NCBI RefSeq assembly: GCF_028736155.1
Contig: NZ_CP117879.1
Span: 3,162,001 to 3,226,000 of the forward strand
DNA length: 64,000 nt
Source of the DNA: Flavobacterium sp. KACC 22763
GTDB lineage: Bacteria > Bacteroidota > Bacteroidia > Flavobacteriales > Flavobacteriaceae
Direction: 5' to 3'
The position numbers and the translations under genes were made by a program. Of this stretch, positions 1 through 64,000 are shown piece by piece. Numbering within the stretch: position 1 is the first letter of the stretch; the number at the start of each line of letters is the position of its first letter. The notes under the pieces were generated by a model. It was not told where the DNA came from. It made no database searches and saw nothing but the letters and a program-made list of their open reading frames with translations.

Positions 1-434
1 ACAGGAAAATCTTTTGGATATTTATTCCAAATTGGAATTGGCATGCTATAAGCCAAAAGTCCCCAAAATGCTGGCGCGATAATCATTTTTGTCGCATCAA
101 ATCCATACTCAGCATTGACCATAAAAACACCTATTACAATAAGGGCAATGGCTCGCTTAAGAGTATGTGTCCAAATTGTTTTTGGACTGTCTTTTTTTAT
201 GAGTCTGGCATTAAAAGCAAACGGAATAGACATTCCGACAATAAATAAAAAAGCAGGAAAAACTAAATCAACAAAAGTCATTGCATCTGCATCTGCGGGC
301 ATGTGTTTCATCCATTGCGGTACGTTTTGAATACTTGCAAGTTCGTTTACAAAAATCATTACAAAAATGGTAATTCCACGCAAAGCATCGATAGAAATAA
401 TACGCTGATTAAACAGATTCTCTTTTATTTTCAT
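1..434 (-). CDS. Partial HGSNAT/DUF5009-type membrane acyltransferase (N-terminal part)
   Basis: The reading frame starts at ATG 434-432 and stays open to the window edge, so only the first 144 codons are visible. The translation begins MKIKENLFNQRIISIDALRG and continues with hydrophobic segments such as ITIFVMIFVNELA and FPAFLFIVGMSIPFAF. The 'SxDxxRG' start followed by several membrane spans is typical of the heparan-alpha-glucosaminide N-acetyltransferase-like/DUF5009 family. These are multi-span inner-membrane proteins, in many bacteria linked to acetylation of glycans. The family is recognised from the N-terminus only and the substrate cannot be read. It is divergent from the phosphatase gene at 546. 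The C-terminal half lies outside the window. Confidence 0.75.
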   Translation of the reverse strand, partial: MKIKENLFNQRIISIDALRGITIFVMIFVNELASIQNVPQWMKHMPADADAMTFVDLVFPAFLFIVGMSIPFAFNARLIKKDSPKTIWTHTLKRAIALIVIGVFMVNAEYGFDATKMIIAPAFWGLLAYSMPIPIWNKYPKDFP

Positions 435-503
435 AATTTTTTACTTTTTTACTAAAAATCAAATATAGCATAATTCTAAAACGTCTTGTTACAAATTCTC
501 GAC

Positions 504-511
504 TAATTTTG
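504..511 (+). promoter_or_regulatory. Possible Bacteroidota -7 box (TAATTTTG)
   Basis: TAATTTTG fits the TAnnTTTG -7 consensus of Bacteroidota and lies about 35 bases before the phosphatase start at 546. A TTG at 486-488 could be the -33 element, but the 15-base spacer is shorter than usual, so support is moderate. Confidence 0.4.
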
Positions 512-545
512 TACATTAATATTTGATCTCTACAGTTTTATTTTT

Positions 546-1295
546 ATGCTATCATTCCTCAAATCAAAACCTATTTTAAAAGACCTGCTTGATGGCAGTT
601 TTGTAGATATTCATTCTCATATTCTGCCAGGAATTGATGATGGTGCAAAAACCATTCAACACACAAAAAATCTAATTAAATCTCTTGAAGAAATTGGCGT
701 TTCACAATTTGTAACTACACCACACATAAGTCATTATATTTGGGATAACACCCCTCAAACCATTACAAATACCTACAGAGAAACTAAACATATTTTAGAA
801 AAAGAAAATATAAATATTTCCTTTAAAGCTGCCGCAGAGTATTTTATGGATGATTGGTTTGAAAAACATTTTAAAGATGAAGAGCTTTTAACATTAAAAG
901 ATAATTATGTCCTAGTTGAAATGTCATACATGAATGCTCCATTAGAACTTTATAAAATACTTTTCGACTTACAGGTAGCCGGATATATTCCGGTTTTAGC
1001 GCACCCTGAAAGATATATTTTTTATCACAAAAGTTTTAATGAATATGAGAAATTAAAAAGAGCTGGCTGCAGATTTCAGTTAAATTTGCTTTCTATAGTT
1101 GGTTATTATGGTGGAGAAATCACTAAAATTGCTGAAGAGCTGCTAAAAAAAGGCATGTATGATTTTGCAGGAACTGATGTACATCATGCCAAACACATTA
1201 AAGCCTTTGATGAAAAAGTAAATATTAAAAGCGTTTCAAATCTAAAAGAAGTTATTGCTAACAATGCTTTTTTTAAATTTCAAGAGGGTAACTAA
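546..1295 (+). CDS. CpsB/CapC (YwqE)-type PHP-fold tyrosine-protein phosphatase
   Basis: This 249-residue protein has the metal-binding motifs of PHP-fold phosphotyrosine phosphatases: DIHSH at residues 21-25, TTPHI at 57-61, HPERY at 153-157 and GTDVHH at 209-214. Family members (CpsB, YwqE) dephosphorylate the tyrosine-rich tail of capsule autokinases. The natural partner here is the Wzc-like kinase at 2893-5262, which has a C-terminal tyrosine cluster. The gene is on the opposite strand to the polysaccharide cluster and its stop overlaps the stop region of the convergent transferase by four bases. It is therefore at the cluster boundary and separately transcribed. No signal peptide is seen, so it is probably cytoplasmic. 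The fold is clear; the partner is inferred from context. Confidence 0.88.
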   Translation: MLSFLKSKPILKDLLDGSFVDIHSHILPGIDDGAKTIQHTKNLIKSLEEIGVSQFVTTPHISHYIWDNTPQTITNTYRETKHILEKENINISFKAAAEYFMDDWFEKHFKDEELLTLKDNYVLVEMSYMNAPLELYKILFDLQVAGYIPVLAHPERYIFYHKSFNEYEKLKRAGCRFQLNLLSIVGYYGGEITKIAEELLKKGMYDFAGTDVHHAKHIKAFDEKVNIKSVSNLKEVIANNAFFKFQEGN

Positions 1296-2713
1296 TATGC
1301 ATTTTCTTCCCCTTGAACAATATTCATGATTGTTCGAATTATAATTTTAACATCCAACAACAAATTCCAATTTTCTATATACCAAATATCACATTCAACT
1401 CTGTTTTCCATGTCAGAAAGCTTTTTTGTTTCTCCGCGATAGCCATTTACTTGCGCCCATCCAGTAATTCCTGGTTTTGCATAATGTCGAACCGAATAGT
1501 TATCTATTAGCTCTCCATATTCTTTAGCAAGATTTATCATATGAGGTCTTGGTCCGACAACAGACATATTTCCAAATAGAACATTAAAAAATTGAGGTAG
1601 TTCATCAATACTTGTTTTTCGCATAAAAGCTCCAAACTTTGTAATACGCGAATCCCCTTTTCTAGCCTGCTTATCATGTGCAAAATCATTAATATACATG
1701 CTTCTAAATTTATAGCATGAAAATGTTTTATTGTCACGACCAGAGCGCTCTTGTTTAAAAAATACTGGTCCAGGCGATTCTAACTTAATAAGCAACATCA
1801 CTATAGGAAATAACCACGGAAAGATTAAAATTATAACCAATATTGAAAAACAAAGATCAAATATTTTTTTTATAAGTCTATTAACTGCAAGTTCTAATGG
1901 CTCGCGTCGCAACATCAAAACAGGTGTGTTTTCGTAAAAAGCAACCTCAACTTTACTAGATTTTGTGTACAATTGAAAATCTGGTATAAATTTGATTCTC
2001 ACCAAATTTTGCTCACATATTTTTGTCAGTTTATTAATTATTTCAATATGATCAATATGTAATGCTACATACACTTCTTCTACTTTTTCTCTAATAATGA
2101 ATTCCTGCACATCATCAAATCCGCCAATAATTGGTATTGGTTGATTTTCAATTTCATTTTTTTGATCAAAAAATCCTAAAAATTTATAACCATAGGTCAA
2201 ATTTTTAGCTAATATTTTCCGCATTTTCTCTCCAGTCTCATTTGCGCCAATAATGATGAATTTTTTAAAATTATATCCTTTCGCTCTCAAGTTCTTTAAA
2301 AGCTTCATGAAAATGTAGCGAGAAATCAATAACAGAATGAAGAAAAATAAATAAAAATATAATAATCTAAGCCTAGAGATATCTGTATATTTCAGAAGTA
2401 CTACAAAAAAAACGATTAACGCAATATGTATAAAAAGCTTTTTAATAGTCCTTCTTAGAATTGATTCTATATACTCTATTCTAATAATTCTATGGGAATC
2501 TTTTTGCATCAGCAAAGCTACCCAAATCAAGTTTGCTAACAACGAGATTGTTTTTTCGTCTTTCAAAAAAAGCTTGTCTAAATCTCCAAATCGCGCCATA
2601 GCGGACAGATAGATCGCAAGATTTAATAATAATAGATCCCAGCACACAAATAATAGTTTGGAATAACGCGAAATACGATAATGTGATAAGTTTTGCAAAA
2701 AATTCATTTTCAA
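1292..2713 (-). CDS. WcaJ-type undecaprenyl-phosphate glycosylphosphotransferase, outer copy
   Basis: The protein has 473 residues. Hydrophobic N-terminal spans are followed by a nucleotide-binding-like middle domain containing IIIGANETGEKMRKI. The C-terminal bacterial sugar transferase domain starts after a further membrane helix and shows GPVFFKQERSGRDN, SIDELPQFFNVLFGNMSVVG, GPRP and KPGITGWAQVNGYRG. Such enzymes move a sugar 1-phosphate to undecaprenyl phosphate and so start repeat-unit assembly. It is closely similar along its whole length to the protein at 6178-7596; in the C-terminal domain roughly four of five residues match by eye. It lies beyond the terminator that closes the wzc gene, so it is probably expressed separately. 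A recent duplication with possible sugar specialisation is inferred. Confidence 0.9.
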   Translation of the reverse strand: MKMNFLQNLSHYRISRYSKLLFVCWDLLLLNLAIYLSAMARFGDLDKLFLKDEKTISLLANLIWVALLMQKDSHRIIRIEYIESILRRTIKKLFIHIALIVFFVVLLKYTDISRLRLLYFYLFFFILLLISRYIFMKLLKNLRAKGYNFKKFIIIGANETGEKMRKILAKNLTYGYKFLGFFDQKNEIENQPIPIIGGFDDVQEFIIREKVEEVYVALHIDHIEIINKLTKICEQNLVRIKFIPDFQLYTKSSKVEVAFYENTPVLMLRREPLELAVNRLIKKIFDLCFSILVIILIFPWLFPIVMLLIKLESPGPVFFKQERSGRDNKTFSCYKFRSMYINDFAHDKQARKGDSRITKFGAFMRKTSIDELPQFFNVLFGNMSVVGPRPHMINLAKEYGELIDNYSVRHYAKPGITGWAQVNGYRGETKKLSDMENRVECDIWYIENWNLLLDVKIIIRTIMNIVQGEENAY

Positions 2714-2850
2714 CTTATTTGCCTAGATAAGATTTGTTTGGTATAGATGACGAAAATAATACTTTAATTATTGTTATATGCTATTTTTTAAATCAATTCT
2801 TGCAAAACATTAGATTAAGAATATATTACCAAATTTGAACTCATAAAAAA

Positions 2851-2886
2851 AAAAAAAACGGCTCAAAATATTTTGAACCGTTTTTT
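2851..2886 (-). terminator. Intrinsic terminator after the wzc-like gene
   Basis: A 26-base near-perfect palindrome at 2857-2882 (AACGG, one mismatch, TCAAAA and its mirror) is followed on the minus strand by a run of T residues (A residues at 2845-2858 on the plus strand). It lies directly downstream of the kinase stop at 2893 and closes the main polysaccharide transcript. Confidence 0.85.
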
Positions 2887-2892
2887 CTTATT

Positions 2893-5262
2893 TTAGCTGA
2901 TCAGTTTTTTAAACCATCCTTTTTTCTCCAATTTCTCTCCATAACCGTAACTATACTTTCCTTTCGGTTTTGTATCATTGAGAACAATGCACATATTAGG
3001 AAGTTTTTTATCTCTAAAAAATCTGTTTGCAATAGATATCATTCGTTTTTCTAAAAATCTAGCACGCATTACATAAACAAATGTGTCAGCATTTTTTGCT
3101 ATGAGCAATGTATCTGTTACGAGACTAGCTGGAGCAGTATCAACTAGTATATAATCATATTCTGTTTTTAAATTTTCAAATAACTGATCTATTTTTTTAC
3201 TCATCAATAACTCAGCTGGATTAGGAGGGATTATCCCTGCTGGCAGAATATAAAAATTTTCGTATCCTTCATATTTTATAATATAATTTTCGATAGTTTT
3301 ATTTTCCGAAGACAAGTAATTCGTTAATCCTTCAGAAGGCAGGGTAAGATAATCTGTTAATTTCGGATTTCTAATATCCATACCAATAAGCAGAACTTTT
3401 TTACCTGCTAATGCAAAACTGGCTGCTAAATTTGTCGAAATAAATGTTTTCCCTTCGGAAGCAAAAGTTGATGTTACAAATATTTTTTTTGCGATTTTTT
3501 CTTCGGTATTATTGAGCATAAAACCAAGATTGGTTCTAACAATACGGAGCGCTTCAGCAGAACTACTTCTGCTATTAGGTCTGATTAATTCTGACACATG
3601 CTCACAATTAGGTACATCTCCGATAAAAGGAATTTGAGTTTTCCCTTCTAAATCATCTCTACTTTTAATTTTAGTATTTAATAAATCATCTGCATAAATA
3701 ATACCCAACGGAATCAATATCCCAAATAAAATTCCTGCTAGATAAATTATTTTTTTCTTTGGACTTACTTGATTTTTTTCTGCTTTTGCTGTATCAATTA
3801 TACGAGCATTAGGCTCAGTTGCAGCCAAAGAAATTGCAGTTTCTTCTCTCTTTTGCAATAAGTACAAATACAGCTCTTCTTTTACTTTTTGCTGCCTTGC
3901 TATCGCTCTAAACTGACGCTCTTGAACCGGAATTTTTCCAATTTTACTGTTCAAAACTCCTTCTTTAATTTTTAGATCGCGATTTTGAATTTGCAAATTA
4001 GACTGCATTCTATTCAAACTTTCTGCTACATTAAGTTTTAAAGAATTTATCTGCTGGTCCAATTTTACAACCGCCGGATTCTCACTTGTTGCCGATTTCA
4101 AAACTCGGTTACGATCTAAAACCAATTGGTTGTAGGAATTAATCAAATTAGACGCATCTCCTTTATCTAAAATTAAATTAGAAGGCAACAAATCTGAGTT
4201 TGAACTTTTTTTAATAAAATCAAGCAAAGAAGAAACTACGTTTAACTGAATTTCTGTTTCAACACCTTTTTTATCATATTCATTTGAACTTTCAACATAC
4301 AGCTTTGCATCAGACTCAATATCAGTTAGTCGATTTGATTTCTTGAAGCTCTCAACATTTTGTTCTACACCATCAAGTTCTTGTGTAATCAGGGCAAGCC
4401 TGTTTGCAATAAAATTAGAGGTGTTTTCTGAGATGAAATTTTTATCTTGTGCCGCACGCTCATTATAAATCTCAACCATATTGTTTAAAAACTCCTCGGC
4501 CTTTTTAGCAACGGGATCTGAAATTGAAATACTAACCACGCTACTGGTTTTACTAATAGGCTCTACTTTTAGTTTTTTTCTAAAATCTTCTGTTAAATCA
4601 TCCAATGGCTTTATCAAAATACAGATAGCTCTCTCTCCATTTGAATAAAAATCAGAAAAAAGAGCTGTTTTATTTACTACTAAAATTCCTGTTTTCGTGA
4701 GAATTTTTTCTCCAAATCTAAACTCTTTCTTAGGCGAGACAATAAAGTTTTCCTTATTTTCAATTTTCTCTATTAATGAAAAAGTTTCAGCAGTTATTAA
4801 TTCGCAATTAAGATTAACATTTGCCTCTCCAAATGATTGCATTTTTTTTATAAAATGAATTTCTATTGGAGACTCTCCATACATATCACGCTTTGTAAAA
4901 CTTTCCTTATAAAACAAAGCGATATTTAAATTAAGTTTCAGAATTGTACTTTCTGCTAAAGTTCTTGATTTTAAAATTTCAATTTCATTGTCAATATTAC
5001 TTTTCACACTTGCTCCCAAACCTAAATCTGAAAAAACGGAAAGTTCTGAAAGCATCCCACCTTTTTTCTCATCCTTAACAAGTATTGTAGTTGAAGCCTC
5101 ATAACTAGGTGTTGATAATCTTAAATATAAAAAAGCCAACAACAGACCTATTATAATACTCAGTAAAAACCAACGCCAATGAGCTAAATATTTTTCTAAT
5201 TGTTGTGTAAGACCAAGATCTTCGATATCATCATCCTCAACATCATTGTAAAACTCTTTCAT
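2893..5262 (-). CDS. Wzc-like polysaccharide co-polymerase / tyrosine autokinase
   Basis: This 789-residue inner-membrane protein has an N-terminal Wzz domain with a first membrane helix near residues 31-50 (WFLLSIIIGLLLAFLY). A long periplasmic, partly coiled-coil region follows, then a second helix near 505-525 (YLAGILFGILIPLGII). The cytoplasmic BY-kinase domain has Walker A around 599-607 (ASEGKTFIS), Walker A' near 626-632 (LLIGMDIR) and Walker B near 704-710 (ILVDTAP). The tail carries tyrosines 770, 772 and 774 (KYSYGYG), the usual autophosphorylation cluster, though shorter than in E. coli Wzc. It controls chain length and export together with the Wza-like lipoprotein encoded 20 bases upstream, and is probably reset by the phosphatase at 546. 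Confidence 0.93.
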   Translation of the reverse strand: MKEFYNDVEDDDIEDLGLTQQLEKYLAHWRWFLLSIIIGLLLAFLYLRLSTPSYEASTTILVKDEKKGGMLSELSVFSDLGLGASVKSNIDNEIEILKSRTLAESTILKLNLNIALFYKESFTKRDMYGESPIEIHFIKKMQSFGEANVNLNCELITAETFSLIEKIENKENFIVSPKKEFRFGEKILTKTGILVVNKTALFSDFYSNGERAICILIKPLDDLTEDFRKKLKVEPISKTSSVVSISISDPVAKKAEEFLNNMVEIYNERAAQDKNFISENTSNFIANRLALITQELDGVEQNVESFKKSNRLTDIESDAKLYVESSNEYDKKGVETEIQLNVVSSLLDFIKKSSNSDLLPSNLILDKGDASNLINSYNQLVLDRNRVLKSATSENPAVVKLDQQINSLKLNVAESLNRMQSNLQIQNRDLKIKEGVLNSKIGKIPVQERQFRAIARQQKVKEELYLYLLQKREETAISLAATEPNARIIDTAKAEKNQVSPKKKIIYLAGILFGILIPLGIIYADDLLNTKIKSRDDLEGKTQIPFIGDVPNCEHVSELIRPNSRSSSAEALRIVRTNLGFMLNNTEEKIAKKIFVTSTFASEGKTFISTNLAASFALAGKKVLLIGMDIRNPKLTDYLTLPSEGLTNYLSSENKTIENYIIKYEGYENFYILPAGIIPPNPAELLMSKKIDQLFENLKTEYDYILVDTAPASLVTDTLLIAKNADTFVYVMRARFLEKRMISIANRFFRDKKLPNMCIVLNDTKPKGKYSYGYGEKLEKKGWFKKLIS

Positions 5263-5282
5263 TATACTTTATTATTTCGATT

Positions 5283-6074
5283 TTATTTAAAAATTAGAAC
5301 TGAAAGCGAGACTAAAATAGAAATCGCAGAAATGATTACGGAGGTATTTGGCCCGACAGCCGAGGAATTCACTCTAGTTTTATTAGGCTCAACATATACT
5401 ACATCATTTTGAGCTAAATAGTAAAAAGGAGAATTAATAAAATCTGATTTGGTTAAATCCACTCTATTGTATGATTTTACGCCATTAACTTCACGTATAA
5501 CCAAAACATTATCTCTTTTTCCATATATAGTCAAATCCTTGGCCATACTCAAGGCCTCAATTAATGTAATTCTCTCTGAAGCAACAGAATAAGTTCCTGG
5601 TTGATTCACTTCCCCCTGCAATGAAATTTTGAAATTTGTTATACGGAGATTGATTATTGGATTTTTAATGTAATTTCCAATTTTGTTCTGTAATAATTCC
5701 AACACTTCTGTACGACTAAATCCACCAACTTTTATTTTCCCAACTACAGGAAACTCAATATTTCCGTTATGATCTACCAAATATAATTGCACCGTTTCTT
5801 GACTACGAGCAATATCCAGTTTATTGTTGCCGGCAATACTAAATGTTTTTAAATTAAAAGGAATAGCAGCCTCAGGATCATCAGCAGAAACAATAATCAT
5901 TAATAAATCATCAGGCTGAATTTTAACTTCATAAGAAGTTATATTTTGCTTGGTTTGAAGGGAATCAATATTTTGGTAATAGACAAGATCTTTCTTAGAA
6001 GCGCAAGAAAAGAACAAGATAAAAACTGATAAAAAAGCAACAGTTTTTATCAAAAAGACAAATTGAAATTTCAT
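5283..6074 (-). CDS. Wza-like polysaccharide export outer membrane lipoprotein
   Basis: The 263-residue product begins with a lipoprotein signal ending in the lipobox FFSC (Cys24). A Poly_export domain (QPDDLLMIIVSADDPEAA) and an SLBB-type region (FKISLQGEVNQPGTYSV, ITLIEALSMAKDL) follow. A hydrophobic C-terminal helix (VIISAISILVSLSVLIF) could span a membrane. This is the outer-membrane channel for the repeat polymer made by the cluster. It precedes the Wzc-like gene by 20 bases and is surely cotranscribed with it. A potential -7 box lies about 60 bases upstream, so the export pair may also have its own promoter. Confidence 0.92.
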   Translation of the reverse strand: MKFQFVFLIKTVAFLSVFILFFSCASKKDLVYYQNIDSLQTKQNITSYEVKIQPDDLLMIIVSADDPEAAIPFNLKTFSIAGNNKLDIARSQETVQLYLVDHNGNIEFPVVGKIKVGGFSRTEVLELLQNKIGNYIKNPIINLRITNFKISLQGEVNQPGTYSVASERITLIEALSMAKDLTIYGKRDNVLVIREVNGVKSYNRVDLTKSDFINSPFYYLAQNDVVYVEPNKTRVNSSAVGPNTSVIISAISILVSLSVLIFK

Positions 6075-6129
6075 TATGTTTGAATTTTAAATCATAGAAC
6101 ATTTACAACAAAATAGAAAACCTATCCTG

Positions 6130-6137
6130 CAAATGTA
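6130..6137 (-). promoter_or_regulatory. Possible -7 box for the wza-wzc pair
   Basis: On the minus strand this reads TACATTTG, matching TAnnTTTG, in the 103-base gap before the Wza-like gene. No convincing TTG -33 element sits at the expected distance, so it is a weak candidate. Confidence 0.35.
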
Positions 6138-6177
6138 TTTTTACTAAAAGGGATTGTATTTTTAACTTGGAAGAAAT

Positions 6178-7596
6178 CTAGTATGCATTTTTTTCTCCTC
6201 GAAAAACATTAATAATTGTTTTTATAATGATTTTCACGTCAAGAAGTAAGCTCCAGTTTTCAATGTACCAAATATCGCATTCAACTCTATTTTCCATATC
6301 AACCAGTTCTTTAGTTTCGCCACGGTAGCCATTAACTTGTGCCCAGCCGGTTATCCCAGGTTTTGCATATTGTCGAACTAAATAATTATTGATTAGCTCA
6401 CTATATTCTTGTGTATGATACAACATATGTGGTCTTGGTCCCACTACTGACATATTACCAAGAAAAACATTAAAAAACTGAGGCAATTCATCGATGCTTG
6501 TTTTACGCATAAAGGCACCAAACTTTGTAACGCGTGAATCCCCTTTCTGTGCCTGTTTATGATCTGCTGAAGCATTAACAGTCATACTTCTAAATTTAAA
6601 ACATGCAAAAGATTTGTTATCCCGTCCAGATCGATCTTGTTTAAAAAAAACAGGTCCTGAAGATTCCATTTTTATAATTAGCATTATAATCGGAAACAGC
6701 CACGGAAATATTAATAAAATAACCAACCCTGAGAAGCAAATATCAAAGATTTTCTTCAGTAATCTATTTATTGCATATTCTAAAGGCTCTCGACGAGACA
6801 TTAATACAGGTGTATTCTCATAAAAAGAAATCTCAACTCTACTTGATTTAGTATACAACTGAAAATCAGGTATAAATTTCACACGAACCATATGATGCTC
6901 GCAAATATCTATTAAATAATTAATGATATTAACGTTATCAATATGCAATGCGATATACATTTCGTCCACGTGAACTTTTGCCATGTAGTTTTGAATATCA
7001 TTGAACCCTCCCAAAATACTATCGCTTGCTGAATCAGAGCTATTTTGGTTTTCATCAAAAAAGCCTAGAAATCTATAACCATAAGTTAAGTTTTTGGCTA
7101 ATATTTTACGCATTCTCCTCCCCTTATCGTTAGCTCCTACAATAACAATGTTTCTAAAATTATATCCCTTAGACCTAACATGTTTTAAAAACCGCATCAA
7201 AAAAAATCTTGATAACATCAATAACACAAAAAAAAACACATAAAAGCAAAATAATTGCATTCTAGAAATATTGGAATATTCTAGAAAAACTACAAAAACT
7301 GCAACAATAGAAGCGTGAATAACAACTTTTTTAATTGTTCTGCTTAAAATTGATTCTAAGGTTTCTATCCTAATAATTTTATAAGAATTCTTATAGAGCA
7401 ATAATCCAATCCATATCAAATTGCCCAATAAAGAAATAGTTCTTGATTCTTTTATTGCTAGTACATCAAGATCACCAGACCTAATTAAACCAGAAACAAA
7501 GACTGCAACATTTAACAAAATCATGTCCCAAACAATGAACGTAATTTGGTAGTATCTCGAAAAACTATATTCAGATAGTTTTTTTAAAATTTTCAT
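6178..7596 (-). CDS. WcaJ-type undecaprenyl-phosphate glycosylphosphotransferase, operon copy
   Basis: This 472-residue protein has the same layout as the protein at 1292-2713: several N-terminal membrane spans, a nucleotide-binding-like middle domain (IVIVGANDKGRRMRKI), and a C-terminal sugar transferase domain with GPVFFKQDRSGRDN, SIDELPQFFNV, NMSVVGPRPHM and KPGITGWAQVNGYRG. It should catalyse the first membrane step of repeat-unit synthesis. It is inside the main operon, 14 bases after the WecG/CpsF-type gene, and so is the more likely initiator for this polymer. The two copies differ mostly in the N-terminal spans and middle domain. The sugar transferred cannot be read from the sequence. 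Confidence 0.9.
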   Translation of the reverse strand: MKILKKLSEYSFSRYYQITFIVWDMILLNVAVFVSGLIRSGDLDVLAIKESRTISLLGNLIWIGLLLYKNSYKIIRIETLESILSRTIKKVVIHASIVAVFVVFLEYSNISRMQLFCFYVFFFVLLMLSRFFLMRFLKHVRSKGYNFRNIVIVGANDKGRRMRKILAKNLTYGYRFLGFFDENQNSSDSASDSILGGFNDIQNYMAKVHVDEMYIALHIDNVNIINYLIDICEHHMVRVKFIPDFQLYTKSSRVEISFYENTPVLMSRREPLEYAINRLLKKIFDICFSGLVILLIFPWLFPIIMLIIKMESSGPVFFKQDRSGRDNKSFACFKFRSMTVNASADHKQAQKGDSRVTKFGAFMRKTSIDELPQFFNVFLGNMSVVGPRPHMLYHTQEYSELINNYLVRQYAKPGITGWAQVNGYRGETKELVDMENRVECDIWYIENWSLLLDVKIIIKTIINVFRGEKNAY

Positions 7597-7610
7597 AATT
7601 GAAAAGAACT

Positions 7611-8384
7611 CTATTTGAAAATACTTTTAATTTTTTTTTCTAAAATTAGCTTAATAAAAACTGGCCCGTAATACAAATATCTTTTCCACATTCGTTTGGG
7701 TTCTTTTACTAATCTCACAAACCATTCTAAACCTATATTTATCCAGAAATTACTTGGTCGAGCAATAGTATCGGCATAAAAATCAAAGACAGCACCAATT
7801 GAACAAATTAGTTTTACGTCTAACTCATTTTTATACATATTTGACCATTTCTCTTGCTTGGGAGCTGTCATTCCTACAAATAACACATCTGGTTTAAAAC
7901 CATTGACCTCATCCAACATCTTCTTGATATCGCATGGTGAAAATTCATCTTTATATGGCGGTGAAAAGGTTGATAATTTTATATTTGGAAATTCGTCTGA
8001 AACTCTTGAAGCAATTCTATTCAATGTATTTTGAGAAGATCCTAAATAAAAACAAGTTCCACCTTTTTTATTCAAATTAGCAAGAAGAAATTGATGGATA
8101 TCCGCTCCTGCAATTTTTTTAATGGTTTTATGTGTTAATAATCTAACAGCACTAATAATACCAACACCATCGGGTAATAAAATATCAGAATCCAACAATG
8201 CTTTTTTAAAATCTAAATCTTTCTCAGCAATGCAATAAGAATATTGATTAATGGTATTAATTAAAACTTTTGAACCTGTGAAACAATCTGAAAGATCTCC
8301 ACTGTAAATAGAATAGTCCATTAAAGGGACAACGGAGGCTGGTTTGGTCATTATGAAGTATATTCTTTTATCGCCTGTTAACAT
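7611..8384 (-). CDS. WecG/TagA/CpsF family glycosyltransferase
   Basis: The product has 257 residues. It shows the family landmarks LLPDGVGIISAVRLL, a conserved GSSQNTLNRIA-like loop and FVGMTAPKQEKW near the C-terminal third. WecG/TagA/CpsF enzymes (GT26) typically add the second sugar to a lipid-linked first sugar at the cytoplasmic membrane face. The gene lies immediately before the initiating enzyme in the same operon, which fits that role. A second in-frame Met twelve residues in (start near 8351) is an alternative start; the first eleven residues look dispensable. The donor sugar is unknown. Confidence 0.87.
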   Translation of the reverse strand: MLTGDKRIYFIMTKPASVVPLMDYSIYSGDLSDCFTGSKVLINTINQYSYCIAEKDLDFKKALLDSDILLPDGVGIISAVRLLTHKTIKKIAGADIHQFLLANLNKKGGTCFYLGSSQNTLNRIASRVSDEFPNIKLSTFSPPYKDEFSPCDIKKMLDEVNGFKPDVLFVGMTAPKQEKWSNMYKNELDVKLICSIGAVFDFYADTIARPSNFWINIGLEWFVRLVKEPKRMWKRYLYYGPVFIKLILEKKIKSIFK

Positions 8385-8547
8385 TCTAAAGTACTTACTC
8401 TACAAAATGTTTATGAACATGCATTTCTAATTCTACTAAAGACAGTATTTAAAAGGATTTTAAGAGCTAGTATTTAACTAGTGCCAAATCTATTGAATGA
8501 TTATTTTTAAACTTAATTGAGATTTTAGAAGCTTTATTATCAAAAAT

Positions 8548-9087
8548 CTATTCTTGCAATAATTTACGATGATCCTCCAAATCTTTCTTAAATTCAAAGC
8601 GGTCACGTATTTTTTTTCCAGGATTACCGGCGTAAATAGTATAACTTTCAACATCCTTTGTTATAACTGAACCCGCAGCAATAATTGCTCCCTCATTTAT
8701 TGAAACACCTTGCAATATTGTAGAGCCATAGCCAATCCATACATCACTACCAATTTTCGTGACTAATCCTATGCCTTTCCATGAATAATTATCTTCCCTT
8801 ATCGATGCTGCCAATCTAATTGGTGTTCCTATCTGCTGAAAATGATGGTCAAACTTACCTATGATTGCCACACGATTTCCAAAAATGACATTATCACCAA
8901 TAACACAATCCGTCTCTATAAACGAATCTCTCCCTATGTAAAAATTTTTGCCAATGCATAAAGTAGATTTAGCCCAAAGCCTTACACGAGCACCCGCAGA
9001 AAATCCTTTACCAATCGAATATCTGCGATATTTTATCTTCACGAGATAAAGGTTTCTGATTTTCTTTAAAATTTTTATCAAAATCAT
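8548..9087 (-). CDS. Left-handed beta-helix (hexapeptide repeat) acyltransferase
   Basis: This 179-residue protein has a run of hexapeptide repeats (IGKNFYIGRDSFIETDCVIG, IGSDVWIGYGSTILQGVSI, EGAIIAAGSVITKDV) and ends the domain with YAGNPGKKI. That is the pattern of CatB/WbbJ-like acetyltransferases acting on sugars. It probably O-acetylates a residue of the polysaccharide, or an amino sugar precursor. Its start overlaps the end of the upstream glycosyltransferase by four bases, which implies translational coupling. A gap of 163 bases separates it from the next gene; I see no terminator or second gene there. Confidence 0.85.
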   Translation of the reverse strand: MILIKILKKIRNLYLVKIKYRRYSIGKGFSAGARVRLWAKSTLCIGKNFYIGRDSFIETDCVIGDNVIFGNRVAIIGKFDHHFQQIGTPIRLAASIREDNYSWKGIGLVTKIGSDVWIGYGSTILQGVSINEGAIIAAGSVITKDVESYTIYAGNPGKKIRDRFEFKKDLEDHRKLLQE

Positions 9088-9983
9088 AAGCCTAAAAAAG
9101 TTTCTATTTTAGATCTTAATCTAGAAAACAAACTCATTTTATATTGAAATTTCTTTTGAGCTGAAATTGTTAAACCAATAGCGGGTGGATAATTAATGCC
9201 TACATTTTTTTCATTATCCAAAATAGGAATATATCTACGTGACGAACCCTTTGTGTGTGTAGCATCTGCACCAAAGCCTTCGTTTATGATTTTTGATTTA
9301 ATTGGATATACAGTTAATCCATTAAATTTATATTGATTATAAAACCATCTTATAGCCCATGAATCAAGCTTACCTGTCATTTGTTTCTCAAGCATAGTGT
9401 TCAAATCTGAACCGCCTTGAGAAAAAGCCTTTCTTGCTTTTTTATTTTTCACAAACAACTCATAATCTTCAATTTGCCAATCAACTTGTTCCCACCTATC
9501 TTTCCATGTTGCCCAACCCCAAGACCATCCTCTATTAAGAAAATAAATATCATAAGGATATTTTTTATCCATATTGAGATTGAATGAAAATCCTGAAACG
9601 GAAAAAACTTTTTTATGATCTGCAAATCTTTCAAGCGATTCATTCATGAAGTTTAAAAAATTACTTGTCGTAACCAAATCATCTTCTAATACGATAACAT
9701 TTTGATGGACTTTTAAAACTTCACTTACACCATCAATTATTGAGGTCGCCAATCCTTTATTTGATATTCCTTCATGGATTGTAATAGATTTAAATCCATC
9801 AATAGAATTTATATATTTTCTAACTGCACTGACAGCCTGTTTATCTGACTCTCCTTTAGCGGCATCAGAAAAAATATAAAGATCAGATTCAGCAGCAAGA
9901 TAATTTTGCTGAAGTGATTCAACTGTTTTCTTTAAAGTATCAAGACGCTTAAATGTGAATAAGACTATTGGAGCAAGTTCCAT
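9084..9983 (-). CDS. GT2-like glycosyltransferase
   Basis: The 299-residue product opens with APIVLFTFKRLDTLKKTVESL, the first strand and helix of a GT-A fold. It has VIVLEDDLVTTSNFL, where EDD is the likely metal/nucleotide-sugar acidic motif, and the conserved aromatic run RGWSWGWATWKDRW. It resembles the GT-A glycosyltransferases found in many Bacteroidota polysaccharide loci. No membrane helices are evident, so it is cytoplasmic or membrane-associated. The next gene upstream ends directly at its start with no gap, and its own end overlaps the acyltransferase start. Donor and acceptor are unknown. Confidence 0.82.
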   Translation of the reverse strand: MELAPIVLFTFKRLDTLKKTVESLQQNYLAAESDLYIFSDAAKGESDKQAVSAVRKYINSIDGFKSITIHEGISNKGLATSIIDGVSEVLKVHQNVIVLEDDLVTTSNFLNFMNESLERFADHKKVFSVSGFSFNLNMDKKYPYDIYFLNRGWSWGWATWKDRWEQVDWQIEDYELFVKNKKARKAFSQGGSDLNTMLEKQMTGKLDSWAIRWFYNQYKFNGLTVYPIKSKIINEGFGADATHTKGSSRRYIPILDNEKNVGINYPPAIGLTISAQKKFQYKMSLFSRLRSKIETFLGL

Positions 9984-10838
9984 TTATATATTTTTTTTAA
10001 ATTCTGATCCAAGTATTCTACAGTAGTCAAATAAAAAATAAACAATACTACAGCAACTATTTTTTTTTGCCCAATACCACCTTCTTTTTATGTTGACAGG
10101 AGATTTTTTAGATGTAAGAGTATCTCGCCAGTATTTAATAGTTTTTTTTCTATGTAAATTTTTTAATCCAGTAGCGTTTACTTCACTAAAAACAACAGAG
10201 GAAGTAGAAACAAATAATGAGTACCCATTTCTTTTACATCTTAAAGAAAAATCTTCGTCTGCAGAGTAATGAGGAAAATAAATTTCATCAAACACACCAA
10301 GAGATTTAAAAACCTCAATAGGATATAAAGTACCTCTACCAGGCAGAAGATCACTTTCTATAATACTATTATTTATTCTTAAAGTTTCGTATTCCTGTTC
10401 TAAACTAACGGCTGAACGATATTTTGCAGTAACTGAATTCCACTTAATTCCAGCAAAAACAATTTTATTTATATCTCTTCTATCAACAGACACACTTCCT
10501 ATAATAGATTTATATTTATCTGCAGCTGTGCTAATTATAGTTTCCAAATAATTTTGATCAACTATTAAATCATTATTTAAAGTTAAAACATATTCTGCTT
10601 GATTATATAAAGCGTATTTAACACCTAAATTAGTAGCTGCAGTCCACCACATATTTTCGTTTCCTTGCAGAATTATTACTTCGGGAAATATATTTCTAAT
10701 TTCGCTTGAAGTTTCATCAGTAGAGCCATGATCAACAACGACTATTTTATATTTGGAATAAGTCTGAAAGCACAAACTTTCTAAACAAGCTTTTGTAAAA
10801 TTCCATCTATTTAATACTGGAATAATAATATAAATCAT
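9984..10838 (-). CDS. GT2 family glycosyltransferase (rhamnosyltransferase-like)
   Basis: This 284-residue GT-A protein begins IYIIIPVLNRWNFTKACLES, followed by VVVDHGSTDETS and GNENMWWTAATNLGVKYAL. YVLTLNNDLIVD carries the metal-binding acidic motif, and YFPHYSADEDFSLRC is near the usual position of the catalytic base region. The 'GN.N.WW..A.N.G' segment is common in rhamnosyltransferase-like GT2 members, but the sugar is not established. It overlaps the polymerase gene by four bases. With the two other transferases and the initiating enzyme this would build a repeat of about four sugars. Confidence 0.85.
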   Translation of the reverse strand: MIYIIIPVLNRWNFTKACLESLCFQTYSKYKIVVVDHGSTDETSSEIRNIFPEVIILQGNENMWWTAATNLGVKYALYNQAEYVLTLNNDLIVDQNYLETIISTAADKYKSIIGSVSVDRRDINKIVFAGIKWNSVTAKYRSAVSLEQEYETLRINNSIIESDLLPGRGTLYPIEVFKSLGVFDEIYFPHYSADEDFSLRCKRNGYSLFVSTSSVVFSEVNATGLKNLHRKKTIKYWRDTLTSKKSPVNIKRRWYWAKKNSCCSIVYFLFDYCRILGSEFKKNI

Positions 10839-12199
10839 TTAATATGCATGTTATTAGAAATTAACAATTTACAGAAACGATAAAATAAATATGTATATAC
10901 CATAACTGTTAAACAGCCAAAAAAAACAGTTGCTTGTCCGTTAATAAGTAAAATAAAGAGGGCGAATAGAATAGAATTCTGAATTAAGTTAAAATAAGAA
11001 TTTGGATTCATTAATTTTTGGGATATGTTATTAGCAAAAAATGCTATTAAGATCATTATTGGTAAAACTAAAAATCCATATGCAAAATATAATTCACCCA
11101 CAATTCCAATTCTAATTCCAAATTTTTCATTGTATAAATTCATAAAAGCATGATGGCTACCCATCTTATATAATTCATTTTTATCCAAATCCAGCATTTC
11201 TAGAATAGTAGAATTTGCAAATGATCCAAAGGCACTCCATTCAAAATTATAATTTCGGATTGATTGAATATTATACGTATTAAAACAATGAACATAGTCT
11301 TTAAATTCAACTCCAAATGGAATATTTTCTACCAAAAGAGTAAGAGATTCTCGTATATCGGAACCTGTTCTTAAAATATTAATTAAAATATAAACTATTC
11401 CGACACTTGAAAAAGACAAAATAATAGGGCTGTAATCAATCTTTATATCTCTACTTATAACTTCGAATTCGTTATTTTTTAAATTAACCATCAAAGGGAC
11501 AAAACTTAAAATACACATTAAAAGAATAAATCTTTTTCCATCAACAGAAACGATAAATAAAATAACTAATAAATAAAAAAAGGAAAAGATTCTCTTATCT
11601 CTAAACATTAAATAAGTTAGGCTAAAACTATATACACAGAGAAATTTCAACCCATAAAAGAAACCATAATTAAACTCATACATATCGCCAACAAAATCCT
11701 GGCCACTAAGAATTGGAAGAATTCCTATGTTTGTATATATACTATATATAAAAACCAAAGGATATATTAACATTAAGTAAATAAATGGTGTCTTTAAAAA
11801 GACATGTTGGTCATTAACAAATCGTTTTTTTTTTATTTTCTTTCTTTCAAAGAAAAGAATACCTAAAATAAAAACAAGTAAACATAAAAGATACAAAAAT
11901 GAAGCATCATGTATTTCGAGATTCCAGATATTAGTTCTTGACTTGGAACTATTAATATTTAAAACACCTAAAAAATAAAAAATGAGCCAAGTTCCAGAGA
12001 TAATTTTATTAAACACGTTTTTCATTCTGCTTATTAAAAAACAATTAACAAAGCAAATTATAATGATGTCAAAAGGAATTGTTTGAGCGATATTTCCTGG
12101 ATAAACTAAGACAATTAATTCATTAAATAGTAAAATAAAAATATACGGAATTAAAATTTTAAAGTTGAAGCTCGTCTGATTTAAACTATTGCTTTTCAT
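10835..12199 (-). CDS. Wzy-like O-antigen/capsule repeat polymerase
   Basis: The 454-residue protein is strongly hydrophobic, with about ten to twelve predicted membrane segments (for example IIICFVNCFLI and FLYLLCLLVFILGILFF) and a larger polar loop in the second half. There is little recognisable motif content, as usual for Wzy proteins. Its size, topology and position between a flippase, acyltransferase and glycosyltransferases support the call. Wzy joins lipid-linked repeat units at the periplasmic face, with chain length set by the Wzc/Wzz domain protein. Genes on both sides overlap it by 4 and 14 bases. Confidence 0.8.
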   Translation of the reverse strand: MKSNSLNQTSFNFKILIPYIFILLFNELIVLVYPGNIAQTIPFDIIIICFVNCFLISRMKNVFNKIISGTWLIFYFLGVLNINSSKSRTNIWNLEIHDASFLYLLCLLVFILGILFFERKKIKKKRFVNDQHVFLKTPFIYLMLIYPLVFIYSIYTNIGILPILSGQDFVGDMYEFNYGFFYGLKFLCVYSFSLTYLMFRDKRIFSFFYLLVILFIVSVDGKRFILLMCILSFVPLMVNLKNNEFEVISRDIKIDYSPIILSFSSVGIVYILINILRTGSDIRESLTLLVENIPFGVEFKDYVHCFNTYNIQSIRNYNFEWSAFGSFANSTILEMLDLDKNELYKMGSHHAFMNLYNEKFGIRIGIVGELYFAYGFLVLPIMILIAFFANNISQKLMNPNSYFNLIQNSILFALFILLINGQATVFFGCLTVMVYTYLFYRFCKLLISNNMHIK

Positions 12200-12833
12200 C
12201 TAATTTTCTAATAAACTTCGCAGGATTGCCTGCCCAAATTTGATTTTCAGGAACATCTTTAGTAACAACCGAACAAGCTCCAATTATTGAGTTTTGCCCA
12301 ATCGTTACACCCTTTAGTATTGTTGAATGTGCCCCAATAAAAGCATTACTACATATTATGATAGGTTTATTTTTTGCTCCTAATCTATCTTTATAACTAT
12401 CTTTTCTTTCTTCTGGGTTTAAACTATGGAAATCTGTATCATAAATCACGACATTCCCTCCCAATTTCACATTATCACCAATCTGCACACTATTATGACA
12501 TACAATTGCTGATGAACTAATCCCTACATTATTACCAAATATTAAATTTCCGTTCTTCCCAACCATAAAACTACATCTCTTAAATCTACCAATAGGATTT
12601 GAGACCTCTCTATTATTCATTTTAAAATTTACGCCAATTACCATCCTTCCTCCACGAGCAATAAAGACTTTAGGAACTCCATTCGTTATGAATTTATCAA
12701 ATTTTACTCCGTTTGAGTATAGAATAAAACAACAAAAAACTTTATCTAATACTTTTAGAAAAGTATAGTAAACTTTTCTAAAAACTTTAAAAAAGAGAAT
12801 AGTTATGGATTGAAACGAACTCATAAATTCCAA
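12186..12833 (-). CDS. Hexapeptide-repeat acyltransferase
   Basis: The 215-residue product carries left-handed beta-helix repeats (FGNNVGISSSAIVCHNSVQI, IGDNVKLGGNVVIYDTDFH, IGAHSTILKGVTIGQNSIIG) and the C-terminal IWAGNPAKFIRKL signature of CatB/maltose acetyltransferase-like enzymes. The 'YDTDFHS' loop is the usual site of the catalytic histidine. It has an additional basic N-terminal stretch of about 60 residues. It likely acylates a sugar of the repeat unit. Its start lies 13 bases inside the flippase gene and its end 14 bases inside the polymerase gene, so the three are translationally coupled. Confidence 0.85.
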   Translation of the reverse strand: MEFMSSFQSITILFFKVFRKVYYTFLKVLDKVFCCFILYSNGVKFDKFITNGVPKVFIARGGRMVIGVNFKMNNREVSNPIGRFKRCSFMVGKNGNLIFGNNVGISSSAIVCHNSVQIGDNVKLGGNVVIYDTDFHSLNPEERKDSYKDRLGAKNKPIIICSNAFIGAHSTILKGVTIGQNSIIGACSVVTKDVPENQIWAGNPAKFIRKLDEKQ

Positions 12834-14185
12834 ATTCCTTTTGCTTTTTGAGAAATTATCTTATTAAATTGAACAGTAGAGATAATTACACTCGGGACAA
12901 TACAAATTATAGTTCCCAAAATAATTCCAACTGGTCCAATATTAAGATGTTTTGCAAAGAAAATAGAAATAGGAATATTCAAAACACTCATAAAGATAGT
13001 TTGATATAATTGCAATTTAACCTTGCCAATCCCATTTATAAAATAATTAAAAGGCGTTAAATATATTATCAAGCAGGTATAGATACACATTGATAAACTC
13101 ATATAAAATGGCACATCAGCTTCTTTACCTAACCATATTTTATACAAAAAATCGGAGCACAGTAATATCATCACAGAAATTACGCAAAAAATGACTATAA
13201 ACATTTTCAAATTTTTCATAGCTACTTTTATCCACATGTAATCACTTTTAAAATATGCTTCAGTAAAAGAAGACCAATATGGTGTAACAATAATAGTAAA
13301 CATCATTATTGAGATACTAAACAACTTCAATGCTAAATTATATGGAACAACTTCTTTAGGAGAAAACAGTTGAGAAATAATTATATTATCTGTTGTTGTA
13401 ATAATTATCCAAGCCATTTGTATAAAAAAAAAGCTAAACCCCAAGCCAAAAATATCCTTAAAATAATCCTTCTTCCACAAAGAAAAAACAGGTTTGTAAT
13501 CTTTATAAACATTTGTAAAAGCAAAAACATTAAGTCCAATCAATATCAAAACTGGTAATACAGAAAAAATAATTCCAAATAAAAACAAAGAACTTTCTGT
13601 TGTTTGTATCATAAACCATATTGCTATTAAGGAAAGTAATGAAGTGTAAAAATTAATTTTTCCTTGCATCGAATGATTTTGATCTGCAGTATAAATAGTC
13701 GTGATTAATTTCCCTACTAAATTCAAACAAAATAAAGCAAACACAATTGGCATAAGTAAACTAAGTTGTTTCTGGAAATTTTCATTGGTATTAAAAACTT
13801 TTGACCAATCAACAAAAAAATTAAAAAGAAAAAAAACTGGAATTAGAATAAAACAAATAGACCCAATTGTAAAATAAGCAGTGCTCACGTAAGTTTTTGC
13901 TAAAATCAAGTCTTCTTTTGCTTTGGCCTCAGCAAATTTATTTCGCAAACCGTTTCCTATACCAATGTCGAAAAAAGAAAACCATGCTATAAAAGAACTA
14001 AGTGTAAGCCATACGCCATAATTATCTGTATCTAAAAACTTAATAGTCAATGGAACCATTAGAAAAGAACAAATTATACTTCCACCTTTATAGAGAAAAG
14101 AAATGAACACGTGTCTAGTAATATTCTTTGTACGGTTGCTCTTAATTCCGGCCTTATCATAAATCTTTTGAACTAAATGTTTCAA
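12821..14185 (-). CDS. Wzx-like oligosaccharide flippase
   Basis: This 454-residue integral membrane protein has roughly twelve hydrophobic spans. It starts with the polysaccharide_synt domain pattern (FISFLYKGGSIICSFLMVPLTI, FLDTDNYGVWLTLSSFIAWF, FFDIGIGNGLRNKFAEA). The 'YGVWLTL...DIGIGNGLRNK' segment is diagnostic for Wzx/MATE-like polysaccharide flippases. It would move undecaprenyl-linked repeat units across the inner membrane. It is first in a set of overlapping genes leading to the acyltransferase and polymerase. A 58-base gap separates it from the GDP-mannose dehydratase gene. Confidence 0.9.
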   Translation of the reverse strand: MKHLVQKIYDKAGIKSNRTKNITRHVFISFLYKGGSIICSFLMVPLTIKFLDTDNYGVWLTLSSFIAWFSFFDIGIGNGLRNKFAEAKAKEDLILAKTYVSTAYFTIGSICFILIPVFFLFNFFVDWSKVFNTNENFQKQLSLLMPIVFALFCLNLVGKLITTIYTADQNHSMQGKINFYTSLLSLIAIWFMIQTTESSLFLFGIIFSVLPVLILIGLNVFAFTNVYKDYKPVFSLWKKDYFKDIFGLGFSFFFIQMAWIIITTTDNIIISQLFSPKEVVPYNLALKLFSISIMMFTIIVTPYWSSFTEAYFKSDYMWIKVAMKNLKMFIVIFCVISVMILLCSDFLYKIWLGKEADVPFYMSLSMCIYTCLIIYLTPFNYFINGIGKVKLQLYQTIFMSVLNIPISIFFAKHLNIGPVGIILGTIICIVPSVIISTVQFNKIISQKAKGIWNL

Positions 14186-14243
14186 ATTTTAATATTTAAT
14201 TTTATAAAAAATGGTTTTCAGTTTAAAAGCGGAATATCAAAAA

Positions 14244-15371
14244 TTACTCAAAATAATTTAAAGTTTTATACCCAACTTCTTTCAAGTATTGATCTTTTTG
14301 CATGAGTTCCAAATCACTTTGCATCATATCTGTCACTAAAGCCTGTAAATCATAATTGCAATCCCAGCCTAATTTACTCTTTGCTTTAGCTGGATCACCG
14401 ATCAGCAAATCGACTTCTGTAGGCCTGAAATACTTAGGATCAACTGCCAATACTTCTTTGCCAATCTCTATTTGAAAATTAGAATTATTACAAGCTTTTA
14501 CATACCCTTTTTCATCAACTCCATTGCCAATAAATTCTAACTCAATTCCGACTTCAGCAAAGCTCATACGTACAAAATCTCTAACAGTAGTTGTCTTACC
14601 TGTTGCAATTACCCAATCTTCAGGTTTATCAGCCTGAAGAATCATCCACATCATCCTAACATAATCTTTAGCATGTCCCCAATCGCGTTTAGCATCTAAA
14701 TTTCCCAGGTGCAATTTATTTTGCAACCCTAGTGCAATTCTGACAGTTGCTCTTGTAATTTTTCTGGTCACAAAAGTTTCTCCTCGTCTTGGAGATTCAT
14801 GATTGAACAAAATACCATTGCAGGCAAACATATTATATGCTTCTCGGTAATTTTTTGTTATCCAAAAACCATAAATTTTAGCAGCACCATATGGAGAACG
14901 TGGGTAAAATGGAGAGTTCTCATCATAAAACCCTTTTTCATTCTTATTATCTGCCAAACCTCCATATAATTCAGAAGTTGAAGCCTGATAAATTTTTGTT
15001 TTTTTCTCAAGTCCTAATATCCTAACTGCTTCTAAAATGCGCAAAGTCCCAATTCCATCAACATTTGCTACATATTCTGGAGAATCAAAAGATACTTTTA
15101 CATGAGACATTGCTCCTAAATTATAAATTTCGTCAGGCTGTACTTCCTGAATAATTCTGATAATATTAGTTGAATCTGTCAAATCGCCATAATGCAATTT
15201 GAAATTCACATGCGACTCATACTGATCCTGATAAAGATGATCTATTCGCTGTGTATTAAAAGACGATGCACGTCTTTTTACTCCATGTACCTGATATCCT
15301 TTTTCTAATAATAATTCAGCCAAATAAGATCCGTCCTGACCTGTGATTCCTGTAATAAGTGCTACTTTCAT
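14244..15371 (-). CDS. gmd: GDP-mannose 4,6-dehydratase
   Basis: The 375-residue product is an extended SDR enzyme. It has the NAD(P)-binding motif TGITGQDG (7-14), the active-site region STSELYG (131-137) and the Tyr161-x-x-x-Lys165 pair ([10 protein letters not shown]). The block [19 protein letters not shown] is characteristic of GMD. It converts GDP-D-mannose to GDP-4-keto-6-deoxy-D-mannose. The fcl gene is 33 bases upstream in the same operon, so the pathway to GDP-L-fucose is complete in the cluster and L-fucose is a predicted component of the polymer. Length is normal for the family. Confidence 0.96.
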
Positions 15372-15404
15372 ATTTTATTCAATTTTGGACAGTATAGTGT
15401 TCCT

Positions 15405-16355
15405 TTATAATTTTATCTGCTTAAAATTTTCAATGTTTTTTGAAAACCAATCGTAAGTTGTTTTAATCCCTTCATAAAGTTCTACTTCATGCTTCCATCC
15501 AAGTTTATGCATTTTTGAGACATCCATAAGTTTCTTAGGTGTGCCATCAGGTTTGTCAGCGTCCCAAATAATCTTTCCAGTATGGCCAGTAACTTGCTGC
15601 ACAATTGTGGCTAATTTTTCTATTGCTAGATCTTGGCCTGTGCCTACATTGTATAAATAGTGAGGCAGCTTGTTCTCTAAAGCAAAAACAACCGCTTTAG
15701 CCATATCATCGACATACAAAAACTCTCGCATTGGCTTTCCGCTCCCCCAAAGAGTTACTGGGGCGTTATCATTTATTCTAGCTTCATGAAATTTTCGAAT
15801 CATAGCTGGTAAAACATGTGAAGTATTTAAATCAAAATTGTCATGTGGACCATACAAATTTGTTGGCATAAGACTTACATAATCTTTTCCAAATTGTTTT
15901 CTAATAGCTTGACAAGCTTTTATACCCGAAATTTTTGCAATAGCATACCATTCATTGGTTGGTTCTAGAGCATCTGTTAACAGATAATCCTCTTTTAACG
16001 GTTGTGGAGCTAATTTTGGATAAATACAAGAACTTCCTAAAAAAATAAACTTTTCTACTCCACTGCGCAAAGCAGCATCAATTAGATTATTTTGAATTTG
16101 CATATTCTCCATTATAAATTGATATGGAAAATCATTATTAGCCAAGATTCCCCCAACACGAGCGGCCGCATCAATCACAATTTCAGGCTGGCTGCCGGCA
16201 AAAAAATCATAAACTGATTTTTGATTTCTTAAATCTAATTCTGCACTAGAAAGCCCAATTAAATTTGTAAATCCTTTTTCAACCAAAATTTTCCAAATGG
16301 CGCTACCTACCATTCCTTTATGACCTGCAATATAAATTCTGCTATCCTTTTTCAT
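15405..16355 (-). CDS. fcl: GDP-L-fucose synthase
   Basis: This 316-residue SDR enzyme shows GHKGMVG (11-17) for NADP binding, GSSCIYP at 107-113 (including the Ser and Cys known in the E. coli active site) and Tyr137-x-x-x-Lys141 (YAIAKISG). It epimerises and reduces GDP-4-keto-6-deoxymannose to GDP-L-fucose. It lies 14 bases after the nucleotidyltransferase gene and just before gmd. The order fcl then gmd in transcription is the reverse of the enzymatic order, which is unremarkable. Confidence 0.95.
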   Translation of the reverse strand: MKKDSRIYIAGHKGMVGSAIWKILVEKGFTNLIGLSSAELDLRNQKSVYDFFAGSQPEIVIDAAARVGGILANNDFPYQFIMENMQIQNNLIDAALRSGVEKFIFLGSSCIYPKLAPQPLKEDYLLTDALEPTNEWYAIAKISGIKACQAIRKQFGKDYVSLMPTNLYGPHDNFDLNTSHVLPAMIRKFHEARINDNAPVTLWGSGKPMREFLYVDDMAKAVVFALENKLPHYLYNVGTGQDLAIEKLATIVQQVTGHTGKIIWDADKPDGTPKKLMDVSKMHKLGWKHEVELYEGIKTTYDWFSKNIENFKQIKL

Positions 16356-16369
16356 AATCTCAAAATACT

Positions 16370-16795
16370 TTATTGCACTTTAGCCAACTCCCTAACAGCC
16401 ACTTCCTTTCTAAGCCCACTACTCGAAAAACGATGATCACGTTTGTTAAAATAAATCTCAATTCCTTTTTCTTCACAATATTTTCTACCAGTAAATTGTT
16501 TATGTTGATATTCATCGCCTATTATGCGAACATCAATTTTAAAAGCTCTTAGGATATCTTCTAAGTCTTGTTCTGTAGAATAAGGAACAATTTCATCTAC
16601 AAACTTGCATCCCTTCAGCTGAATGTATCTTTCAACTACAGTTTGAGCAGGTTTGTTTTTTTCTGGTCTATCTAATGTTGGATCTGTTTGTAATCCCACT
16701 ATTAAATAATCACATATCTGCTTTGCTTCTTCTAACATTTTAATATGGCCTGCATGCAGTAAATCAAAAGCGCTAAAAGTTATTCCTATCTTCAT
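16370..16795 (-). CDS. TagD/RfaE-like cytidylyltransferase-family protein
   Basis: The 141-residue protein carries the nucleotidyltransferase signature HAGH at residues 14-17 (SAFDLLHAGHIKML) and the C-terminal FSSSGLRKEV segment that matches the second nucleotide-binding motif of the family. Relatives include glycerol-3-phosphate cytidylyltransferase and the nucleotidyl domain of HldE. It would activate a small phosphorylated compound. No matching polyol-phosphate transferase is encoded in this cluster, so product and use are uncertain. It is the first gene after the presumed promoter near 16954-16985, about 150 bases from its start codon. Confidence 0.8.
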   Translation of the reverse strand: MKIGITFSAFDLLHAGHIKMLEEAKQICDYLIVGLQTDPTLDRPEKNKPAQTVVERYIQLKGCKFVDEIVPYSTEQDLEDILRAFKIDVRIIGDEYQHKQFTGRKYCEEKGIEIYFNKRDHRFSSSGLRKEVAVRELAKVQ

Positions 16796-17132
16796 TTCTT
16801 AGACTTTAGTTTATTTATTTATAATTGTCAAATTCTTAGCTGACTGGCACAGCTTCGCTACTCCCACTCACATAAACTGGGATCAAATCTGATTTTGATT
16901 ATATACACAAACCTTCCTTAAATATGTCGTAGGCTTATGTTCTTATTTTTTTGCAAAAGTAGCCTAACGTAAAGGTAGGATACAAGGCAAAAAGAAAGAA
17001 TTATCTTATTTTATCACAAATAAAACCTTTAGGGGTTATCTCCAAAATGGGGCAAAAAGACATTTATAGCAATTAGCTCCTATTTTTCAGACATTAAACC
17101 CTATTTTTACTTTCTTAATAAACCTTAATCAA
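16796..17132. other. Intergenic: polysaccharide operon promoter and long leader
   Basis: No gene is seen in these 337 bases. On the minus strand there is a promoter (separate entry) followed by an untranslated leader of about 150 bases before the first cluster gene. The leader has some GC-richer sequence near 16845-16880, unlike its AT-rich surroundings, but I could not identify a known riboswitch or a clear hairpin with a T run. The plus-strand side, 17040-17132, precedes the gene at 17133 with no strong promoter match. Confidence 0.5.
16954..16985 (-). promoter_or_regulatory. Promoter for the polysaccharide operon
   Basis: On the minus strand TTG (16985-16983) and TACTTTTG (16961-16954) are separated by 21 bases, fitting the Bacteroidota TTG / TAnnTTTG promoter. 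Transcription would start near 16947 and run into the cluster. Confidence 0.6.
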
Positions 17133-18095
17133 ATGATTAGAATATTAGTACTTTGGGGCCTACTTATCTCTTCAGCTTATAGTCAAAATGAAGTGCATCC
17201 AGATGTAAAAGCTAAAAATTACAATTCTAAAGCAATAAACACTGGTAAACTCAGCAATAAAAACCTGAAACTAAAACCCGAATATTCCATTCGTTTGAGT
17301 GATTCCATAAAAGAAACTTCTGGATTAATCGCCTTCGAAAATCTTCTTTGGACACATAATGATGATCACGACAAAACGATTTATGGACTGGATTCTTTAG
17401 GAAAAATTAAAAAGAAAATTGTTTTGGAACAGGCAGTGAATCACGACTGGGAAGAAATTTCGCAAGACAACACAAATATCTATATTGGAGATTTTGGAAA
17501 CAATTATTCTGGAAATCGTTCGGATTTGAAAATTCTTAAAATCGATAAAAAATCTTTTCTGGAAGGCAATCCAAATATTGAAACCATTTCTTTCACCTAT
17601 TCCGATCAAACCGATTTTTCTCCTTCAAAACCTAACAAAACTGATTTTGATTGCGAAGCTTTTATTGTTTCCAAAGACAGCATTTATCTTTTTACCAAGC
17701 AATGGAAATCATCCAAAACCAATATTTATGTTTTGTCGAAACAAAAAGGAACACAAACTGCAAAATTTAAATCAACACTCGACACCAAAGGTTTGGTTAC
17801 GGGTGCAACCTATTTAGAAGATAAAAAACTCATTACTTTGTGCGGTTATACTAAGGTCGGAAAACCGTTTTTATATCTGCTTTATGATTTTAAAAATCAG
17901 GATTTTTTGTCTGGAAACAAAAGGCGAATCGATTTAAAACTTCCCTTTCATCAAGTAGAAGGAATTGCAACAAAAGATGGCCTCCATTATTTTATTACGA
18001 ATGAATCTCTTGTTCGGAAACCTGTTTTAAACAATCCGCAGCAAATTCATTATTTTGATTTGAGTTCTATCCTTAGCTTGTATCTCCATAAATAA
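17133..18095 (+). CDS. Secreted beta-propeller-like protein of unknown function
   Basis: The 320-residue product begins with a short signal peptide (MIRILVLWGLLISSAYSQNE). The rest contains repeating propeller-like blades: SGLIAFENLLWTHNDDHD, IYIGDFGNNYSGNRSDLKI, SIYLFTKQWKSSKTNIYVL and GLHYFITNESLVRKPVL. The pattern resembles SdiA-regulated or phytase-like propellers, but no catalytic residues can be assigned. It is transcribed away from the polysaccharide cluster and is probably monocistronic. It is exported, probably to the periplasm or outer surface; function unknown. Confidence 0.65.
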   Translation: MIRILVLWGLLISSAYSQNEVHPDVKAKNYNSKAINTGKLSNKNLKLKPEYSIRLSDSIKETSGLIAFENLLWTHNDDHDKTIYGLDSLGKIKKKIVLEQAVNHDWEEISQDNTNIYIGDFGNNYSGNRSDLKILKIDKKSFLEGNPNIETISFTYSDQTDFSPSKPNKTDFDCEAFIVSKDSIYLFTKQWKSSKTNIYVLSKQKGTQTAKFKSTLDTKGLVTGATYLEDKKLITLCGYTKVGKPFLYLLYDFKNQDFLSGNKRRIDLKLPFHQVEGIATKDGLHYFITNESLVRKPVLNNPQQIHYFDLSSILSLYLHK

Positions 18096-18118
18096 TTCGC
18101 AAATGCAAGATAATAGTT

Positions 18119-18126
18119 TACTTTTG
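18119..18126 (+). promoter_or_regulatory. Possible -7 box for the ABC-F gene
   Basis: TACTTTTG matches TAnnTTTG and lies about 60 bases before the GTG start at 18185. The expected -33 position has TTCG instead of TTTG, so the match is partial. Confidence 0.45.
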
Positions 18127-18145
18127 CAGAAAGTTATGTTTTAGA

Positions 18146-18180
18146 AACATTCATAACTCATAATTTATAACTTATACTTA
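18146..18180. repeat. Reduplicated-word spacer (ATAACT/TATAACTTATA type)
   Basis: The gap before the ABC-F gene contains a short degenerate repetition of a 'cataact / ataatt / ataactta' word. It is one of several intergenic stretches in this window with a locally repeated word. Confidence 0.4.
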
Positions 18181-18184
18181 CAAA

Positions 18185-20047
18185 GTGAATTACTTATCTG
18201 TAGAAAATATATCAAAGTCATTTGGCGAAAGAGTCCTTTTTGACAACATTTCTTTTGGGATTAATAAAGATCAAAAAATCGCTTTTATCGCAAAAAATGG
18301 TTCTGGAAAAACCACCATAATGAGCATTATTAACGGATTGGAAGAACCAGACACAGGACAAGTTGTTTTAAGGAAAGGAATCAGAATGGCATTTCTTTCG
18401 CAAGACAATAATCTTCAAGATGAACTAACGATTGAAGAAAGTATTTTCGCTTCAGATAATGAAACTTTAAAAGTTATTGAGGCTTATGAAAAAGCTTTAG
18501 AAAATCCTTCAGACGAAGAAGCTTATCAAAAAGCTTTTGATGCTATGGACCAGCATAATGCGTGGGATTTTGAAACACAATACAAGCAGATTTTATTCAA
18601 ATTAAAACTGGAAGATTTTAAACTTAAAGTGAAGAATCTTTCTGGAGGACAGAAAAAACGTCTTTCATTGGCTATAATTCTAATCAACCGTCCAGATTTA
18701 TTGATTTTGGATGAGCCAACCAACCATTTGGATTTAGAAATGATCGAATGGCTTGAAAGTTATTTTGCCAAAGAAAACATTACGCTGTTTATGGTAACGC
18801 ACGACCGTTTCTTTTTGGAGCGTGTCTGCAACGAAATTATCGAATTAGACAACGGAAAACTATATCAATACAAAGGGAACTATTCTTATTACCTTCAGAA
18901 AAAAGAAGAAAGGATCACTTCTGAAAATGCTAGTGTTGACAAAGCAAAAAACCTTTTTGTAAAAGAATTAGAATGGATGCGCCGCCAGCCAAAAGCAAGA
19001 ACAACCAAATCTAAATCGCGTCAGGACGACTTTTACATTATTAAAGAAAAAGCGCAAAGCCGACGAAAAGAAAATAAAGTTGAACTTGAAATTAATATGG
19101 AAAGAATGGGAAGCAAAATTATTGAGCTTCATAAACTTTCTAAAAAATTTAAAGACAGAGTTATTCTTGATAACTTTAGTTTTGATTTCCAACGTGGCGA
19201 AAGAATTGGAATTATTGGTAAAAACGGAACTGGGAAATCTACTTTCTTAAATCTGCTTACAGGAACAATTCCGCCAGACAGTGGTCGCGTTGTAAAAGGT
19301 GACACTATAAAAGTCGGATACTATACACAATCTGGAATTAATCCAAAACCAGGACAGCGCGTTATCGATGTCATTAAAGAATACGGAGAATATATTCCGT
19401 TGGCAAAAGGAAAAATTATTTCGGCCTCTCAACTATTAGAGCGTTTTCTTTTTGATGCTAAAAAACAATATGATTACGTCGAAAAACTGAGCGGAGGTGA
19501 ATTAAAGCGTTTGTATCTATGTACCGTTTTAATTCAGAATCCAAACTTTTTGATTCTGGATGAGCCAACAAACGATTTGGATATTGTAACACTAAACGTT
19601 TTGGAAAGTTTCCTTTTAGATTACCCTGGATGTTTATTGGTAGTTTCTCACGACCGTTACTTTATGGACAAAATTGTCGATCATTTATTTGTTTTTAGAG
19701 GAGACGGAGTTATCGAAAATTTCCCAGGAAACTACTCTGATTTTAGAGCTTACGAAGACAGCGCCGATGTTGCTCAAAAAGAAGAAAACAAAGCCGAAAA
19801 GAAAGATTGGAAACAAAATAATCCGACAGGAAATTTAAGCTTTAACGAACAGAAAGAATATCAGAAAATCGAACGAGAGATTAAAGATCTTGAAGCTGAA
19901 AAAGCTAAAATCGAACAATTATTCTCTGACGGAAAAGTTGCTGATGCCGATATCGAGAAAAAAGCGAACGAACTTCAAAATATAATTAATAAAATAGACG
20001 CTAAAGAAGAACGCTGGTTTGAACTTTCGGCTAAACTTGAGGGATAA
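18185..20047 (+). CDS. ABC-F family ATPase (Uup-like)
   Basis: The 620-residue protein has two ABC ATPase domains: Walker A motifs AKNGSGKTT (36-44) and GKNGTGKST, signatures LSGGQKKRLSLA and LSGGELKRLYLC, and two LILDEPTN(H/D)LD Walker B regions. There are no membrane spans. A charged linker (RRQPKARTTKSKSRQDDF) joins the domains, and the C-terminus is a coiled coil (EIKDLEAEKAKIEQLF) typical of the Uup subgroup. ABC-F proteins act on ribosomes or, for Uup, on replication or recombination intermediates. The start is a GTG; upstream there is no better in-frame ATG. Its stop codon is followed at once by the left repeat arm at 20048. Confidence 0.93.
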   Translation: MNYLSVENISKSFGERVLFDNISFGINKDQKIAFIAKNGSGKTTIMSIINGLEEPDTGQVVLRKGIRMAFLSQDNNLQDELTIEESIFASDNETLKVIEAYEKALENPSDEEAYQKAFDAMDQHNAWDFETQYKQILFKLKLEDFKLKVKNLSGGQKKRLSLAIILINRPDLLILDEPTNHLDLEMIEWLESYFAKENITLFMVTHDRFFLERVCNEIIELDNGKLYQYKGNYSYYLQKKEERITSENASVDKAKNLFVKELEWMRRQPKARTTKSKSRQDDFYIIKEKAQSRRKENKVELEINMERMGSKIIELHKLSKKFKDRVILDNFSFDFQRGERIGIIGKNGTGKSTFLNLLTGTIPPDSGRVVKGDTIKVGYYTQSGINPKPGQRVIDVIKEYGEYIPLAKGKIISASQLLERFLFDAKKQYDYVEKLSGGELKRLYLCTVLIQNPNFLILDEPTNDLDIVTLNVLESFLLDYPGCLLVVSHDRYFMDKIVDHLFVFRGDGVIENFPGNYSDFRAYEDSADVAQKEENKAEKKDWKQNNPTGNLSFNEQKEYQKIEREIKDLEAEKAKIEQLFSDGKVADADIEKKANELQNIINKIDAKEERWFELSAKLEG

Positions 20048-20084
20048 ATTTTTAGTTTTCAGTCGCAGTGACAGTTTTCAGTTT
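20048..20084 (+). repeat. Left inverted-repeat arm flanking the S23 gene
   Basis: This 37-base arm begins at the base after the ABC-F stop codon and ends with CAGTTTTCAGTTT (20072-20084). The reverse complement of those 13 bases recurs exactly at 20507-20519. The outer parts match with gaps and mismatches (ATTTT, AGT, TCAGTC blocks). Confidence 0.8.
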
Positions 20085-20125
20085 TTCTTAAACTGAAAGA
20101 AAAATCCTAATTTAGCAAAAAAAAC

Positions 20126-20491
20126 ATGGATTTTAAAGAATTATTAGCTTATAAGAAGTCATTTGAACTTGCTATGGAAATTTTTGAATTGTCAAAGACG
20201 TTTCCCAAAGAAGAAAAATTTTCTTTAACAGATCAAATACGACGATCATCGAGAAGCGTTAGCGCTAATATTGCTGAGTTCTATAGAAAAAGAAGATATA
20301 CAAATCATTTTATAAGTAAATTAACTGATAGTGATGCTGAAAACTCAGAAACAAATACATGGCTTGAATTTTCATTAGAATGCCAATACATTACAAAAGA
20401 AACATTTGAAAAACTAAATGTTAAAAGTCTTGAAATAGGAAGATTGATAAATTATATGATAAATAATCCAAGTAAGTTTGGTTGTGGATAG
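20126..20491 (+). CDS. Four-helix-bundle protein (S23/23S rRNA intervening-sequence protein family)
   Basis: The 121-residue product is almost all helical and has the family pattern: FKELLAYKKSFELAMEIFEL, then LTDQIRRSSRSVSANIAEFY, and a C-terminal helix ending INYMINNPSK. These proteins were first seen in rRNA intervening sequences and are related to the Avd accessory protein of diversity-generating retroelements. No reverse transcriptase or rRNA is nearby. The gene is the only one inside a pair of inverted-repeat arms (20048-20084 and 20507-20541), wedged between the ABC-F and FKBP genes. An insertion with its repeats is likely; molecular function unknown. Confidence 0.85.
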   Translation: MDFKELLAYKKSFELAMEIFELSKTFPKEEKFSLTDQIRRSSRSVSANIAEFYRKRRYTNHFISKLTDSDAENSETNTWLEFSLECQYITKETFEKLNVKSLEIGRLINYMINNPSKFGCG

Positions 20492-20506
20492 AACTAAGAC
20501 TGGCAC

Positions 20507-20541
20507 AAACTGAAAACTGCGACCGAGACTGAGACTAAAAT
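20507..20541 (-). repeat. Right inverted-repeat arm flanking the S23 gene
   Basis: AAACTGAAAACTG at 20507-20519 is the exact reverse complement of the inner end of the left arm. The remainder (GACCGAGACTGAGACTAAAAT) matches imperfectly. The arms enclose about 420 bases containing only the S23-family gene. Confidence 0.8.
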
Positions 20542-20579
20542 TAATTCTTTATATTTACGACTTTTAAAATAAATACCAC

Positions 20580-21059
20580 ATGAAAAAATTATTAATCGCA
20601 TTATTTACATTGACACTTTTCGTTTCGTGTTCTAGTTCTACTCCTGACGATATCCTACCACCACCAAAGGATTATACGGCACAAAATGATAAAGAAATCA
20701 CTGATTATCTTGCTAAAAACAATTTAACAGCAACAAAAACAAGCACAGGATTATATTACATAATCAAAACAGAAGGCACAGGAAAACAACCAAGTGTACT
20801 ATCTACTGTAACTGTAAAATACAAAGGATACTATACATCTGGCAAAACATTTGACCAAAGCAAAGATGCTGCTGGTGCTACTTTCCCATTAAATAAAGTA
20901 ATTCAAGGTTGGAAAGAAGGAATTCCGTTTTTTAAAGAAGGAGGAACTGGAATTTTGCTAATACCATCACATTTAGGTTATGGAAGTTATGACGATCCAA
21001 GAGGTGTTCCTGCTGGTTCTGTACTTATTTTTGACATTGAACTAATTTCAGTAAACTAA
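20580..21059 (+). CDS. FKBP-type peptidyl-prolyl isomerase lipoprotein
   Basis: The 159-residue protein starts with a lipoprotein signal (LLIALFTLTLFVSCSSS, lipobox Cys17). A short linker precedes an FKBP domain from about residue 60 to the end (VTVKYKGYYTSGKTFDQS, VIQGWKEGIPFF, LIPSHLGYGSYDDP, VPAGSVLIFDIELISV). FKBPs catalyse prolyl cis-trans isomerisation and help fold exported proteins; the lipid anchor places it in the periplasm or at the outer membrane. Some Bacteroidota FKBP lipoproteins (GldI) act in gliding motility, but this one is shorter and nothing in the context supports that role. Confidence 0.9.
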   Translation: MKKLLIALFTLTLFVSCSSSTPDDILPPPKDYTAQNDKEITDYLAKNNLTATKTSTGLYYIIKTEGTGKQPSVLSTVTVKYKGYYTSGKTFDQSKDAAGATFPLNKVIQGWKEGIPFFKEGGTGILLIPSHLGYGSYDDPRGVPAGSVLIFDIELISVN

Positions 21060-21082
21060 TTATTGTACCCTGAAAAGTAAAA

Positions 21083-21862
21083 ATGCTATTTCAAATACAA
21101 TCTTATTTAAAATTTCTTTGGCATTCTAAAAATGAACACGCGGTTCATTCGCCGTTCGTTTTTAGCCTGCTTACCAAATGCTTCTACGATAAGAAATCCA
21201 AACCTGAATATGCAATTCTAAAAAAATACAGAAAAACGCTTTTAGAAAATAAAAACTTTATAGAAGTGACTGATTTTGGAGCAGGATCAAGAGTTTTTAA
21301 ATCAAACAGAAGACAGATTTCTAAAATTGCGCAAACAGCGGGAATTTCGCCAAAACGAGCTGAATTATTGTTTCGAGTTACCAATTATTTTCAGCCAGAA
21401 AACATCCTCGAAATAGGGACTTCTTTAGGCTTAGCAACTTCTGCTTTGGCTTTAGGAAATCCGAAAGCAAAAGTAGTTACAATTGAAGGCTGCCCAAATA
21501 CCGCAAATGTTGCCCAAAATCAATTGGCTGAATTTGATTGTAAGAATGTTGAAAATGTAATTTCTGAATTTGAATCTTTTTTAGTTTCTGAGAACATTCA
21601 AGCCACAAATTACAATCTGATATATTTTGACGGGAATCATTCTAAAAAAGCAACTTTAGCATATTTTGATCTTTTACTGCCAACTATCGACAATGATTCT
21701 GTTTGGATTTTCGACGATATTCATTGGTCTCCCGAAATGGAAGAAGCTTGGGAACTAATTAAAAATCATCCGATGGTAAAAGTCACAATTGATACTTTTC
21801 AATGGGGATTTGTATTCTTTAGAAGAGAACAGCCGAAAGAACATTTTATAATACGAGCATAA
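21083..21862 (+). CDS. Class I SAM-dependent methyltransferase-like protein
   Basis: The 259-residue product has a Rossmann-type methyltransferase core: ILEIGTSLGLATSALAL (motif I), KVVTIEGCPNTANVAQNQL (acidic residue after strand 2), then NLIYFDGNHSKKATLAYFD and SVWIFDDIHWSPEM. The spacing resembles O-methyltransferase-like class I enzymes. The N-terminal 90 residues (HSPFVFSLLTKCFYDKKS) are conserved in related Bacteroidota proteins but do not identify a substrate. It follows the FKBP gene by 23 bases and may be cotranscribed. A bidirectional terminator follows immediately. Confidence 0.8.
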   Translation: MLFQIQSYLKFLWHSKNEHAVHSPFVFSLLTKCFYDKKSKPEYAILKKYRKTLLENKNFIEVTDFGAGSRVFKSNRRQISKIAQTAGISPKRAELLFRVTNYFQPENILEIGTSLGLATSALALGNPKAKVVTIEGCPNTANVAQNQLAEFDCKNVENVISEFESFLVSENIQATNYNLIYFDGNHSKKATLAYFDLLLPTIDNDSVWIFDDIHWSPEMEEAWELIKNHPMVKVTIDTFQWGFVFFRREQPKEHFIIRA

Positions 21863-21892
21863 AAAAAGACGATCAAAAATGATCGTCTTTTT
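21863..21892. terminator. Bidirectional terminator
   Basis: A perfect stem (AAAAAGACGATCA with its mirror, loop AAAA) lies between two convergent genes and has A and T runs at its two ends, so it can serve both strands. Confidence 0.88.
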
Positions 21893-21917
21893 GTTTAATT
21901 GAAAACATATTAAAATC

Positions 21918-22577
21918 TTATTTTTTTGCGTCTTTATTTTCTTCAGACTTCGCTCCCATTCTATTTACAGTATACATTGGTGCAAATTTGATTTTTAAAC
22001 CAGCAATTTTTCGGTTATCTTCTGCCGACAAACCTTCTTTCTCAACTGTATTTTTACGACTATCAAGAGCTTCATACATTAATTTAATTTCATCCCAGTC
22101 TTCTCGAGAATATCTGTCTTTATTATTTTCTACAGTATGAACAAACTGCTGATAAACGCTATGAATATTTTGAGCATTTACCCAACTGAAACTCATATCG
22201 TCACCAATTTTTCCTGCACCAAACAGGGCGTCTCTTAATTGTTGTTTCGGACTAGGAGCTGGAGGGGCAAATTGGGCGGTCATTTCATTTTTAAATTCCT
22301 CGTATTTAATTTTACTTGCATTTACTTTTTCAGTTGCAGCAGCATTATCTTTGATATCTGCTAAAGCAGCTTGCGCTTCCAGAGATCTTCTGTCATATTC
22401 GGCTTCTACACTTTTCCAATTGTCTTTTAAATCGGCTGCTGCCACATTTTTAACAGAATCAACGTAGATTACATAGTTCTCAACTGTTTTTTGAGCTTTT
22501 TCTTGTTTTTCATCTTTACACGATGCAAACCCTAATACTAGTAATGCAATTCCTATAGCTATTTTTATATTTTTCAT
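21918..22577 (-). CDS. DUF6565-like lipoprotein of unknown function
   Basis: The 219-residue product has a lipoprotein signal (GIALLVLGFASCKDEK, Cys20). A long, charged, mostly helical region follows (TVENYVIYVDSVKNVAAADL, YDRRSLEAQAALADIKDNAA), probably coiled coil. It resembles the DUF6565 lipoproteins common in Flavobacteriia. A proline-rich AQFAPPAPSPKQQL segment separates two helical parts. No enzymatic motif is seen. It is a single gene, convergent with the methyltransferase, with about 290 bases of gene-free DNA upstream. Confidence 0.65.
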   Translation of the reverse strand: MKNIKIAIGIALLVLGFASCKDEKQEKAQKTVENYVIYVDSVKNVAAADLKDNWKSVEAEYDRRSLEAQAALADIKDNAAATEKVNASKIKYEEFKNEMTAQFAPPAPSPKQQLRDALFGAGKIGDDMSFSWVNAQNIHSVYQQFVHTVENNKDRYSREDWDEIKLMYEALDSRKNTVEKEGLSAEDNRKIAGLKIKFAPMYTVNRMGAKSEENKDAKK

Positions 22578-22870
22578 AATCTTAGTTATTTAATTAATTT
22601 ATATATCAAATTTACTTAATACCAATTTTAATAAATTACATTATTGTCACATTTTAAAAACAAAAAACATATTAAAACTATAAAACATTAAAAATAATGC
22701 GAATTACACAAAATTAAAACCAAATCATATAACTCTTTTGCTTTTGAAAATCATATTTTATTACTCGTTTCGATACGTTTATTAGCGTAAGTGATTTTGT
22801 AACAAAAACCAATTATCAACTACTTATTCAAAAGTGTTTTGTACTTTTAAATCCAAAATTGTAAACTCAA
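22578..22870. other. Gene-free AT-rich divergent intergenic region
   Basis: About 290 bases separate the divergent lipoprotein and ABC ATPase genes. The sequence is very AT-rich with no ORF, hairpin or repeat that I can support. It must contain promoters for both sides, but no clean TTG / TAnnTTTG pair was found. Confidence 0.4.
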
Positions 22871-23563
22871 ATGGCTGAACCATTAATTAAAATAACCGAC
22901 ATAAAACGAAATTTTACTTTAGGAAACGAAATCGTTTATGTTTTAAAAGGAATAGATCTAGAAATACAAAAAGGCGAATATGTTGCTTTAATGGGGCCTT
23001 CCGGATCAGGAAAATCTACATTAATGAATTTATTAGGCTGTTTAGACACACCAACTTCGGGTCGTTATATTTTAAATGGAAAAGATGTCAGCAAAATGAA
23101 AGATGATGAACTGGCCGAAATTAGAAACAAAGAAATTGGTTTCGTTTTTCAGACCTTCAATCTTTTACCAAGAACTACTGCTTTAGATAATGTTGCCTTG
23201 CCAATGATTTATGCTGGTTATGGAAAATCTGAAAGAATAGCCCGTGCAACCGAAGTTTTAAAACAGGTTAATCTCGCAGACAGAATGGATCACCAGCCAA
23301 ATCAGCTTTCTGGAGGACAGCGCCAGCGTGTTGCAGTCGCAAGAGCTTTAGTAAACAAACCATCGATTATTTTAGCCGATGAGCCAACAGGAAACTTAGA
23401 CAGTAAAACTTCAGTAGAAATCATGAAGCTTTTTGGAGATATTCACGCACAAGGAAATACTGTAATTCTAGTAACTCACGAAGAAGATATCGCTGCTTAT
23501 GCGCATAGAATTATTCGTTTAAGAGATGGACTGATTGAAAGTGACACAAGAAAAACTGTTTAA
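22871..23563 (+). CDS. ABC transporter ATP-binding protein, MacB/LolD type
   Basis: The 230-residue ATPase has Walker [10 protein letters not shown] (42-50), Q-loop region [11 protein letters not shown], signature [15 protein letters not shown], Walker [16 protein letters not shown] and the switch histidine in VILVTHEED. The '[19 protein letters not shown]' segment is typical of the MacB/LolD/FtsE branch, which works with FtsX-like permeases on lipoproteins, peptides or cell-envelope substrates. No permease gene is adjacent, so its partner must be elsewhere. It has a 146-base gap to the adenosyltransferase gene and probably its own transcript. Confidence 0.9.
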
Positions 23564-23667
23564 TCGTTTATTTGATTAATCGTTTAATCGCAAAAGAAAA
23601 CTTATAATTTTAGCACGATCCTAACAGCTTTCGACAAAGCAAAAAAATAAGCTCAAAGAAAGAAAAA

Positions 23668-23703
23668 CTTAGAATCTTAGCATCTCAGAACCTTAGCATC
23701 TTA
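23668..23703. repeat. Solo arm of the CTTAGAATCTTAGCATCT word family
   Basis: This stretch repeats CTTAGAATCTTAGCATCT / CAGAACCTTAGCATCTTA directly before the next start codon. The same words form long inverted repeats at 32672-32756 and 41060-41221 and a solo arm at 45530-45568. Confidence 0.75.
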
Positions 23704-23710
23704 AAAAAAA

Positions 23711-24280
23711 ATGAAAGTATATACCAAAACAGGCGACAAAGGAACAACGGCTCTTTTTGGAGGAACTCGAGTACCAAAAGACCATATCAGAATTGACAGT
23801 TATGGAACTGTCGACGAACTAAATTCTTATATCGGATTAATCCGCGATCAAGAAATGGATTCGCATTACAAAACTATTTTAATCGAAATTCAAGACCGCC
23901 TTTTTACGGTTGGTGCCATTTTGGCAACTCCACAGGAAAAAGAAGTTTTAAAAAACGGAAAACTACGCTTAGAAAATCTAGGCATAATTGATTCGGATAT
24001 TGAATTATTAGAAAACGAAATAGATAAAATGGACGAAAGTCTTCCGCCAATGACTCATTTTGTTTTACCTGGAGGCCATCCAACCGTGTCACATTGTCAT
24101 ATAGCACGCTGTATTTGCCGTCGCGCAGAACGTTTAGCAGTGCATTTAAGTCATAATGAACATGTTCCTGAAATAGCAATCACCTATTTAAACCGACTTT
24201 CTGACTACCTTTTTGTCTTGGCACGAAAGTTGTCCTCAGACTTAAAAGCGGATGAAGTGAAATGGATACCCAGAAAATAA
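23711..24280 (+). CDS. PduO-type cob(I)alamin adenosyltransferase
   Basis: The 189-residue product begins with the ATP-binding signature of PduO enzymes (TKTGDKGTTALFGG, then RIDSYGTVDELNSYIG) and has the conserved RCICRRAERLAVHL helix. It transfers adenosyl from ATP to cob(I)alamin to make coenzyme B12. The MeaB-like GTPase at 50395 acts on B12-dependent methylmalonyl-CoA mutase, so the organism probably uses adenosylcobalamin, though the mutase genes are outside the window. The start follows directly on the repeat arm at 23668-23703. Confidence 0.93.
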   Translation: MKVYTKTGDKGTTALFGGTRVPKDHIRIDSYGTVDELNSYIGLIRDQEMDSHYKTILIEIQDRLFTVGAILATPQEKEVLKNGKLRLENLGIIDSDIELLENEIDKMDESLPPMTHFVLPGGHPTVSHCHIARCICRRAERLAVHLSHNEHVPEIAITYLNRLSDYLFVLARKLSSDLKADEVKWIPRK

Positions 24281-24354
24281 ATTTTCTGGAAATTCCAAAG
24301 GAAGAATTAAATTCTTTTCGAATTTAAAAAAAGAAAAAAAACTTCGATTATAAA

Positions 24355-24450
24355 TTGGAGTTTGGAGTTTAAGTCACTGGTATTCAAAGGCTTTTTATTG
24401 GAATTTGGAATTTAAATTTTGGGATTTAAAATTCATTTTTGGGATTTAAA
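24355..24450. repeat. Reduplicated-word spacer (GGAGTTT / GGAATTT / GGGATTTAAA)
   Basis: The gap between the adenosyltransferase and DUF2795 genes contains TTGGAGTTTGGAGTTTAAG, then GGAATTTGGAATTTAAATT and two copies of GGGATTTAAA. It is a locally repeated word unlike those in other gaps. No ORF of note is present. Confidence 0.6.
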
Positions 24451-24492
24451 AAGAGACGTTCTTAAATTTTATTAAAATAAATCAAAATTTAC

Positions 24493-24522
24493 TTGTCTTT
24501 TTCAGTAAAAAATTTATTTTTG
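24493..24522 (+). promoter_or_regulatory. Promoter for the DUF2795 gene
   Basis: TTG at 24493-24495 and TATTTTTG at 24515-24522 are 19 bases apart, an excellent match to the Bacteroidota promoter. The start codon follows at 24544. Confidence 0.7.
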
Positions 24523-24543
24523 CACAAACTAAACAGATAACAG

Positions 24544-24765
24544 ATGTATTGGACATTAGAATTAGCATCTTATTTAAGTGATGCGCCATGGCCTGCTAAC
24601 AAAGATGAACTTATTGACTACGCCATTAGAGCAGGTGCTCCATTAGAGGTAGTAGAAAACCTTCAATCAATCGAAGACGAAGGTGAGATATATGAATCAA
24701 TGGAAGAAATTTGGCCTGATTATCCAACAGACGAAGATTATCTTTGGAATGAGGATGAATATTAA
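24544..24765 (+). CDS. DUF2795 family small protein
   Basis: This 73-residue acidic protein (MYWTLELASYLSDAPWPANK, then ELIDYAIRAGAPLEVVENLQ) matches the DUF2795 family, a short helical domain of unknown function. The C-terminus is very acidic and aromatic (DYPTDEDYLWNEDEY). It lies just upstream of secA on the same strand with a terminator between them, an arrangement I recall from other Flavobacteriia. A role connected with translocation or translation is only a guess. It has a well-formed promoter of its own. Confidence 0.8.
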   Translation: MYWTLELASYLSDAPWPANKDELIDYAIRAGAPLEVVENLQSIEDEGEIYESMEEIWPDYPTDEDYLWNEDEY

Positions 24766-24780
24766 AAAATAAACCAAAGG

Positions 24781-24810
24781 AAAAAGTCTCTCATCATAGA
24801 GACTTTTTTT
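24781..24810 (+). terminator. Intrinsic terminator between DUF2795 gene and secA
   Basis: AAAAAGTCTCT and its mirror form an 11-base-pair stem with loop CATCAT, followed by a T run. It lies 15 bases after the DUF2795 stop. Confidence 0.88.
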
Positions 24811-24853
24811 TTGGTTCAAATACATATTATATAATAAAGAAATACAATAAATC

Positions 24854-27800
24854 ATGAGTTTCATAAACAGTATTATTAAAGTCTTTGTCGGCGATAAGTC
24901 GCAGAAAGATGTCAAAGCTTTACAACCTTACTTAAATAAAATTAAAACATTCGAAACTCCTTTAATGAGTCTATCAAACGACGAATTAAGAGGAAGAACC
25001 GTTTATTTTAAAGATAAAATCAAAGAAGCTAGAGCTGATAAAGATGCTAAAATTGCTTCGCTTAAAGCTGAAGTAGAAAACATCGAAGACATCGATAAAA
25101 GAGAAGACATTTACGATGCTATAGATGCTCTTGAAAAAGAGGCTTATGAAATCTCTGAAAAAACTTTATTGGAAATTCTTCCAGAAGCATTTTCTGTAGT
25201 AAAAGAAACGGCTCGCCGCTTTAAAGAAAACTCACATATCGAGGTTACTGCAACTCCAAAAGACCGCGAATTTTCAGCAACAAAAACATATATTACTATT
25301 GAAGGTGACAAAGCAATTTGGGCTAACAAATGGAATGCTGCTGGAAAAGACATCACTTGGGACATGATTCACTATGATGTTCAGTTAATTGGTGGTATGG
25401 TACTACACGAAGGTAAAGTTGCCGAAATGCAAACAGGAGAAGGTAAAACTTTAGTTGCTACCCTTCCACTTTACTTAAACGCTTTGACAGGAAACGGAGT
25501 TCACTTAGTAACGGTGAATGACTACTTGGCAAAACGTGATAGCACATGGAAAGCTCCTTTATTTGAATTCCACGGTTTATCTGTTGACTGTATCGATAAT
25601 CACCAGCCAAGTACAGAACAAAGAAAGAAAGCATACGACGCCGATATCACTTACGGAACTAACAACGAGTTTGGTTTTGACTACTTAAGAGATAACATGG
25701 CGCACTCGCCAAGCGATTTAGTTCAGAGAAAACACAATTTTGCAATTGTCGACGAGGTTGACTCTGTATTAATTGATGACGCTAGAACACCGCTTATCAT
25801 TTCTGGCCCAGTTCCTCAAGGAGATCGTCACGAATTCAACGAATTGAAACCAAAAATCGAAAACTTAGTTGCACAACAACGTCAGTTAGCAAATGGTTTC
25901 TTAGCTGAAGCTAAAAAATTAATCAAAGAAGGAAATACTAAAGAAGGTGGTTTCTTATTATTAAGAGCTTACAGATCTTTACCTAAAAATAAAGCATTAA
26001 TTAAATTTTTAAGTGAAGAAGGAATTAAACAATTGCTTCAAAAAACTGAAAATCAATACATGCAAGATAACAATCGCGAAATGCACAAAGTAGACGAAGC
26101 TTTGTATTTTGTGATTGAAGAAAAAAACAATCAAGTAGAATTGACAGACAATGGTATTAAATACCTTTCTGGAGATACAGATGCAGATTTCTTCGTTTTA
26201 CCAGACATTGGTACAGAAATCGCAGCGATTGAAAAACAAAAATTAGATAAAGACGCTGAAGCTGAAGCTAAAGAAAGATTATTCCAAGATTTCGGAGTAA
26301 AAAGCGAGCGTATCCATACTCTTACTCAACTTTTAAAAGCTTACGCTTTATTCGAAAAAGATGTAGAGTATGTTATCATGGACAACAAAATTATGATTGT
26401 CGATGAGCAAACAGGTCGTATCATGGACGGACGCCGTTACTCTGATGGTCTTCACCAAGCGATCGAAGCAAAAGAAAACGTAAAAATCGAAGCTGCAACT
26501 CAAACTTTTGCAACTGTTACATTACAGAACTATTTCAGAATGTACAACAAACTGGCTGGTATGACTGGTACAGCTGTTACAGAAGCAGGAGAGTTATGGC
26601 AGATTTATAAATTAGATGTTGTTGAAATTCCAACAAACCGCGGAATTGCAAGAATTGACAAAGAAGATTACATCTACAAAACAACGCGTGAGAAATTTAA
26701 CGCTGTAATTGAAGACGTTACTGAATTATCTCAAGCAGGAAGACCTGTATTGATTGGAACAACTTCTGTAGAGATTTCAGAATTATTAAGCCGTATGCTT
26801 AAAATGAGAGGAATCACTCACAACGTATTGAATGCTAAAATGCACAAGCAAGAGGCACAAATCGTTGAAGAAGCTGGTAAAGCTGGAGTTGTAACTATTG
26901 CAACAAACATGGCTGGTCGTGGTACCGATATTAAATTATCTCCAGAAGTAAAAGCTGCGGGAGGTTTGGCAATCGTAGGTACAGAGCGTCATGACTCTCG
27001 TCGTGTAGACAGACAGTTACGTGGTCGTTCTGGTCGTCAAGGAGACCCAGGAAGTTCTCAATTCTACGTTTCTCTTGAAGACAACTTAATGCGTTTATTT
27101 GGTTCTGAAAGAGTTGCGAAAGTAATGGATAGAATGGGATTAAAAGAAGGTGAAGTGATTCAGCATTCTATGATGACTAAATCTATCGAACGCGCTCAGA
27201 AAAAAGTAGAAGAAAACAACTTTGGTGTTCGTAAACGTTTATTAGAATATGATGACGTAATGAACTCTCAACGTGAAGTAGTTTACAAACGTCGTCGTCA
27301 CGCATTGTTCGGAGAGCGTTTGAAACTGGATATCGCAAACATGCTTTATGATACTTGCGAATTAATTGTAAGCAATAATAAAGTAGCAAATGATTTTAAA
27401 GGATTTGAATTTGATTTAATTCGTTATTTCGGAATCACATCTCCAATTTCAGAAGCTGATTTCACGAAATTAAATGATATCGAAGTTACAGGAAAAGTAT
27501 ATAAAGAAGCTTTAGCATTCTACACAGAAAAAACTGAAAGAAGCGCAAGAGAAGCTTTCCCAATTATCAAAGGAGTTTACGAAGAGCCAAACAATCATTT
27601 TGAAAGAATTGTAGTTCCATTTACTGACGGAATCAAAACTTTGAATGTGGTAACAGACTTGAAAAAAGCTTACGATAGCGAAGGTGCTCAATTGATTGCT
27701 GATTTTGAGAAAAACATCACGCTTTCTATTGTTGATGAAGCTTGGAAAAAACATTTACGTAAAATGGACGAATTAAAACAATCTGTTCAATTGGCTGTTC

Positions 27801-28198
27801 ACGAACAAAAAGATCCATTGCTTATTTACAAATTAGAAGCTTTCAATTTGTTTAGAGGAATGTTAGACAACGTTAACAAAGAAGTTATTTCATTCTTATT
27901 CAAAGGTGATTTGCCAGCTCAAAACGTTCCTGAAATTCACGAAGCAAGAGAAGTGGCTCGTCCAAAAGAAAATTTACAATTAAGTAAAGACGAAATCCCA
28001 AACAGTGAGAGCATCAACCGTGAAGCTGGAGAAACTCAACAACGCCAAGTTACTGAAACTATCGTTAGAGATATGCCAAAAATCAACAGAAACGATACTG
28101 TTGTAGTTCAAGAAGTTGCTACTGGTAAAACGGAAACAATGAAGTACAAAAAAGCAGAAGCTTTAATCGCTGAAGGAACTTGGATTTTGATTAACTAA
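24854..28198 (+). CDS. secA: Preprotein translocase ATPase SecA
   Basis: At 1114 residues this is the long SecA form usual in Bacteroidota. It shows the nucleotide-binding domain ([40 protein letters not shown]), the preprotein crosslinking region, NBD2 ([55 protein letters not shown]) and the helical scaffold and wing domains. An insertion relative to E. coli SecA lies after the first DEAD region ([20 protein letters not shown]). The C-terminus ends [18 protein letters not shown], and I see no cysteine-rich zinc-binding SEC-C tail. It drives protein export through SecYEG. It is the only copy in the window. Confidence 0.97.
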
Positions 28199-28230
28199 TA
28201 ATTTCTATTTCAAATAGCAAACATAAGTAG

Positions 28231-28264
28231 ACCCGACAGATTTCAAAAATCTGTCGGGTTTTTC
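28231..28264 (+). terminator. secA terminator (ACCCGACAGATTT family)
   Basis: ACCCGACAGATTT and its mirror (28231-28259, loop CAA) are followed by a T run. Near-identical stems occur at 59563 and, more diverged, at 45700 and 56112. Confidence 0.9.
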
Positions 28265-28317
28265 TTTTCTAATCCCTCCAGTTGTTCTTTTTTTACATTA
28301 AATGACAAAAATCGTTC

Positions 28318-28345
28318 TTGCAAATAAATTTAAAATGTACTTTTG
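28318..28345 (+). promoter_or_regulatory. Promoter for the metal-uptake operon
   Basis: TTG (28318-28320) and TACTTTTG (28338-28345) with a 17-base spacer fit the Bacteroidota promoter. Transcription would begin near 28351, which rules out a TTG start at 28343 and supports the TTG at 28370 for the next gene. Confidence 0.65.
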
Positions 28346-28369
28346 CTCTCAAAAACAACGAAACATATT

Positions 28370-28747
28370 TTGAAACGACTTTTCGTCATATTTCTTTCTT
28401 GCATGCTATTAGTTCCGTCTTTTGGCAGTTTCTTTGTTTATACCTCATTCAAATTAAATCAGGAAGAAATTTCTAAAACAATCTGTGTACAACGCAAAAT
28501 GGTTTTCAACAGCTGTAATGGTCGTTGTGAACTTCAAAAAAGCTTAAAAAAATACGCAGATAACGAAAAAAGAATGCAAAACAATCTGAAAGAAAAAGCA
28601 GAAGTAATTTACATTCAAACTTCAATCTTAAACAATTTCAAATTAACGGGACTTATCGAATCAAAAGCAAAAATTTTCGCTTCATTCGATAAAAAACCTA
28701 TTGCAATAGCAAATTCAATTTTTCACCCTCCATCCTATTTTATATAA
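28370..28747 (+). CDS. Small exported/membrane protein with CNGRCELQKSL motif
   Basis: Taking the TTG at 28370 as start gives 125 residues: a hydrophobic leader (MKRLFVIFLSCMLLVPSFGS), then CVQRKMVFNSCNGRCELQKS, which contains a CxxxC pair, then a lysine-rich helix. The frame extends 27 bases further upstream, but that start would overlap the promoter. Similar small proteins occur in Bacteroidota in front of TonB receptor genes, and the cysteine pair suggests metal binding or a redox role. It is followed after about 90 bases by the TonB receptor and then a PepSY protein, so a part in metal or siderophore uptake is likely. No named family is claimed. Confidence 0.65.
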   Translation: MKRLFVIFLSCMLLVPSFGSFFVYTSFKLNQEEISKTICVQRKMVFNSCNGRCELQKSLKKYADNEKRMQNNLKEKAEVIYIQTSILNNFKLTGLIESKAKIFASFDKKPIAIANSIFHPPSYFI

Positions 28748-28754
28748 ATTTTAA

Positions 28755-28815
28755 AAGTCTTAACTATAAGACTTACAGTTCATAGCTTACGGCGTATTGC
28801 CTATAGCTTACAGCT
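28755..28815. repeat. Reduplicated-word spacer (CTTA.AG / CATAGCTTAC type) with small hairpin
   Basis: The gap contains a perfect 8-base-pair hairpin AAGTCTTA-ACTA-TAAGACTT (28755-28774). This is followed by repeated words TTACAGTTCATAGCTTAC and CCTATAGCTTACAGCTT. Confidence 0.6.
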
Positions 28816-28834
28816 TTAATTTATATAATTCAAA

Positions 28835-30991
28835 ATGAAAAAAATATACTTTACCCTATTAATCATAGGGCAATGTGTCTTTGCACAAAACAAAACCGAG
28901 CAAGACACAACAAAGCAAGAACTTGAAAATGTTTTTGTAACGGCAAATCGTACAGCAACTTTGAGAAAAGAAACTCCAGTTGCGATCAGTAAATTGACTG
29001 CAAAAACTATCAATGAAACCAAGGCTACAGCAGTTTACGAAATCATAAATAAAACTCCCGGAGTCTTGATGGTAAATCTAGGAAACGAACAGCACATGAT
29101 GTCTATTCGTCAGCCTATGACCACAAATGCTTATTATTTATATCTGGAAGACGGATTGCCAATTCGTCCAATGGGAATTTTCAACCACAATGCATTATTG
29201 GAAATAAACCAATACAATCTGCAAAGTATTGAAGTTGTAAAGGGTCCTGTTTCTTCTTTATACGGACCAGAAGCTGTTGGCGGAACTATCAATTTAATTT
29301 CGATAAAACCTCCAGTTGATCCTGAATTTAAATTCGGGATTCAAGCTGACAATTATGGCTACAGAAGATTTCAGGCCGCAGGTGGCGCCACAATTGGAAA
29401 AGTTGGTTTTCATATTGCAGGGATTTCAAGTTTACAGGAAAATGGCTGGATGACCTATTCTGATTACAATAAAGATAATCTGAATGCTAGAATTGATTAC
29501 AACATCTCGCCTTCTACCCGACTGATCAGCAATACGATGTACGGAAAATATTATTCTGACATGAGCGGAACTGTTAATGAAGAAGCTTTCAACAACAGAA
29601 CTTACAAAAGCACTTCTGATTTTACTTATAGAAAATCTGATGCTTTGCGAACTCGTTTAACATTAGAACATGACTGGAATAGCAATTCAAACAGTTACAT
29701 TACCGCTTATTTGCGTGACAATAAATTAGGTCAGAATCCGTCATACGGAATCAAATGGAGCCCGACTGTAAATCCAACAACAGCCAAAGGTGAAGTAAAT
29801 TCAAACAACTTTAAAAGTTACGGTGCAATAGGACAACACACTCAAAAATTTGATTTTTTAAACACCAAACTTGTTGCCGGAGCTTTATACGATTATTCTC
29901 CTGTAACCTATTGGTCGTATGTAATTGATTTAAAAGCCAATTTGAATCCAGGACAGCCAGGAAAACAAACGGTAGATTCGTATGAAATTATTGCCGAACA
30001 TCCTGATTCTAAACTTTCAGATTATACAGCTGATATTTTTAACACTGCGGGTTATGCGCAAATCAGTTTCAATCCAATTGAGAAATTAATTGTTACTGTT
30101 GGCGGACGTTATGACAATATGAAAGTGAATTATGATAATGCAATTGATCTTTCTACAGGAAGCAAAGTATATGACAAATTTACTTTTAAAGCTGGAGCTA
30201 ATTACAATCCTGTAGAATTTGCGGGGTTTTATGGCAATTATTCTCAAGGTTTTGCGCCTCCAGGAATTACTTCAATTTTCAGAGCTAAACCGGGAACTGG
30301 CGGCACATCAGGCGTTCCTGCCGAATTTTATTATAACCTGAAACCTGCAGATTTTGATAATTATGAAATTGGCGGATGGCTTTCTTTCTTCGAAAATAAG
30401 CTAAACCTTGATTATGCTTTTTATTATATGGAAGGCAAGAATGAATTGCTAAACATCAAACTTCCAGACAATTCAACCGATTATCGTTCAGCTGGAGAAA
30501 CCCGTCATAAAGGAATCGAATTTGGCGCTTCATACAAACCATCAAAACAATTCAATATTCGTCTTGGCGGTACATATGCGCAACATACTTATATTGATTT
30601 TAAACTTTCAGACAAACCATCCGATCCGATTCAAGATTTAAACGGAAAAGAAATGCCATCGGCTCCAAAATGGTCAGGAAATTCAGAAGTGAGTTATTAT
30701 CCAAACTGGCTTCCAAATTTAAGAACATCACTAGAATGGCAACTTGTGGGCAGTTATTATCAAGATCAGATTAATACCGTAAAATATGACTGCTACAATA
30801 TTTTCAATGCACGAATTGGTTATCAATGGAAAAAAATTGAGGTTTACGGAAACGTGCTAAATCTTACTGATAAATTGTACGCTTACAATGTTACCAGAAC
30901 CAATGTTGCCAATGCTCAGCCTACTTATACAGCTGCCGCGCCAAGGACTTTTGTGTTCGGAATTCAATATAATTTTTCATTAAAAAAATAA
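28835..30991 (+). CDS. TonB-dependent outer membrane receptor
   Basis: The 718-residue receptor has a signal peptide (MKKIYFTLLIIGQCVFAQ). A plug domain follows (LENVFVTANRTATLRKETPV, YEIINKTPGVLMVNLGNE, VVKGPVSSLYGPEAVGGTIN), then a 22-strand-type barrel rich in aromatic beta strands and ending RTFVFGIQYNFSLKK. No N-terminal CarboxypepD_reg repeat or SusC signature is present, so it belongs with metal/siderophore/vitamin receptors rather than glycan SusC proteins. The preceding small cysteine protein and following PepSY protein point to iron-siderophore or copper uptake. No Fur box was identified. Confidence 0.92.
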   Translation: MKKIYFTLLIIGQCVFAQNKTEQDTTKQELENVFVTANRTATLRKETPVAISKLTAKTINETKATAVYEIINKTPGVLMVNLGNEQHMMSIRQPMTTNAYYLYLEDGLPIRPMGIFNHNALLEINQYNLQSIEVVKGPVSSLYGPEAVGGTINLISIKPPVDPEFKFGIQADNYGYRRFQAAGGATIGKVGFHIAGISSLQENGWMTYSDYNKDNLNARIDYNISPSTRLISNTMYGKYYSDMSGTVNEEAFNNRTYKSTSDFTYRKSDALRTRLTLEHDWNSNSNSYITAYLRDNKLGQNPSYGIKWSPTVNPTTAKGEVNSNNFKSYGAIGQHTQKFDFLNTKLVAGALYDYSPVTYWSYVIDLKANLNPGQPGKQTVDSYEIIAEHPDSKLSDYTADIFNTAGYAQISFNPIEKLIVTVGGRYDNMKVNYDNAIDLSTGSKVYDKFTFKAGANYNPVEFAGFYGNYSQGFAPPGITSIFRAKPGTGGTSGVPAEFYYNLKPADFDNYEIGGWLSFFENKLNLDYAFYYMEGKNELLNIKLPDNSTDYRSAGETRHKGIEFGASYKPSKQFNIRLGGTYAQHTYIDFKLSDKPSDPIQDLNGKEMPSAPKWSGNSEVSYYPNWLPNLRTSLEWQLVGSYYQDQINTVKYDCYNIFNARIGYQWKKIEVYGNVLNLTDKLYAYNVTRTNVANAQPTYTAAAPRTFVFGIQYNFSLKK

Positions 30992-30997
30992 TATTTA

Positions 30998-31059
30998 GCC
31001 ACTGATTAAAATGATTAACACAGATTAAATAATCTTTTCTAATCTTTTAAATCTGTGGC
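30998..31059. repeat. Inverted repeat of the GCCACAGATT/AATCTGTGGC family
   Basis: GCCACTGATTAAAATGATTA (30998-31017) and the reverse complement of 31040-31059 match at 17 of 20 positions. Related words occur near 53909 and at 58320-58340. It lies between the receptor and PepSY genes on the same strand. Confidence 0.75.
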
Positions 31060-31074
31060 AAAAAAAAATTAACT

Positions 31075-32670
31075 ATGAATAAAGAAACCAATAAAAAATC
31101 TTTGAAAAAAGATTCCAAATTCATCAAAAAAGTCAAACAAAACATGTACAAATGGCATCGTGTTATTGGATTGATTACAATTGTTCCGGTAATTTTCTGG
31201 ACATTTTCTGGTTTGATGCATCCATTTATGGCGCACTTTTTCAAACCTGAAATTGCTCATGACAAAATCGAACAAGCCATTATCGATAAAAATCAATTGC
31301 ATTATTCTATTCAAGAGGTTTTACTGAAAAATGAAATATCGCAATTCAAAAATTTTAGAATTGTCACTTTTAATAATTCAACTTATTATCAAATAAAAAC
31401 TATTCTTGGCGAACTTTGGTATTATAATGTTTCGACTGCTAAAAAACTAGAAAACGGAGATCAAAAATATGCCGAATGGCTTTCTCGTTATTTCTTAGAC
31501 GATCAAAAAAGTCCTGTAAAAAATACTGAAATTCTAACCGAATTTACTGCACAATACAAATATGTAAATCGGTATTTACCAGTTTATAAATTAAGCTTTG
31601 ACCGTTCAGATGCTATGCAAGTATATGTAGAAACCTCATCTAGCAAACTGGCAACTTATAACCCAATTTCTCGACAAGCTTTTATCTGGTTTTTCGACAC
31701 TTTTCACAATTGGTCTTTTATAGATGCCATAAGCAACAATAGCATCCGAATTATTACAATGATTTTCTTATTGTCAATTATTGGGTTTTCTGCCTTGAGC
31801 GGGATTCTAATTTATGGTTTGCTTTGGAAACAATTCAAAAAAACAGATAGTTTAACGCCAAAAAAAGGATTGAGAAAATACCATCGTCAAATTGGAATCT
31901 GGGTTTCGCTTTTTACTTTGACTTTTGCTTTTAGCGGTGCGTATCATGCGACTACAAAATGGGCGCCTTACACGTTATCGCAAATGGTTTACGAACCAAC
32001 TTTTGTGACCAAAGAAATTCCTAGTGCAAACAATAATCTTAATTTAGATTGGAATCGTTTTCAAAACATCAGTTTAATTACATTGAATGACTCTACTTAT
32101 TATAGATGTCAATTGCTTGAAAAAGAAACTAAAAGGTTCAAAATACCAAAATCAGATTCAAAATGGAATAAAAAAGAAGATTCAAAATCTGAAGTGGTTT
32201 ACATTAATGCCACAACAAATAAAGTTGCACCAAATCTCGATTTAGAATATGCTGAGTTTTTAGCTTATTATTTTACTGACGGAACTCCAAAAGCTTCTTG
32301 TTGCGAAATGATTGATACTTCAGAAGATGATTCTCAACCTTCTTTTGAAAATATAAAATTGCTTGAGTCAAAAGTTTTAACCGATTTTGATAGCAGAGAA
32401 TATGGTTTTGTAAACAAAAGGCTTCCTGTCGTGAAATTGGCCTATGACACGCCAGAAAAAACAACTTATTTTATTGAAACCTCAACATCAAGGTTGGCCG
32501 CGGTTGTCGATAATTCAGATCTAGTTGAAGGCTATTCTTTTGCCATTCTTCATAAATTTTTATTTATGGATTGGGCAGGAAAAAATATTCGGGATTTAGC
32601 GACTGTTTTGGCCGCGCTTTCAATTTTAATTGTGAGTATTTTAGGTTTTGTTCTTTTTCTGAAAAAGTAA
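31075..32670 (+). CDS. PepSY-associated transmembrane protein (PiuB-like)
   Basis: The 531-residue inner-membrane protein has an N-terminal helix with histidines (KWHRVIGLITIVPVIFWTFSG), a periplasmic PepSY-like region, paired helices in the middle (IITMIFLLSIIGFSALSGIL; WVSLFTLTFAFSGAYHATTK), a second PepSY-like region and a final helix (ATVLAALSILIVSILGFVLF). A CC pair (KASCCEM) is present in the second periplasmic region. PepSY_TM proteins work with TonB receptors in iron-siderophore uptake, often as periplasmic reductases. It is 83 bases after the receptor gene and probably in its operon. Substrate unknown. Confidence 0.88.
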   Translation: MNKETNKKSLKKDSKFIKKVKQNMYKWHRVIGLITIVPVIFWTFSGLMHPFMAHFFKPEIAHDKIEQAIIDKNQLHYSIQEVLLKNEISQFKNFRIVTFNNSTYYQIKTILGELWYYNVSTAKKLENGDQKYAEWLSRYFLDDQKSPVKNTEILTEFTAQYKYVNRYLPVYKLSFDRSDAMQVYVETSSSKLATYNPISRQAFIWFFDTFHNWSFIDAISNNSIRIITMIFLLSIIGFSALSGILIYGLLWKQFKKTDSLTPKKGLRKYHRQIGIWVSLFTLTFAFSGAYHATTKWAPYTLSQMVYEPTFVTKEIPSANNNLNLDWNRFQNISLITLNDSTYYRCQLLEKETKRFKIPKSDSKWNKKEDSKSEVVYINATTNKVAPNLDLEYAEFLAYYFTDGTPKASCCEMIDTSEDDSQPSFENIKLLESKVLTDFDSREYGFVNKRLPVVKLAYDTPEKTTYFIETSTSRLAAVVDNSDLVEGYSFAILHKFLFMDWAGKNIRDLATVLAALSILIVSILGFVLFLKK

Positions 32671-32671
32671 A

Positions 32672-32756
32672 TTTTAAGATGCTAAGTTGCTAAGATTCTG
32701 AGATACTAAGTTTTTTTCTTAGAACCTTAGAATCTTAGCATCTTAGAACCTTAAAA
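32672..32756. repeat. Long imperfect inverted repeat, 39-base arms (CTTAGAATCTTAGCAT family)
   Basis: Arms 32672-32710 and 32718-32756 match at 33 of 39 positions around a loop of seven T residues. The sequence fills nearly the whole gap between the convergent PepSY and TrmH genes and starts 1 base after a stop codon. It can act as a bidirectional terminator, but it is far longer than needed and its arms consist of repeated CTAAG/ATCTTAG words. Confidence 0.9.
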
Positions 32757-32758
32757 AA

Positions 32759-33421
32759 TTATTTAGGATTATCTTGGTAATAACGAGCTTCAATTCTTTT
32801 AATATCTCGAATTGAATTTTTAGCCCAATCTAATCTTTTTACCAAAATCTCTTCTTCAGACAATTTCCAATCGATATCAGATCTTCTAAGTCTGTTCGTT
32901 AAGCTTTGAATGATAATTGCGGCAGAAACAGAAATATTTAAACTTTCTGTGAAACCAACCATTGGTATTTTTAAGAAACCATCGGCGTTGTCCATAATTT
33001 CTTTTGACAAACCTTCTTTTTCAGTTCCGAAGAATAAGGCGCTTGGTTTTGTAATATCGAAATCTTCCAACATACAGTCTTTCTCGTGCGGAGTTGTTGC
33101 AATAATTTGATACCCTTTACTTCTTAAATCAGAAAGGCATCCTGAAACTGAATCAAATCGATTGATGTCAACCCATTTTTGCGCACCTAAAGCAATTTCT
33201 TTATCGATTCTTTTTCCAAAACGCTGCTCGATTACATTTAACTCTTGAATTCCAAAAACTTCACAGCTTCGCATTACCGCGCTTGTATTATGCATCTGAT
33301 AAACATCTTCTACTGCAACTGTAAAATGTTTTGTTCTATTTTCTAGTACTTTTAAAAAATTAGCTTTTCTGTTTTCAGTCAATATATTTTCTAAGAATGC
33401 GAGGTAATCTAAATCAATCAT
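32759..33421 (-). CDS. trmH: tRNA (guanosine-2'-O)-methyltransferase, TrmH family
   Basis: The 220-residue SPOUT methyltransferase has motif 1 (HNTSAVMRSCEVFGIQELNV), motif 2 (LFFGTEKEGLSKEIMDNADG) and motif 3 (IPMVGFTESLNISVSAAIII), which together form the knotted SAM-binding site. The N-terminal KVLENRTKHFTVAVEDVYQM and C-terminal extension resemble TrmH acting on Gm18 of tRNA rather than the rRNA enzyme RlmB. It is a single gene facing the long inverted repeat at its 3' end. Confidence 0.9.
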   Translation of the reverse strand: MIDLDYLAFLENILTENRKANFLKVLENRTKHFTVAVEDVYQMHNTSAVMRSCEVFGIQELNVIEQRFGKRIDKEIALGAQKWVDINRFDSVSGCLSDLRSKGYQIIATTPHEKDCMLEDFDITKPSALFFGTEKEGLSKEIMDNADGFLKIPMVGFTESLNISVSAAIIIQSLTNRLRRSDIDWKLSEEEILVKRLDWAKNSIRDIKRIEARYYQDNPK

Positions 33422-33481
33422 TTTATTTAAGTTTGGCGCAAAAATAATAAATAAAAGGGAAAGAAGGTTTCAACAGATTTT

Positions 33482-34450
33482 TCACTCTGCCAAATCTGCA
33501 ATAAAATTGCTATTAAGTTTTTTGTGTAATACATTGAGCTGAACTAAATCTACAGACAAAAGATCATCTTTATATGAATCTCCCGTAAAAACAGCATTTT
33601 CATTTTTAGAATGTTTTTTAAGACGTTCCAACATTAGATTTATTTCATTTTCAGAAAAATCGACATCAATAAAAGATATAAATCGTTCAATGACATTTTT
33701 CATTCCATCATTGTAATTGAGCATAATTACATTGCTGTCAATTTCATAAAAATCCAGAAAACCTTGAAAATACTTTTCTAAAACCAAAGCTTGATATTGC
33801 TGTAAACTCAGCTCTTGAATTTCTTTAGAAGCAATTCCAAAAACGCTTGACGGAATTATATTTGGCACCATATGCATCCCAGCTTGCTTTTGATGCGATC
33901 TTAAAACTTCTCCTGGATTTCGATACAATAACGCAAAAGGAATTTCAGGAAAAACAGACCTAAGATAAGAAGCCTTAAAAATACTCCACGCGTCCAATTT
34001 TACAATAAGATTCTTTTGTTCTTCAAATCTCTTCTGTCCAAGCAATCTAATAACCGATTCCAGCAAAATTGTTTTTGTATTCTCATTAAAAGCATCACTT
34101 CTTAAAATTTCATCAATAATAGGTGCTTCAGAAACCATTATATTTTCAGACGAAGTTGCCAAGGACTGACTCAACATGGTAGATCCACATCTTGATACAT
34201 GAAAGATCAATCCTTTCAATTCTACAAAATCGAGTTCTTTAGACCAATCAATAAGATTTTCAACCGTACTTATTAATTTAAACCGCTTTGAATTATAGCT
34301 GTGACTTCTGCATTTTGCAATTGTTTCGTCAAAAAAAGGATCTGCAAAAGGTATGTCTGAAAGATAAATCCATTCAAAATAGACTTCATTTTCTTTTTCA
34401 ATCAATTTAATCGGAATCCAATTTGAAATAAGATGCTGCATATTTTTCAT
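33482..34450 (-). CDS. PAPS-dependent sulfotransferase family protein
   Basis: The 322-residue product has the 5'-phosphosulfate-binding loop SRCGSTMLSQ (86-95) and the 3'-phosphate-binding region LLYRNPGEVLRSH (Arg177 and Ser185), the two hallmarks of sulfotransferases. It has no signal peptide or membrane span, so it is probably cytoplasmic. It is the last gene of a three-gene cassette two bases after the dioxygenase gene, and the first gene of that cassette supplies its donor PAPS. The acceptor is unknown. The N-terminal 75 residues show no recognised domain. Confidence 0.85.
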   Translation of the reverse strand: MKNMQHLISNWIPIKLIEKENEVYFEWIYLSDIPFADPFFDETIAKCRSHSYNSKRFKLISTVENLIDWSKELDFVELKGLIFHVSRCGSTMLSQSLATSSENIMVSEAPIIDEILRSDAFNENTKTILLESVIRLLGQKRFEEQKNLIVKLDAWSIFKASYLRSVFPEIPFALLYRNPGEVLRSHQKQAGMHMVPNIIPSSVFGIASKEIQELSLQQYQALVLEKYFQGFLDFYEIDSNVIMLNYNDGMKNVIERFISFIDVDFSENEINLMLERLKKHSKNENAVFTGDSYKDDLLSVDLVQLNVLHKKLNSNFIADLAE

Positions 34451-34452
34451 TT

Positions 34453-35142
34453 TTATAAATTCATTTGTGATTGAATTTCGGCAATAATCTTAGCGTTAGT
34501 TTCAGATGGATTTCTTAAAAGCTCTGCAATAATCTGCCGCTTAACCTCATCTGAATATTGTCTCTTGGGTACAAAATTCAAATCAAAACCCATTTTAGAA
34601 AACAATTCATCAGACCAATCATTTCTGATGCAATCAAGCGTTAAGTGAATTCTAGGTTCAGCACTTTTGTTCTGAACACTATGTGGTAATTGAAAATTGG
34701 CATACCAGCACTCTCCCATTTTCATTGGAACTAGTTTTTTATCTACATAAAAATAAACTTCAGAGTTCGTAACAATAGGAACATGAATTCTGAAAAAACC
34801 ATCTTCATAAGAAGTATCATTGTCAACGTGTTCTTTAATTTCGCTTTGAGGTCCAAGTCTTAATAGTCTCACCGCTTCTTTTTCACACTGAAACCAATCC
34901 ATTATTTCTTTAAAATAAGGACAGCTGTCAAGCAAAGGCGTGTTTTTATATTCTTTGTCAGCAAAAGAAAGTATATCGGTTTCTAAACCAGATTGTGACC
35001 GCAAAGAAACGCTTGTCCAATTTCCCTCATATCGATAAGTATTAAAATGTGGCGTCCAGAGATTATTTTCACAAGTCAATAAATCATTTTGCAGTTTTTC
35101 TATCGAAAAAGAAATGGGAAGCTGACAAGAAGAAGGATTCAT
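34453..35142 (-). CDS. Aspartyl/asparaginyl beta-hydroxylase-like Fe(II)/2OG dioxygenase
   Basis: The 229-residue protein contains the jelly-roll core of the Asp_Arg_Hydrox family: LGPQSEIKEHVDND with His105-x-Asp107, RIHVPIVTNSEVYFYVD, and LPHSVQNKSAEPRIHLTLD with the distal His154 and the 2-oxoglutarate-binding Arg164. All three iron ligands are intact, so activity is expected. Bacterial members hydroxylate protein side chains, free amino acids or lipids. It lies between the APS kinase and the sulfotransferase with 2-5 base gaps. The context suggests that it creates the hydroxyl group that is then sulfated; this is inference. Confidence 0.85.
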   Translation of the reverse strand: MNPSSCQLPISFSIEKLQNDLLTCENNLWTPHFNTYRYEGNWTSVSLRSQSGLETDILSFADKEYKNTPLLDSCPYFKEIMDWFQCEKEAVRLLRLGPQSEIKEHVDNDTSYEDGFFRIHVPIVTNSEVYFYVDKKLVPMKMGECWYANFQLPHSVQNKSAEPRIHLTLDCIRNDWSDELFSKMGFDLNFVPKRQYSDEVKRQIIAELLRNPSETNAKIIAEIQSQMNL

Positions 35143-35147
35143 AAGCC

Positions 35148-35675
35148 TTAAAAATTTAAATTGCTAATTATAAAATTGTATAGTTTATTGGCAGAAACCG
35201 AAACCGTTTCAGAATCTGTTTTTAATACTAAATCTGCTTTTTCTGGAATTTCAAAAACATCACTTATCCCCGTAAAACTTCTAATTTTATTTTGATCATG
35301 GTCTGGAAGTAAAGCTCTTTTGTATAATCCTTTCGGGTCTCTTTCTATTAAATTAGCAATAGAACAATCTAGAAATACTGTTTTTACAAATTCAAAAGCT
35401 CTTAATTCACTTCTAACATTTTCATAGGGATTTATAACTGACATCAAAACGATTTTATTTTCCTCGATCAAACTTCTACCAACGTTAAAAAGACGTCGTA
35501 CATTTTCGCATCGATCTTCTTTAGAAAATCCCAAATCTTTACAGATTGTCTGCCTATAAACATCGCCATCTACTATCTCTGCTTCGTAATTATTCTGAAG
35601 CAACAGATGCCTGACATTCTCAGCCAATGTTGTTTTTCCTGAACCAGAAAGCCCTGTAAATTGAATTAAAATCAT
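35148..35675 (-). CDS. cysC: Adenylylsulfate (APS) kinase
   Basis: The 175-residue product has Walker A GLSGSGKT (8-15) and the APS-binding regions DGDVYRQTICKDLGFSKEDR and ENVRR, followed by SVINPYENVR and RDPKGLYKRAL, all characteristic of CysC. It phosphorylates APS to PAPS. No ATP sulfurylase or PAPS reductase gene accompanies it; instead it heads a cassette with a sulfotransferase, so it likely serves sulfation rather than assimilation. It is slightly shorter than typical CysC (about 200). It is divergent from the sirtuin gene across 165 bases. Confidence 0.9.
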   Translation of the reverse strand: MILIQFTGLSGSGKTTLAENVRHLLLQNNYEAEIVDGDVYRQTICKDLGFSKEDRCENVRRLFNVGRSLIEENKIVLMSVINPYENVRSELRAFEFVKTVFLDCSIANLIERDPKGLYKRALLPDHDQNKIRSFTGISDVFEIPEKADLVLKTDSETVSVSANKLYNFIISNLNF

Positions 35676-35840
35676 GTTGAATCGCTTTTACCAAACAGAA
35701 CATTAAAATTAAACAATTCAGAAAGAGAGACAAAGCGTATAAACCCCCATTATTTTATTCAAAAAAGTGTAGCCTCTCCTTACTATTTACTAAACATTTG
35801 AATAAAGAAATCACTATTTTTATCTTTTAAAAAACTAAGA

Positions 35841-36542
35841 ATGAAAAAGAAACTTGTTGTTTTAACAGGAGCAGGAATCAGTGCCGAAAGCGGCATTAAA
35901 ACTTTTCGCGATAGCGATGGTTTATGGGAAGGACACGATGTGATGGAAGTTGCCACTCCAGAAGGCTGGCATAAAAATCAAGAGTTGGTTTTAGATTTTT
36001 ATAATAAAAGACGCCAACAGTTAAAAGAAGTAAATCCGAATTTGGGTCATATTATTTTGGCTGAATTGGAAAAAGACTTCGACGTGCAGATTATCACGCA
36101 AAATGTTGACGATCTTCATGAACGCGCAGGAAGTACAAACGTTTTGCATTTGCACGGAGAATTACTAAAAGTACGAAGCACTCAAAATAAAAACCTGATT
36201 TTAGATTGGACAGAAGATTTGCTTACTGGAGATTTTGATGCAAACGGACATCAATTGCGCCCACATATTGTTTGGTTTGGTGAAGAAGTTCCTGCACTCG
36301 AGGAAGCCATTGACATTACTGAAACTGCAGATTATTTTGCTGTAATTGGAACTTCGCTTCAAGTTTATCCTGCTGCTGGATTAATTTCTTATACTCCAAG
36401 CACAACTCCTGTTTTTTATATAGATCCGAAACCTATTTCAATTCCGAACCTTCGCAATAAAGTTGAAACCATTGCCAAATTTGCTTCAGAAGGAGTTGCC
36501 GATTTAAGAGAAAAATTACTGAACTTAGAAAAAACAACATGA
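35841..36542 (+). CDS. cobB: Sirtuin-type NAD-dependent protein deacylase lacking the zinc cysteines
   Basis: The 233-residue protein has the sirtuin NAD motifs GAGISAESGIKTFRDSDGLW (10-29), TQNVDDLHERAGS, catalytic histidine 105 in LHLHGEL, RPHIVWFGE and AVIGTSLQVYPAAGL. Tyr54 and Arg57 (FYNKRR) correspond to the Y-x-x-R motif of class III (SIRT5/CobB) desuccinylases. The segment that normally carries four zinc-binding cysteines (about 112-140) has none. It overlaps the next gene by four bases (ATGA-type coupling). The gene symbol rests on similarity to CobB. Confidence 0.9.
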   Translation: MKKKLVVLTGAGISAESGIKTFRDSDGLWEGHDVMEVATPEGWHKNQELVLDFYNKRRQQLKEVNPNLGHIILAELEKDFDVQIITQNVDDLHERAGSTNVLHLHGELLKVRSTQNKNLILDWTEDLLTGDFDANGHQLRPHIVWFGEEVPALEEAIDITETADYFAVIGTSLQVYPAAGLISYTPSTTPVFYIDPKPISIPNLRNKVETIAKFASEGVADLREKLLNLEKTT

Positions 36543-37231
36543 TTTTTGAAAGCTGGTTGCATCAATTATTCCAATTTAATATTGGCTGGCTCTTTGTTTT
36601 CTTTTTAATTGAAAACTCACTGCTAGTTGTTTTATCAATTTTAATTGGAAAAATATTGGAACCTGAAAACACTTTTTTAAAACATAAAGATCGAAAATGG
36701 GTACTTTCTACACTGCTTTGCAATACATTCATCACTTTAATTGGTTTCGAATTATATCGCTACGGAATCCTAAAAATAGATTTTTCGGCATCTATTCAAC
36801 TTATCATTTTTGATACACTTTTATTGATTCTTTTAATGGATCTTTTCATGTTCGTTTTTCATTATCTGGTACATCATTTAAAATGGCTTTACCCAATTCA
36901 TAAACTGCATCACACCCATGTAGAAACGAACGTTTACAGTTTATATGTGCTTCATCCGATAGAAACTCTAGGCTTTGGTTTTATATGGCTATTTTTAATT
37001 ACAATTTTGAAGTTTAATTATTTGAGCATCATCATTTATCTTGTTCTAAATCTGTCTTATGGAATATTCGGACATTTAAAAAAAGATATCTTTCCATCTT
37101 TCTGGTACCGCAATTACTTCACAAAATGGATTTCGACTACTAAATTCCATAATGATCATCATAAAAATGAGTCTCACAATTATGGTTTTTACTTTACAAT
37201 TTGGGATAAAATTTTCAAAACCATAATTTAA
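36539..37231 (+). CDS. Sterol desaturase / fatty acid hydroxylase superfamily protein
   Basis: The 230-residue membrane protein has four hydrophobic regions and the histidine clusters of the superfamily: HYLVHH, HKLHHTHVETN and FHNDHHKNE, which bind a di-iron centre. Members hydroxylate or desaturate lipids in the membrane. The product is likely a modified membrane lipid or carotenoid. Its start overlaps the sirtuin stop by four bases, suggesting coupled translation, but a functional link is not evident. There is no terminator before purB. Confidence 0.87.
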   Translation: MIFESWLHQLFQFNIGWLFVFFLIENSLLVVLSILIGKILEPENTFLKHKDRKWVLSTLLCNTFITLIGFELYRYGILKIDFSASIQLIIFDTLLLILLMDLFMFVFHYLVHHLKWLYPIHKLHHTHVETNVYSLYVLHPIETLGFGFIWLFLITILKFNYLSIIIYLVLNLSYGIFGHLKKDIFPSFWYRNYFTKWISTTKFHNDHHKNESHNYGFYFTIWDKIFKTII

Positions 37232-37267
37232 GCATCAATATAGCTTTCAGAAGTTTTAACAATAGCT

Positions 37268-37275
37268 TATATTTG
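37268..37275 (+). promoter_or_regulatory. Possible purB -7 box
   Basis: TATATTTG fits TAnnTTTG, 26 bases before the purB start. The expected -33 position holds TTTC rather than TTTG. Confidence 0.45.
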
Positions 37276-37300
37276 CACCTTTCGAAAAAACAACATCACA

Positions 37301-38647
37301 ATGACTACTCTAAACGAATTGAATGCTATATCGCCAATTGACGGAAGATATAGAAATAAAACTCAAAATTTAGCACCTTTCTTCTCTGAAGAAGCTTTAA
37401 TAAAATACCGCGTTTTGGTTGAAGTGGAATACTTCATTGCTTTATGCCAAATTCCATTGCCACAATTGCAAGGTATTGATTCTAGTTTATTTGAAAGCTT
37501 GAGAAACATCTACAAAAACTTCTCAACTGAAGATGCTCTTTGGATTAAAGAAACAGAAAAAGTAACCAACCACGACGTAAAAGCGGTTGAATACTTTATA
37601 AAAGATGCTTTTGAGAAATTAGGTTTATCTCAATACAAAGAGTTCATTCACTTCGGATTAACGTCTCAAGATATTAATAATACTGCCATTCCGCTTTCAA
37701 CAAAAGAAGCGTTTGAGCAAGTTTATATGCCAACTTTAATTGCTGTAATTGCAAAATTAAAAGAATTAAGTGTTGAATGGAAAGACATTCCAATGTTAGC
37801 TCGCACGCACGGACAGCCAGCTTCTCCTACTCGTTTAGGAAAAGAAATTTTGGTTTTCGTAGAGCGTTTAGAAGAGCAAATGCGTTTGTTGTTCAATATT
37901 CCGTTTGCAGCTAAATTTGGAGGAGCAACAGGAAACTTTAATGCGCACCACGTAGCATACCCACAAATTGACTGGAAACAATTTGGAAATAAATTTGTTG
38001 AAACAGATCTTGGTTTAAAACATTCTTTCCCAACCACTCAAATTGAGCATTACGATCATTTTGCTGCTTTCTTTGATGCTTTAAAAAGAATCAACACGAT
38101 TATCATCGATTTAGATCGTGATATCTGGACGTATGTTTCAATGGACTACTTCAAACAAAAAATCAAAGCTGGAGAAATTGGTTCATCTGCAATGCCTCAT
38201 AAAGTAAACCCAATTGATTTTGAAAACTCTGAAGGAAACTTAGGAATTGCAAATGCTATTTTCGAGCATCTTTCTGCAAAATTACCTATCTCAAGATTAC
38301 AGCGTGACTTAACTGACAGTACTGTTTTACGTAATGTTGGTGTTCCGTTTGGACATACCATTATTGCTTTTGAAGCGACTTTGAAAGGTTTAAATAAATT
38401 ACTTTTAAACGAAGGTAAATTTGCTGAAGATTTAGAGAAAAACTGGGCTGTAGTTGCTGAAGCTATTCAGACTATTTTACGTCGTGAAGCTTACCCGAAC
38501 CCTTACGAAGCTTTAAAAGGTTTAACAAGAACCAATGAAGCAATTGACAAAAATGCAATTCATAATTTCATTGCAACTCTAGAAGTTTCAGATGCTGTTA
38601 GAGCAGAATTATTAGCTATAACTCCTAGTAATTACACAGGAATCTAA
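37301..38647 (+). CDS. purB: Adenylosuccinate lyase
   Basis: The 448-residue product begins LNELNAISPIDGRYRNKTQ and has the fumarase/aspartase superfamily signature GSSAMPHKVNPIDFENSEG. HFGLTSQDINNTAIPLS and ARTHGQPASPT are the other two active-site segments. It catalyses the release of fumarate from SAICAR and adenylosuccinate in purine synthesis. The length and N-terminal pattern fit the proteobacterial-type PurB. It is followed by a strong terminator. Confidence 0.96.
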   Translation: MTTLNELNAISPIDGRYRNKTQNLAPFFSEEALIKYRVLVEVEYFIALCQIPLPQLQGIDSSLFESLRNIYKNFSTEDALWIKETEKVTNHDVKAVEYFIKDAFEKLGLSQYKEFIHFGLTSQDINNTAIPLSTKEAFEQVYMPTLIAVIAKLKELSVEWKDIPMLARTHGQPASPTRLGKEILVFVERLEEQMRLLFNIPFAAKFGGATGNFNAHHVAYPQIDWKQFGNKFVETDLGLKHSFPTTQIEHYDHFAAFFDALKRINTIIIDLDRDIWTYVSMDYFKQKIKAGEIGSSAMPHKVNPIDFENSEGNLGIANAIFEHLSAKLPISRLQRDLTDSTVLRNVGVPFGHTIIAFEATLKGLNKLLLNEGKFAEDLEKNWAVVAEAIQTILRREAYPNPYEALKGLTRTNEAIDKNAIHNFIATLEVSDAVRAELLAITPSNYTGI

Positions 38648-38671
38648 GAAAAATACCAAATATTTTACCAA

Positions 38672-38705
38672 AAAAAGCTATCTTTATCGAGATAGCTTTT
38701 TTTTA
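38672..38705 (+). terminator. purB terminator
   Basis: AAAAAGCTATCT with its mirror forms a 12-base-pair stem around TTATCG and is followed by a run of T. Confidence 0.9.
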
Positions 38706-38821
38706 TTAAATCCAGAGGCTAAATCCAGATTATACTCCTTTTCATTTTCGACTGGAGTTCGTGCATTTCATTTGAAATAAAAAACTGGATCAGCCACTTA
38801 AAAAAAATACCACGTTTTTAT

Positions 38822-41059
38822 ATGATTGCATTAAATGCCGCAGCCGAAAGTACACACCACTTACAACCATTAATTAGTGATTTGGGATTAATCCTGATGA
38901 CTGCCGGAATTGCCGTTCTATTATTTAAAAAATTAAAACAACCTTTGGTTTTAGGTTACCTGATCGCAGGATTTTTAGCCGGAAACCATTTTGATTTTTT
39001 CCCATCTATAACCGACATGAAAAGTGTCGAAGTCTGGGCCGAAATTGGGGTTATATTTTTACTTTTTAGTTTAGGACTCGAATTCAGCTTTAAGAAACTA
39101 ATGAAGGTTGGAGGGACTTCGTCTGTCACCGCCATAACCCAGATTTTGTTTATGACCGTAATTGGCTACGCAGTCGGACAATGGATGGGTTGGGGAAAAA
39201 TGGACAGTATTTTCTTGGGCGCAACACTTTCTATTTCGTCCACAACCATTATCATCAGAGCTTTTGATGAATTGGGAGTAAAAGGAAAAAAATTCGTTGG
39301 AATTGTTTTTGGAGCTTTAATCGTTGAAGATATCGTTGCCATCTTAATGCTTGTCTTACTGTCAACTATTGCCGTGAGCGATCAGGTTTCTGGAACCGCA
39401 TTACTGCAATCTGTTTTAAAACTTATTTTCTTTTTAATTATCTGGTTTTTAGGAGGTATTTTTATCATTCCAACTATTTTCAAAAAAGCAAAACATCTCT
39501 TAACCGACGAAATGCTGCTGATTATATCTTTGGCATTATGTTTAATGATGGTAATTTTTGCTTCAAATGTAGGTTTCTCTCCAGCGTTAGGTGCTTTTAT
39601 CATGGGATCTATTATCGCTGAAACTACGATGGCAGAAAAAATTGAACATTTAATTCAGCCTGTAAAAGATTTTTTTGGTGCCGTTTTCTTTGTATCGGTC
39701 GGAATGTTAATTAATCCTGTAACATTGGTAAATTACGCCCTTCCTGTAGCTATAATTACTCTATTGACCATTTTTGGAAAAGCTTTTAGTTCTTCTATTG
39801 GAGCATTAATTTCTGGTCAGCCGTTAAAACAATCAGTTCAAACCGGAATGAGCTTGGCGCAAATTGGGGAGTTCTCGTTTATTATAGCCACTCTCGGAAT
39901 GTCATTAAAAGTTACAAGCGACTTCTTATATCCAATTATTGTGGCTGTATCTGCAATTACCACCTTTACTACTCCATTCTTAATTAAATATTCAGAAGGA
40001 TTTGCTTTATACTTAGAGGCTAAAATGCCGAAGAGATGGGTTAAGAACATTAACCGTTATAGCGTGAATGCACAAGCCATTAAATCTGTCAGCACTTGGC
40101 AGATTGTTCTTCGTTCATCGATCACACAAATTATTCTTCATACCATTATTATTACTGCCATTATATTATTGTCTTCTAAATTTGTAGCGCCATTGGTTGC
40201 CGACACAAGATTCGGAAATACTTTGGCAGCTTTGCTTACGCTAGTTGTAATTGCACCATTTTTATGGGCACTTTCTCTTCGCCGAGTTAAAGTAGATGAA
40301 GTCGAAGCGTTATGGGAAGAACGCAAATATCGTGGAGCACTTTTAATGCTGATTTTGATAAGAATGAGTCTTGGCTTATTCTTTGTCGGATTCTTATTGA
40401 ATATTTTCTTCTCTCCTTTAGTGGCTTTCGTAGCACTTATCATTGCCATCGGAGCTTATCAAATTTTCCCTAAAAAACTAAATGAGCAATACCATAAAAT
40501 TGAAAATCACTTTTTGAAAAACCTCAACGATCGTGAAAACAAAAAAATCGACAGACGATATGCCAATTTAATGCCGTGGGACGGACACATGTCTTTCTTC
40601 GAAATTAAAAAGGAATCTAATCTGGTTGGACAGACTTTACAGGAATTAAAGATTCGTGAACAATTAGGAATTAATATTGCTTACATAAAACGAGGAGAAG
40701 TCACAATTCCGATTCCTACCAAAACAGAGCGTTTATTTCCAGGCGACGAAATTTGCGTAATTGGAACTGATGCTCAAATTGCAGAATTCACAAAATTCTT
40801 AACTCAAAACGAAACCGAACCACCTGCAAAAGTAGAAGAAACCGATATTGTTTTACGTCAGCTAGAAGTTTCTCAAGATGAATTCATTCAAAAAAGCATC
40901 GGCCAATTCAGAGCCAAAACAGACGGAATGGTCGTAGGAATTGAGCGAAACGGAAACCGTATCCTAAATCCAGAATCTAGTTTGATCTTAGAGAAAAATG
41001 ATATTCTCTGGGTTGTTGGAGATAAGAAAAAAATGAATGCTTTGTTGGCGACTAAATAA
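38822..41059 (+). CDS. CPA2-type cation:proton antiporter with C-terminal RCK_C domains
   Basis: The 745-residue inner-membrane protein has about 12 spans of the Na_H_Exchanger fold in its first 400 residues (LGLILMTAGIAVLLFKKL, IGVIFLLFSLGLEFSFK, LGAFIMGSIIAETTMAEK). There are additional helices around 430-560 and two soluble TrkA-C/RCK_C domains (LRQLEVSQDEF belongs to the second). The layout resembles KefB/YbaL-like K+/H+ exchangers but lacks a full RCK_N Rossmann domain. RCK_C domains usually bind regulatory ligands such as nucleotides. It is a single gene; a nested inverted repeat follows its stop. Confidence 0.88.
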   Translation: MIALNAAAESTHHLQPLISDLGLILMTAGIAVLLFKKLKQPLVLGYLIAGFLAGNHFDFFPSITDMKSVEVWAEIGVIFLLFSLGLEFSFKKLMKVGGTSSVTAITQILFMTVIGYAVGQWMGWGKMDSIFLGATLSISSTTIIIRAFDELGVKGKKFVGIVFGALIVEDIVAILMLVLLSTIAVSDQVSGTALLQSVLKLIFFLIIWFLGGIFIIPTIFKKAKHLLTDEMLLIISLALCLMMVIFASNVGFSPALGAFIMGSIIAETTMAEKIEHLIQPVKDFFGAVFFVSVGMLINPVTLVNYALPVAIITLLTIFGKAFSSSIGALISGQPLKQSVQTGMSLAQIGEFSFIIATLGMSLKVTSDFLYPIIVAVSAITTFTTPFLIKYSEGFALYLEAKMPKRWVKNINRYSVNAQAIKSVSTWQIVLRSSITQIILHTIIITAIILLSSKFVAPLVADTRFGNTLAALLTLVVIAPFLWALSLRRVKVDEVEALWEERKYRGALLMLILIRMSLGLFFVGFLLNIFFSPLVAFVALIIAIGAYQIFPKKLNEQYHKIENHFLKNLNDRENKKIDRRYANLMPWDGHMSFFEIKKESNLVGQTLQELKIREQLGINIAYIKRGEVTIPIPTKTERLFPGDEICVIGTDAQIAEFTKFLTQNETEPPAKVEETDIVLRQLEVSQDEFIQKSIGQFRAKTDGMVVGIERNGNRILNPESSLILEKNDILWVVGDKKKMNALLATK

Positions 41060-41221
41060 GTTTCTGAGATGCTGAGATGCTGAGATTCTAAGTTTTTCTC
41101 TTGCCTCTTTTTAAACTTTCGTAAAAAGTAAAGCGCTAAGATTTCATTATGAAATCTTAGCGCTTTTTATATTCATTATTTTGAAAAAACTTAGAATCTT
41201 AGCATCTCAAAACTTAGAAAC
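41060..41221. repeat. Nested inverted repeats (CTTAGAATCTTAGCAT family)
   Basis: Outer arms 41060-41097 and 41185-41221 match over about 31 of 38 positions with one gap. They enclose a perfect 17-base-pair hairpin (separate entry). The outer arms use the same CTTAGAATCTTAGCATCT words as 32672-32756. The left arm starts at the base after the antiporter stop codon. Confidence 0.88.
41130..41166. terminator. Perfect 17-bp hairpin, bidirectional terminator
   Basis: AAAGCGCTAAGATTTCA (41130-41146) and its exact reverse complement (41150-41166) with loop TTA lie between convergent genes, with A and T runs outside. Confidence 0.85.
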
Positions 41222-41229
41222 TCAGAATA

Positions 41230-41868
41230 TTATTTATTCGGCTGCGGAGTCAATCTCAAATAAGGTTTTATTGGTGTATGTCCTTTTGGGAATTTTGCTG
41301 GAATATCGCTATCTGGAATTGCTGGTGCAATTACCACATCTTCTCCATCTTTCCAGTTGGCTGGCGTTGCAACACTATAGTTTGCTGTCAATTGCAAACT
41401 GTCAATTACACGAAGCAATTCGTCAAAATTTCTTCCTGTTGAAGCTGGATAAGTCAGCGTTAATTTGATTTTTTTATCTGGTCCGATAACAAAAACAGAA
41501 CGAACTGTAAATTTATCACTTGCATTTGGATGAAGCATATCATATAAATTAGCTACTTTTTTATCCTCATCAGCAATAATTGGGAAATTTACTTCTGTAT
41601 TTTGAGTCTCGTTGATATCTTTAATCCACTCTTTGTGCGAATCTAAACCGTCTACACTCAAAGCGATAACCTTAGTATTTCTTTTTTTGAATTCTGGCAC
41701 ATAGTTCGCCACAGTTCCCAATTCAGTTGTACAAACAGGAGTAAAATCTGCTGGATGCGAAAATAAAACACCCCACGAATCTCCTAGCCATTCGTGAAAA
41801 TTAACTGATCCCTGAGTGGTCTCTGCGTGAAAGTCCGGAGCTATATCGCCTAATCTTAATGTTGACAT
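41230..41868 (-). CDS. 1-Cys peroxiredoxin (Prx6 family)
   Basis: The 212-residue protein has the peroxidatic cysteine Cys46 in SHPADFTPVCTTELG. It also has the Prx6-type C-terminal domain with KLTLTYPASTGRNFDELLRV and TPANWKDGEDVVIAPAI. No resolving cysteine is seen in the usual 2-Cys positions. Family members reduce hydrogen peroxide and lipid hydroperoxides in the cytoplasm. It is a single gene, facing the nested inverted repeat at its 3' end. Confidence 0.95.
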   Translation of the reverse strand: MSTLRLGDIAPDFHAETTQGSVNFHEWLGDSWGVLFSHPADFTPVCTTELGTVANYVPEFKKRNTKVIALSVDGLDSHKEWIKDINETQNTEVNFPIIADEDKKVANLYDMLHPNASDKFTVRSVFVIGPDKKIKLTLTYPASTGRNFDELLRVIDSLQLTANYSVATPANWKDGEDVVIAPAIPDSDIPAKFPKGHTPIKPYLRLTPQPNK

Positions 41869-42161
41869 AATTTCATTTTTTTAGTTCATCTAAAATTAAC
41901 TAAAAAATGCATTTAGAAAACATTCAAAAGGTAAAAAAAAGTTAAAATTCTACATTCTCTATCTAGTTAGTATTTTAAACTTATTTGAAGCGCAATTATA
42001 ACACATAGAAACATAGCTTTTATAATTCTAAAAAAGGCGTTTCACTTGCATTAATAAACAGAGACTATGTGTTAGAAACTAGTTTCTTTTAATCTTCTCT
42101 TTTAGACAAAGAAAAAGCTATGTCTCTATGTGTTTAAAAAAATATAACCAACGATTAAAGA
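41869..42161. other. Intergenic with inverted repeat
   Basis: About 290 gene-free bases lie between two minus-strand genes. They contain the inverted repeat at 42000-42134; the rest is AT-rich with no gene that I can support. Confidence 0.5.
42000..42134. repeat. Inverted repeat, AACACATAGA.ACATAGCTTTT family
   Basis: AACACATAGAAACATAGCTTTT (split here as arm 42000-42021) matches the reverse complement of 42113-42134 at 21 of 22 positions. A third related word, ACTATGTGTTA, lies between the arms at 42064-42074. Confidence 0.85.
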
Positions 42162-43073
42162 TTATATAAAACCCAGCACAAAATACCAGAAAGCAAGCGT
42201 GATAAAAGAAATTGGAATTCCGAAGCCGATCATCATACTGCTTAGTTTTGGTTTTAATCCGTAAGTCGAAGCAAGGATTGCACCTGTGATCATGGGCGCC
42301 ATAGCAGTTTCCATAATCGTAATTTTTATAACTTCAGAATGCTGATTGAAAATAAAAACATACAGCACAAAAATTACAAAAGGAATTAAAAGCAGTTTAA
42401 AGAAAAGTCCAAGTCGTAAAAATTTCCAATGCTGGCTTTTTCTATCAAAAGTCAATTGTAAACCAACAGAAAGCAAAGCTAAAGGTGTTACTAAACTTCC
42501 GATTTTCAGTAATACAGATTGGATATTTTCATTTAAATTATAATCGAAAATATTCATCAGGCATGCCAAAACAAACATCAGAAATGGCGGAAACGTGATG
42601 ATTTTTTTGAAAATCCCTAATGCGTTTGGACTTCCCTTTGAATAAAAAGCCGCAGTAAAAACGCCAAGTGTAGAAACCACCACAAAAGTTCCAGGCTGAT
42701 CTACTAAAACTGCAGTTTCTAAACCTTTCTTTCCAAACAAAGCTTCGATAATCGGATAACCCAGAAAAGAGCTATTGCTTAAGCCAGCCGTTAGAATCAA
42801 ACATCCTATCAATTTATTTGACCAGCCATTTCTTCTTCCCAAAAAATGAAAAAAAATAAAAGCCAAAATATAAGTAATCCACCCCGCTCCTATTGGAAAC
42901 AGCAATTCGCTGCTCCATTTTATTTTAGGAATATGATATAAAGTAATCGCAGGAAGACAGAAATAAATAACAATTTTATTGAGCGTCTTATAGATATGAG
43001 TAGGAAACTGTTTTACGTGCTGCAAAACTAAGCCCAGCGAAAGAAAGAGAAATATTAGTATAAAGTTGTTCAT
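42162..43073 (-). CDS. AEC family transporter (auxin efflux carrier-like)
   Basis: The 303-residue protein is hydrophobic with about ten spans in two groups of five. It has the AEC features CLILTAGLSNSSFLGYPIIE and ALFGKKGLETAVLVDQPGTF, and in the second half ALLSVGLQLTF and AMAPMITGAILASTYGLKP. AEC proteins export or import small organic acids and similar anions. The substrate is unknown. It is divergent from a Crp/Fnr regulator, which could control it. Confidence 0.88.
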   Translation of the reverse strand: MNNFILIFLFLSLGLVLQHVKQFPTHIYKTLNKIVIYFCLPAITLYHIPKIKWSSELLFPIGAGWITYILAFIFFHFLGRRNGWSNKLIGCLILTAGLSNSSFLGYPIIEALFGKKGLETAVLVDQPGTFVVVSTLGVFTAAFYSKGSPNALGIFKKIITFPPFLMFVLACLMNIFDYNLNENIQSVLLKIGSLVTPLALLSVGLQLTFDRKSQHWKFLRLGLFFKLLLIPFVIFVLYVFIFNQHSEVIKITIMETAMAPMITGAILASTYGLKPKLSSMMIGFGIPISFITLAFWYFVLGFI

Positions 43074-43179
43074 ATCATGGCGTCAAGACAAAAATAGGAA
43101 ATTATAAATTGATGAATTGAACAAATTATCTCCTCTCTTTGAGTTTTTTGTTACTTTTAATATGTAATTCGAAAAATCT

Positions 43180-43746
43180 ATGCAGCAAATAAGGGATAAT
43201 CTTGAACTAATGACCAAACTTTCTGATGAAGACTGGAACATCTTTTCGTCAAAACTCATTCGTCAGGAATTTTCGAAGAAAACTGCGATACTTCAAACTG
43301 GCCAAATAGAAAATTATCTTTCTTTTATAGAAAAAGGAATTCTTAGATATTATGTTCCTTCTGAGAATAAAGACTTAACGTTTACTTTTGTATTTGATGG
43401 CGAATTTACAAGCGGATATGATTCATTTATTACCAGATTACCAATAAACTACACTATCGAAGCACTTTCTGACACCATACTTTGGCGCGTTTCTTATAAT
43501 GATCTTCAGGACATTTATGCCGAAACTAAAGTTGGCAATACTATAGGCCGATTAGCAAGCGAAGATTTATTTATTAAAAAATCAAAGAGAGAGCTCTCTT
43601 TGCTAAACGATTCTGCAGAGCAACGCTATCTTAACTTATTCACCGAGCAGCCTCACTTAATACAAAAAATTCCGCAAAAATACCTTGCCTCTTACATTGG
43701 CATTACTCCACAAGCTTTAAGCCGAATCAGGAAACGCATTTATTAA
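43180..43746 (+). CDS. Crp/Fnr family transcriptional regulator
   Basis: The 188-residue protein has an N-terminal cyclic-nucleotide-binding-like beta roll (AILQTGQIENYLSFIEKGIL, LTFTFVFDGEFTSGYDSF). A helical C-terminus follows with YLASYIGITPQALSRIRKRI as recognition helix-turn-helix. This is the compact form frequent in Bacteroidota. No cysteine cluster for an iron-sulfur centre is present. It is divergent from the AEC gene and 58 bases before a DoxX-like gene; targets unknown. Confidence 0.88.
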   Translation: MQQIRDNLELMTKLSDEDWNIFSSKLIRQEFSKKTAILQTGQIENYLSFIEKGILRYYVPSENKDLTFTFVFDGEFTSGYDSFITRLPINYTIEALSDTILWRVSYNDLQDIYAETKVGNTIGRLASEDLFIKKSKRELSLLNDSAEQRYLNLFTEQPHLIQKIPQKYLASYIGITPQALSRIRKRIY

Positions 43747-43804
43747 CCTAGGTTCATTGTTTTAGGCTTCTTTACTGTGCAACTTTGTGCAATAAAAAAA
43801 AGAT

Positions 43805-44269
43805 ATGGAAACCTTAATCGTGCTTTTTGGAGTTTTTATCGCCATACTGCTTATTATTTGGCTTACCACTAAACGGTTTGAATTAGCATTTGCGGGAAGA
43901 GTAGCCATGGCGTCTATGCTGACATTTACTGCTGTTGGGCATTTTGTTTTTGCTAAAGGAATGGCGATGATGATCTCTTTTTTGCCTTGGGCAAATGCTA
44001 TTGTGTTTGTTACAGGAATCATAGAATTAATTGCTGCAATTGGATTGCTACTGCCAAAAACTAAAATCCTTACAGGAAAACTGCTGATTTTATTCTTTAT
44101 CTTACTCCTACCCGCTAACATTTATGCCGCAAGCCATAATATCAATTTACAAACTGCCGATTATACCGGCAAAGGCTTATCGTATTTATGGATCAGAATA
44201 CCAATGCAACTTCTTTTTATAGCATGGGTGTATTTTTCTTCACTAGGAATCAATCAAAAATCAAAATAG
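43805..44269 (+). CDS. DoxX-like small membrane protein
   Basis: The 154-residue protein has four hydrophobic helices (VLFGVFIAILLIIWLTT, TFTAVGHFVFAKGMAMMISF, AIVFVTGIIELIAAIGLLLP, LLILFFILLLPANIYAASHN). The GIIELIAAIGLLLP segment is typical of DoxX/DUF417-like proteins. Their roles are varied and poorly known. It follows a Crp/Fnr gene and may be coregulated. There is a 150-base gap before the Rrf2 gene. Confidence 0.75.
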   Translation: METLIVLFGVFIAILLIIWLTTKRFELAFAGRVAMASMLTFTAVGHFVFAKGMAMMISFLPWANAIVFVTGIIELIAAIGLLLPKTKILTGKLLILFFILLLPANIYAASHNINLQTADYTGKGLSYLWIRIPMQLLFIAWVYFSSLGINQKSK

Positions 44270-44367
44270 TCAATAAGGAAATTGTACGTCACTCATAATT
44301 AATGATGTGCATTTTCCTTTACTTTTATTTTATGTTTCTAATTACTTTAATTAACTTTAAGTTAAAA

Positions 44368-44400
44368 TTGTTTTTTGCATTACAAAAAGACGTAAATTTG
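44368..44400 (+). promoter_or_regulatory. Promoter for the Rrf2 gene
   Basis: TAAATTTG (44393-44400) fits TAnnTTTG, with TTG at 44368-44370 (22-base spacer) or at 44374-44376. The start codon is 20 bases further on. Confidence 0.5.
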
Positions 44401-44419
44401 TAACATATTTTATTACAGT

Positions 44420-44827
44420 ATGATTTCAGGTAAATTTGCCATAACGATTCACATTCTTACTTTGCTCCATAAATTCCCAAATGATTATTTGTCATCGGAG
44501 TTTATTGCGGGAAGTATTAATCTAAATCCTGTTTTGGTCAGAAAAGAAATTGCCAATCTAAAAGCACACCATATTGTAGAAAGTAAAGAAGGAAAAAATG
44601 GCGGTACAAAATTGGCAGTAAATGCTGCTGATCTGACTTTAAAACAAATATTCGAAATGACCTTTGAAACGATTGGTTTAGGTTTTGCAAAAAATCAGCC
44701 GAATCCCGATTGCCCTGTTGGAAAAAACATCAATCAGCATTTGGAAGTTTTATACAGCGAAATGAATCAAAATGTCAGCAAACAGCTGGAAGGAATTTCA
44801 TTGGAAGATTTTTCGAATCAGTTTTAA
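44420..44827 (+). CDS. Rrf2 family transcriptional regulator
   Basis: The 135-residue product has the Rrf2 winged helix (FAITIHILTLLHKFPNDYLS, LNPVLVRKEIANLKAHHIVE, KEGKNGGTKLAVNAADLTLK). The cysteine at NPDCPVG is single, so the three-cysteine iron-sulfur site of IscR/NsrR is absent. Such short members often sense thiol or NAD(P)H-linked stress. The next gene encodes an NAD(P)-binding reductase-like protein 57 bases downstream, a common Rrf2 target arrangement; the link is inferred. Confidence 0.87.
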   Translation: MISGKFAITIHILTLLHKFPNDYLSSEFIAGSINLNPVLVRKEIANLKAHHIVESKEGKNGGTKLAVNAADLTLKQIFEMTFETIGLGFAKNQPNPDCPVGKNINQHLEVLYSEMNQNVSKQLEGISLEDFSNQF

Positions 44828-44884
44828 AACTATTTTTTTAATCCAAACTGTAACATTTTTTATTACTAAATAAATTTATATATT

Positions 44885-45526
44885 ATGAAAATCGCACTTA
44901 TTGGAGCTACAGGATTTGTTGGCTCAGCAATTTTAAATGAATTAGCAGACAGAAAACATGAAATTACTGCTATTGCAAGGACTCCAAAAGATACAGCAAA
45001 CGCAACTTGGGTTGCTGCAGATATTTTTAATGTTGATGCTCTGGCAGAAATCTTAAAAGGTCACGATGCTGTTGTTAATGCTTATAACCCAGGATGGACT
45101 AATCCTAATATTTACGATGACTTTTTAGCAGGTTCAAAAGCTATTCAGGAAGCGGTTAAAAAATCAGGCGTTAAACGTTTCATCACAATTGGTGGAGCTG
45201 GAAGTTTATATGTTGCTCCAGATTTGCAAGCCGTTGATACTCCAGATTTTCCAAAAGAGATTTTCCCTGGGGCCAATGCTGCAAGACATTATTTAAATAT
45301 TATTAAAGAAGAAAAAGATTTAGATTGGGCATTCTTTAGTCCTGCTTTCGAAATGCACGCTGGAACCAAAACAGGAAGAACTGGAAAATACCGTTTAGGT
45401 TTAGAAAATCCTGTTTTTAATGACGAACAAAGAAGTATTTTATCTGTAGAAGATTTGGCTGTTGTTATTACTGATGAAGTAGAAACTCCAAAACACCATC
45501 AAGTTAGATTTACAGCTGGATATTAA
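44885..45526 (+). CDS. NAD(P)-binding SDR-like oxidoreductase
   Basis: The 213-residue product begins with a dinucleotide-binding motif MKIALIGATGFVGSAILNEL. It continues as an atypical SDR/NmrA-like fold (DAVVNAYNPGWTNPN, VKRFITIGGAGSLYV, LDWAFFSPAFEMHAGT). The usual Tyr-x-x-x-Lys pair is not evident, typical of the YwnB/NmrA-like group that binds NAD(P)H as regulators or quinone reductases. It follows the Rrf2 gene and is likely its target. Confidence 0.85.
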   Translation: MKIALIGATGFVGSAILNELADRKHEITAIARTPKDTANATWVAADIFNVDALAEILKGHDAVVNAYNPGWTNPNIYDDFLAGSKAIQEAVKKSGVKRFITIGGAGSLYVAPDLQAVDTPDFPKEIFPGANAARHYLNIIKEEKDLDWAFFSPAFEMHAGTKTGRTGKYRLGLENPVFNDEQRSILSVEDLAVVITDEVETPKHHQVRFTAGY

Positions 45527-45529
45527 TTC

Positions 45530-45568
45530 TTTTAAGATGCTAAGGTTCTGAGATTCTCAGCTACTAAG
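45530..45568. repeat. Solo arm of the CTTAG word family
   Basis: This 39-base stretch is close in sequence and identical in length to the left arm at 32672-32710, but no partner arm follows it. Confidence 0.75.
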
Positions 45569-45699
45569 TTTTTTTGCCGCGCCCCAAACGATGGCGAACA
45601 GGCGAAGCATTTACACAAAATTTCTGTTATTTTTTTTGTTTTTTATATCTTCCTGAGCGAAGTCGAAGGACAAACAAAGAAATTCCACAATACTACTCA

Positions 45700-45757
45700 G
45701 ACTCGACAGATTTTAACTCCGCCCCGAAGTATCGGATCGGAACTGTCGGGTCTTTTT
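45700..45757 (+). terminator. Branched terminator of the CCCGACAG family
   Basis: GACTCGACAG pairs with CTGTCGGGTC around an inner stem (CCG..CCGA-AGTA-TCGG..CGG), followed by five T residues. It has the outer stem of the terminators at 28231 and 59563 with an inserted inner stem. Confidence 0.75.
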
Positions 45758-45827
45758 GCGTTAAGCTATTTGGCTAGGTCAACTTTGACCAAAAACTATT
45801 TTAATTTTTCTTTAAAAAAAATCGCAC

Positions 45828-46217
45828 TCAAATTTTCATGTTATTATCCCGATTTTCATAAAATGAAATCTCTTTTTCTAAATGAAAAACAACCTTTTTT
45901 AGACTTTCAATAGTATCTTTTTGTGTTTCTGCCAATTTTTTATACGTCAGATCATTTTCTGAAGGAATAATTTCCGGTTGATAGTTATCGCTATAATCAT
46001 CTTTAAGCATCAGACCTTCACTTTTCAACAACCATTCACAACTATACTTGGGATATTTTTCAACTATTTTTATCACCCACTTGGTTTGAATATCACTGTT
46101 ATTAGCCATTGCACGATACAAAACGCCTTTACTAGCGCCAATTATCCGCTCTAATTTCGCTACAGTAACACCTTCATTATCAGCTATTTTCTTTATATTT
46201 TCTAAGATCACATTCAT
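45828..46217 (-). CDS. CI-like phage-type repressor with HTH and coiled-coil tail
   Basis: The 129-residue product starts with a helix-turn-helix domain (ILENIKKIADNEGVTVAKLE, IIGASKGVLYRAMANNSDIQ, KYPKYSCEWLLKSEGLML). The pattern of a helix, 'IGAS.GV' and 'W.....YP.Y..EWLL...G.ML' is that of the N-terminal domain of Bacteroidota phage CI repressors. The S24 peptidase domain is missing; a short coiled coil (SLKKVVFHLEKEISFYENR) replaces it. It is divergent, across 84 bases, from a small protein gene and the long exported protein beyond it. It may regulate them; this is inferred. Confidence 0.75.
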   Translation of the reverse strand: MNVILENIKKIADNEGVTVAKLERIIGASKGVLYRAMANNSDIQTKWVIKIVEKYPKYSCEWLLKSEGLMLKDDYSDNYQPEIIPSENDLTYKKLAETQKDTIESLKKVVFHLEKEISFYENRDNNMKI

Positions 46218-46267
46218 TAAAGTAGGAAATTTCCCTTATTTTTCTTTTTTAGTTGAAAATTATCACC

Positions 46268-46275
46268 TATCTTTG
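46268..46275 (+). promoter_or_regulatory. Possible -7 box (TATCTTTG) in a divergent promoter
   Basis: TATCTTTG fits TAnnTTTG and lies 27 bases before the 70-residue gene. A TTG at 46253-46255 is too close for a standard -33 element. Confidence 0.35.
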
Positions 46276-46301
46276 TTTCTAATTTTAAAACAAAGTGAGC
46301 A

Positions 46302-46514
46302 ATGGACAAAAGTAAAACAAAAATCTATAAATCCTACGACTCTAACATTCTGGAAGCATTGTTTTTAAAGTATGGCGTTTCAAAATATTATATACGTCAG
46401 AGCATCAATGGTGCAGTTCATGGAGTCAAACCGGATAATATAAAAAAAGACTATATAAAAATGGAAAAAGCAAACAAAGATTTAGTGTTAAACCTAATTC
46501 GAAAAACACTTTAA
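46302..46514 (+). CDS. Small 70-residue protein of unknown function
   Basis: The product is basic and helical (NILEALFLKYGVSKYYIRQS, INGAVHGVKPDNIKKDYIKM). The segment 'ALFLKYGVSKYYIRQSINGA' could be a small DNA-binding helix pair. No family name can be assigned. It faces away from the CI-like repressor gene across an 84-base divergent region, the typical place of a Cro-like or operator-coupled gene. It may be followed by the exported protein at 46812, but about 300 bases intervene. The coding call rests on its position, plausible start and lysine-rich composition. Confidence 0.55.
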   Translation: MDKSKTKIYKSYDSNILEALFLKYGVSKYYIRQSINGAVHGVKPDNIKKDYIKMEKANKDLVLNLIRKTL

Positions 46515-46811
46515 AAAAGAGAATTAAATATTTAAAAACAACACAAGTAAAACTACTGTCTGCACTATATAAACTTACACTCCAAGTTTTAACCAGCAGT
46601 TTCGCCTCCCCTATTTCCCCAAAAAGATTACTTGGAGGCACCTTATCATCTTCATAAGTCCTATTAGCAAATAGCACTTATTCTTTACCACAAATACCAC
46701 AAATATAGGCGAGTACCCATTAAAGGTATTCAAAATATATGTCTTTTAATGTCTTACTCTTAGGGTAATGATTAAGAGGTGTATTATTTAATAATATAAA
46801 TGATTTAAATA
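46515..46811. other. Gene-free leader before the FISUMP protein
   Basis: About 300 bases without a gene. The first half is unremarkable. The second half holds short symmetric words such as GAGTACCCATTAAAGGTATTC (46709-46729) and TCTTAGGGTAATGATTAAGA. These could be operators or leader structures, but no standard promoter was identified. Confidence 0.4.
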
Positions 46812-49800
46812 ATGAAGAAAAATCTATTTTGCATGTGGCTTATGCTCATAGCCATATTATTCTCGGCAAACACGCAGGCCCAAATGACCATCGGGGGCAA
46901 AAAAGAGCCCGAGGCTTTCTCAGTGCTCGAACTCCTCAACAAAGGCGGACTTAGACTGCCTCAAATGACTACTGCAGAACGCGATGCCTTTGCAGTAAAA
47001 AACAACGAAAAAGGAAACGGGCTTACTATTTACAATAAGACAACCAATTGTGTGGAGTATTGGAATGCTTCTCGCTGGGTAAGTTTATGCGATGGTACAT
47101 CTCAGGCGACAATAAGCCCGCAGCCTTGTATAAATGTAGCGGCTGATGGCAGTGGCTGTGACCAGACATTTAAGATTACAGATCCTGACTGTCCTAATGG
47201 GCCATTTAACATCAGTATTGTTGCTGGAGGCGAATATGCATCTTTAGTTGATGTAGATAATGCTAACGGAAGTTTTAAAATTAACTTTTTTCCAAATGAA
47301 ACTATAAATCTGCATACGGTATTGGTACGTGTTACCAGCACCTGTACAAGTTTATATAAAGAGTTTTTATTCTCTCAAAATGGGGTAGACTGCAGCTCTA
47401 TGTCGTATGCAGTGCCTACATTAACAGCATCTGGAACAGTTTTATGCGCTGACGGTTCGGTATATTTATCTGTTCCTGCCAATACGGCGAATCTTGATAA
47501 ATTAATCTGGACCCGTAACGGTATTGAGGTTGCCCGCGGCGTTAATTATTATATCGCAACACAAAAAGGAAAATACAATATTTCCATGGGTGCTGTGGGC
47601 TGTAACACAAATGCAGGGAATGAAAAAAACATTACGGAATCTACTACAGTGGCACCAGCCAGCATTGCAGCATTAGCTTCAAATAATGGTGTGCTTTGCG
47701 GTACAAATTCAGTCACACTTTCAGCATCCGGAACTGCGGGTAGTGTAGTTTGGTTCCATAATGGAGTTGAAGAAAAATCAGGATTAACCGTTAATATAAG
47801 CGGCGATAGCAGTGTGGGCGATTGGTTTGCAGCGGTAAAAGACGGAAGCTGCTATTCTAAACAGTCTAACACTATTAATGTGACGAAAAGTGCAGCTAGC
47901 GTGCAGATAACTGTTCCTGACACTGATATTTTGGTGAACGGAAAACCGTTAAACACCATTACATCATTCTGTGCTGGCGGAAGTCTGGATTTAAGCATCG
48001 CTAATAAGCAGAGCGGAATCACCTATACTTGGTATAATGGCAATGACGTTATAACGGTTAACCCATTTATAGTGCCGGCTTCTCAGAGCACCATGACACT
48101 TCGTATGATTGCTACTGATAACACCGATGCAAAATGTCCTGCAGAAGCGCATGTAATTGATAAGAATATCACAAGTGGCAATACACCTTCAAAACCGACA
48201 ATAAACAGCAGCAGCAACAGTACACGCTGCACCGGTTCGGCAGTTTTAACTGTTTTAGAAACGGGCACTTACACTTGGTACAAGGATAACGTTAAAATGA
48301 GTGAAACCGCTAAAGAAATTACGGTTACAGAAGACGGCACTTATGGAGTAACTATAACCAACGCAAGCGGCTGTACAAGCCCTATGGCAGTAAAAACAAT
48401 TTTAGGAAATTCAAGTGCACCTGTCATTTCGTGGAACCCGGCTCCTCCTGCTCAGGCTACTTATAATTCTGTAATTGATTTTTCTCTTACCACTGCATTC
48501 AATCCTACTTCTTATGTATGGACTAAGGATGGCGTTGTAATACCAAATATTACTGGACAGACCGCAACAATTACGCTTCCAAGTACTGGAAGTTCTGTAA
48601 AAATTGGGGTGACAGCTAAAAACGACTGTGGAGAACAAACAATTTCACAGGATATAGCATTAAACGATGCATGCCCTACGCCAGTTATTACTACACAGCC
48701 TGCTTCGCAGTCTATAATAGCAAAAACGAGCGTTACGGTAAAAGTAGCGGCGAGCGGCAACAATACAAAAACATATCAGTGGTTCCGCAATACCTCTGAC
48801 AGTACAACAGGAGGAACACCTGTAGGAAATGCCATATCATATACTACGGCAGATCTTACAGAAGGCATCTATTATTTTTACTGTATTGTAACAAATGGCT
48901 GTACAGGCAATCCTAAAGCAACATCGCAAACAGCCAAGATTACGGTAACTAAAAATCCAGCCGATATACCTTTAGGAACCGGAACCTTAAGTGGCAAGAC
49001 CTGTTTTGATGTTGTACAAATAAATAATAATGCAGATTGTGGCACACTTGCCTCCCGTTCTGGCCAGAAGGCAGATTTTAGTCCAACTTATACCTATACA
49101 TTTACCCCTCAAGGCACTGTAACCAATTTTCATTTTACATTAGTAGAAACAGTAGGGGCAGGCAATATTGTTGAATCATATACAACCAGCGGTTATACAG
49201 TAACGGTAAAATACAAAGCAGATTTGTACAATACAGCAAAAGGGCTGTCTACTGCAGATGCATTTAAACTCACTATATATGCTATTTTCAATGACGGAAC
49301 TGGCACAGAGAAAGCAGTAAATCTTACGGCACAAATAAAAGACTGTATGTGTTGCGGAGCTATGATTAGTCCTACAGAATGGAGAGGCTTTATGTGTCAT
49401 AACTTAGGTGCTGATAGAACTTTGGATCCTTTTACTTTAAATACCGGATTAATAGGATCATATTATCAGTGGGGAACATCTACTCCTGCAGTTTCTTATG
49501 TGAATTTTAACAGTCCTGCATTTAGAAGTGCTACCACATGGGTTGATGCTAGCGGTAAAAAAACAGCAAATGATCCTTGCGATGCAGGCTACCATATACC
49601 TACAAAAGCAGAATGGCAAGGACTTATAGATTATTATACTACTAACTCTTCTTTGAGAAAGACTGTAGGTAGTGCTACATCCCCTGGGTTAGGCGGTGTT
49701 TTTTATGGCACCTCATTAATGTTGCCAACTACAGGAATTAAGACATCTACAGGGACATTTAATAGCCAGAGTACAGTGTATCAAACTAGTGCATATACTG

Positions 49801-49901
49801 GTAGCAATGGTCAATCTTCGTCCTTTGCCCCTTACCAGAGTAGGGTTGCCTTATCTGATCAGAATTGTGGAATGCCAATACGCTGCATAGCTGACAAATA
49901 A
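46812..49901 (+). CDS. Large exported Ig-like/FISUMP surface protein
   Basis: The 1029-residue protein has a signal peptide (LFCMWLMLIAILFSANTQAQ). A conserved N-terminal block follows (VLELLNKGGLRLPQMTTAER, EYWNASRWVSLCDG). Next come several Ig-like or PKD-like beta domains with recurring 'YTWY..N', 'TYTWYKDN', 'TYQWFRNTSDS' and 'TAKITV' strands. From about residue 845 a FISUMP-type domain follows (WRGFMCHNLGADRT, YYQWGTSTPAVSY, CDAGYHIPTKAEWQGLIDYY), ending CGMPIRCIADK. No T9SS sorting domain is evident at its C-terminus. It is probably an outer surface adhesin-like protein. Base composition is visibly richer in G+C than in neighbouring genes, which suggests acquisition. Confidence 0.85.
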   Translation: MKKNLFCMWLMLIAILFSANTQAQMTIGGKKEPEAFSVLELLNKGGLRLPQMTTAERDAFAVKNNEKGNGLTIYNKTTNCVEYWNASRWVSLCDGTSQATISPQPCINVAADGSGCDQTFKITDPDCPNGPFNISIVAGGEYASLVDVDNANGSFKINFFPNETINLHTVLVRVTSTCTSLYKEFLFSQNGVDCSSMSYAVPTLTASGTVLCADGSVYLSVPANTANLDKLIWTRNGIEVARGVNYYIATQKGKYNISMGAVGCNTNAGNEKNITESTTVAPASIAALASNNGVLCGTNSVTLSASGTAGSVVWFHNGVEEKSGLTVNISGDSSVGDWFAAVKDGSCYSKQSNTINVTKSAASVQITVPDTDILVNGKPLNTITSFCAGGSLDLSIANKQSGITYTWYNGNDVITVNPFIVPASQSTMTLRMIATDNTDAKCPAEAHVIDKNITSGNTPSKPTINSSSNSTRCTGSAVLTVLETGTYTWYKDNVKMSETAKEITVTEDGTYGVTITNASGCTSPMAVKTILGNSSAPVISWNPAPPAQATYNSVIDFSLTTAFNPTSYVWTKDGVVIPNITGQTATITLPSTGSSVKIGVTAKNDCGEQTISQDIALNDACPTPVITTQPASQSIIAKTSVTVKVAASGNNTKTYQWFRNTSDSTTGGTPVGNAISYTTADLTEGIYYFYCIVTNGCTGNPKATSQTAKITVTKNPADIPLGTGTLSGKTCFDVVQINNNADCGTLASRSGQKADFSPTYTYTFTPQGTVTNFHFTLVETVGAGNIVESYTTSGYTVTVKYKADLYNTAKGLSTADAFKLTIYAIFNDGTGTEKAVNLTAQIKDCMCCGAMISPTEWRGFMCHNLGADRTLDPFTLNTGLIGSYYQWGTSTPAVSYVNFNSPAFRSATTWVDASGKKTANDPCDAGYHIPTKAEWQGLIDYYTTNSSLRKTVGSATSPGLGGVFYGTSLMLPTTGIKTSTGTFNSQSTVYQTSAYTGSNGQSSSFAPYQSRVALSDQNCGMPIRCIADK

Positions 49902-50394
49902 GAAATTTAATGTTCGGAAATTGGTTTTCAGGAAAATAATTTTCTTTATTGCTATGGCTACCTAAACAATAAATATTACCAAAGAGGACTTTTGCGCTTT
50001 TCATTTCCTGTCGTGAGACAGGTTTGAAAAGCGCATTTTTTTTAGACTTACTGTTTTGGGTTTACGCAAGATAAAAGAATACCACAGCCAAAGGAAAATT
50101 TAAAATGACACGCCAGAAACTCTACAGGGCACAGTTCTAAAAGTCTTTGTTAAAGATCTACACACATAATCATTCCAAAAAACGAAGCGCCCGCGCTAAC
50201 AATAGACAAAGTAAGATTGCATCTTTCCCTTGCAAGGCCAACCAAATAAGCCACAACTTCTTACTCAAGAAGCAAAAAAAGCTATAATAGATTTGCGTAA
50301 TTGCTTTGCCTGTTCGCATTGTTCGAGTCGTAGCAAACTAACTTTTTGAAACTGTTTTTGTTTTCTGTACTTTTACATCTCTAAAAAGTGCGTT
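49902..50394. other. Intergenic: terminator and gene-free remnant
   Basis: The first 140 bases hold the terminator at 49993-50042. The remainder (50043-50394) is of mixed composition with no reading frame, tRNA or repeat I can support; it may be decayed DNA. The last 60 bases precede the MeaB gene and contain a TTG...TACTTTTA promoter-like sequence with one mismatch. Confidence 0.5.
49993..50042 (+). terminator. Strong two-part terminator after the FISUMP gene
   Basis: TGCGCTTTTCA pairs perfectly with TGAAAAGCGCA, enclosing an inner CCTGTC-GTGA-GACAGG stem, and is followed by nine T residues. Confidence 0.92.
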
Positions 50395-51516
50395 TTGTCA
50401 AATTCTAATAAACAAACTGGCAGTATATCTGAAAAAGCTGGAATTTCACCTCCTGAAATCACCAATATTGCGGCTATCAATCAAATTAAAAGCAAACGCA
50501 GACAACAGCCCACTTCTCAAGAATTAATTGATGGTATTTTAGAAGGAAACAGAACTTCTCTTAGCCGCGCGATTACTTTAATTGAAAGCACCAATCCAGA
50601 CCATTTTGATAAAGCTGGCGAAGTGATTCAAGGCTGTTTAGCTCATGCCAATAAATCAGTTCGAATTGGAATCACGGGAGTTCCCGGAGTTGGAAAAAGT
50701 ACTTTTATTGAAGCTTTTGGAAAACATCTGACACAATTAGGAAAAAAAGTAGCAGTTTTGGCAGTTGACCCAAGCAGTTCGCTTTCGCATGGAAGTATTC
50801 TCGGTGACAAAACCCGAATGGAAGAATTGGTAAAAGATGAAAATGCTTTTATTCGTCCAAGCGCTTCTGGAGAAACTTTAGGCGGTGTGGCTCGCAAAAC
50901 CAGAGAAACCATTATTCTTTGCGAAGCGGCAGGTTTTGATACTATTATAATCGAAACAGTCGGTGTTGGCCAAAGTGAAACCGCTGTTCACAGCATGGTC
51001 GATTTCTTTTTGCTTTTAAAGATTTCTGGCGCTGGCGACGAACTTCAAGGCATTAAACGCGGTATTATGGAAATGGCAGACGCTATTGTCATTAACAAAG
51101 CTGACGGCGATAATATAAAAAAGGCCAATCAGGCGAAATTGGAATTTAATCGCGCTTTGCATTTATTTCCTCCAAAAAAATCAAACTGGCAACCTAAAGT
51201 AACTACTTGCAGTTCGCTGATAAAAGATGGCATTGCGGAAGTTTGGAATACTATTTCTGATTATTTTGAAATGACAAAAGAAACTGGATTCTTCCAAGAA
51301 AAAAGAAATGAACAAAATCATTTCTGGATGATGGAAACCATCAACGAACAGCTTAAACAAAATTTCTATAATCAACCAGAAATAATTTCGCTTTTAGAAG
51401 AAAGCAAAAAAGCAGTGCAAAATAATGAGATTTCATCTTTTGCAGCTGCTGCTGAGTTATTAAAATTGTATTTTAATAAAGGTGCAAAGGCTCAAAGTGA
51501 CAAAGGTTCAAAGTAG
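50395..51516 (+). CDS. meaB: MeaB/ArgK-type GTPase for methylmalonyl-CoA mutase
   Basis: The 373-residue G3E GTPase has Walker A GVPGVGKST (95-103), the family block VDPSSSLSHGSILGDKTRME, DTIIIETVGVGQSE and the base-specificity region VINKADGDN. MeaB protects and reloads B12-dependent mutases and gates cofactor transfer from adenosyltransferases such as the PduO protein at 23711. The start is a TTG; no ATG is available before the conserved region. The last twelve residues (KGAKAQSDKGSK) are encoded by the left arm of the inverted repeat at 51481, so the C-terminus is of repeat origin. Mutase genes are outside the window. Confidence 0.92.
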   Translation: MSNSNKQTGSISEKAGISPPEITNIAAINQIKSKRRQQPTSQELIDGILEGNRTSLSRAITLIESTNPDHFDKAGEVIQGCLAHANKSVRIGITGVPGVGKSTFIEAFGKHLTQLGKKVAVLAVDPSSSLSHGSILGDKTRMEELVKDENAFIRPSASGETLGGVARKTRETIILCEAAGFDTIIIETVGVGQSETAVHSMVDFFLLLKISGAGDELQGIKRGIMEMADAIVINKADGDNIKKANQAKLEFNRALHLFPPKKSNWQPKVTTCSSLIKDGIAEVWNTISDYFEMTKETGFFQEKRNEQNHFWMMETINEQLKQNFYNQPEIISLLEESKKAVQNNEISSFAAAAELLKLYFNKGAKAQSDKGSK

Positions 51517-51675
51517 AAAAAGTCGCTTTGCTCCTTTTAATTCCTCAATAATCTCGATACACAATCTTGTCAGTTCGAGCGGAGTCGAGAACCCGCAAAG
51601 CATTTCAATTTCTCTAAAAAGAAAAAGGTTCAAAGTAAAAACCTTTGAACCTTTGTAACTATGAACCTTTAAACC
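51481..51675. repeat. Inverted repeat, AAAGGTTCAAAG family, left arm inside coding sequence
   Basis: The left arm 51481-51513 and the reverse complement of 51643-51675 match at 28 of 33 positions. The left arm is read as the final codons of the MeaB gene, and the right arm touches the stop codon of the convergent sulfatase-like gene. A perfect 11-base-pair hairpin (AAGGTTCAAAG) overlaps the right side near 51626-51654. A GTTCGAGCGGAGTCGAGAAC element lies between at about 51574. Confidence 0.9.
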
Positions 51676-53612
51676 TATTTCTTAGGCCTAAGCTTATATT
51701 TACTCTCTTTATACAAATTTCCTGCTGTAATCACATGTGCTAAAGCATCTTTTGCTAAATCTTCGTTCAGTTTTACAGGAACTAATGTTGTATCATTTTT
51801 GATTTCAAATTGCAATGGTTTCAAATTTGGCTGCATGATCACAACTTGATTCTCAACTCTAAATGCATTGATATCATTAAACTGCATAATAGATCTTCCT
51901 TGCACTTTCGGATCCAATTTACTTAGGTTTCTACCTACCATTGGAGTTTCAAACGGAAGTCCTAAATAGCTTAACAATGTAGGCGGAATATCAATCTGAC
52001 TTGCCAATCTGTCATAAACAGCTCCTTTTGGAACTCCAGGTCCCATAATAAATGCTGGAATATGGAATTTATTAATTGGAACTAAATTTTTACCGTAAGT
52101 TCTGGTATTGTGATCAGCAATTACAATAAAAATCGTGTTTTTAAAATACGGTTCTTTTTTAGCCATTTCAAAGAATTTTCCAATTGAGAAATCGGCATAT
52201 TTCATGGCATTATTTACTGTATTAGGCTTTTTATCATAAGGCTTAATTCTTCCTGTTGGATATTCAAATGGTTCGTGATTTGAAGTCGAGAACATTAAAG
52301 AGAAAAATGGTTTGTCTCCTTTTGATTTGAAATACTGATTGGCTTTTGTAACCAAATCTTCATCAGAATAGCCCCAAGTTCCTTTGAAAGCATATTTATT
52401 TCCATCAGACTCAAAATCACTTTGGTCTACGATGTCTGTAAAACCATTTCCGTTGAAAAACGAAGCCATATTATCAAAATTCGCCATTCCACCATAAATG
52501 AAACTTGTATCGTAACCTTTTTGTTTTAATGCGTCTGCCAATGTAAAAAATCCTTGTTGTGAATTTCCAAGCTTCACTACACTTTCTGATGGCGAAGGCA
52601 AAAATCCAGTTACTACCGCTTCAATTCCACGCACACTTCTAGTTCCTGTGCAATATAAATTGGTAAACAGTAATCCTTCTTTAGACAATTTATCAAATTC
52701 TGGAGTTAATGGTTTTCCTCCTAAAATTCCAACGTACTCTGCACCTAAACTCTCTTGTAGAAAGATCACCAAATTGTATGGCTTTTTCATAACAGAATCT
52801 GGTTGCTGCACATGTAAAAACGGAATTTCTTTATCTGTAAAATCACTTGGACCAGCGATCATGTATTTTTTTACACGAGCAATAGCTTCGGCCTCATCCA
52901 TTTTACCATACATTTTGGTATTTCCTTCATTTTTGATCGAATACGCCGCAAAAGCAACGGTATAAAATGAATTTAACCCTAAAGTATTTGTAAGCTGATC
53001 TGTTGAGAAAACAGCATTACTAGCATTAATTGGACGCTTTGAAGTCAAACTTGAACGTGCTCCGAAAAACAATAAAAAAGCTACTAATGGGAATACCATT
53101 AATTTGAATTTATATTCTGTACTTGTAGTATAAAATAATTGTTTCCCTTTTTTGAAAGCAAAATAAATTACAACTCCAAGAATTAGAAAAGTCACAATGA
53201 TTGAAGTCAGATAACTTTTTAAAAGCATTCCAACCACTTCTTTTGGATAAATAAGATAGTCTAAGAAAATCTTATTCGGACGAGTATCATATTGTTTTAC
53301 AAAATCTGGAGAAGCTAATTCTACAAAAAGAATTAAAAACAGAAATAGAAAACTATAAATTACCAGAAATTTATTGGTAAACTTTATCGCCTTATTCGGC
53401 AAAAAAGTGATTAACAATGCTGGAAGAAACGACAAATAACAAAGCAATATCAAATCCATTCGAAGACCGATTGGAAAAATATACCAGAAATCTGGCGTCT
53501 GCACTACTCTTTCTTTAAAAAGAAAAAACAGAAAGATTCGGCTTAAAGTGGTAATCAATAATCCGATCAATATAAAACTGAAAATAGGTTTTAAGAAACG
53601 TAAATTTTTCAT
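51675..53612 (-). CDS. LTA-synthase-like membrane sulfatase family protein
   Basis: The 645-residue protein has five N-terminal membrane helices (FSFILIGLLITTLSRIFLFFL, YLSFLPALLITFLP, and others) and a periplasmic alkaline-phosphatase-fold domain. This shows NLVIFLQESLGAEYVGILGG, LYCTGTRSVRGIEAVVTGFL (Thr nucleophile), SLMFSTSNHEPFEYP and FIVIADHNTRTYGK (metal ligands). This is the topology of lipoteichoic acid synthases and the related phosphoglycerol transferases. Gram-negative organisms have no LTA, so it probably modifies a periplasmic glycan or lipid with a phosphoglycerol or phosphoethanolamine group. It is followed downstream by the inverted repeat at 51481-51675. Confidence 0.88.
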   Translation of the reverse strand: MKNLRFLKPIFSFILIGLLITTLSRIFLFFLFKERVVQTPDFWYIFPIGLRMDLILLCYLSFLPALLITFLPNKAIKFTNKFLVIYSFLFLFLILFVELASPDFVKQYDTRPNKIFLDYLIYPKEVVGMLLKSYLTSIIVTFLILGVVIYFAFKKGKQLFYTTSTEYKFKLMVFPLVAFLLFFGARSSLTSKRPINASNAVFSTDQLTNTLGLNSFYTVAFAAYSIKNEGNTKMYGKMDEAEAIARVKKYMIAGPSDFTDKEIPFLHVQQPDSVMKKPYNLVIFLQESLGAEYVGILGGKPLTPEFDKLSKEGLLFTNLYCTGTRSVRGIEAVVTGFLPSPSESVVKLGNSQQGFFTLADALKQKGYDTSFIYGGMANFDNMASFFNGNGFTDIVDQSDFESDGNKYAFKGTWGYSDEDLVTKANQYFKSKGDKPFFSLMFSTSNHEPFEYPTGRIKPYDKKPNTVNNAMKYADFSIGKFFEMAKKEPYFKNTIFIVIADHNTRTYGKNLVPINKFHIPAFIMGPGVPKGAVYDRLASQIDIPPTLLSYLGLPFETPMVGRNLSKLDPKVQGRSIMQFNDINAFRVENQVVIMQPNLKPLQFEIKNDTTLVPVKLNEDLAKDALAHVITAGNLYKESKYKLRPKK

Positions 53613-53649
53613 TAAAAATAGTATAAGAACGTGAGATTAGAAAAACAAA

Positions 53650-53877
53650 TTACTCTTCGTAACGGTTAATTTCTCTGTCATAAAACTCATTAGCTTTTTC
53701 AATTAAACTTTCCATTTCGGCGTTTAATTCAGCTTCATCAAGATCATCTGGTTCTTCTAAAAACTCAACCTCATCATCTTTCAAATTGATAATGAATCTT
53801 GGGTAATCTAGGTGAATGATAAAAATATCGTCTGGAAAATCAGTGTTATCTCCAAGTAAAAATTTAGGTAATTCCAT
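53650..53877 (-). CDS. Small acidic protein of unknown function
   Basis: The 75-residue product starts MELPKFLLGDNTDFPDDIFI, has a short beta-like part (IIHLDYPRFIINLKDDEVEF) and an acidic helical tail (LDEAELNAEMESLIEKANEF). I recognise it only as a type of short conserved protein frequent in Flavobacteriia. No enzymatic or DNA-binding motif is visible. It is 37 bases upstream of the sulfatase-like gene on the same strand and probably shares its transcript. Confidence 0.7.
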   Translation of the reverse strand: MELPKFLLGDNTDFPDDIFIIHLDYPRFIINLKDDEVEFLEEPDDLDEAELNAEMESLIEKANEFYDREINRYEE

Positions 53878-53908
53878 ATCTATTTATTTTTTTTAATGGT
53901 TATTTTTT

Positions 53909-53971
53909 AGCCACAGATTATACAGATTAAAAGGATTTCTCCTGACTTTAGACTTTATGATCTTTGACTTG
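53909..53971. repeat. Reduplicated-word spacer (GCCACAGATT and GACTTTAGACTTT)
   Basis: It contains AGCCACAGATTATACAGATT, which shares words with 30998-31059 and 58320-58340, followed by GACTTTAGACTTTATGATC / TTTGACTTG, another locally repeated word. Confidence 0.6.
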
Positions 53972-53984
53972 TTTTTATTCAAAT

Positions 53985-55370
53985 TTAGTTATTTGAAACT
54001 GACTTGGTAATCAATTTCTTTGTTAAGTAATGAAAACGAATGTATAAACAAATTGCCGCTGCGGTTAAACCTGCCAAAAGTCCGATCCAAACTCCTTGCG
54101 CCTTTAATTCGGTGTGTTCTCCTAAATAATACGAAATCGGAAAACCAATAACCCAATAGGCCACAAAAGTAATGTACATTGGTACTTTTACATCCTGCAA
54201 TCCGCGCAATGCTCCTAAAACCACAACTTGTATTCCGTCAGAAATCTGGAAAATTGCTGCAATTAAAAGCAGTTTTGAAGCAATTCCTATCACTTCTTCG
54301 TTATCTAAAATTTGTCCTGTATTTTCCATATTCAAGAAAATATATGGCAGATAGTCGTGGAAAACGATAAAGAAAATCGCAAAAATGGTTTCTAAAATTA
54401 TAGCAAGCAAAAAGATAGAACGTGCCACAACAATTAGTTTTTTATAATCCATCAAACCTCTCTGATTGCTGACACGAACCATAGAAGTAACGCTTAATCC
54501 CATTGCAAACATAAAAGTCATCGATGCCAAACTCAAAGCAATTTGATTTGCCGCCTGACTTGTTTTTCCAATATTCCCACAAAGCCAGATAGAGGCTGTA
54601 AATAAAACCACCTCAAAAAGCATCTGCATTGCAGAAGGAAATCCGATGCTGATAATCTTATTTATAGTTGCCTTTTTTATTTCATTAAAACTAAATCCTT
54701 TAAAAAAGCGCTTTAAATCATCTCTTCTCGAAAGCATAATATGCATGAACATTACCAAAAATATTCTTGAAATCACCGTTCCTAAAGCAGCGCCGATAAT
54801 TCCCATTTTTGGAAAAATCCAAATTCCGTAAATTAAAACATAGTTTATACCAACGTGAAGAACGTTTGCCATTACCATGGCATACATAGAATATTTGGTT
54901 AATGACATTCCGTCTGCAAACTGTTTATATCCCTGATACATTACCAACGGAATTAGAGAAAAAGCCACCCAGCCTAAATAAGGTTTTGCTAATACAATAA
55001 CATCTGCTGGCTGTTTCAGCAATTCCATTATTGGTTTGGCAAACATAATTACCGTAAAAAGCACCACTCCTAAAATGGTACAAAGAAATAATCCATGATG
55101 AAAAGCAGAGCGAATTTTAGTGTCATTTTTCTCAGCATCACCTTCTGCAACAATTGGCGTAATAGCTGTAGAAAACCCAATCCCTAAAGACATGGCGATA
55201 AAAATCATACTATTTCCAAGCGAAACCGCCGCTAGTTCTGTGCTTCCTATTTTACCAACCATTATATTATCGACAATACCAATTAAGGTATGTCCGACCA
55301 TTCCTAAAATAACAGGATATGCCAGTCTTAAATTATACGAAAACTCTTTAGTGTACTGCTTTAAATTCAC
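53985..55370 (-). CDS. MATE family efflux transporter
   Basis: With a GTG start at 55370 the product has 461 residues and begins MNLKQYTKEFSYNLRLAYPV, the usual start of this group. The frame is open for 24 more codons upstream (to 55442), but those residues do not resemble a MATE N-terminus. About 12 spans are seen, with conserved HTLIGIVDNIMVGKIGSTEL, LGIGFSTAITPIVAE, and in the second half NQIALSLASMTFMFAMGLS and GALRGLQDVKVPMYITF. MATE proteins exchange cationic drugs or metabolites for Na+ or H+. It is a single gene; the substrate is unknown. Confidence 0.92.
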   Translation of the reverse strand: MNLKQYTKEFSYNLRLAYPVILGMVGHTLIGIVDNIMVGKIGSTELAAVSLGNSMIFIAMSLGIGFSTAITPIVAEGDAEKNDTKIRSAFHHGLFLCTILGVVLFTVIMFAKPIMELLKQPADVIVLAKPYLGWVAFSLIPLVMYQGYKQFADGMSLTKYSMYAMVMANVLHVGINYVLIYGIWIFPKMGIIGAALGTVISRIFLVMFMHIMLSRRDDLKRFFKGFSFNEIKKATINKIISIGFPSAMQMLFEVVLFTASIWLCGNIGKTSQAANQIALSLASMTFMFAMGLSVTSMVRVSNQRGLMDYKKLIVVARSIFLLAIILETIFAIFFIVFHDYLPYIFLNMENTGQILDNEEVIGIASKLLLIAAIFQISDGIQVVVLGALRGLQDVKVPMYITFVAYWVIGFPISYYLGEHTELKAQGVWIGLLAGLTAAAICLYIRFHYLTKKLITKSVSNN

Positions 55371-55559
55371 TTCTATTCTATTTTGTGCGCAAAGATAGTC
55401 AGAAGCTTCGAATTCTATCCTATCTATAAAAATATATCCCAATTTTAAGACAAAAATAAGATGAACTAAATATTATGTAACGATTTTTAAAAATTGTATA
55501 ACAAACTCCAAATGGCTTGCATATAATTTTACATCATAGAAATTTCAAAAATATAAGCC

Positions 55560-56078
55560 ATGAAAAAATTACAGATGTTATGCCTAGCTGCTTTCACATT
55601 TTTATTCGCCAACACCACATTTGCTCAAGAGACAGAAGCAACAAATTACGATCAAGGTTTTAGATTAGGTTTTGGCTTAAATGGGGGATTGCCAACCGAC
55701 AATGATTACGACTGGTCTCTTGGGGGAGATGTTCGTTTACAGTATGATCTTTCCAAAAAAACATCGTTGACCTTAACAACAGGTTTTACGAATTTATTTA
55801 TGGGAAAAGACGATCTTGGAAATGACATAAAAGATCTTGGATTTATTCCGGCCAAAGCAGGTTTTAAAGCTTTTGTCTTAAAAGATCAATTTTATGTTTT
55901 AGGAGAACTGGGTGCTGGTTTTGCTGTAACAAATGGGTACAATCAAACCACATTTTTATGGGCTCCAGGAATTGGTTATGCCAACAAATACATTGATTTA
56001 AGTGTTCGTTACGAAGATTATCATGATTTTAGAACCAATCAGGTAGCATTGCGTGTTGCTTATGGTTTTCAACTCTAA
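55560..56078 (+). CDS. Small outer membrane beta-barrel protein
   Basis: The 172-residue product has a signal peptide (MLCLAAFTFLFANTTFAQE). Alternating beta strands follow (GFRLGFGLNGGLPTDNDYDW, DVRLQYDLSKKTSLTLTTGF, YIDLSVRYEDYHDFRTNQVA), ending with the aromatic strand LRVAYGFQL, whose final residue is Leu. It resembles eight-stranded OmpA/OmpW-like barrels of unknown function. A terminator follows at once, so it is monocistronic. Confidence 0.7.
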   Translation: MKKLQMLCLAAFTFLFANTTFAQETEATNYDQGFRLGFGLNGGLPTDNDYDWSLGGDVRLQYDLSKKTSLTLTTGFTNLFMGKDDLGNDIKDLGFIPAKAGFKAFVLKDQFYVLGELGAGFAVTNGYNQTTFLWAPGIGYANKYIDLSVRYEDYHDFRTNQVALRVAYGFQL

Positions 56079-56111
56079 AAAATAGGTTTAATTTATTATT
56101 TTGTTTTTGGT

Positions 56112-56148
56112 AAAAACCCGATAGTCTAAATAGTCTGTCGGGTTTTTT
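56112..56148 (+). terminator. Terminator, CCCGA.AG / CTGTCGGG family
   Basis: AAAAACCCGATAG pairs imperfectly with CTGTCGGGTTTTTT around a 9-12 base loop. Its outer stem resembles those at 28231 and 59563. Confidence 0.8.
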
Positions 56149-56244
56149 ATTTTATACCATTGGTCAAAAGAAAAGTGCTAGTAGTCAAATGATTTTTTGG
56201 GATTGATTTAGAACGCGGTAATTCGCAGAAAAATTAATCAAATC

Positions 56245-57180
56245 ATGAACAAAACAGTTTTTTATCTTTCGCAGCTTTTTCTTTTTTTACTGGCTACCCT
56301 TGCTGCACGCTCACAATCTGGAATTTCAGGTGAATTCAAGGTCGATTATGTCCCTTTTTCTAAATATGTACGACCAATGGACAGCACAAAAACAAATGCC
56401 GAAAGCAATTTTAAAAGAGCGCAATTGGCTTTTGAAGTTCCGCTATCTTTAAAAATGGACAAATACGATCATCCAAAACTCTGGTCAGTATTTTTTAGTG
56501 GCAGTTATGCCAAAATGGAAAACAGAAACTATAATATTCAAGATCTTCCCGCAGCATTTCAAGGCGGATTTCCAGATGAATTGCTCAATACACAAATTGG
56601 AATCAAGCATTTGCGTTCCATTTCTTCTTCGTGGTCGCTGTTAATAATGGCTTCTGTAGGCGTTTATACAGATATGGTTGAAATTAATAAAGACGATGTC
56701 CTGCTTCAAGGTGGAATTCTTTTTATCAAACAATTTAATCCTAAACTGGCTTTGGGTGCAGGTCCAGTTCTGACTAATAGTTTTGGTGTACCGATGGTTC
56801 TTCCTGGAATTTATTTTAACTGGGAATCTACAGGAGCTTTACATTTTAAAGTTGCTTTTCCAGAAGGTGTAGAAATTGGCTATCGAATGTCTGATACTTT
56901 TGACTTAAAAGCAGTAGCCGAAATAAGCGGAATGACAGCTGAAACCAAAATTGGAAATAAATCTACACTACTTGGATATCAGCAAATAATTGCAGGCTTA
57001 AGACCTCAGATGAAATTTGGAAAGCATTGGATTTTAGAACCAACTGGAGGAACTACTCTTCTTCGTAGTTTTTCGACAACAAACCGAAAAATTAAAGAAA
57101 TTTTCAAGGAAAAAGATATTGCCGATCCAAGATTCACCACTACGTTTTATGGAGCAATAGCGCTGAAATGGAAATTCTAG
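56245..57180 (+). CDS. DUF6268-like outer membrane protein
   Basis: The 311-residue protein has a signal peptide (LFLFLLATLAARSQSG) and a beta-strand-rich body (GEFKVDYVPFSKYVRPMDST, LWSVFFSGSYAKMENR, QKIGIK-like strands), ending FYGAIALKWKF with a C-terminal Phe, as in outer membrane barrels. The N-terminal 'VDYVPFS.......NAESNFKRAQLAFEVPL' pattern is that of DUF6268 proteins, which I associate with Bacteroidota. It is convergent with and two bases from the LytTR regulator gene. A functional link to that regulator is possible but not shown. Confidence 0.7.
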   Translation: MNKTVFYLSQLFLFLLATLAARSQSGISGEFKVDYVPFSKYVRPMDSTKTNAESNFKRAQLAFEVPLSLKMDKYDHPKLWSVFFSGSYAKMENRNYNIQDLPAAFQGGFPDELLNTQIGIKHLRSISSSWSLLIMASVGVYTDMVEINKDDVLLQGGILFIKQFNPKLALGAGPVLTNSFGVPMVLPGIYFNWESTGALHFKVAFPEGVEIGYRMSDTFDLKAVAEISGMTAETKIGNKSTLLGYQQIIAGLRPQMKFGKHWILEPTGGTTLLRSFSTTNRKIKEIFKEKDIADPRFTTTFYGAIALKWKF

Positions 57181-57182
57181 AG

Positions 57183-57896
57183 CTACCTGCTTAATAAGTT
57201 TTTATAGACTACCTCTTTCAATAATTCCTCACGGCGAGTTCTTGAAATAGGTAGTTCTTGTCCTTTTATAAATAAACGTCCGCCAGAAATAGAATCTATA
57301 TGCGTAACATTTACGAGAAATGATTTATGGATTCGAAAGAAAATTTCTTTGGGAAGTGTTTCTTCTAATGAAATCATCGTTTGATGAATAATCAGCACTT
57401 TATCTTTAAAATGAAGCTTTGCATAATTTTGCATTCCTTCGATATACAAAATATCTATCCAAGAAATTTTCTGAAATCCTTCTTCCTGACGCACATATAA
57501 AAACGGATCCAATTGATTTTGCTTCGGAGAGTTAATCATCTGATGCCATTGCTTAGCTTTTAAAGAAGCTTGATAAAATCGTTGAAACGTAATAGGTTTT
57601 AATAAATAATCTACCACCTGCAAACGATATCCATCTAAAGCATGTTCTGAATAAGCGGTTGTAAAAATCACTAAAGGCGGATTTTCTAATGATTCCAGAA
57701 ACTCCAATCCCGTAAGATAAGGCATATTGATATCCAGAAACATCAAATCAATTTGCTTTTCCTGAAGAAACGAAGTCGCTTCTAGAGCAGAAGCACAAGT
57801 ACCAATAGTTTCAAGGAAATCAATTTTAGAAACAAAATCTGCTATTCCGTTTCTTGCTATAGGTTCATCGTCGATAATGAGACATTTCATTTTCAT
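57183..57896 (-). CDS. LytTR-type response regulator
   Basis: The 237-residue protein has a receiver domain with DDE (9-11), the phosphorylation site Asp55 (LMFLDINMPY) and the conserved TTAYSEHALDGY/K regions. A LytTR DNA-binding domain covers about 130-235 (RQEEGFQKISWIDILYIEGM, RIHKSFLVNVTHIDSISGGR, LPISRTRREELLKEV). It is the cognate regulator of the histidine kinase at 58342-59391. The two genes are on the same strand but are separated by 445 bases of repeat DNA, so they may be expressed independently. Target genes unknown. Confidence 0.93.
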   Translation of the reverse strand: MKMKCLIIDDEPIARNGIADFVSKIDFLETIGTCASALEATSFLQEKQIDLMFLDINMPYLTGLEFLESLENPPLVIFTTAYSEHALDGYRLQVVDYLLKPITFQRFYQASLKAKQWHQMINSPKQNQLDPFLYVRQEEGFQKISWIDILYIEGMQNYAKLHFKDKVLIIHQTMISLEETLPKEIFFRIHKSFLVNVTHIDSISGGRLFIKGQELPISRTRREELLKEVVYKNLLSR

Positions 57897-58341
57897 AGTT
57901 TTTTTTCTGGTTTGTGTGTGTGTTTATTTCTCGCAGATTTGGCAGATTTAGCAGATTTTTTCTTTAACCGCAAAGAACGCAATCCCGATAGCTATCGGGA
58001 TACGCAAAGCTCGCAAAGTTTTAATTTTTTAAAAGGATGCTAAGATCACAAAGCATTGCGGATTAAAATTTGTGCTAATTTGGGTAATTTGCGGTTAAAA
58101 TAAAATCCTTTTTAATCTTTATATCCCGATAGCTATCGGGAGTGGCTAAAAATTTTAACGCAAAGAACACAATCCCGATAGCTATCGGGATACGCAAAGT
58201 TCGCAAAGTTTTAATTTTTAAAAGGATGCTAAGAGCACAAAGCAATATGTTAAGATTTTGAAGATTAAAAATTCGTGCTAATTCGTGTAATTCGTGGCTA
58301 AAATAAAATCATTTTTAATCTTTATAATCTGTGGCTAAAGT
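57897..58341. repeat. Duplicated ~190-base repeat unit with CCCGATAGCTATCGGG palindromes
   Basis: Two diverged copies lie in tandem, roughly 57964-58150 and 58155-58341. Each has CGCAAAGAAC, then the 20-base palindrome centred on CCCGATAGCTATCGGG (57982-58001 and 58172-58191), TACGCAAAG, CGCAAAGTTTTAATTTTT, AAAAGGATGCTAAGA and a tail in TTTTTAATCTTTAT. A third palindrome lies at 58123-58141 and a TTTGGCAGATTTAGCAGATTT word run precedes them near 57937. No gene is present. Confidence 0.85.
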
Positions 58342-59391
58342 TCACTTCAAATCTAAGGTCACAATAACTGTAAAATTAGAATCCGTTTTATTGATATTAA
58401 ATTGATGTTTTTCCGGATATTGAATCGTCAGCCTTTTCTTTACATTTTCAAGTCCTAATCCCTGACTTTTAGACGGAATTTTATATTGCTCAGTATATGA
58501 ATTTTCTATTTTAAAATTCAGCTGATGATTTATTTGTTCGCAAGACAAATGCACATATCCTTTTTGATTTGGAAGTCGAGAAACATGTTTAAAAGCATTT
58601 TCAATTAACGGAACCAAAAGCAACGGTACGATATGAAGCTGTCCGTCTTCTATATTCCATTTGCTTTTTACTTCCAATTCATTTCCCCAGCGCGTTTCTT
58701 CAACGGCAATTAAATCTTTTAAATATTTAATTTCCAGATGCAAAGACACATATTCTTTATTGCATTCATACAATTGATAACGCAAAATATCCGAAAACTG
58801 AACCAATAAATCTGAAGCTAACTTTACATTGCTCTGCATCAGAATATGAATATGGTTCAAAACATTAAACATTAAATGCGGATTAATCTGATCTTGCAAA
58901 ATCTTGATTTGAGCTTCAAGATGAACCTGCTGCAATTGCGCATGATTTCTTTCTATAACATTATGTTCCTGATAAAATCGGAGCCCGCAAGCGGTGCCGC
59001 AAATTAAAATCGCTGACGGAATGTTGCCGTAAAATCGCGACCATAAAAAATGAAGAGAATCTACATCTGCTTCTTCAGGATATGCCTTCCTTCTTATAAC
59101 CGAATCAGAAAAAACAATATAAATCAATGACAGACAAAATGCCAAAAGCAGTACAACAACAACGCTTTGTACGGCAAACGAGCTCATTTTATTTTGTTTT
59201 AGCGCTTTGGGCAGTATAACATCACTTAAAATATGAGCTAAAACGGCAGAACAAAACAAAACCAAAATAGCCTGAATCGTAGCCGTCAAAAAATCGTAAT
59301 CTTCGATCATCTGCGCCCAAATCGTGATGCCTAACAAACTCCAAAAAAAGACTAAAAATATCCAATGCCTATTTTTATTGATTGCGATCAT
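58342..59391 (-). CDS. LytS-type sensor histidine kinase
   Basis: The 349-residue kinase has four N-terminal membrane helices (WIFLVFFWSLLGITIWAQM, ATIQAILVLFCSAVLAHIL, VVVLLLAFCLSLIYIVFSDS, NIPSAILICGTACGLRF). The His_kinase (PF06580-type) core contains DQINPHLMFNVLNHIHIL and the ATP-binding N-box VPLLLVPLIENAFKHVS and G-box SQGLGLENVKKRL. No extracellular sensor domain is obvious. It phosphorylates the LytTR regulator encoded 445 bases downstream. It has its own promoter (59423-59451). Confidence 0.92.
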   Translation of the reverse strand: MIAINKNRHWIFLVFFWSLLGITIWAQMIEDYDFLTATIQAILVLFCSAVLAHILSDVILPKALKQNKMSSFAVQSVVVVLLLAFCLSLIYIVFSDSVIRRKAYPEEADVDSLHFLWSRFYGNIPSAILICGTACGLRFYQEHNVIERNHAQLQQVHLEAQIKILQDQINPHLMFNVLNHIHILMQSNVKLASDLLVQFSDILRYQLYECNKEYVSLHLEIKYLKDLIAVEETRWGNELEVKSKWNIEDGQLHIVPLLLVPLIENAFKHVSRLPNQKGYVHLSCEQINHQLNFKIENSYTEQYKIPSKSQGLGLENVKKRLTIQYPEKHQFNINKTDSNFTVIVTLDLK

Positions 59392-59422
59392 CTATAAATA
59401 ATTTATTGAGAAAATTTGACTT

Positions 59423-59451
59423 CAAAAATAGTTCTATATTTTTTAAACAAA
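59423..59451 (-). promoter_or_regulatory. Promoter for the histidine kinase gene
   Basis: On the minus strand TTTG (59451-59448) and TATTTTTG (59430-59423) are 17 bases apart, matching the Bacteroidota consensus, about 31 bases upstream of the start codon. Confidence 0.6.
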
Positions 59452-59562
59452 CAGCAAAGAAGCACAAACCATAAGCAATATTGAAATTAATTTGACGAAC
59501 TGCGTTTTTGTTTTGACCAATGGAATCTACAAAAGCAGTTTAAAAATTTTCGGATATAAAAT

Positions 59563-59597
59563 AAACCCGACAGGTTTTAAAAACCTGTCGGGTTTAC
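59563..59597 (-). terminator. Terminator of the CCCGACAGGTTT family
   Basis: AAACCCGACAGGTTT and its perfect mirror with loop TAA form a 15-base-pair stem downstream of the PPK2 gene. It is nearly identical in design to the secA terminator at 28231. Confidence 0.85.
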
Positions 59598-59638
59598 AAA
59601 AAAATTATCTCATGGACTAATTATCTCAATTATCAAAA

Positions 59639-60517
59639 TTATTTCTCTCCAAGTTCCTTTTTATAGAGCTCGATATTTATAGCCGTTTTCTCGTCCAATT
59701 CAGGTTCTTTAATATCGGTGTGTTTTTTCATTTCTTCCCAGATAATTTTCGCTACAATATAGCGTGACATTTCTTTATCATCTGCAGGCACAATATACCA
59801 TGGCGCATGAGGTGTTGATGTTTTATTGATCGCTTCTTCATAATACTTCATGTATTCGTCCCAATAACCACGTTCTTTCAAATCACCTGGAGAAAATTTC
59901 CAATTGTGTTTTTCTTCCTCCAAACGACGTAACAAACGCTGGCGCTGTTCTTCTTTACTCAAATGAAGATAGAATTTCATTACTATTGTTCCATTTTGGC
60001 AAATATGCTTTTCAAAATTATTGATCTGCCCAATTCTATTTTCCCAAAATTCAGGCGTAATATCATCAACAGAATTAATATCTGGAAGGTTTTCAGCCAA
60101 AAGATATTCAGGATGCACGCGTGTCACCAGAACATTTTCATAATGTGTCCTATTAAAAATAGCAAACTTTCCTTTTTCTGGAAGCGCGATATAATGACGC
60201 CACAAATAATCATGTTCCAGTTCTGCCGAAGTTGGCGTTTTAAAACTATGCACCACTACTCCACGCGGATTAAATTCCTTAAAAACCTCTCGAATCAAAC
60301 TATCTTTTCCCGAAGTATCCATTCCTTGAAGACAAATCAAAACGCTGTATTTGTTGTGCGCATACATTACGTCTTGCAAATCGCTCAATTTGGCTTGAAC
60401 TTTATCTAGTTTTTCTTCTTTTTCATCGTCATTTGCGTTGACATTCAAAACAGTCGGAATTTCTTTGAGCTTTATTTTATCTACAACTTTAAAATCTTTC
60501 GGGTCTATTGATTTCAT
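59639..60517 (-). CDS. Polyphosphate kinase 2 family nucleotide kinase
   Basis: The 292-residue product has Walker A GMDTSGKDS (65-73), the lid/Walker B region AIFNRTHYENVLVTRVHPEY and the C-terminal block HNWKFSPGDLKERGYWDEYM, which identify PPK2 enzymes. They phosphorylate nucleotides using polyphosphate, or the reverse. The FNRTHYE variant of the Walker B region resembles class III PPK2s that act on mono- and diphosphates. Single-domain length is normal. It is a single gene followed by a terminator. Confidence 0.92.
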   Translation of the reverse strand: MKSIDPKDFKVVDKIKLKEIPTVLNVNANDDEKEEKLDKVQAKLSDLQDVMYAHNKYSVLICLQGMDTSGKDSLIREVFKEFNPRGVVVHSFKTPTSAELEHDYLWRHYIALPEKGKFAIFNRTHYENVLVTRVHPEYLLAENLPDINSVDDITPEFWENRIGQINNFEKHICQNGTIVMKFYLHLSKEEQRQRLLRRLEEEKHNWKFSPGDLKERGYWDEYMKYYEEAINKTSTPHAPWYIVPADDKEMSRYIVAKIIWEEMKKHTDIKEPELDEKTAINIELYKKELGEK

Positions 60518-60742
60518 ATTTTCAAATTTTATATCATAAATATACTACTTTTACGAAGCATATTCCTGCTATCCATTGCAATACTTTTCAATAAATAGCT
60601 TTTTTCCAAAGCCATAACAAGAGCTTCCGTTGGTCGCTTTCTTATGTCAGGAAAAAATGCAATTTCTTTTCAAAGTATTTCCATTACTATCAGGGCTAGG
60701 CACTTATTTTCAAAAGAACAATTCAAATATTTCAAATTCATA

Positions 60743-61393
60743 ATGACAAAACGAATTCTATTTTTGTTGCTGTTTTTTACTATATATATCGGAAATGCTC
60801 AAACAAATAACAAAGCAACAATTGATCAATTAGTTTCTAATTATACTAAAGAACTTCAATCTAAAAAAATAGATACAATTTGTATTTATAAAAAATATTG
60901 TGTTGGAAGTGTTAAAGCTTATGATTTAAGTCCATCTGAAATCAATGAATTTTGTTTTGAAGATTTTCCAAATAATCCAGTTTATATTTTTTGGATTAAG
61001 AAAGGAAGAAAGTATTTGACAAAAATAAGTATATGTGCAGAATATGCCGCGAGTTTAGATGATGACAACATTTTTTGGCATATGTTTTTTCCAAACAAAG
61101 GCATTATTGAAAAAGAAGAAATTAAGCGGTTTGCCTATAAAGAATCTAACAATAAAATTTATCATTTGGGGGTAGACCATTCTTGTCATCAAAATTTTAA
61201 AATACTAATAAGTAATCAAATCATCGAAAAACATTTTGACAGTTTCAATTTAAAAAGAGAAGACAATTCAAAAGTAAATATAAATTACGATCACAACGTC
61301 AAATTAAGAAGTAAGCGAGTAATTGATATTCTTGAAAAAATAACTTCAGAAGCCGAAAAAAACAATACATTTAAAAAGATAAAGTCAAGATAA
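60743..61393 (+). CDS. Exported protein of unknown function
   Basis: The start is placed at ATG 60743, giving 216 residues beginning with a signal peptide (MTKRILFLLLFFTIYIGNAQ). The frame runs 33 codons further upstream, but those residues have no signal or conserved character. The mature part (IDQLVSNYTKELQSKKIDTI, YKKYCVGSVKAYDL, YIFWIKKGRKYLTKISI) has no known motif. It lies 25 bases before the propeller-like gene and may be cotranscribed with it. Confidence 0.65.
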   Translation: MTKRILFLLLFFTIYIGNAQTNNKATIDQLVSNYTKELQSKKIDTICIYKKYCVGSVKAYDLSPSEINEFCFEDFPNNPVYIFWIKKGRKYLTKISICAEYAASLDDDNIFWHMFFPNKGIIEKEEIKRFAYKESNNKIYHLGVDHSCHQNFKILISNQIIEKHFDSFNLKREDNSKVNINYDHNVKLRSKRVIDILEKITSEAEKNNTFKKIKSR

Positions 61394-61418
61394 TTCAAAG
61401 ACTTCAAAACAAAAATTC

Positions 61419-62255
61419 ATGGAAAAATTCACATTAGAAATATTATTTCAAATTATCGGAATCGGCTCAGCATCGGGATTATTTTACAATAATGATGCAC
61501 TTTATGTTATTGGCGACAACAGCGGATTTCTTTACGAATACAATATGCAAAATCAGCAACTAAATCAGCATGCTTTGATTGATAATCCAACACAGAATAT
61601 TCCGAAAAACTTAAAACCCGATTTTGAGTCAATCACACATCATAATGATACGCTTTATGTTTTTGGCTCTGGTTCAACTGAAAACCGAAACAAAATGATT
61701 GAGTTTGACACAAAATCGAAAACCGTTTTACAGAAGAATAATTTAGTTGATTTGTATGCTGTAATGCAGAATTTCGGCGAAATAAAACCAGAAGATTTTA
61801 ATCTAGAAGGCGCTATTTTTGATGGCGAAAACTGGTATTTATTCAATCGCGGAAATGACGTTTCTAACAAAAACACGATTTTTACCATTCACGCCAAAAA
61901 TCTAGGAGAAGAATTTGCTCTGATTTCAGTGAATTATAAACTTCCAAAAATAAAAGGCGTTCGTTCCAGTTTTACCGATGCCATTTTAGTTGATGATAAA
62001 ATCTATTTCCTTTCAACTGCCGAAGACACAAAATCAACTTATGATGACGGAGAAATCTTAGGAAGTTTCATCGGAAGAATTGACGTAAAAACCATGAAAA
62101 TCGATTTTACTCAAAAAATCACCTCAACCAATAAATTTGAAGGTCTGACTTTCTATAAAAAAGAAAACAATAAAATCGAATTTTTGCTTTGTGAAGATAA
62201 TGATACCGAAGTTTTAGAAACAAAGATTTATAAATTAACATTGCCTCTTAAATAA
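61419..62255 (+). CDS. DUF6929-like beta-propeller protein
   Basis: The 278-residue protein has propeller-type blades: SASGLFYNNDALYVIGDNSG, FESITHHNDTLYVFGSGS, NLEGAIFDGENWYLFNRGND and FTDAILVDDKIYFLSTAED. The arrangement resembles DUF6929 proteins of Bacteroidota. No signal peptide is visible with this start, so it may be cytoplasmic, although a propeller of this kind is often periplasmic. The function is unknown. The exported protein at 60743 precedes it by 25 bases and the peptidase gene follows by 68 bases. Confidence 0.65.
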   Translation: MEKFTLEILFQIIGIGSASGLFYNNDALYVIGDNSGFLYEYNMQNQQLNQHALIDNPTQNIPKNLKPDFESITHHNDTLYVFGSGSTENRNKMIEFDTKSKTVLQKNNLVDLYAVMQNFGEIKPEDFNLEGAIFDGENWYLFNRGNDVSNKNTIFTIHAKNLGEEFALISVNYKLPKIKGVRSSFTDAILVDDKIYFLSTAEDTKSTYDDGEILGSFIGRIDVKTMKIDFTQKITSTNKFEGLTFYKKENNKIEFLLCEDNDTEVLETKIYKLTLPLK

Positions 62256-62323
62256 ATTGTAACATTTTTCTTAAAATAGCGTCTTTTACACCAAATAAAC
62301 TAAGATAAACGAATTTAAAATTA

Positions 62324-64000
62324 ATGATCAGAAAAACCACTTTCGCTCTTTTACTTTTTATTACAAATCAAGTCACACAAGCTCAGTACAAATATCCTAC
62401 TACTCCTGAACGTCCTGTCGTAGATGATTATTTTGGAACAAAAATCACCGATTCATACAGATGGCTTGAAGACATGAATAGTCCTGAGGTTCAAAAATGG
62501 TTCAAAGACGAATCGGATTATACAAATTCTATTGTAAAAACTATTTCTGGACGTGATGACCTTTTTAAAAGAATGAAAGAAATTCAAGCTTTGGGTGGAG
62601 ATCAATACGGTTACATCAGGCAGGTTGGAGATATTTATTATTATACTAAAAATAAAAAAAATGAAAATATCGATAAATTGTACCTTCGCAAAGGTAAAAA
62701 CGGAGCCGAAATTTTATTGATAGATCCTAGTACGATCAAAAAAGGGGCAACTATTACAAGTTTTATTATTAGTCCTGACAATAAAAAATTGGCAGTAACC
62801 ATCTCTCAAGACGGTGCAGAAGTTTGTGATCTACAAATTATGGATCTTGAATCGAAAAAGTTCCTTTCGCATAAACTTACACCTATTTGGAGCGAATTCC
62901 CTTTTGAATTTACGCCAGATAGTAAGGCCATAACATATACACAAATGGTTACCCGAGATAATACCAGTGATGATTTTCTAAAAAACATGAAAGCATTATT
63001 ACATATTATTGGAACAGACTCAAAAACAGATAAAATATTAGCTTCAAAAGAAAACAATCCTGAATTAAATCTTCTTACTGAGCAATTTCCTAAAATCTCA
63101 TTTTCTAATGATTACTCCTATATTATTTTAACCATTGGATCTACAAAAAGTGACGAATTATCATTTTATGCTCCATTTTCAGAACTTTCAAAACCAAAAA
63201 TAAATTGGAAACCACTGATTAAATATGAAGATGAAATATCCGGAAGCCATATTATTGGAGACAAGATATTTTTTCTCACCCACAAAAATGCTCCCAATTA
63301 TAAACTAGGCTACACAAGTATAGAAAACCCTGATTTTAAAAATCCTACAATTCTTATTCCGGAAAATGACAGAGTAGTACGAAGAATAAGAAAATCTAAA
63401 AATTTCATTTACTATAATTTGAGTGACGGAATCAATCAGGAAATTTTTCAGGTTAATGGCAAAACTTTAGAAACTAAAAGAGTACCGTTGCCTGTAGGGT
63501 CTATTGCAGGTTATTCATTAAGTCCACGTCAGAATGATGATATGCTGTTTTTTATTGACGGCTGGGTTATTCCCTCAACCACTTATGATTATAATGCCGA
63601 AACTGGAATATTAAAAAAAGCCACCGAATTTACTTCTAGTGGTCTATATCCAGATTATACAAAAAAATTTGCTACAAAAGAAATAGAAATACCTAGTCAC
63701 GATGGTGTGATGGTCCCGTTAACCATTATGTATCCTAAAAATATAAAAATGGACGGTTCAACACCATGTTATATCACTGGTTATGGGGCTTATGGAAGCA
63801 GCGATTTTCCTTATTTTGTTGGTCCCTCTTTAATGACTTTGTTAGAACAAAATGTCGTTGTTGCCATTGCGCATGTACGTGGTGGTGGCGAGAAGGGAGA
63901 CAAATGGCACAAGGACGGAATGAAAGCTAAAAAACCAAATACTTGGAAAGACTTTATTGCTTGCACAGAATATTTGATAAATGAAAAATACACTTCTAAA
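62324..64000 (+). CDS. Partial prolyl oligopeptidase (S9A), N-terminal 559 residues
   Basis: The frame starts at ATG 62324 and remains open to the window end. It begins with a signal peptide (MIRKTTFALLLFITNQVTQA), followed by the family start YPTTPERPVVDDYFGTKI, then SYRWLEDMNSPEVQKWFKDE. A seven-bladed propeller region follows, and then the beginning of the alpha/beta hydrolase domain (YGAYGSSDFPYFV; VVAIAHVRGGGEKGDKWHK). The Ser, Asp and His of the catalytic triad lie downstream, beyond 64000. Such enzymes cut short peptides after proline, here in the periplasm. Only the C-terminal part, about 150 residues, is missing. Confidence 0.92.
   Translation, partial: MIRKTTFALLLFITNQVTQAQYKYPTTPERPVVDDYFGTKITDSYRWLEDMNSPEVQKWFKDESDYTNSIVKTISGRDDLFKRMKEIQALGGDQYGYIRQVGDIYYYTKNKKNENIDKLYLRKGKNGAEILLIDPSTIKKGATITSFIISPDNKKLAVTISQDGAEVCDLQIMDLESKKFLSHKLTPIWSEFPFEFTPDSKAITYTQMVTRDNTSDDFLKNMKALLHIIGTDSKTDKILASKENNPELNLLTEQFPKISFSNDYSYIILTIGSTKSDELSFYAPFSELSKPKINWKPLIKYEDEISGSHIIGDKIFFLTHKNAPNYKLGYTSIENPDFKNPTILIPENDRVVRRIRKSKNFIYYNLSDGINQEIFQVNGKTLETKRVPLPVGSIAGYSLSPRQNDDMLFFIDGWVIPSTTYDYNAETGILKKATEFTSSGLYPDYTKKFATKEIEIPSHDGVMVPLTIMYPKNIKMDGSTPCYITGYGAYGSSDFPYFVGPSLMTLLEQNVVVAIAHVRGGGEKGDKWHKDGMKAKKPNTWKDFIACTEYLINEKYTSK

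Follow-up and report, generated by a model that had tools for sequence, protein, structure and literature searches.

Reduplicated words in the gene gaps of Flavobacterium sp. KACC 22763 belong to a few word families common to the whole genome, and they are very probably linked to S23 (23S rRNA-IVP) genes. Our favored reading, which we hold with slightly better than even confidence, is that the words form the arms of S23 elements, together with solo sites of the same kind, and that each arm would offer five binding sites to one S23 ring. Coordinates are positions in the window, the whole 64,000-nucleotide stretch analyzed (NZ_CP117879.1, 3,162,001 to 3,226,000, forward strand).

Repeat arrays in the window

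The 36 window gaps of at least 50 nt, with borders set by the chosen reading frames (the MeaB frame cut by hand at 51470), were scored with a chain-of-cores test against dinucleotide shuffles. Thirteen of them gave p≤0.05 (1.8 expected) and seven gave p≤0.01. Among the 13 are the gaps at 18146, 20048, 20492, 23668, 28755, 32672, 41060, and 51481; marginal values were obtained for 53909 (p=0.04) and for 57960 (p=0.045), and there the test chose words other than the ones first noticed. The reduplicated words are present where the annotation placed them and exceed shuffle chance, except that 24355 and 45530 fail as whole gaps, although 45530 holds a five-unit CTTAG-type arm. The long imperfect inverted arms that it described were also found (39 nt, 85%, at 32672; 34 nt, 85%, at 51480; 39 nt, 74%, at 57944). 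The sole match in an Rfam search of the window, Flavo-1, lies away from the words.

The S23 gene of the window (20126..20491, + strand, 121 aa) matches PF05635 at 108.7 bits (cut-off 33.8) and PF22296 (bAvd) at 44.6 bits, just above the cut-off of 40, and is one of eight PF05635 genes above cut-off in this genome. It has no Pfam match beyond IVP and bAvd, and hence no transposase domain. Its upstream arm (20052..20084, - strand; gap shuffle p=0.02) has five CAGT-type units (TAGT, CAGT, CAGT, CAGT, CAGT), and its downstream arm (20509..20537, + strand), inverted relative to the upstream one, has five ACTG-type units (ACTG, ACTG, ACCG, ACTG, ACTA). The score of the downstream gap, where the automatic chain counts seven units from 20493, was reached by 0 of 200 shuffles.

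Solo arrays occur singly or as pairs. A single five-unit CTTAGnnn arm (23668..23706, + strand) lies 3 nt ahead of the ATG of the next gene, and a single five-unit CTTAG-type arm (45530..45568, - strand) directly abuts the stop of a gene whose end is at 45526. Two five-unit CTTAG arms form an inverted pair with a 7-nt loop, the left (32672..32710, - strand) ending at the left gene's stop codon and the right (32718..32756, + strand) at that of TrmH. Further left and right arms are of CTTAG type at 41064..41094 (- strand, CTGAG/CTAAG on the + strand) and 41190..41228 (+ strand, one spacing shift), and of CTTTG type at 51477..51513 (- strand, five units, whose translation makes up the C-terminal tail of the MeaB frame) and 51643..51676 (+ strand, four units plus a CT half-unit). 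Other words, all on the + strand, are of ATAACTT type (18151..18178, about four units, p=0.01), CTTACAG/CTATAG type (28785..28819, p=0.005), and GGAGTTT/GGAATTT (24355..24445, two clean units at a time and then diverged, gap not significant); the last is also the word in the arms of another S23 gene of this genome, L007.

Genome-wide pattern counts rule out a private word for each gap, as the first-pass annotation had it. CTTAG triple-core matches number 112 in this genome (21 for a backwards-read control) and TTGGAATTTGGAATT has 139 matches; both recur in related genomes, and many Flavobacterium genomes have this repeat class between their genes. Solo arrays with S23-arm words sit flush at stop codons and less often at start codons, with 24 of 30 stop-facing arms ending at most 15 nt from the stop codon.

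Arrays bracketing S23 genes

By eye, reduplicated words stand on both sides of all eight S23 genes of this genome, with words in the other orientation as well at L006 and L007. In an array test that a locus passes when its score exceeds the 99th percentile of pooled dinucleotide shuffles (eight per locus), all eight pass, the window locus included, as do 90 of the 101 S23 loci from the genus (11 fail) and 53 of 80 in a bacteria-wide scan (27 fail), or 48 of the 73 scan loci from outside Flavobacterium (by title). At the strictest bar (11.6), 36 of the 101 genus loci remain versus 4 of 276 control genes of this genome, the four including the window's own S23. The arrays that flank most S23 genes tested point outward and repeat a word of 7-8 nt, made up of a 4-5 nt core and a spacer.

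The word varies by S23 subfamily and is common to close S23 relatives, those in other phyla included. Protein and word distances correlate over 53 scan loci (Mantel r=0.23, permutation p=0.0005). Among loci passing the array test, the 22 others at least 59% identical to L001, an S23 of this genome, include Nitrospirae, Syntrophaceae, and Lambdaproteobacteria loci, and all carry CTTAG/CTTTG/CTCAG/CTCTG-type words of period 8. Residues 86 and 109 track the core letter in 24 S23 proteins; branch support for separate core-letter switches is weak, and the starred branches force only one. Co-inheritance alone could produce this congruence. The connection to S23, a mere guess in the annotation, is now strongly supported by the flanking arrays and by the agreement of word and protein.

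Comparison between genomes

One S23 gap was read in 30 genomes: 17 have the arms together with the gene, 11 have neither, and in G047 a different S23 family occupies the same orthologous gap. Insertion of S23 into ready-made arrays was rejected, as inspection by eye showed no CTTAG/CTTTG arms left in any of the 11 gaps that lack S23. The median number of CTTAG plus CTTTG matches per genome is 63 with a cognate S23 (n=65) versus 2 without (n=124; p=4e-20), under a cut-off that misfiles G044 as lacking the gene though gene and arms are present there, and the excess holds within four size classes. Even so, 14 of the 124 genomes without a cognate S23 have at least 10 matches (82 in G161), and 8 of the 65 with one have fewer than 5. 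An association with group-1 S23 is also seen for GGAATTT, an unrelated word (t=5.1 after size). It falls to t=2.8 once CTTAG/CTTTG counts are included, whereas those counts retain t=6.8; general array richness or kinship therefore makes up part of the link at genome level. The idea that the solo arrays of a genome strictly repeat the word of its S23 locus was rejected, since only a weak trend was found; CTTAG share follows S23 identity to L001 with a Spearman coefficient of 0.32 (p=0.03, 46 genomes).

Unit number

Counted by their "CT" anchors, 61 of 116 CTTAG-type arrays have exactly five units, 52 fewer, and 3 more; 59% still carry the anchor at unit 5, and 5% carry it at unit 6. Related S23 arms (n=47) have exactly five in 30 cases, fewer in 16, and more in one, and L268, L262, L259, and L243 have clean five/five arms. 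The mode for S23 arms overall is five, with 3-7 common and a few reaching 16-19. A five-unit rule was not found for the solo GGAATTT elements of this genome, which have two clean units only; CTTAG is the one word for which a ceiling at five is firm.

Alternative explanations

The first-pass annotation inferred elements that expand by slippage and inversion. Taken to mean that slippage at replication and inversion templated by hairpins leave the words behind as mutational by-products without function, this is in our view very improbable. Apparent slippage survives from that proposal in the minority of arrays with 9-19 copies, and successive spacers inside one arm are somewhat alike (0.417 vs 0.343), as are spacers within a locus at 24 S23 loci from many genomes (match 0.50 vs 0.396 for shuffled partners), a likeness that inverted copying or a locus-specific word make-up could each give. 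As a general cause, however, slippage with inversion is unsupported, given the CTTAG ceiling at five and the unpaired spacers of this genome, where 18 left/right pairs have a spacer complementarity of 0.469 versus 0.486 for shuffled partners. Paired arms here do not exceed unrelated arms in complementarity and are not mutual inverted copies, and the words recur at many sites. The same lack of complementarity also tells against a selfish hairpin resembling the intervening sequence (IVS) of 23S rRNA, with the arms as an RNA stem cut by RNase III, S23 in the loop, and the words a by-product of stem upkeep. The layout equals that of the IVS in the available part of PMC4990558 (S23 ORF, inverted-repeat stem, in vitro excision by RNase III), and the within-locus spacer match across genomes also fits, but arms stand singly at 23668 and 45530, the 62 unique arms in the stretches read form only 18 inverted pairs (partners of fewer than four units would escape), and a stem requires neither a repeated word nor a ceiling at five; we consider this hairpin unlikely.

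Less likely still are non-autonomous MITE- or REP-like elements spread by S23 or a host enzyme, whose dead or dependent copies would be the solo arrays. The dispersal of copies, their occurrence in some orthologous gaps and not in others, and the different S23 family in the G047 gap suit them. On the other side, the solo CTTAG arrays have the word in common but not the spacers (identical spacer strings number 4 vs 1.85 expected, so that spacers are unshared between sites beyond chance) and are thus not recent copies, and the window S23 has no transposase domain. Ordinary transcription terminators, or elements at mRNA 3' ends such as AT-rich genomes have, with no role for S23, would account for arms so near stop codons and for hairpin-capable pairs between convergent genes; single arms cannot form a hairpin, however, and the S23 flanks across phyla, the match of word to protein, and the joint presence of arm and gene are left unexplained, making this account improbable. 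Negligible in our estimate is a process like that of diversity-generating retroelements, with S23 as Avd and a reverse transcriptase rewriting the words. PF05635 is noted as resembling Avd in the available part of PMC10053308, and the bAvd match is barely above cut-off; rewriting by reverse transcriptase was rejected for the absence of any RVT_1 match in this genome (0 matches, the same search being positive in 3 of 14 controls), and spacer letters are non-random among those counted, mostly A at one position and never G at another.

Proposed recognition of the words by S23

The arrays are probably what the S23 protein grips, and recognition of the words by S23, the basis of our favored reading, is fairly likely. 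S23 is predicted to belong to a four-helix bundle family, and each of the PDB entries for relatives of the window protein, 2rld and 2gsc, contains five chains. The available part of PMC4990558 describes S23p as a homopentamer forming a toroid and gives S23 proteins no known function. By analogy, the window S23 would form a homopentameric ring and one array would be its five-site ligand, running round the ring with one word per subunit as RNA does round TRAP; we give this register an even chance. Recognition by S23 would keep the words in place and would explain the fixed cores, the free spacers, the switching of word by both arms together, and the joint appearance and loss of arms and gene. 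Lying at the edges of reading frames, the arrays would most likely act on RNA, namely S23's own message and the solo sites, where binding could lead to protection, processing, or blocking, and we lean toward RNA rather than DNA as the ligand.

More tentatively, S23 may be a large and bacteria-wide family of ring proteins, each co-evolving with its own word at five words per ring, that serve regulons or self-spreading marks. If so, each genome would have several pairs of protein and word, whose solo sites at the ends of genes would number from dozens to hundreds, amounting to parallel post-transcriptional regulons or self-spreading marks that were previously undescribed. Word and protein would co-evolve by way of a few residues, with 86 and 109 as the first candidates. 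The reading yields a predicted ligand for S23 (its own five-word arm), a predicted stoichiometry (one word per subunit), candidate word-setting residues, and a candidate target map, and it would also account for the repeat class in Flavobacterium gene gaps and around S23 genes in other phyla.

Comparison with known systems

Among the titles and abstract openings listed in searches of an open-access library, none described S23-linked word arrays outside rRNA. One close arrangement is the 23S rRNA IVS of Leptospira and Coxiella, which, like the element here, has an S23 gene within an inverted repeat; the available part of PMC4990558 places three to four tandem heptamers ahead of the S23p start codon in the Coxiella IVS. 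The window element, in the copy examined, differs in lying between protein reading frames and outside rRNA. Its arms consist of word arrays that often have five units, there are dispersed solo arrays as well, and the word differs among S23 paralogs of the same genome.

TRAP is an oligomeric ring of eleven subunits that binds (G/U)AG RNA repeats parted by 2-3 free nucleotides. The proposed likeness lies in an oligomeric ring whose subunit number would equal the number of short repeats bound; S23 is an unrelated protein with five rather than eleven and a word that differs between paralogs. Avd of diversity-generating retroelements is a four-helix bundle relative of S23 (PF22296 match; relation in the available part of PMC10053308). 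This genome differs from such systems in having no RVT_1 match. In REP/RAYT and BIME systems, repeats with inverted arms are scattered over intergenic regions near stop codons, and copies of them flank a Y1 transposase gene. The S23 arrays resemble them in their dispersed inverted arms near stop codons and in a gene flanked by copies, but the flanked gene is PF05635 and not a Y1 (HUH) transposase, and the copies share a word rather than a sequence; unlike MITEs, too, the CTTAG arms are not sequence copies of each other, their spacers being unshared beyond chance.

Results

The first-pass annotation described short reduplicated words in the intergenic gaps, a different one in each gap, several arranged as long imperfect inverted repeats. 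The words are present where they were placed, inverted arms of 34-39 nt were found, and in a shuffle test 13/36 window gaps of at least 50 nt held words above shuffled sequence at p<=0.05 (7/36 at p<=0.01). The words are not private to single gaps, since they recur across the 5.56 Mb genome, of which the window is bases 3162001-3226000: pattern counts gave 139 matches for TTGGAATTTGGAATT and 112 for CTTAGnnnCTTAGnnnCTTAG (versus 21 for a control read backwards), and four of the original sites are one word, CTTAG. A 20-nt perfect palindrome, ATCCCGATAGCTATCGGGAT, lies at window 57982-58001, 58122-58144, and 58172-58191 as two perfect copies, which sit among runs of CGCAAAG words in a gap that is partly duplicated, and a third, slightly different one. 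An Rfam search of the window returned a single match, Flavo-1 RNA (RF01705), at 60558-60701 (-).

The 121-aa S23 (23S rRNA IVP) gene of the window (20126-20491, +) is flanked by gap words at 20048 and 20492. By eye, all eight S23 genes of this genome have reduplicated words on both sides, seven different words with two of these alike. One word is common to the close paralogs L004 and L005, and at L006 and L007 words occur in both orientations. The tie to S23, earlier proposed tentatively, holds: an array test (chain-of-cores score above the 99th percentile of pooled shuffles) was passed by 8/8 S23 loci of this genome, 90/101 of the genus, and 53/80 of a bacteria-wide scan (48/73 outside Flavobacterium). 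Of 276 control genes from array-rich stretches of this genome, 55 passed the lower bar, and a strict bar was passed by 4 (one being the window's own S23) versus 36/101 genus S23 loci. Clean arms of five + five units flank S23 in Acidobacteria (L268, AACTGag), Thiohalocapsa (L262, CCACTaa), Clostridiaceae (L259, CCCTGtt), and Deltaproteobacteria (L243, TACTGgc/ac). In L072 and L068, judged by eye, the frame that precedes S23 seems to be lengthened by word arrays, one word giving its stop codon; the neighboring gene is presumably hemB.

By eye, the gap of L001 (the CTTAG-type S23 locus of this genome) holds S23 plus word arms in 17 of 30 orthologues, neither in 11, and a decayed copy in one; S23 arms and gene appear and vanish together. 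In G047 the gap holds a different S23 (L207) with a different word, GTTTAAA, which suggests a favored gap. The TrmH gap (window 32672), with the same left neighbor, holds by eye CTTAG arms in four genomes (G000, G057, G031, G005), CGCAAAG words in G051, and GGTTAGG words in G025.

Higher protein identity is accompanied by a more similar word (Mantel r 0.23, p 0.0005, 53 scan loci), a trend that the full set of 146 loci passing the array test also shows. In this passing set, 22 S23 proteins besides L001 itself reach at least 59% identity to it (Flavobacterium, Sphingobacterium, Aquimarina, Nitrospirae, Syntrophaceae, and Lambdaproteobacteria), and every one goes with a period-8 word of the CTTAG/CTTTG/CTCAG/CTCTG kind; those just below 59% mostly have other words with period 7. 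The close relative L209 narrowly failed the test, with CTTAG-kind words visible by eye. In 24 CTTAG-kind loci the fourth core letter, read over both arms, is in most cases uniformly A or uniformly T (mixed, 3:5, in two). On the protein tree this letter needs two changes versus 7.4 in shuffles, well-supported branches forcing just one. Fourteen columns part the main A-word and T-word clades; only positions 86 and 109 also fit all seven outlying proteins (taking V = I at 86), including two A-word ones placed apart, and this column scan makes the two positions a lead as candidate setters of the letter.

Among 199 genus genomes, median CTTAG+CTTTG matches were 63 in the 65 with an L001-close S23 (E<=1e-40) versus 2 in the 124 without (10 weak cases set aside; kinship uncorrected), a contrast that persists within four size classes. 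The control word GGAATTT was also associated with L001-close S23 (t 5.1; 2.8 after CTTAG/CTTTG) and the CTTAG/CTTTG association kept t 6.8 after GGAATTT, so the association, uncorrected for kinship, has a specific and a general part. At least 10 matches occur in 14 genomes without an L001-close S23 and fewer than five in eight with it; G044, filed as lacking it, does have the gene and arms. G161 (3.1 Mb, no close L001-type S23) has 82 CTTTG and 114 GGAATTT matches and is a test case for orphan arrays.

CTTAG-type arrays (CT[TCA][AT]G, period 8) were taken from the sampled stretches of this genome and lined up on their first complete unit. The core CT occurs in 87% of them at unit 4 and in 59% at unit 5, versus 5% at unit 6. 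Of 116 such arrays, 61 carry exactly five CT anchors, 52 fewer, and 3 more, and the fifth unit is mostly degenerate (CTTAA, CTTTA). The 47 arms flanking L001-close S23 genes divide into 30 with exactly five, 16 with fewer, and 1 with more. Five is the commonest count in all S23 arms except downstream in the scan set, where it is one behind four; arms of 3-7 units are frequent and a few arrays reach 16-19. Solo GGAATTT elements of this genome, away from any S23 gene, do not follow the five-unit rule. Two solved S23 relatives (PDB 2rld, 2gsc) have five chains per entry, and a paper on the Coxiella IVS describes the solved Xanthomonas S23p as a homopentameric toroid (PMC4990558).

Of 45 listed arms, 30 face a stop codon and 15 a start codon; 24/30 end within 15 nt of that stop, some providing the stop codon itself, and 7/15 within 15 nt of the start. 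At window 51477-51516 the MeaB frame runs through a CTTTG array (arm 51477-51513), which encodes its C-terminal tail (NKGAKAQSDKGSK).

Discussion

The repeats were at first attributed to a class of elements expanding by slippage and inversion. In this genome 62 unique CTTAG arms gave just 18 inverted pairs (a partner of under four units would escape the count), with a core match of 0.931 versus 0.932 for shuffled partners and a left/right spacer match of 0.469 versus 0.486; spacer strings are not shared between CTTAG sites (4 identical pairs versus 1.85 expected). Because their spacers are unpaired and unshared, the arms give the impression of independent sites with a common word, not of hairpin copies. 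Slippage and pairing may still cause spacer likeness within loci: in 24 S23 loci drawn from many genomes, left and right spacers match at 0.50 versus 0.396 for shuffled partners, the shuffles mixing genomes that differ in spacer make-up, and successive spacers in one arm are somewhat alike (0.417 versus 0.343 shuffled).

The five-membered ring, the stop at five units, words that track the protein, sites located at gene edges, and free spacers best support a putative mechanism in which S23 recognizes the array, each subunit reading one word. The position of sites at the edge of reading frames suggests that the predicted binding would affect RNA ends or translation start, the weakest link of this reading. 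The S23 element may itself be selfish. TRAP serves as a working analogy for a ring with one word per subunit, with no family relation claimed.

A search of this genome for a reverse transcriptase to go with an Avd-like role found none. CRISPR-like repeats might be confused with the word arrays beside S23 genes; 23S rRNA IVP is named in the legend of a figure on CRISPR-linked proteins (PMC10910872). The Coxiella IVS paper gives S23 proteins no known function and reports three to four tandem heptamers ahead of the S23p start codon (PMC4990558). Around the gene the layout matches that of the rRNA IVS, but the window copy lacks the feature that defines an IVS, a position within rRNA.
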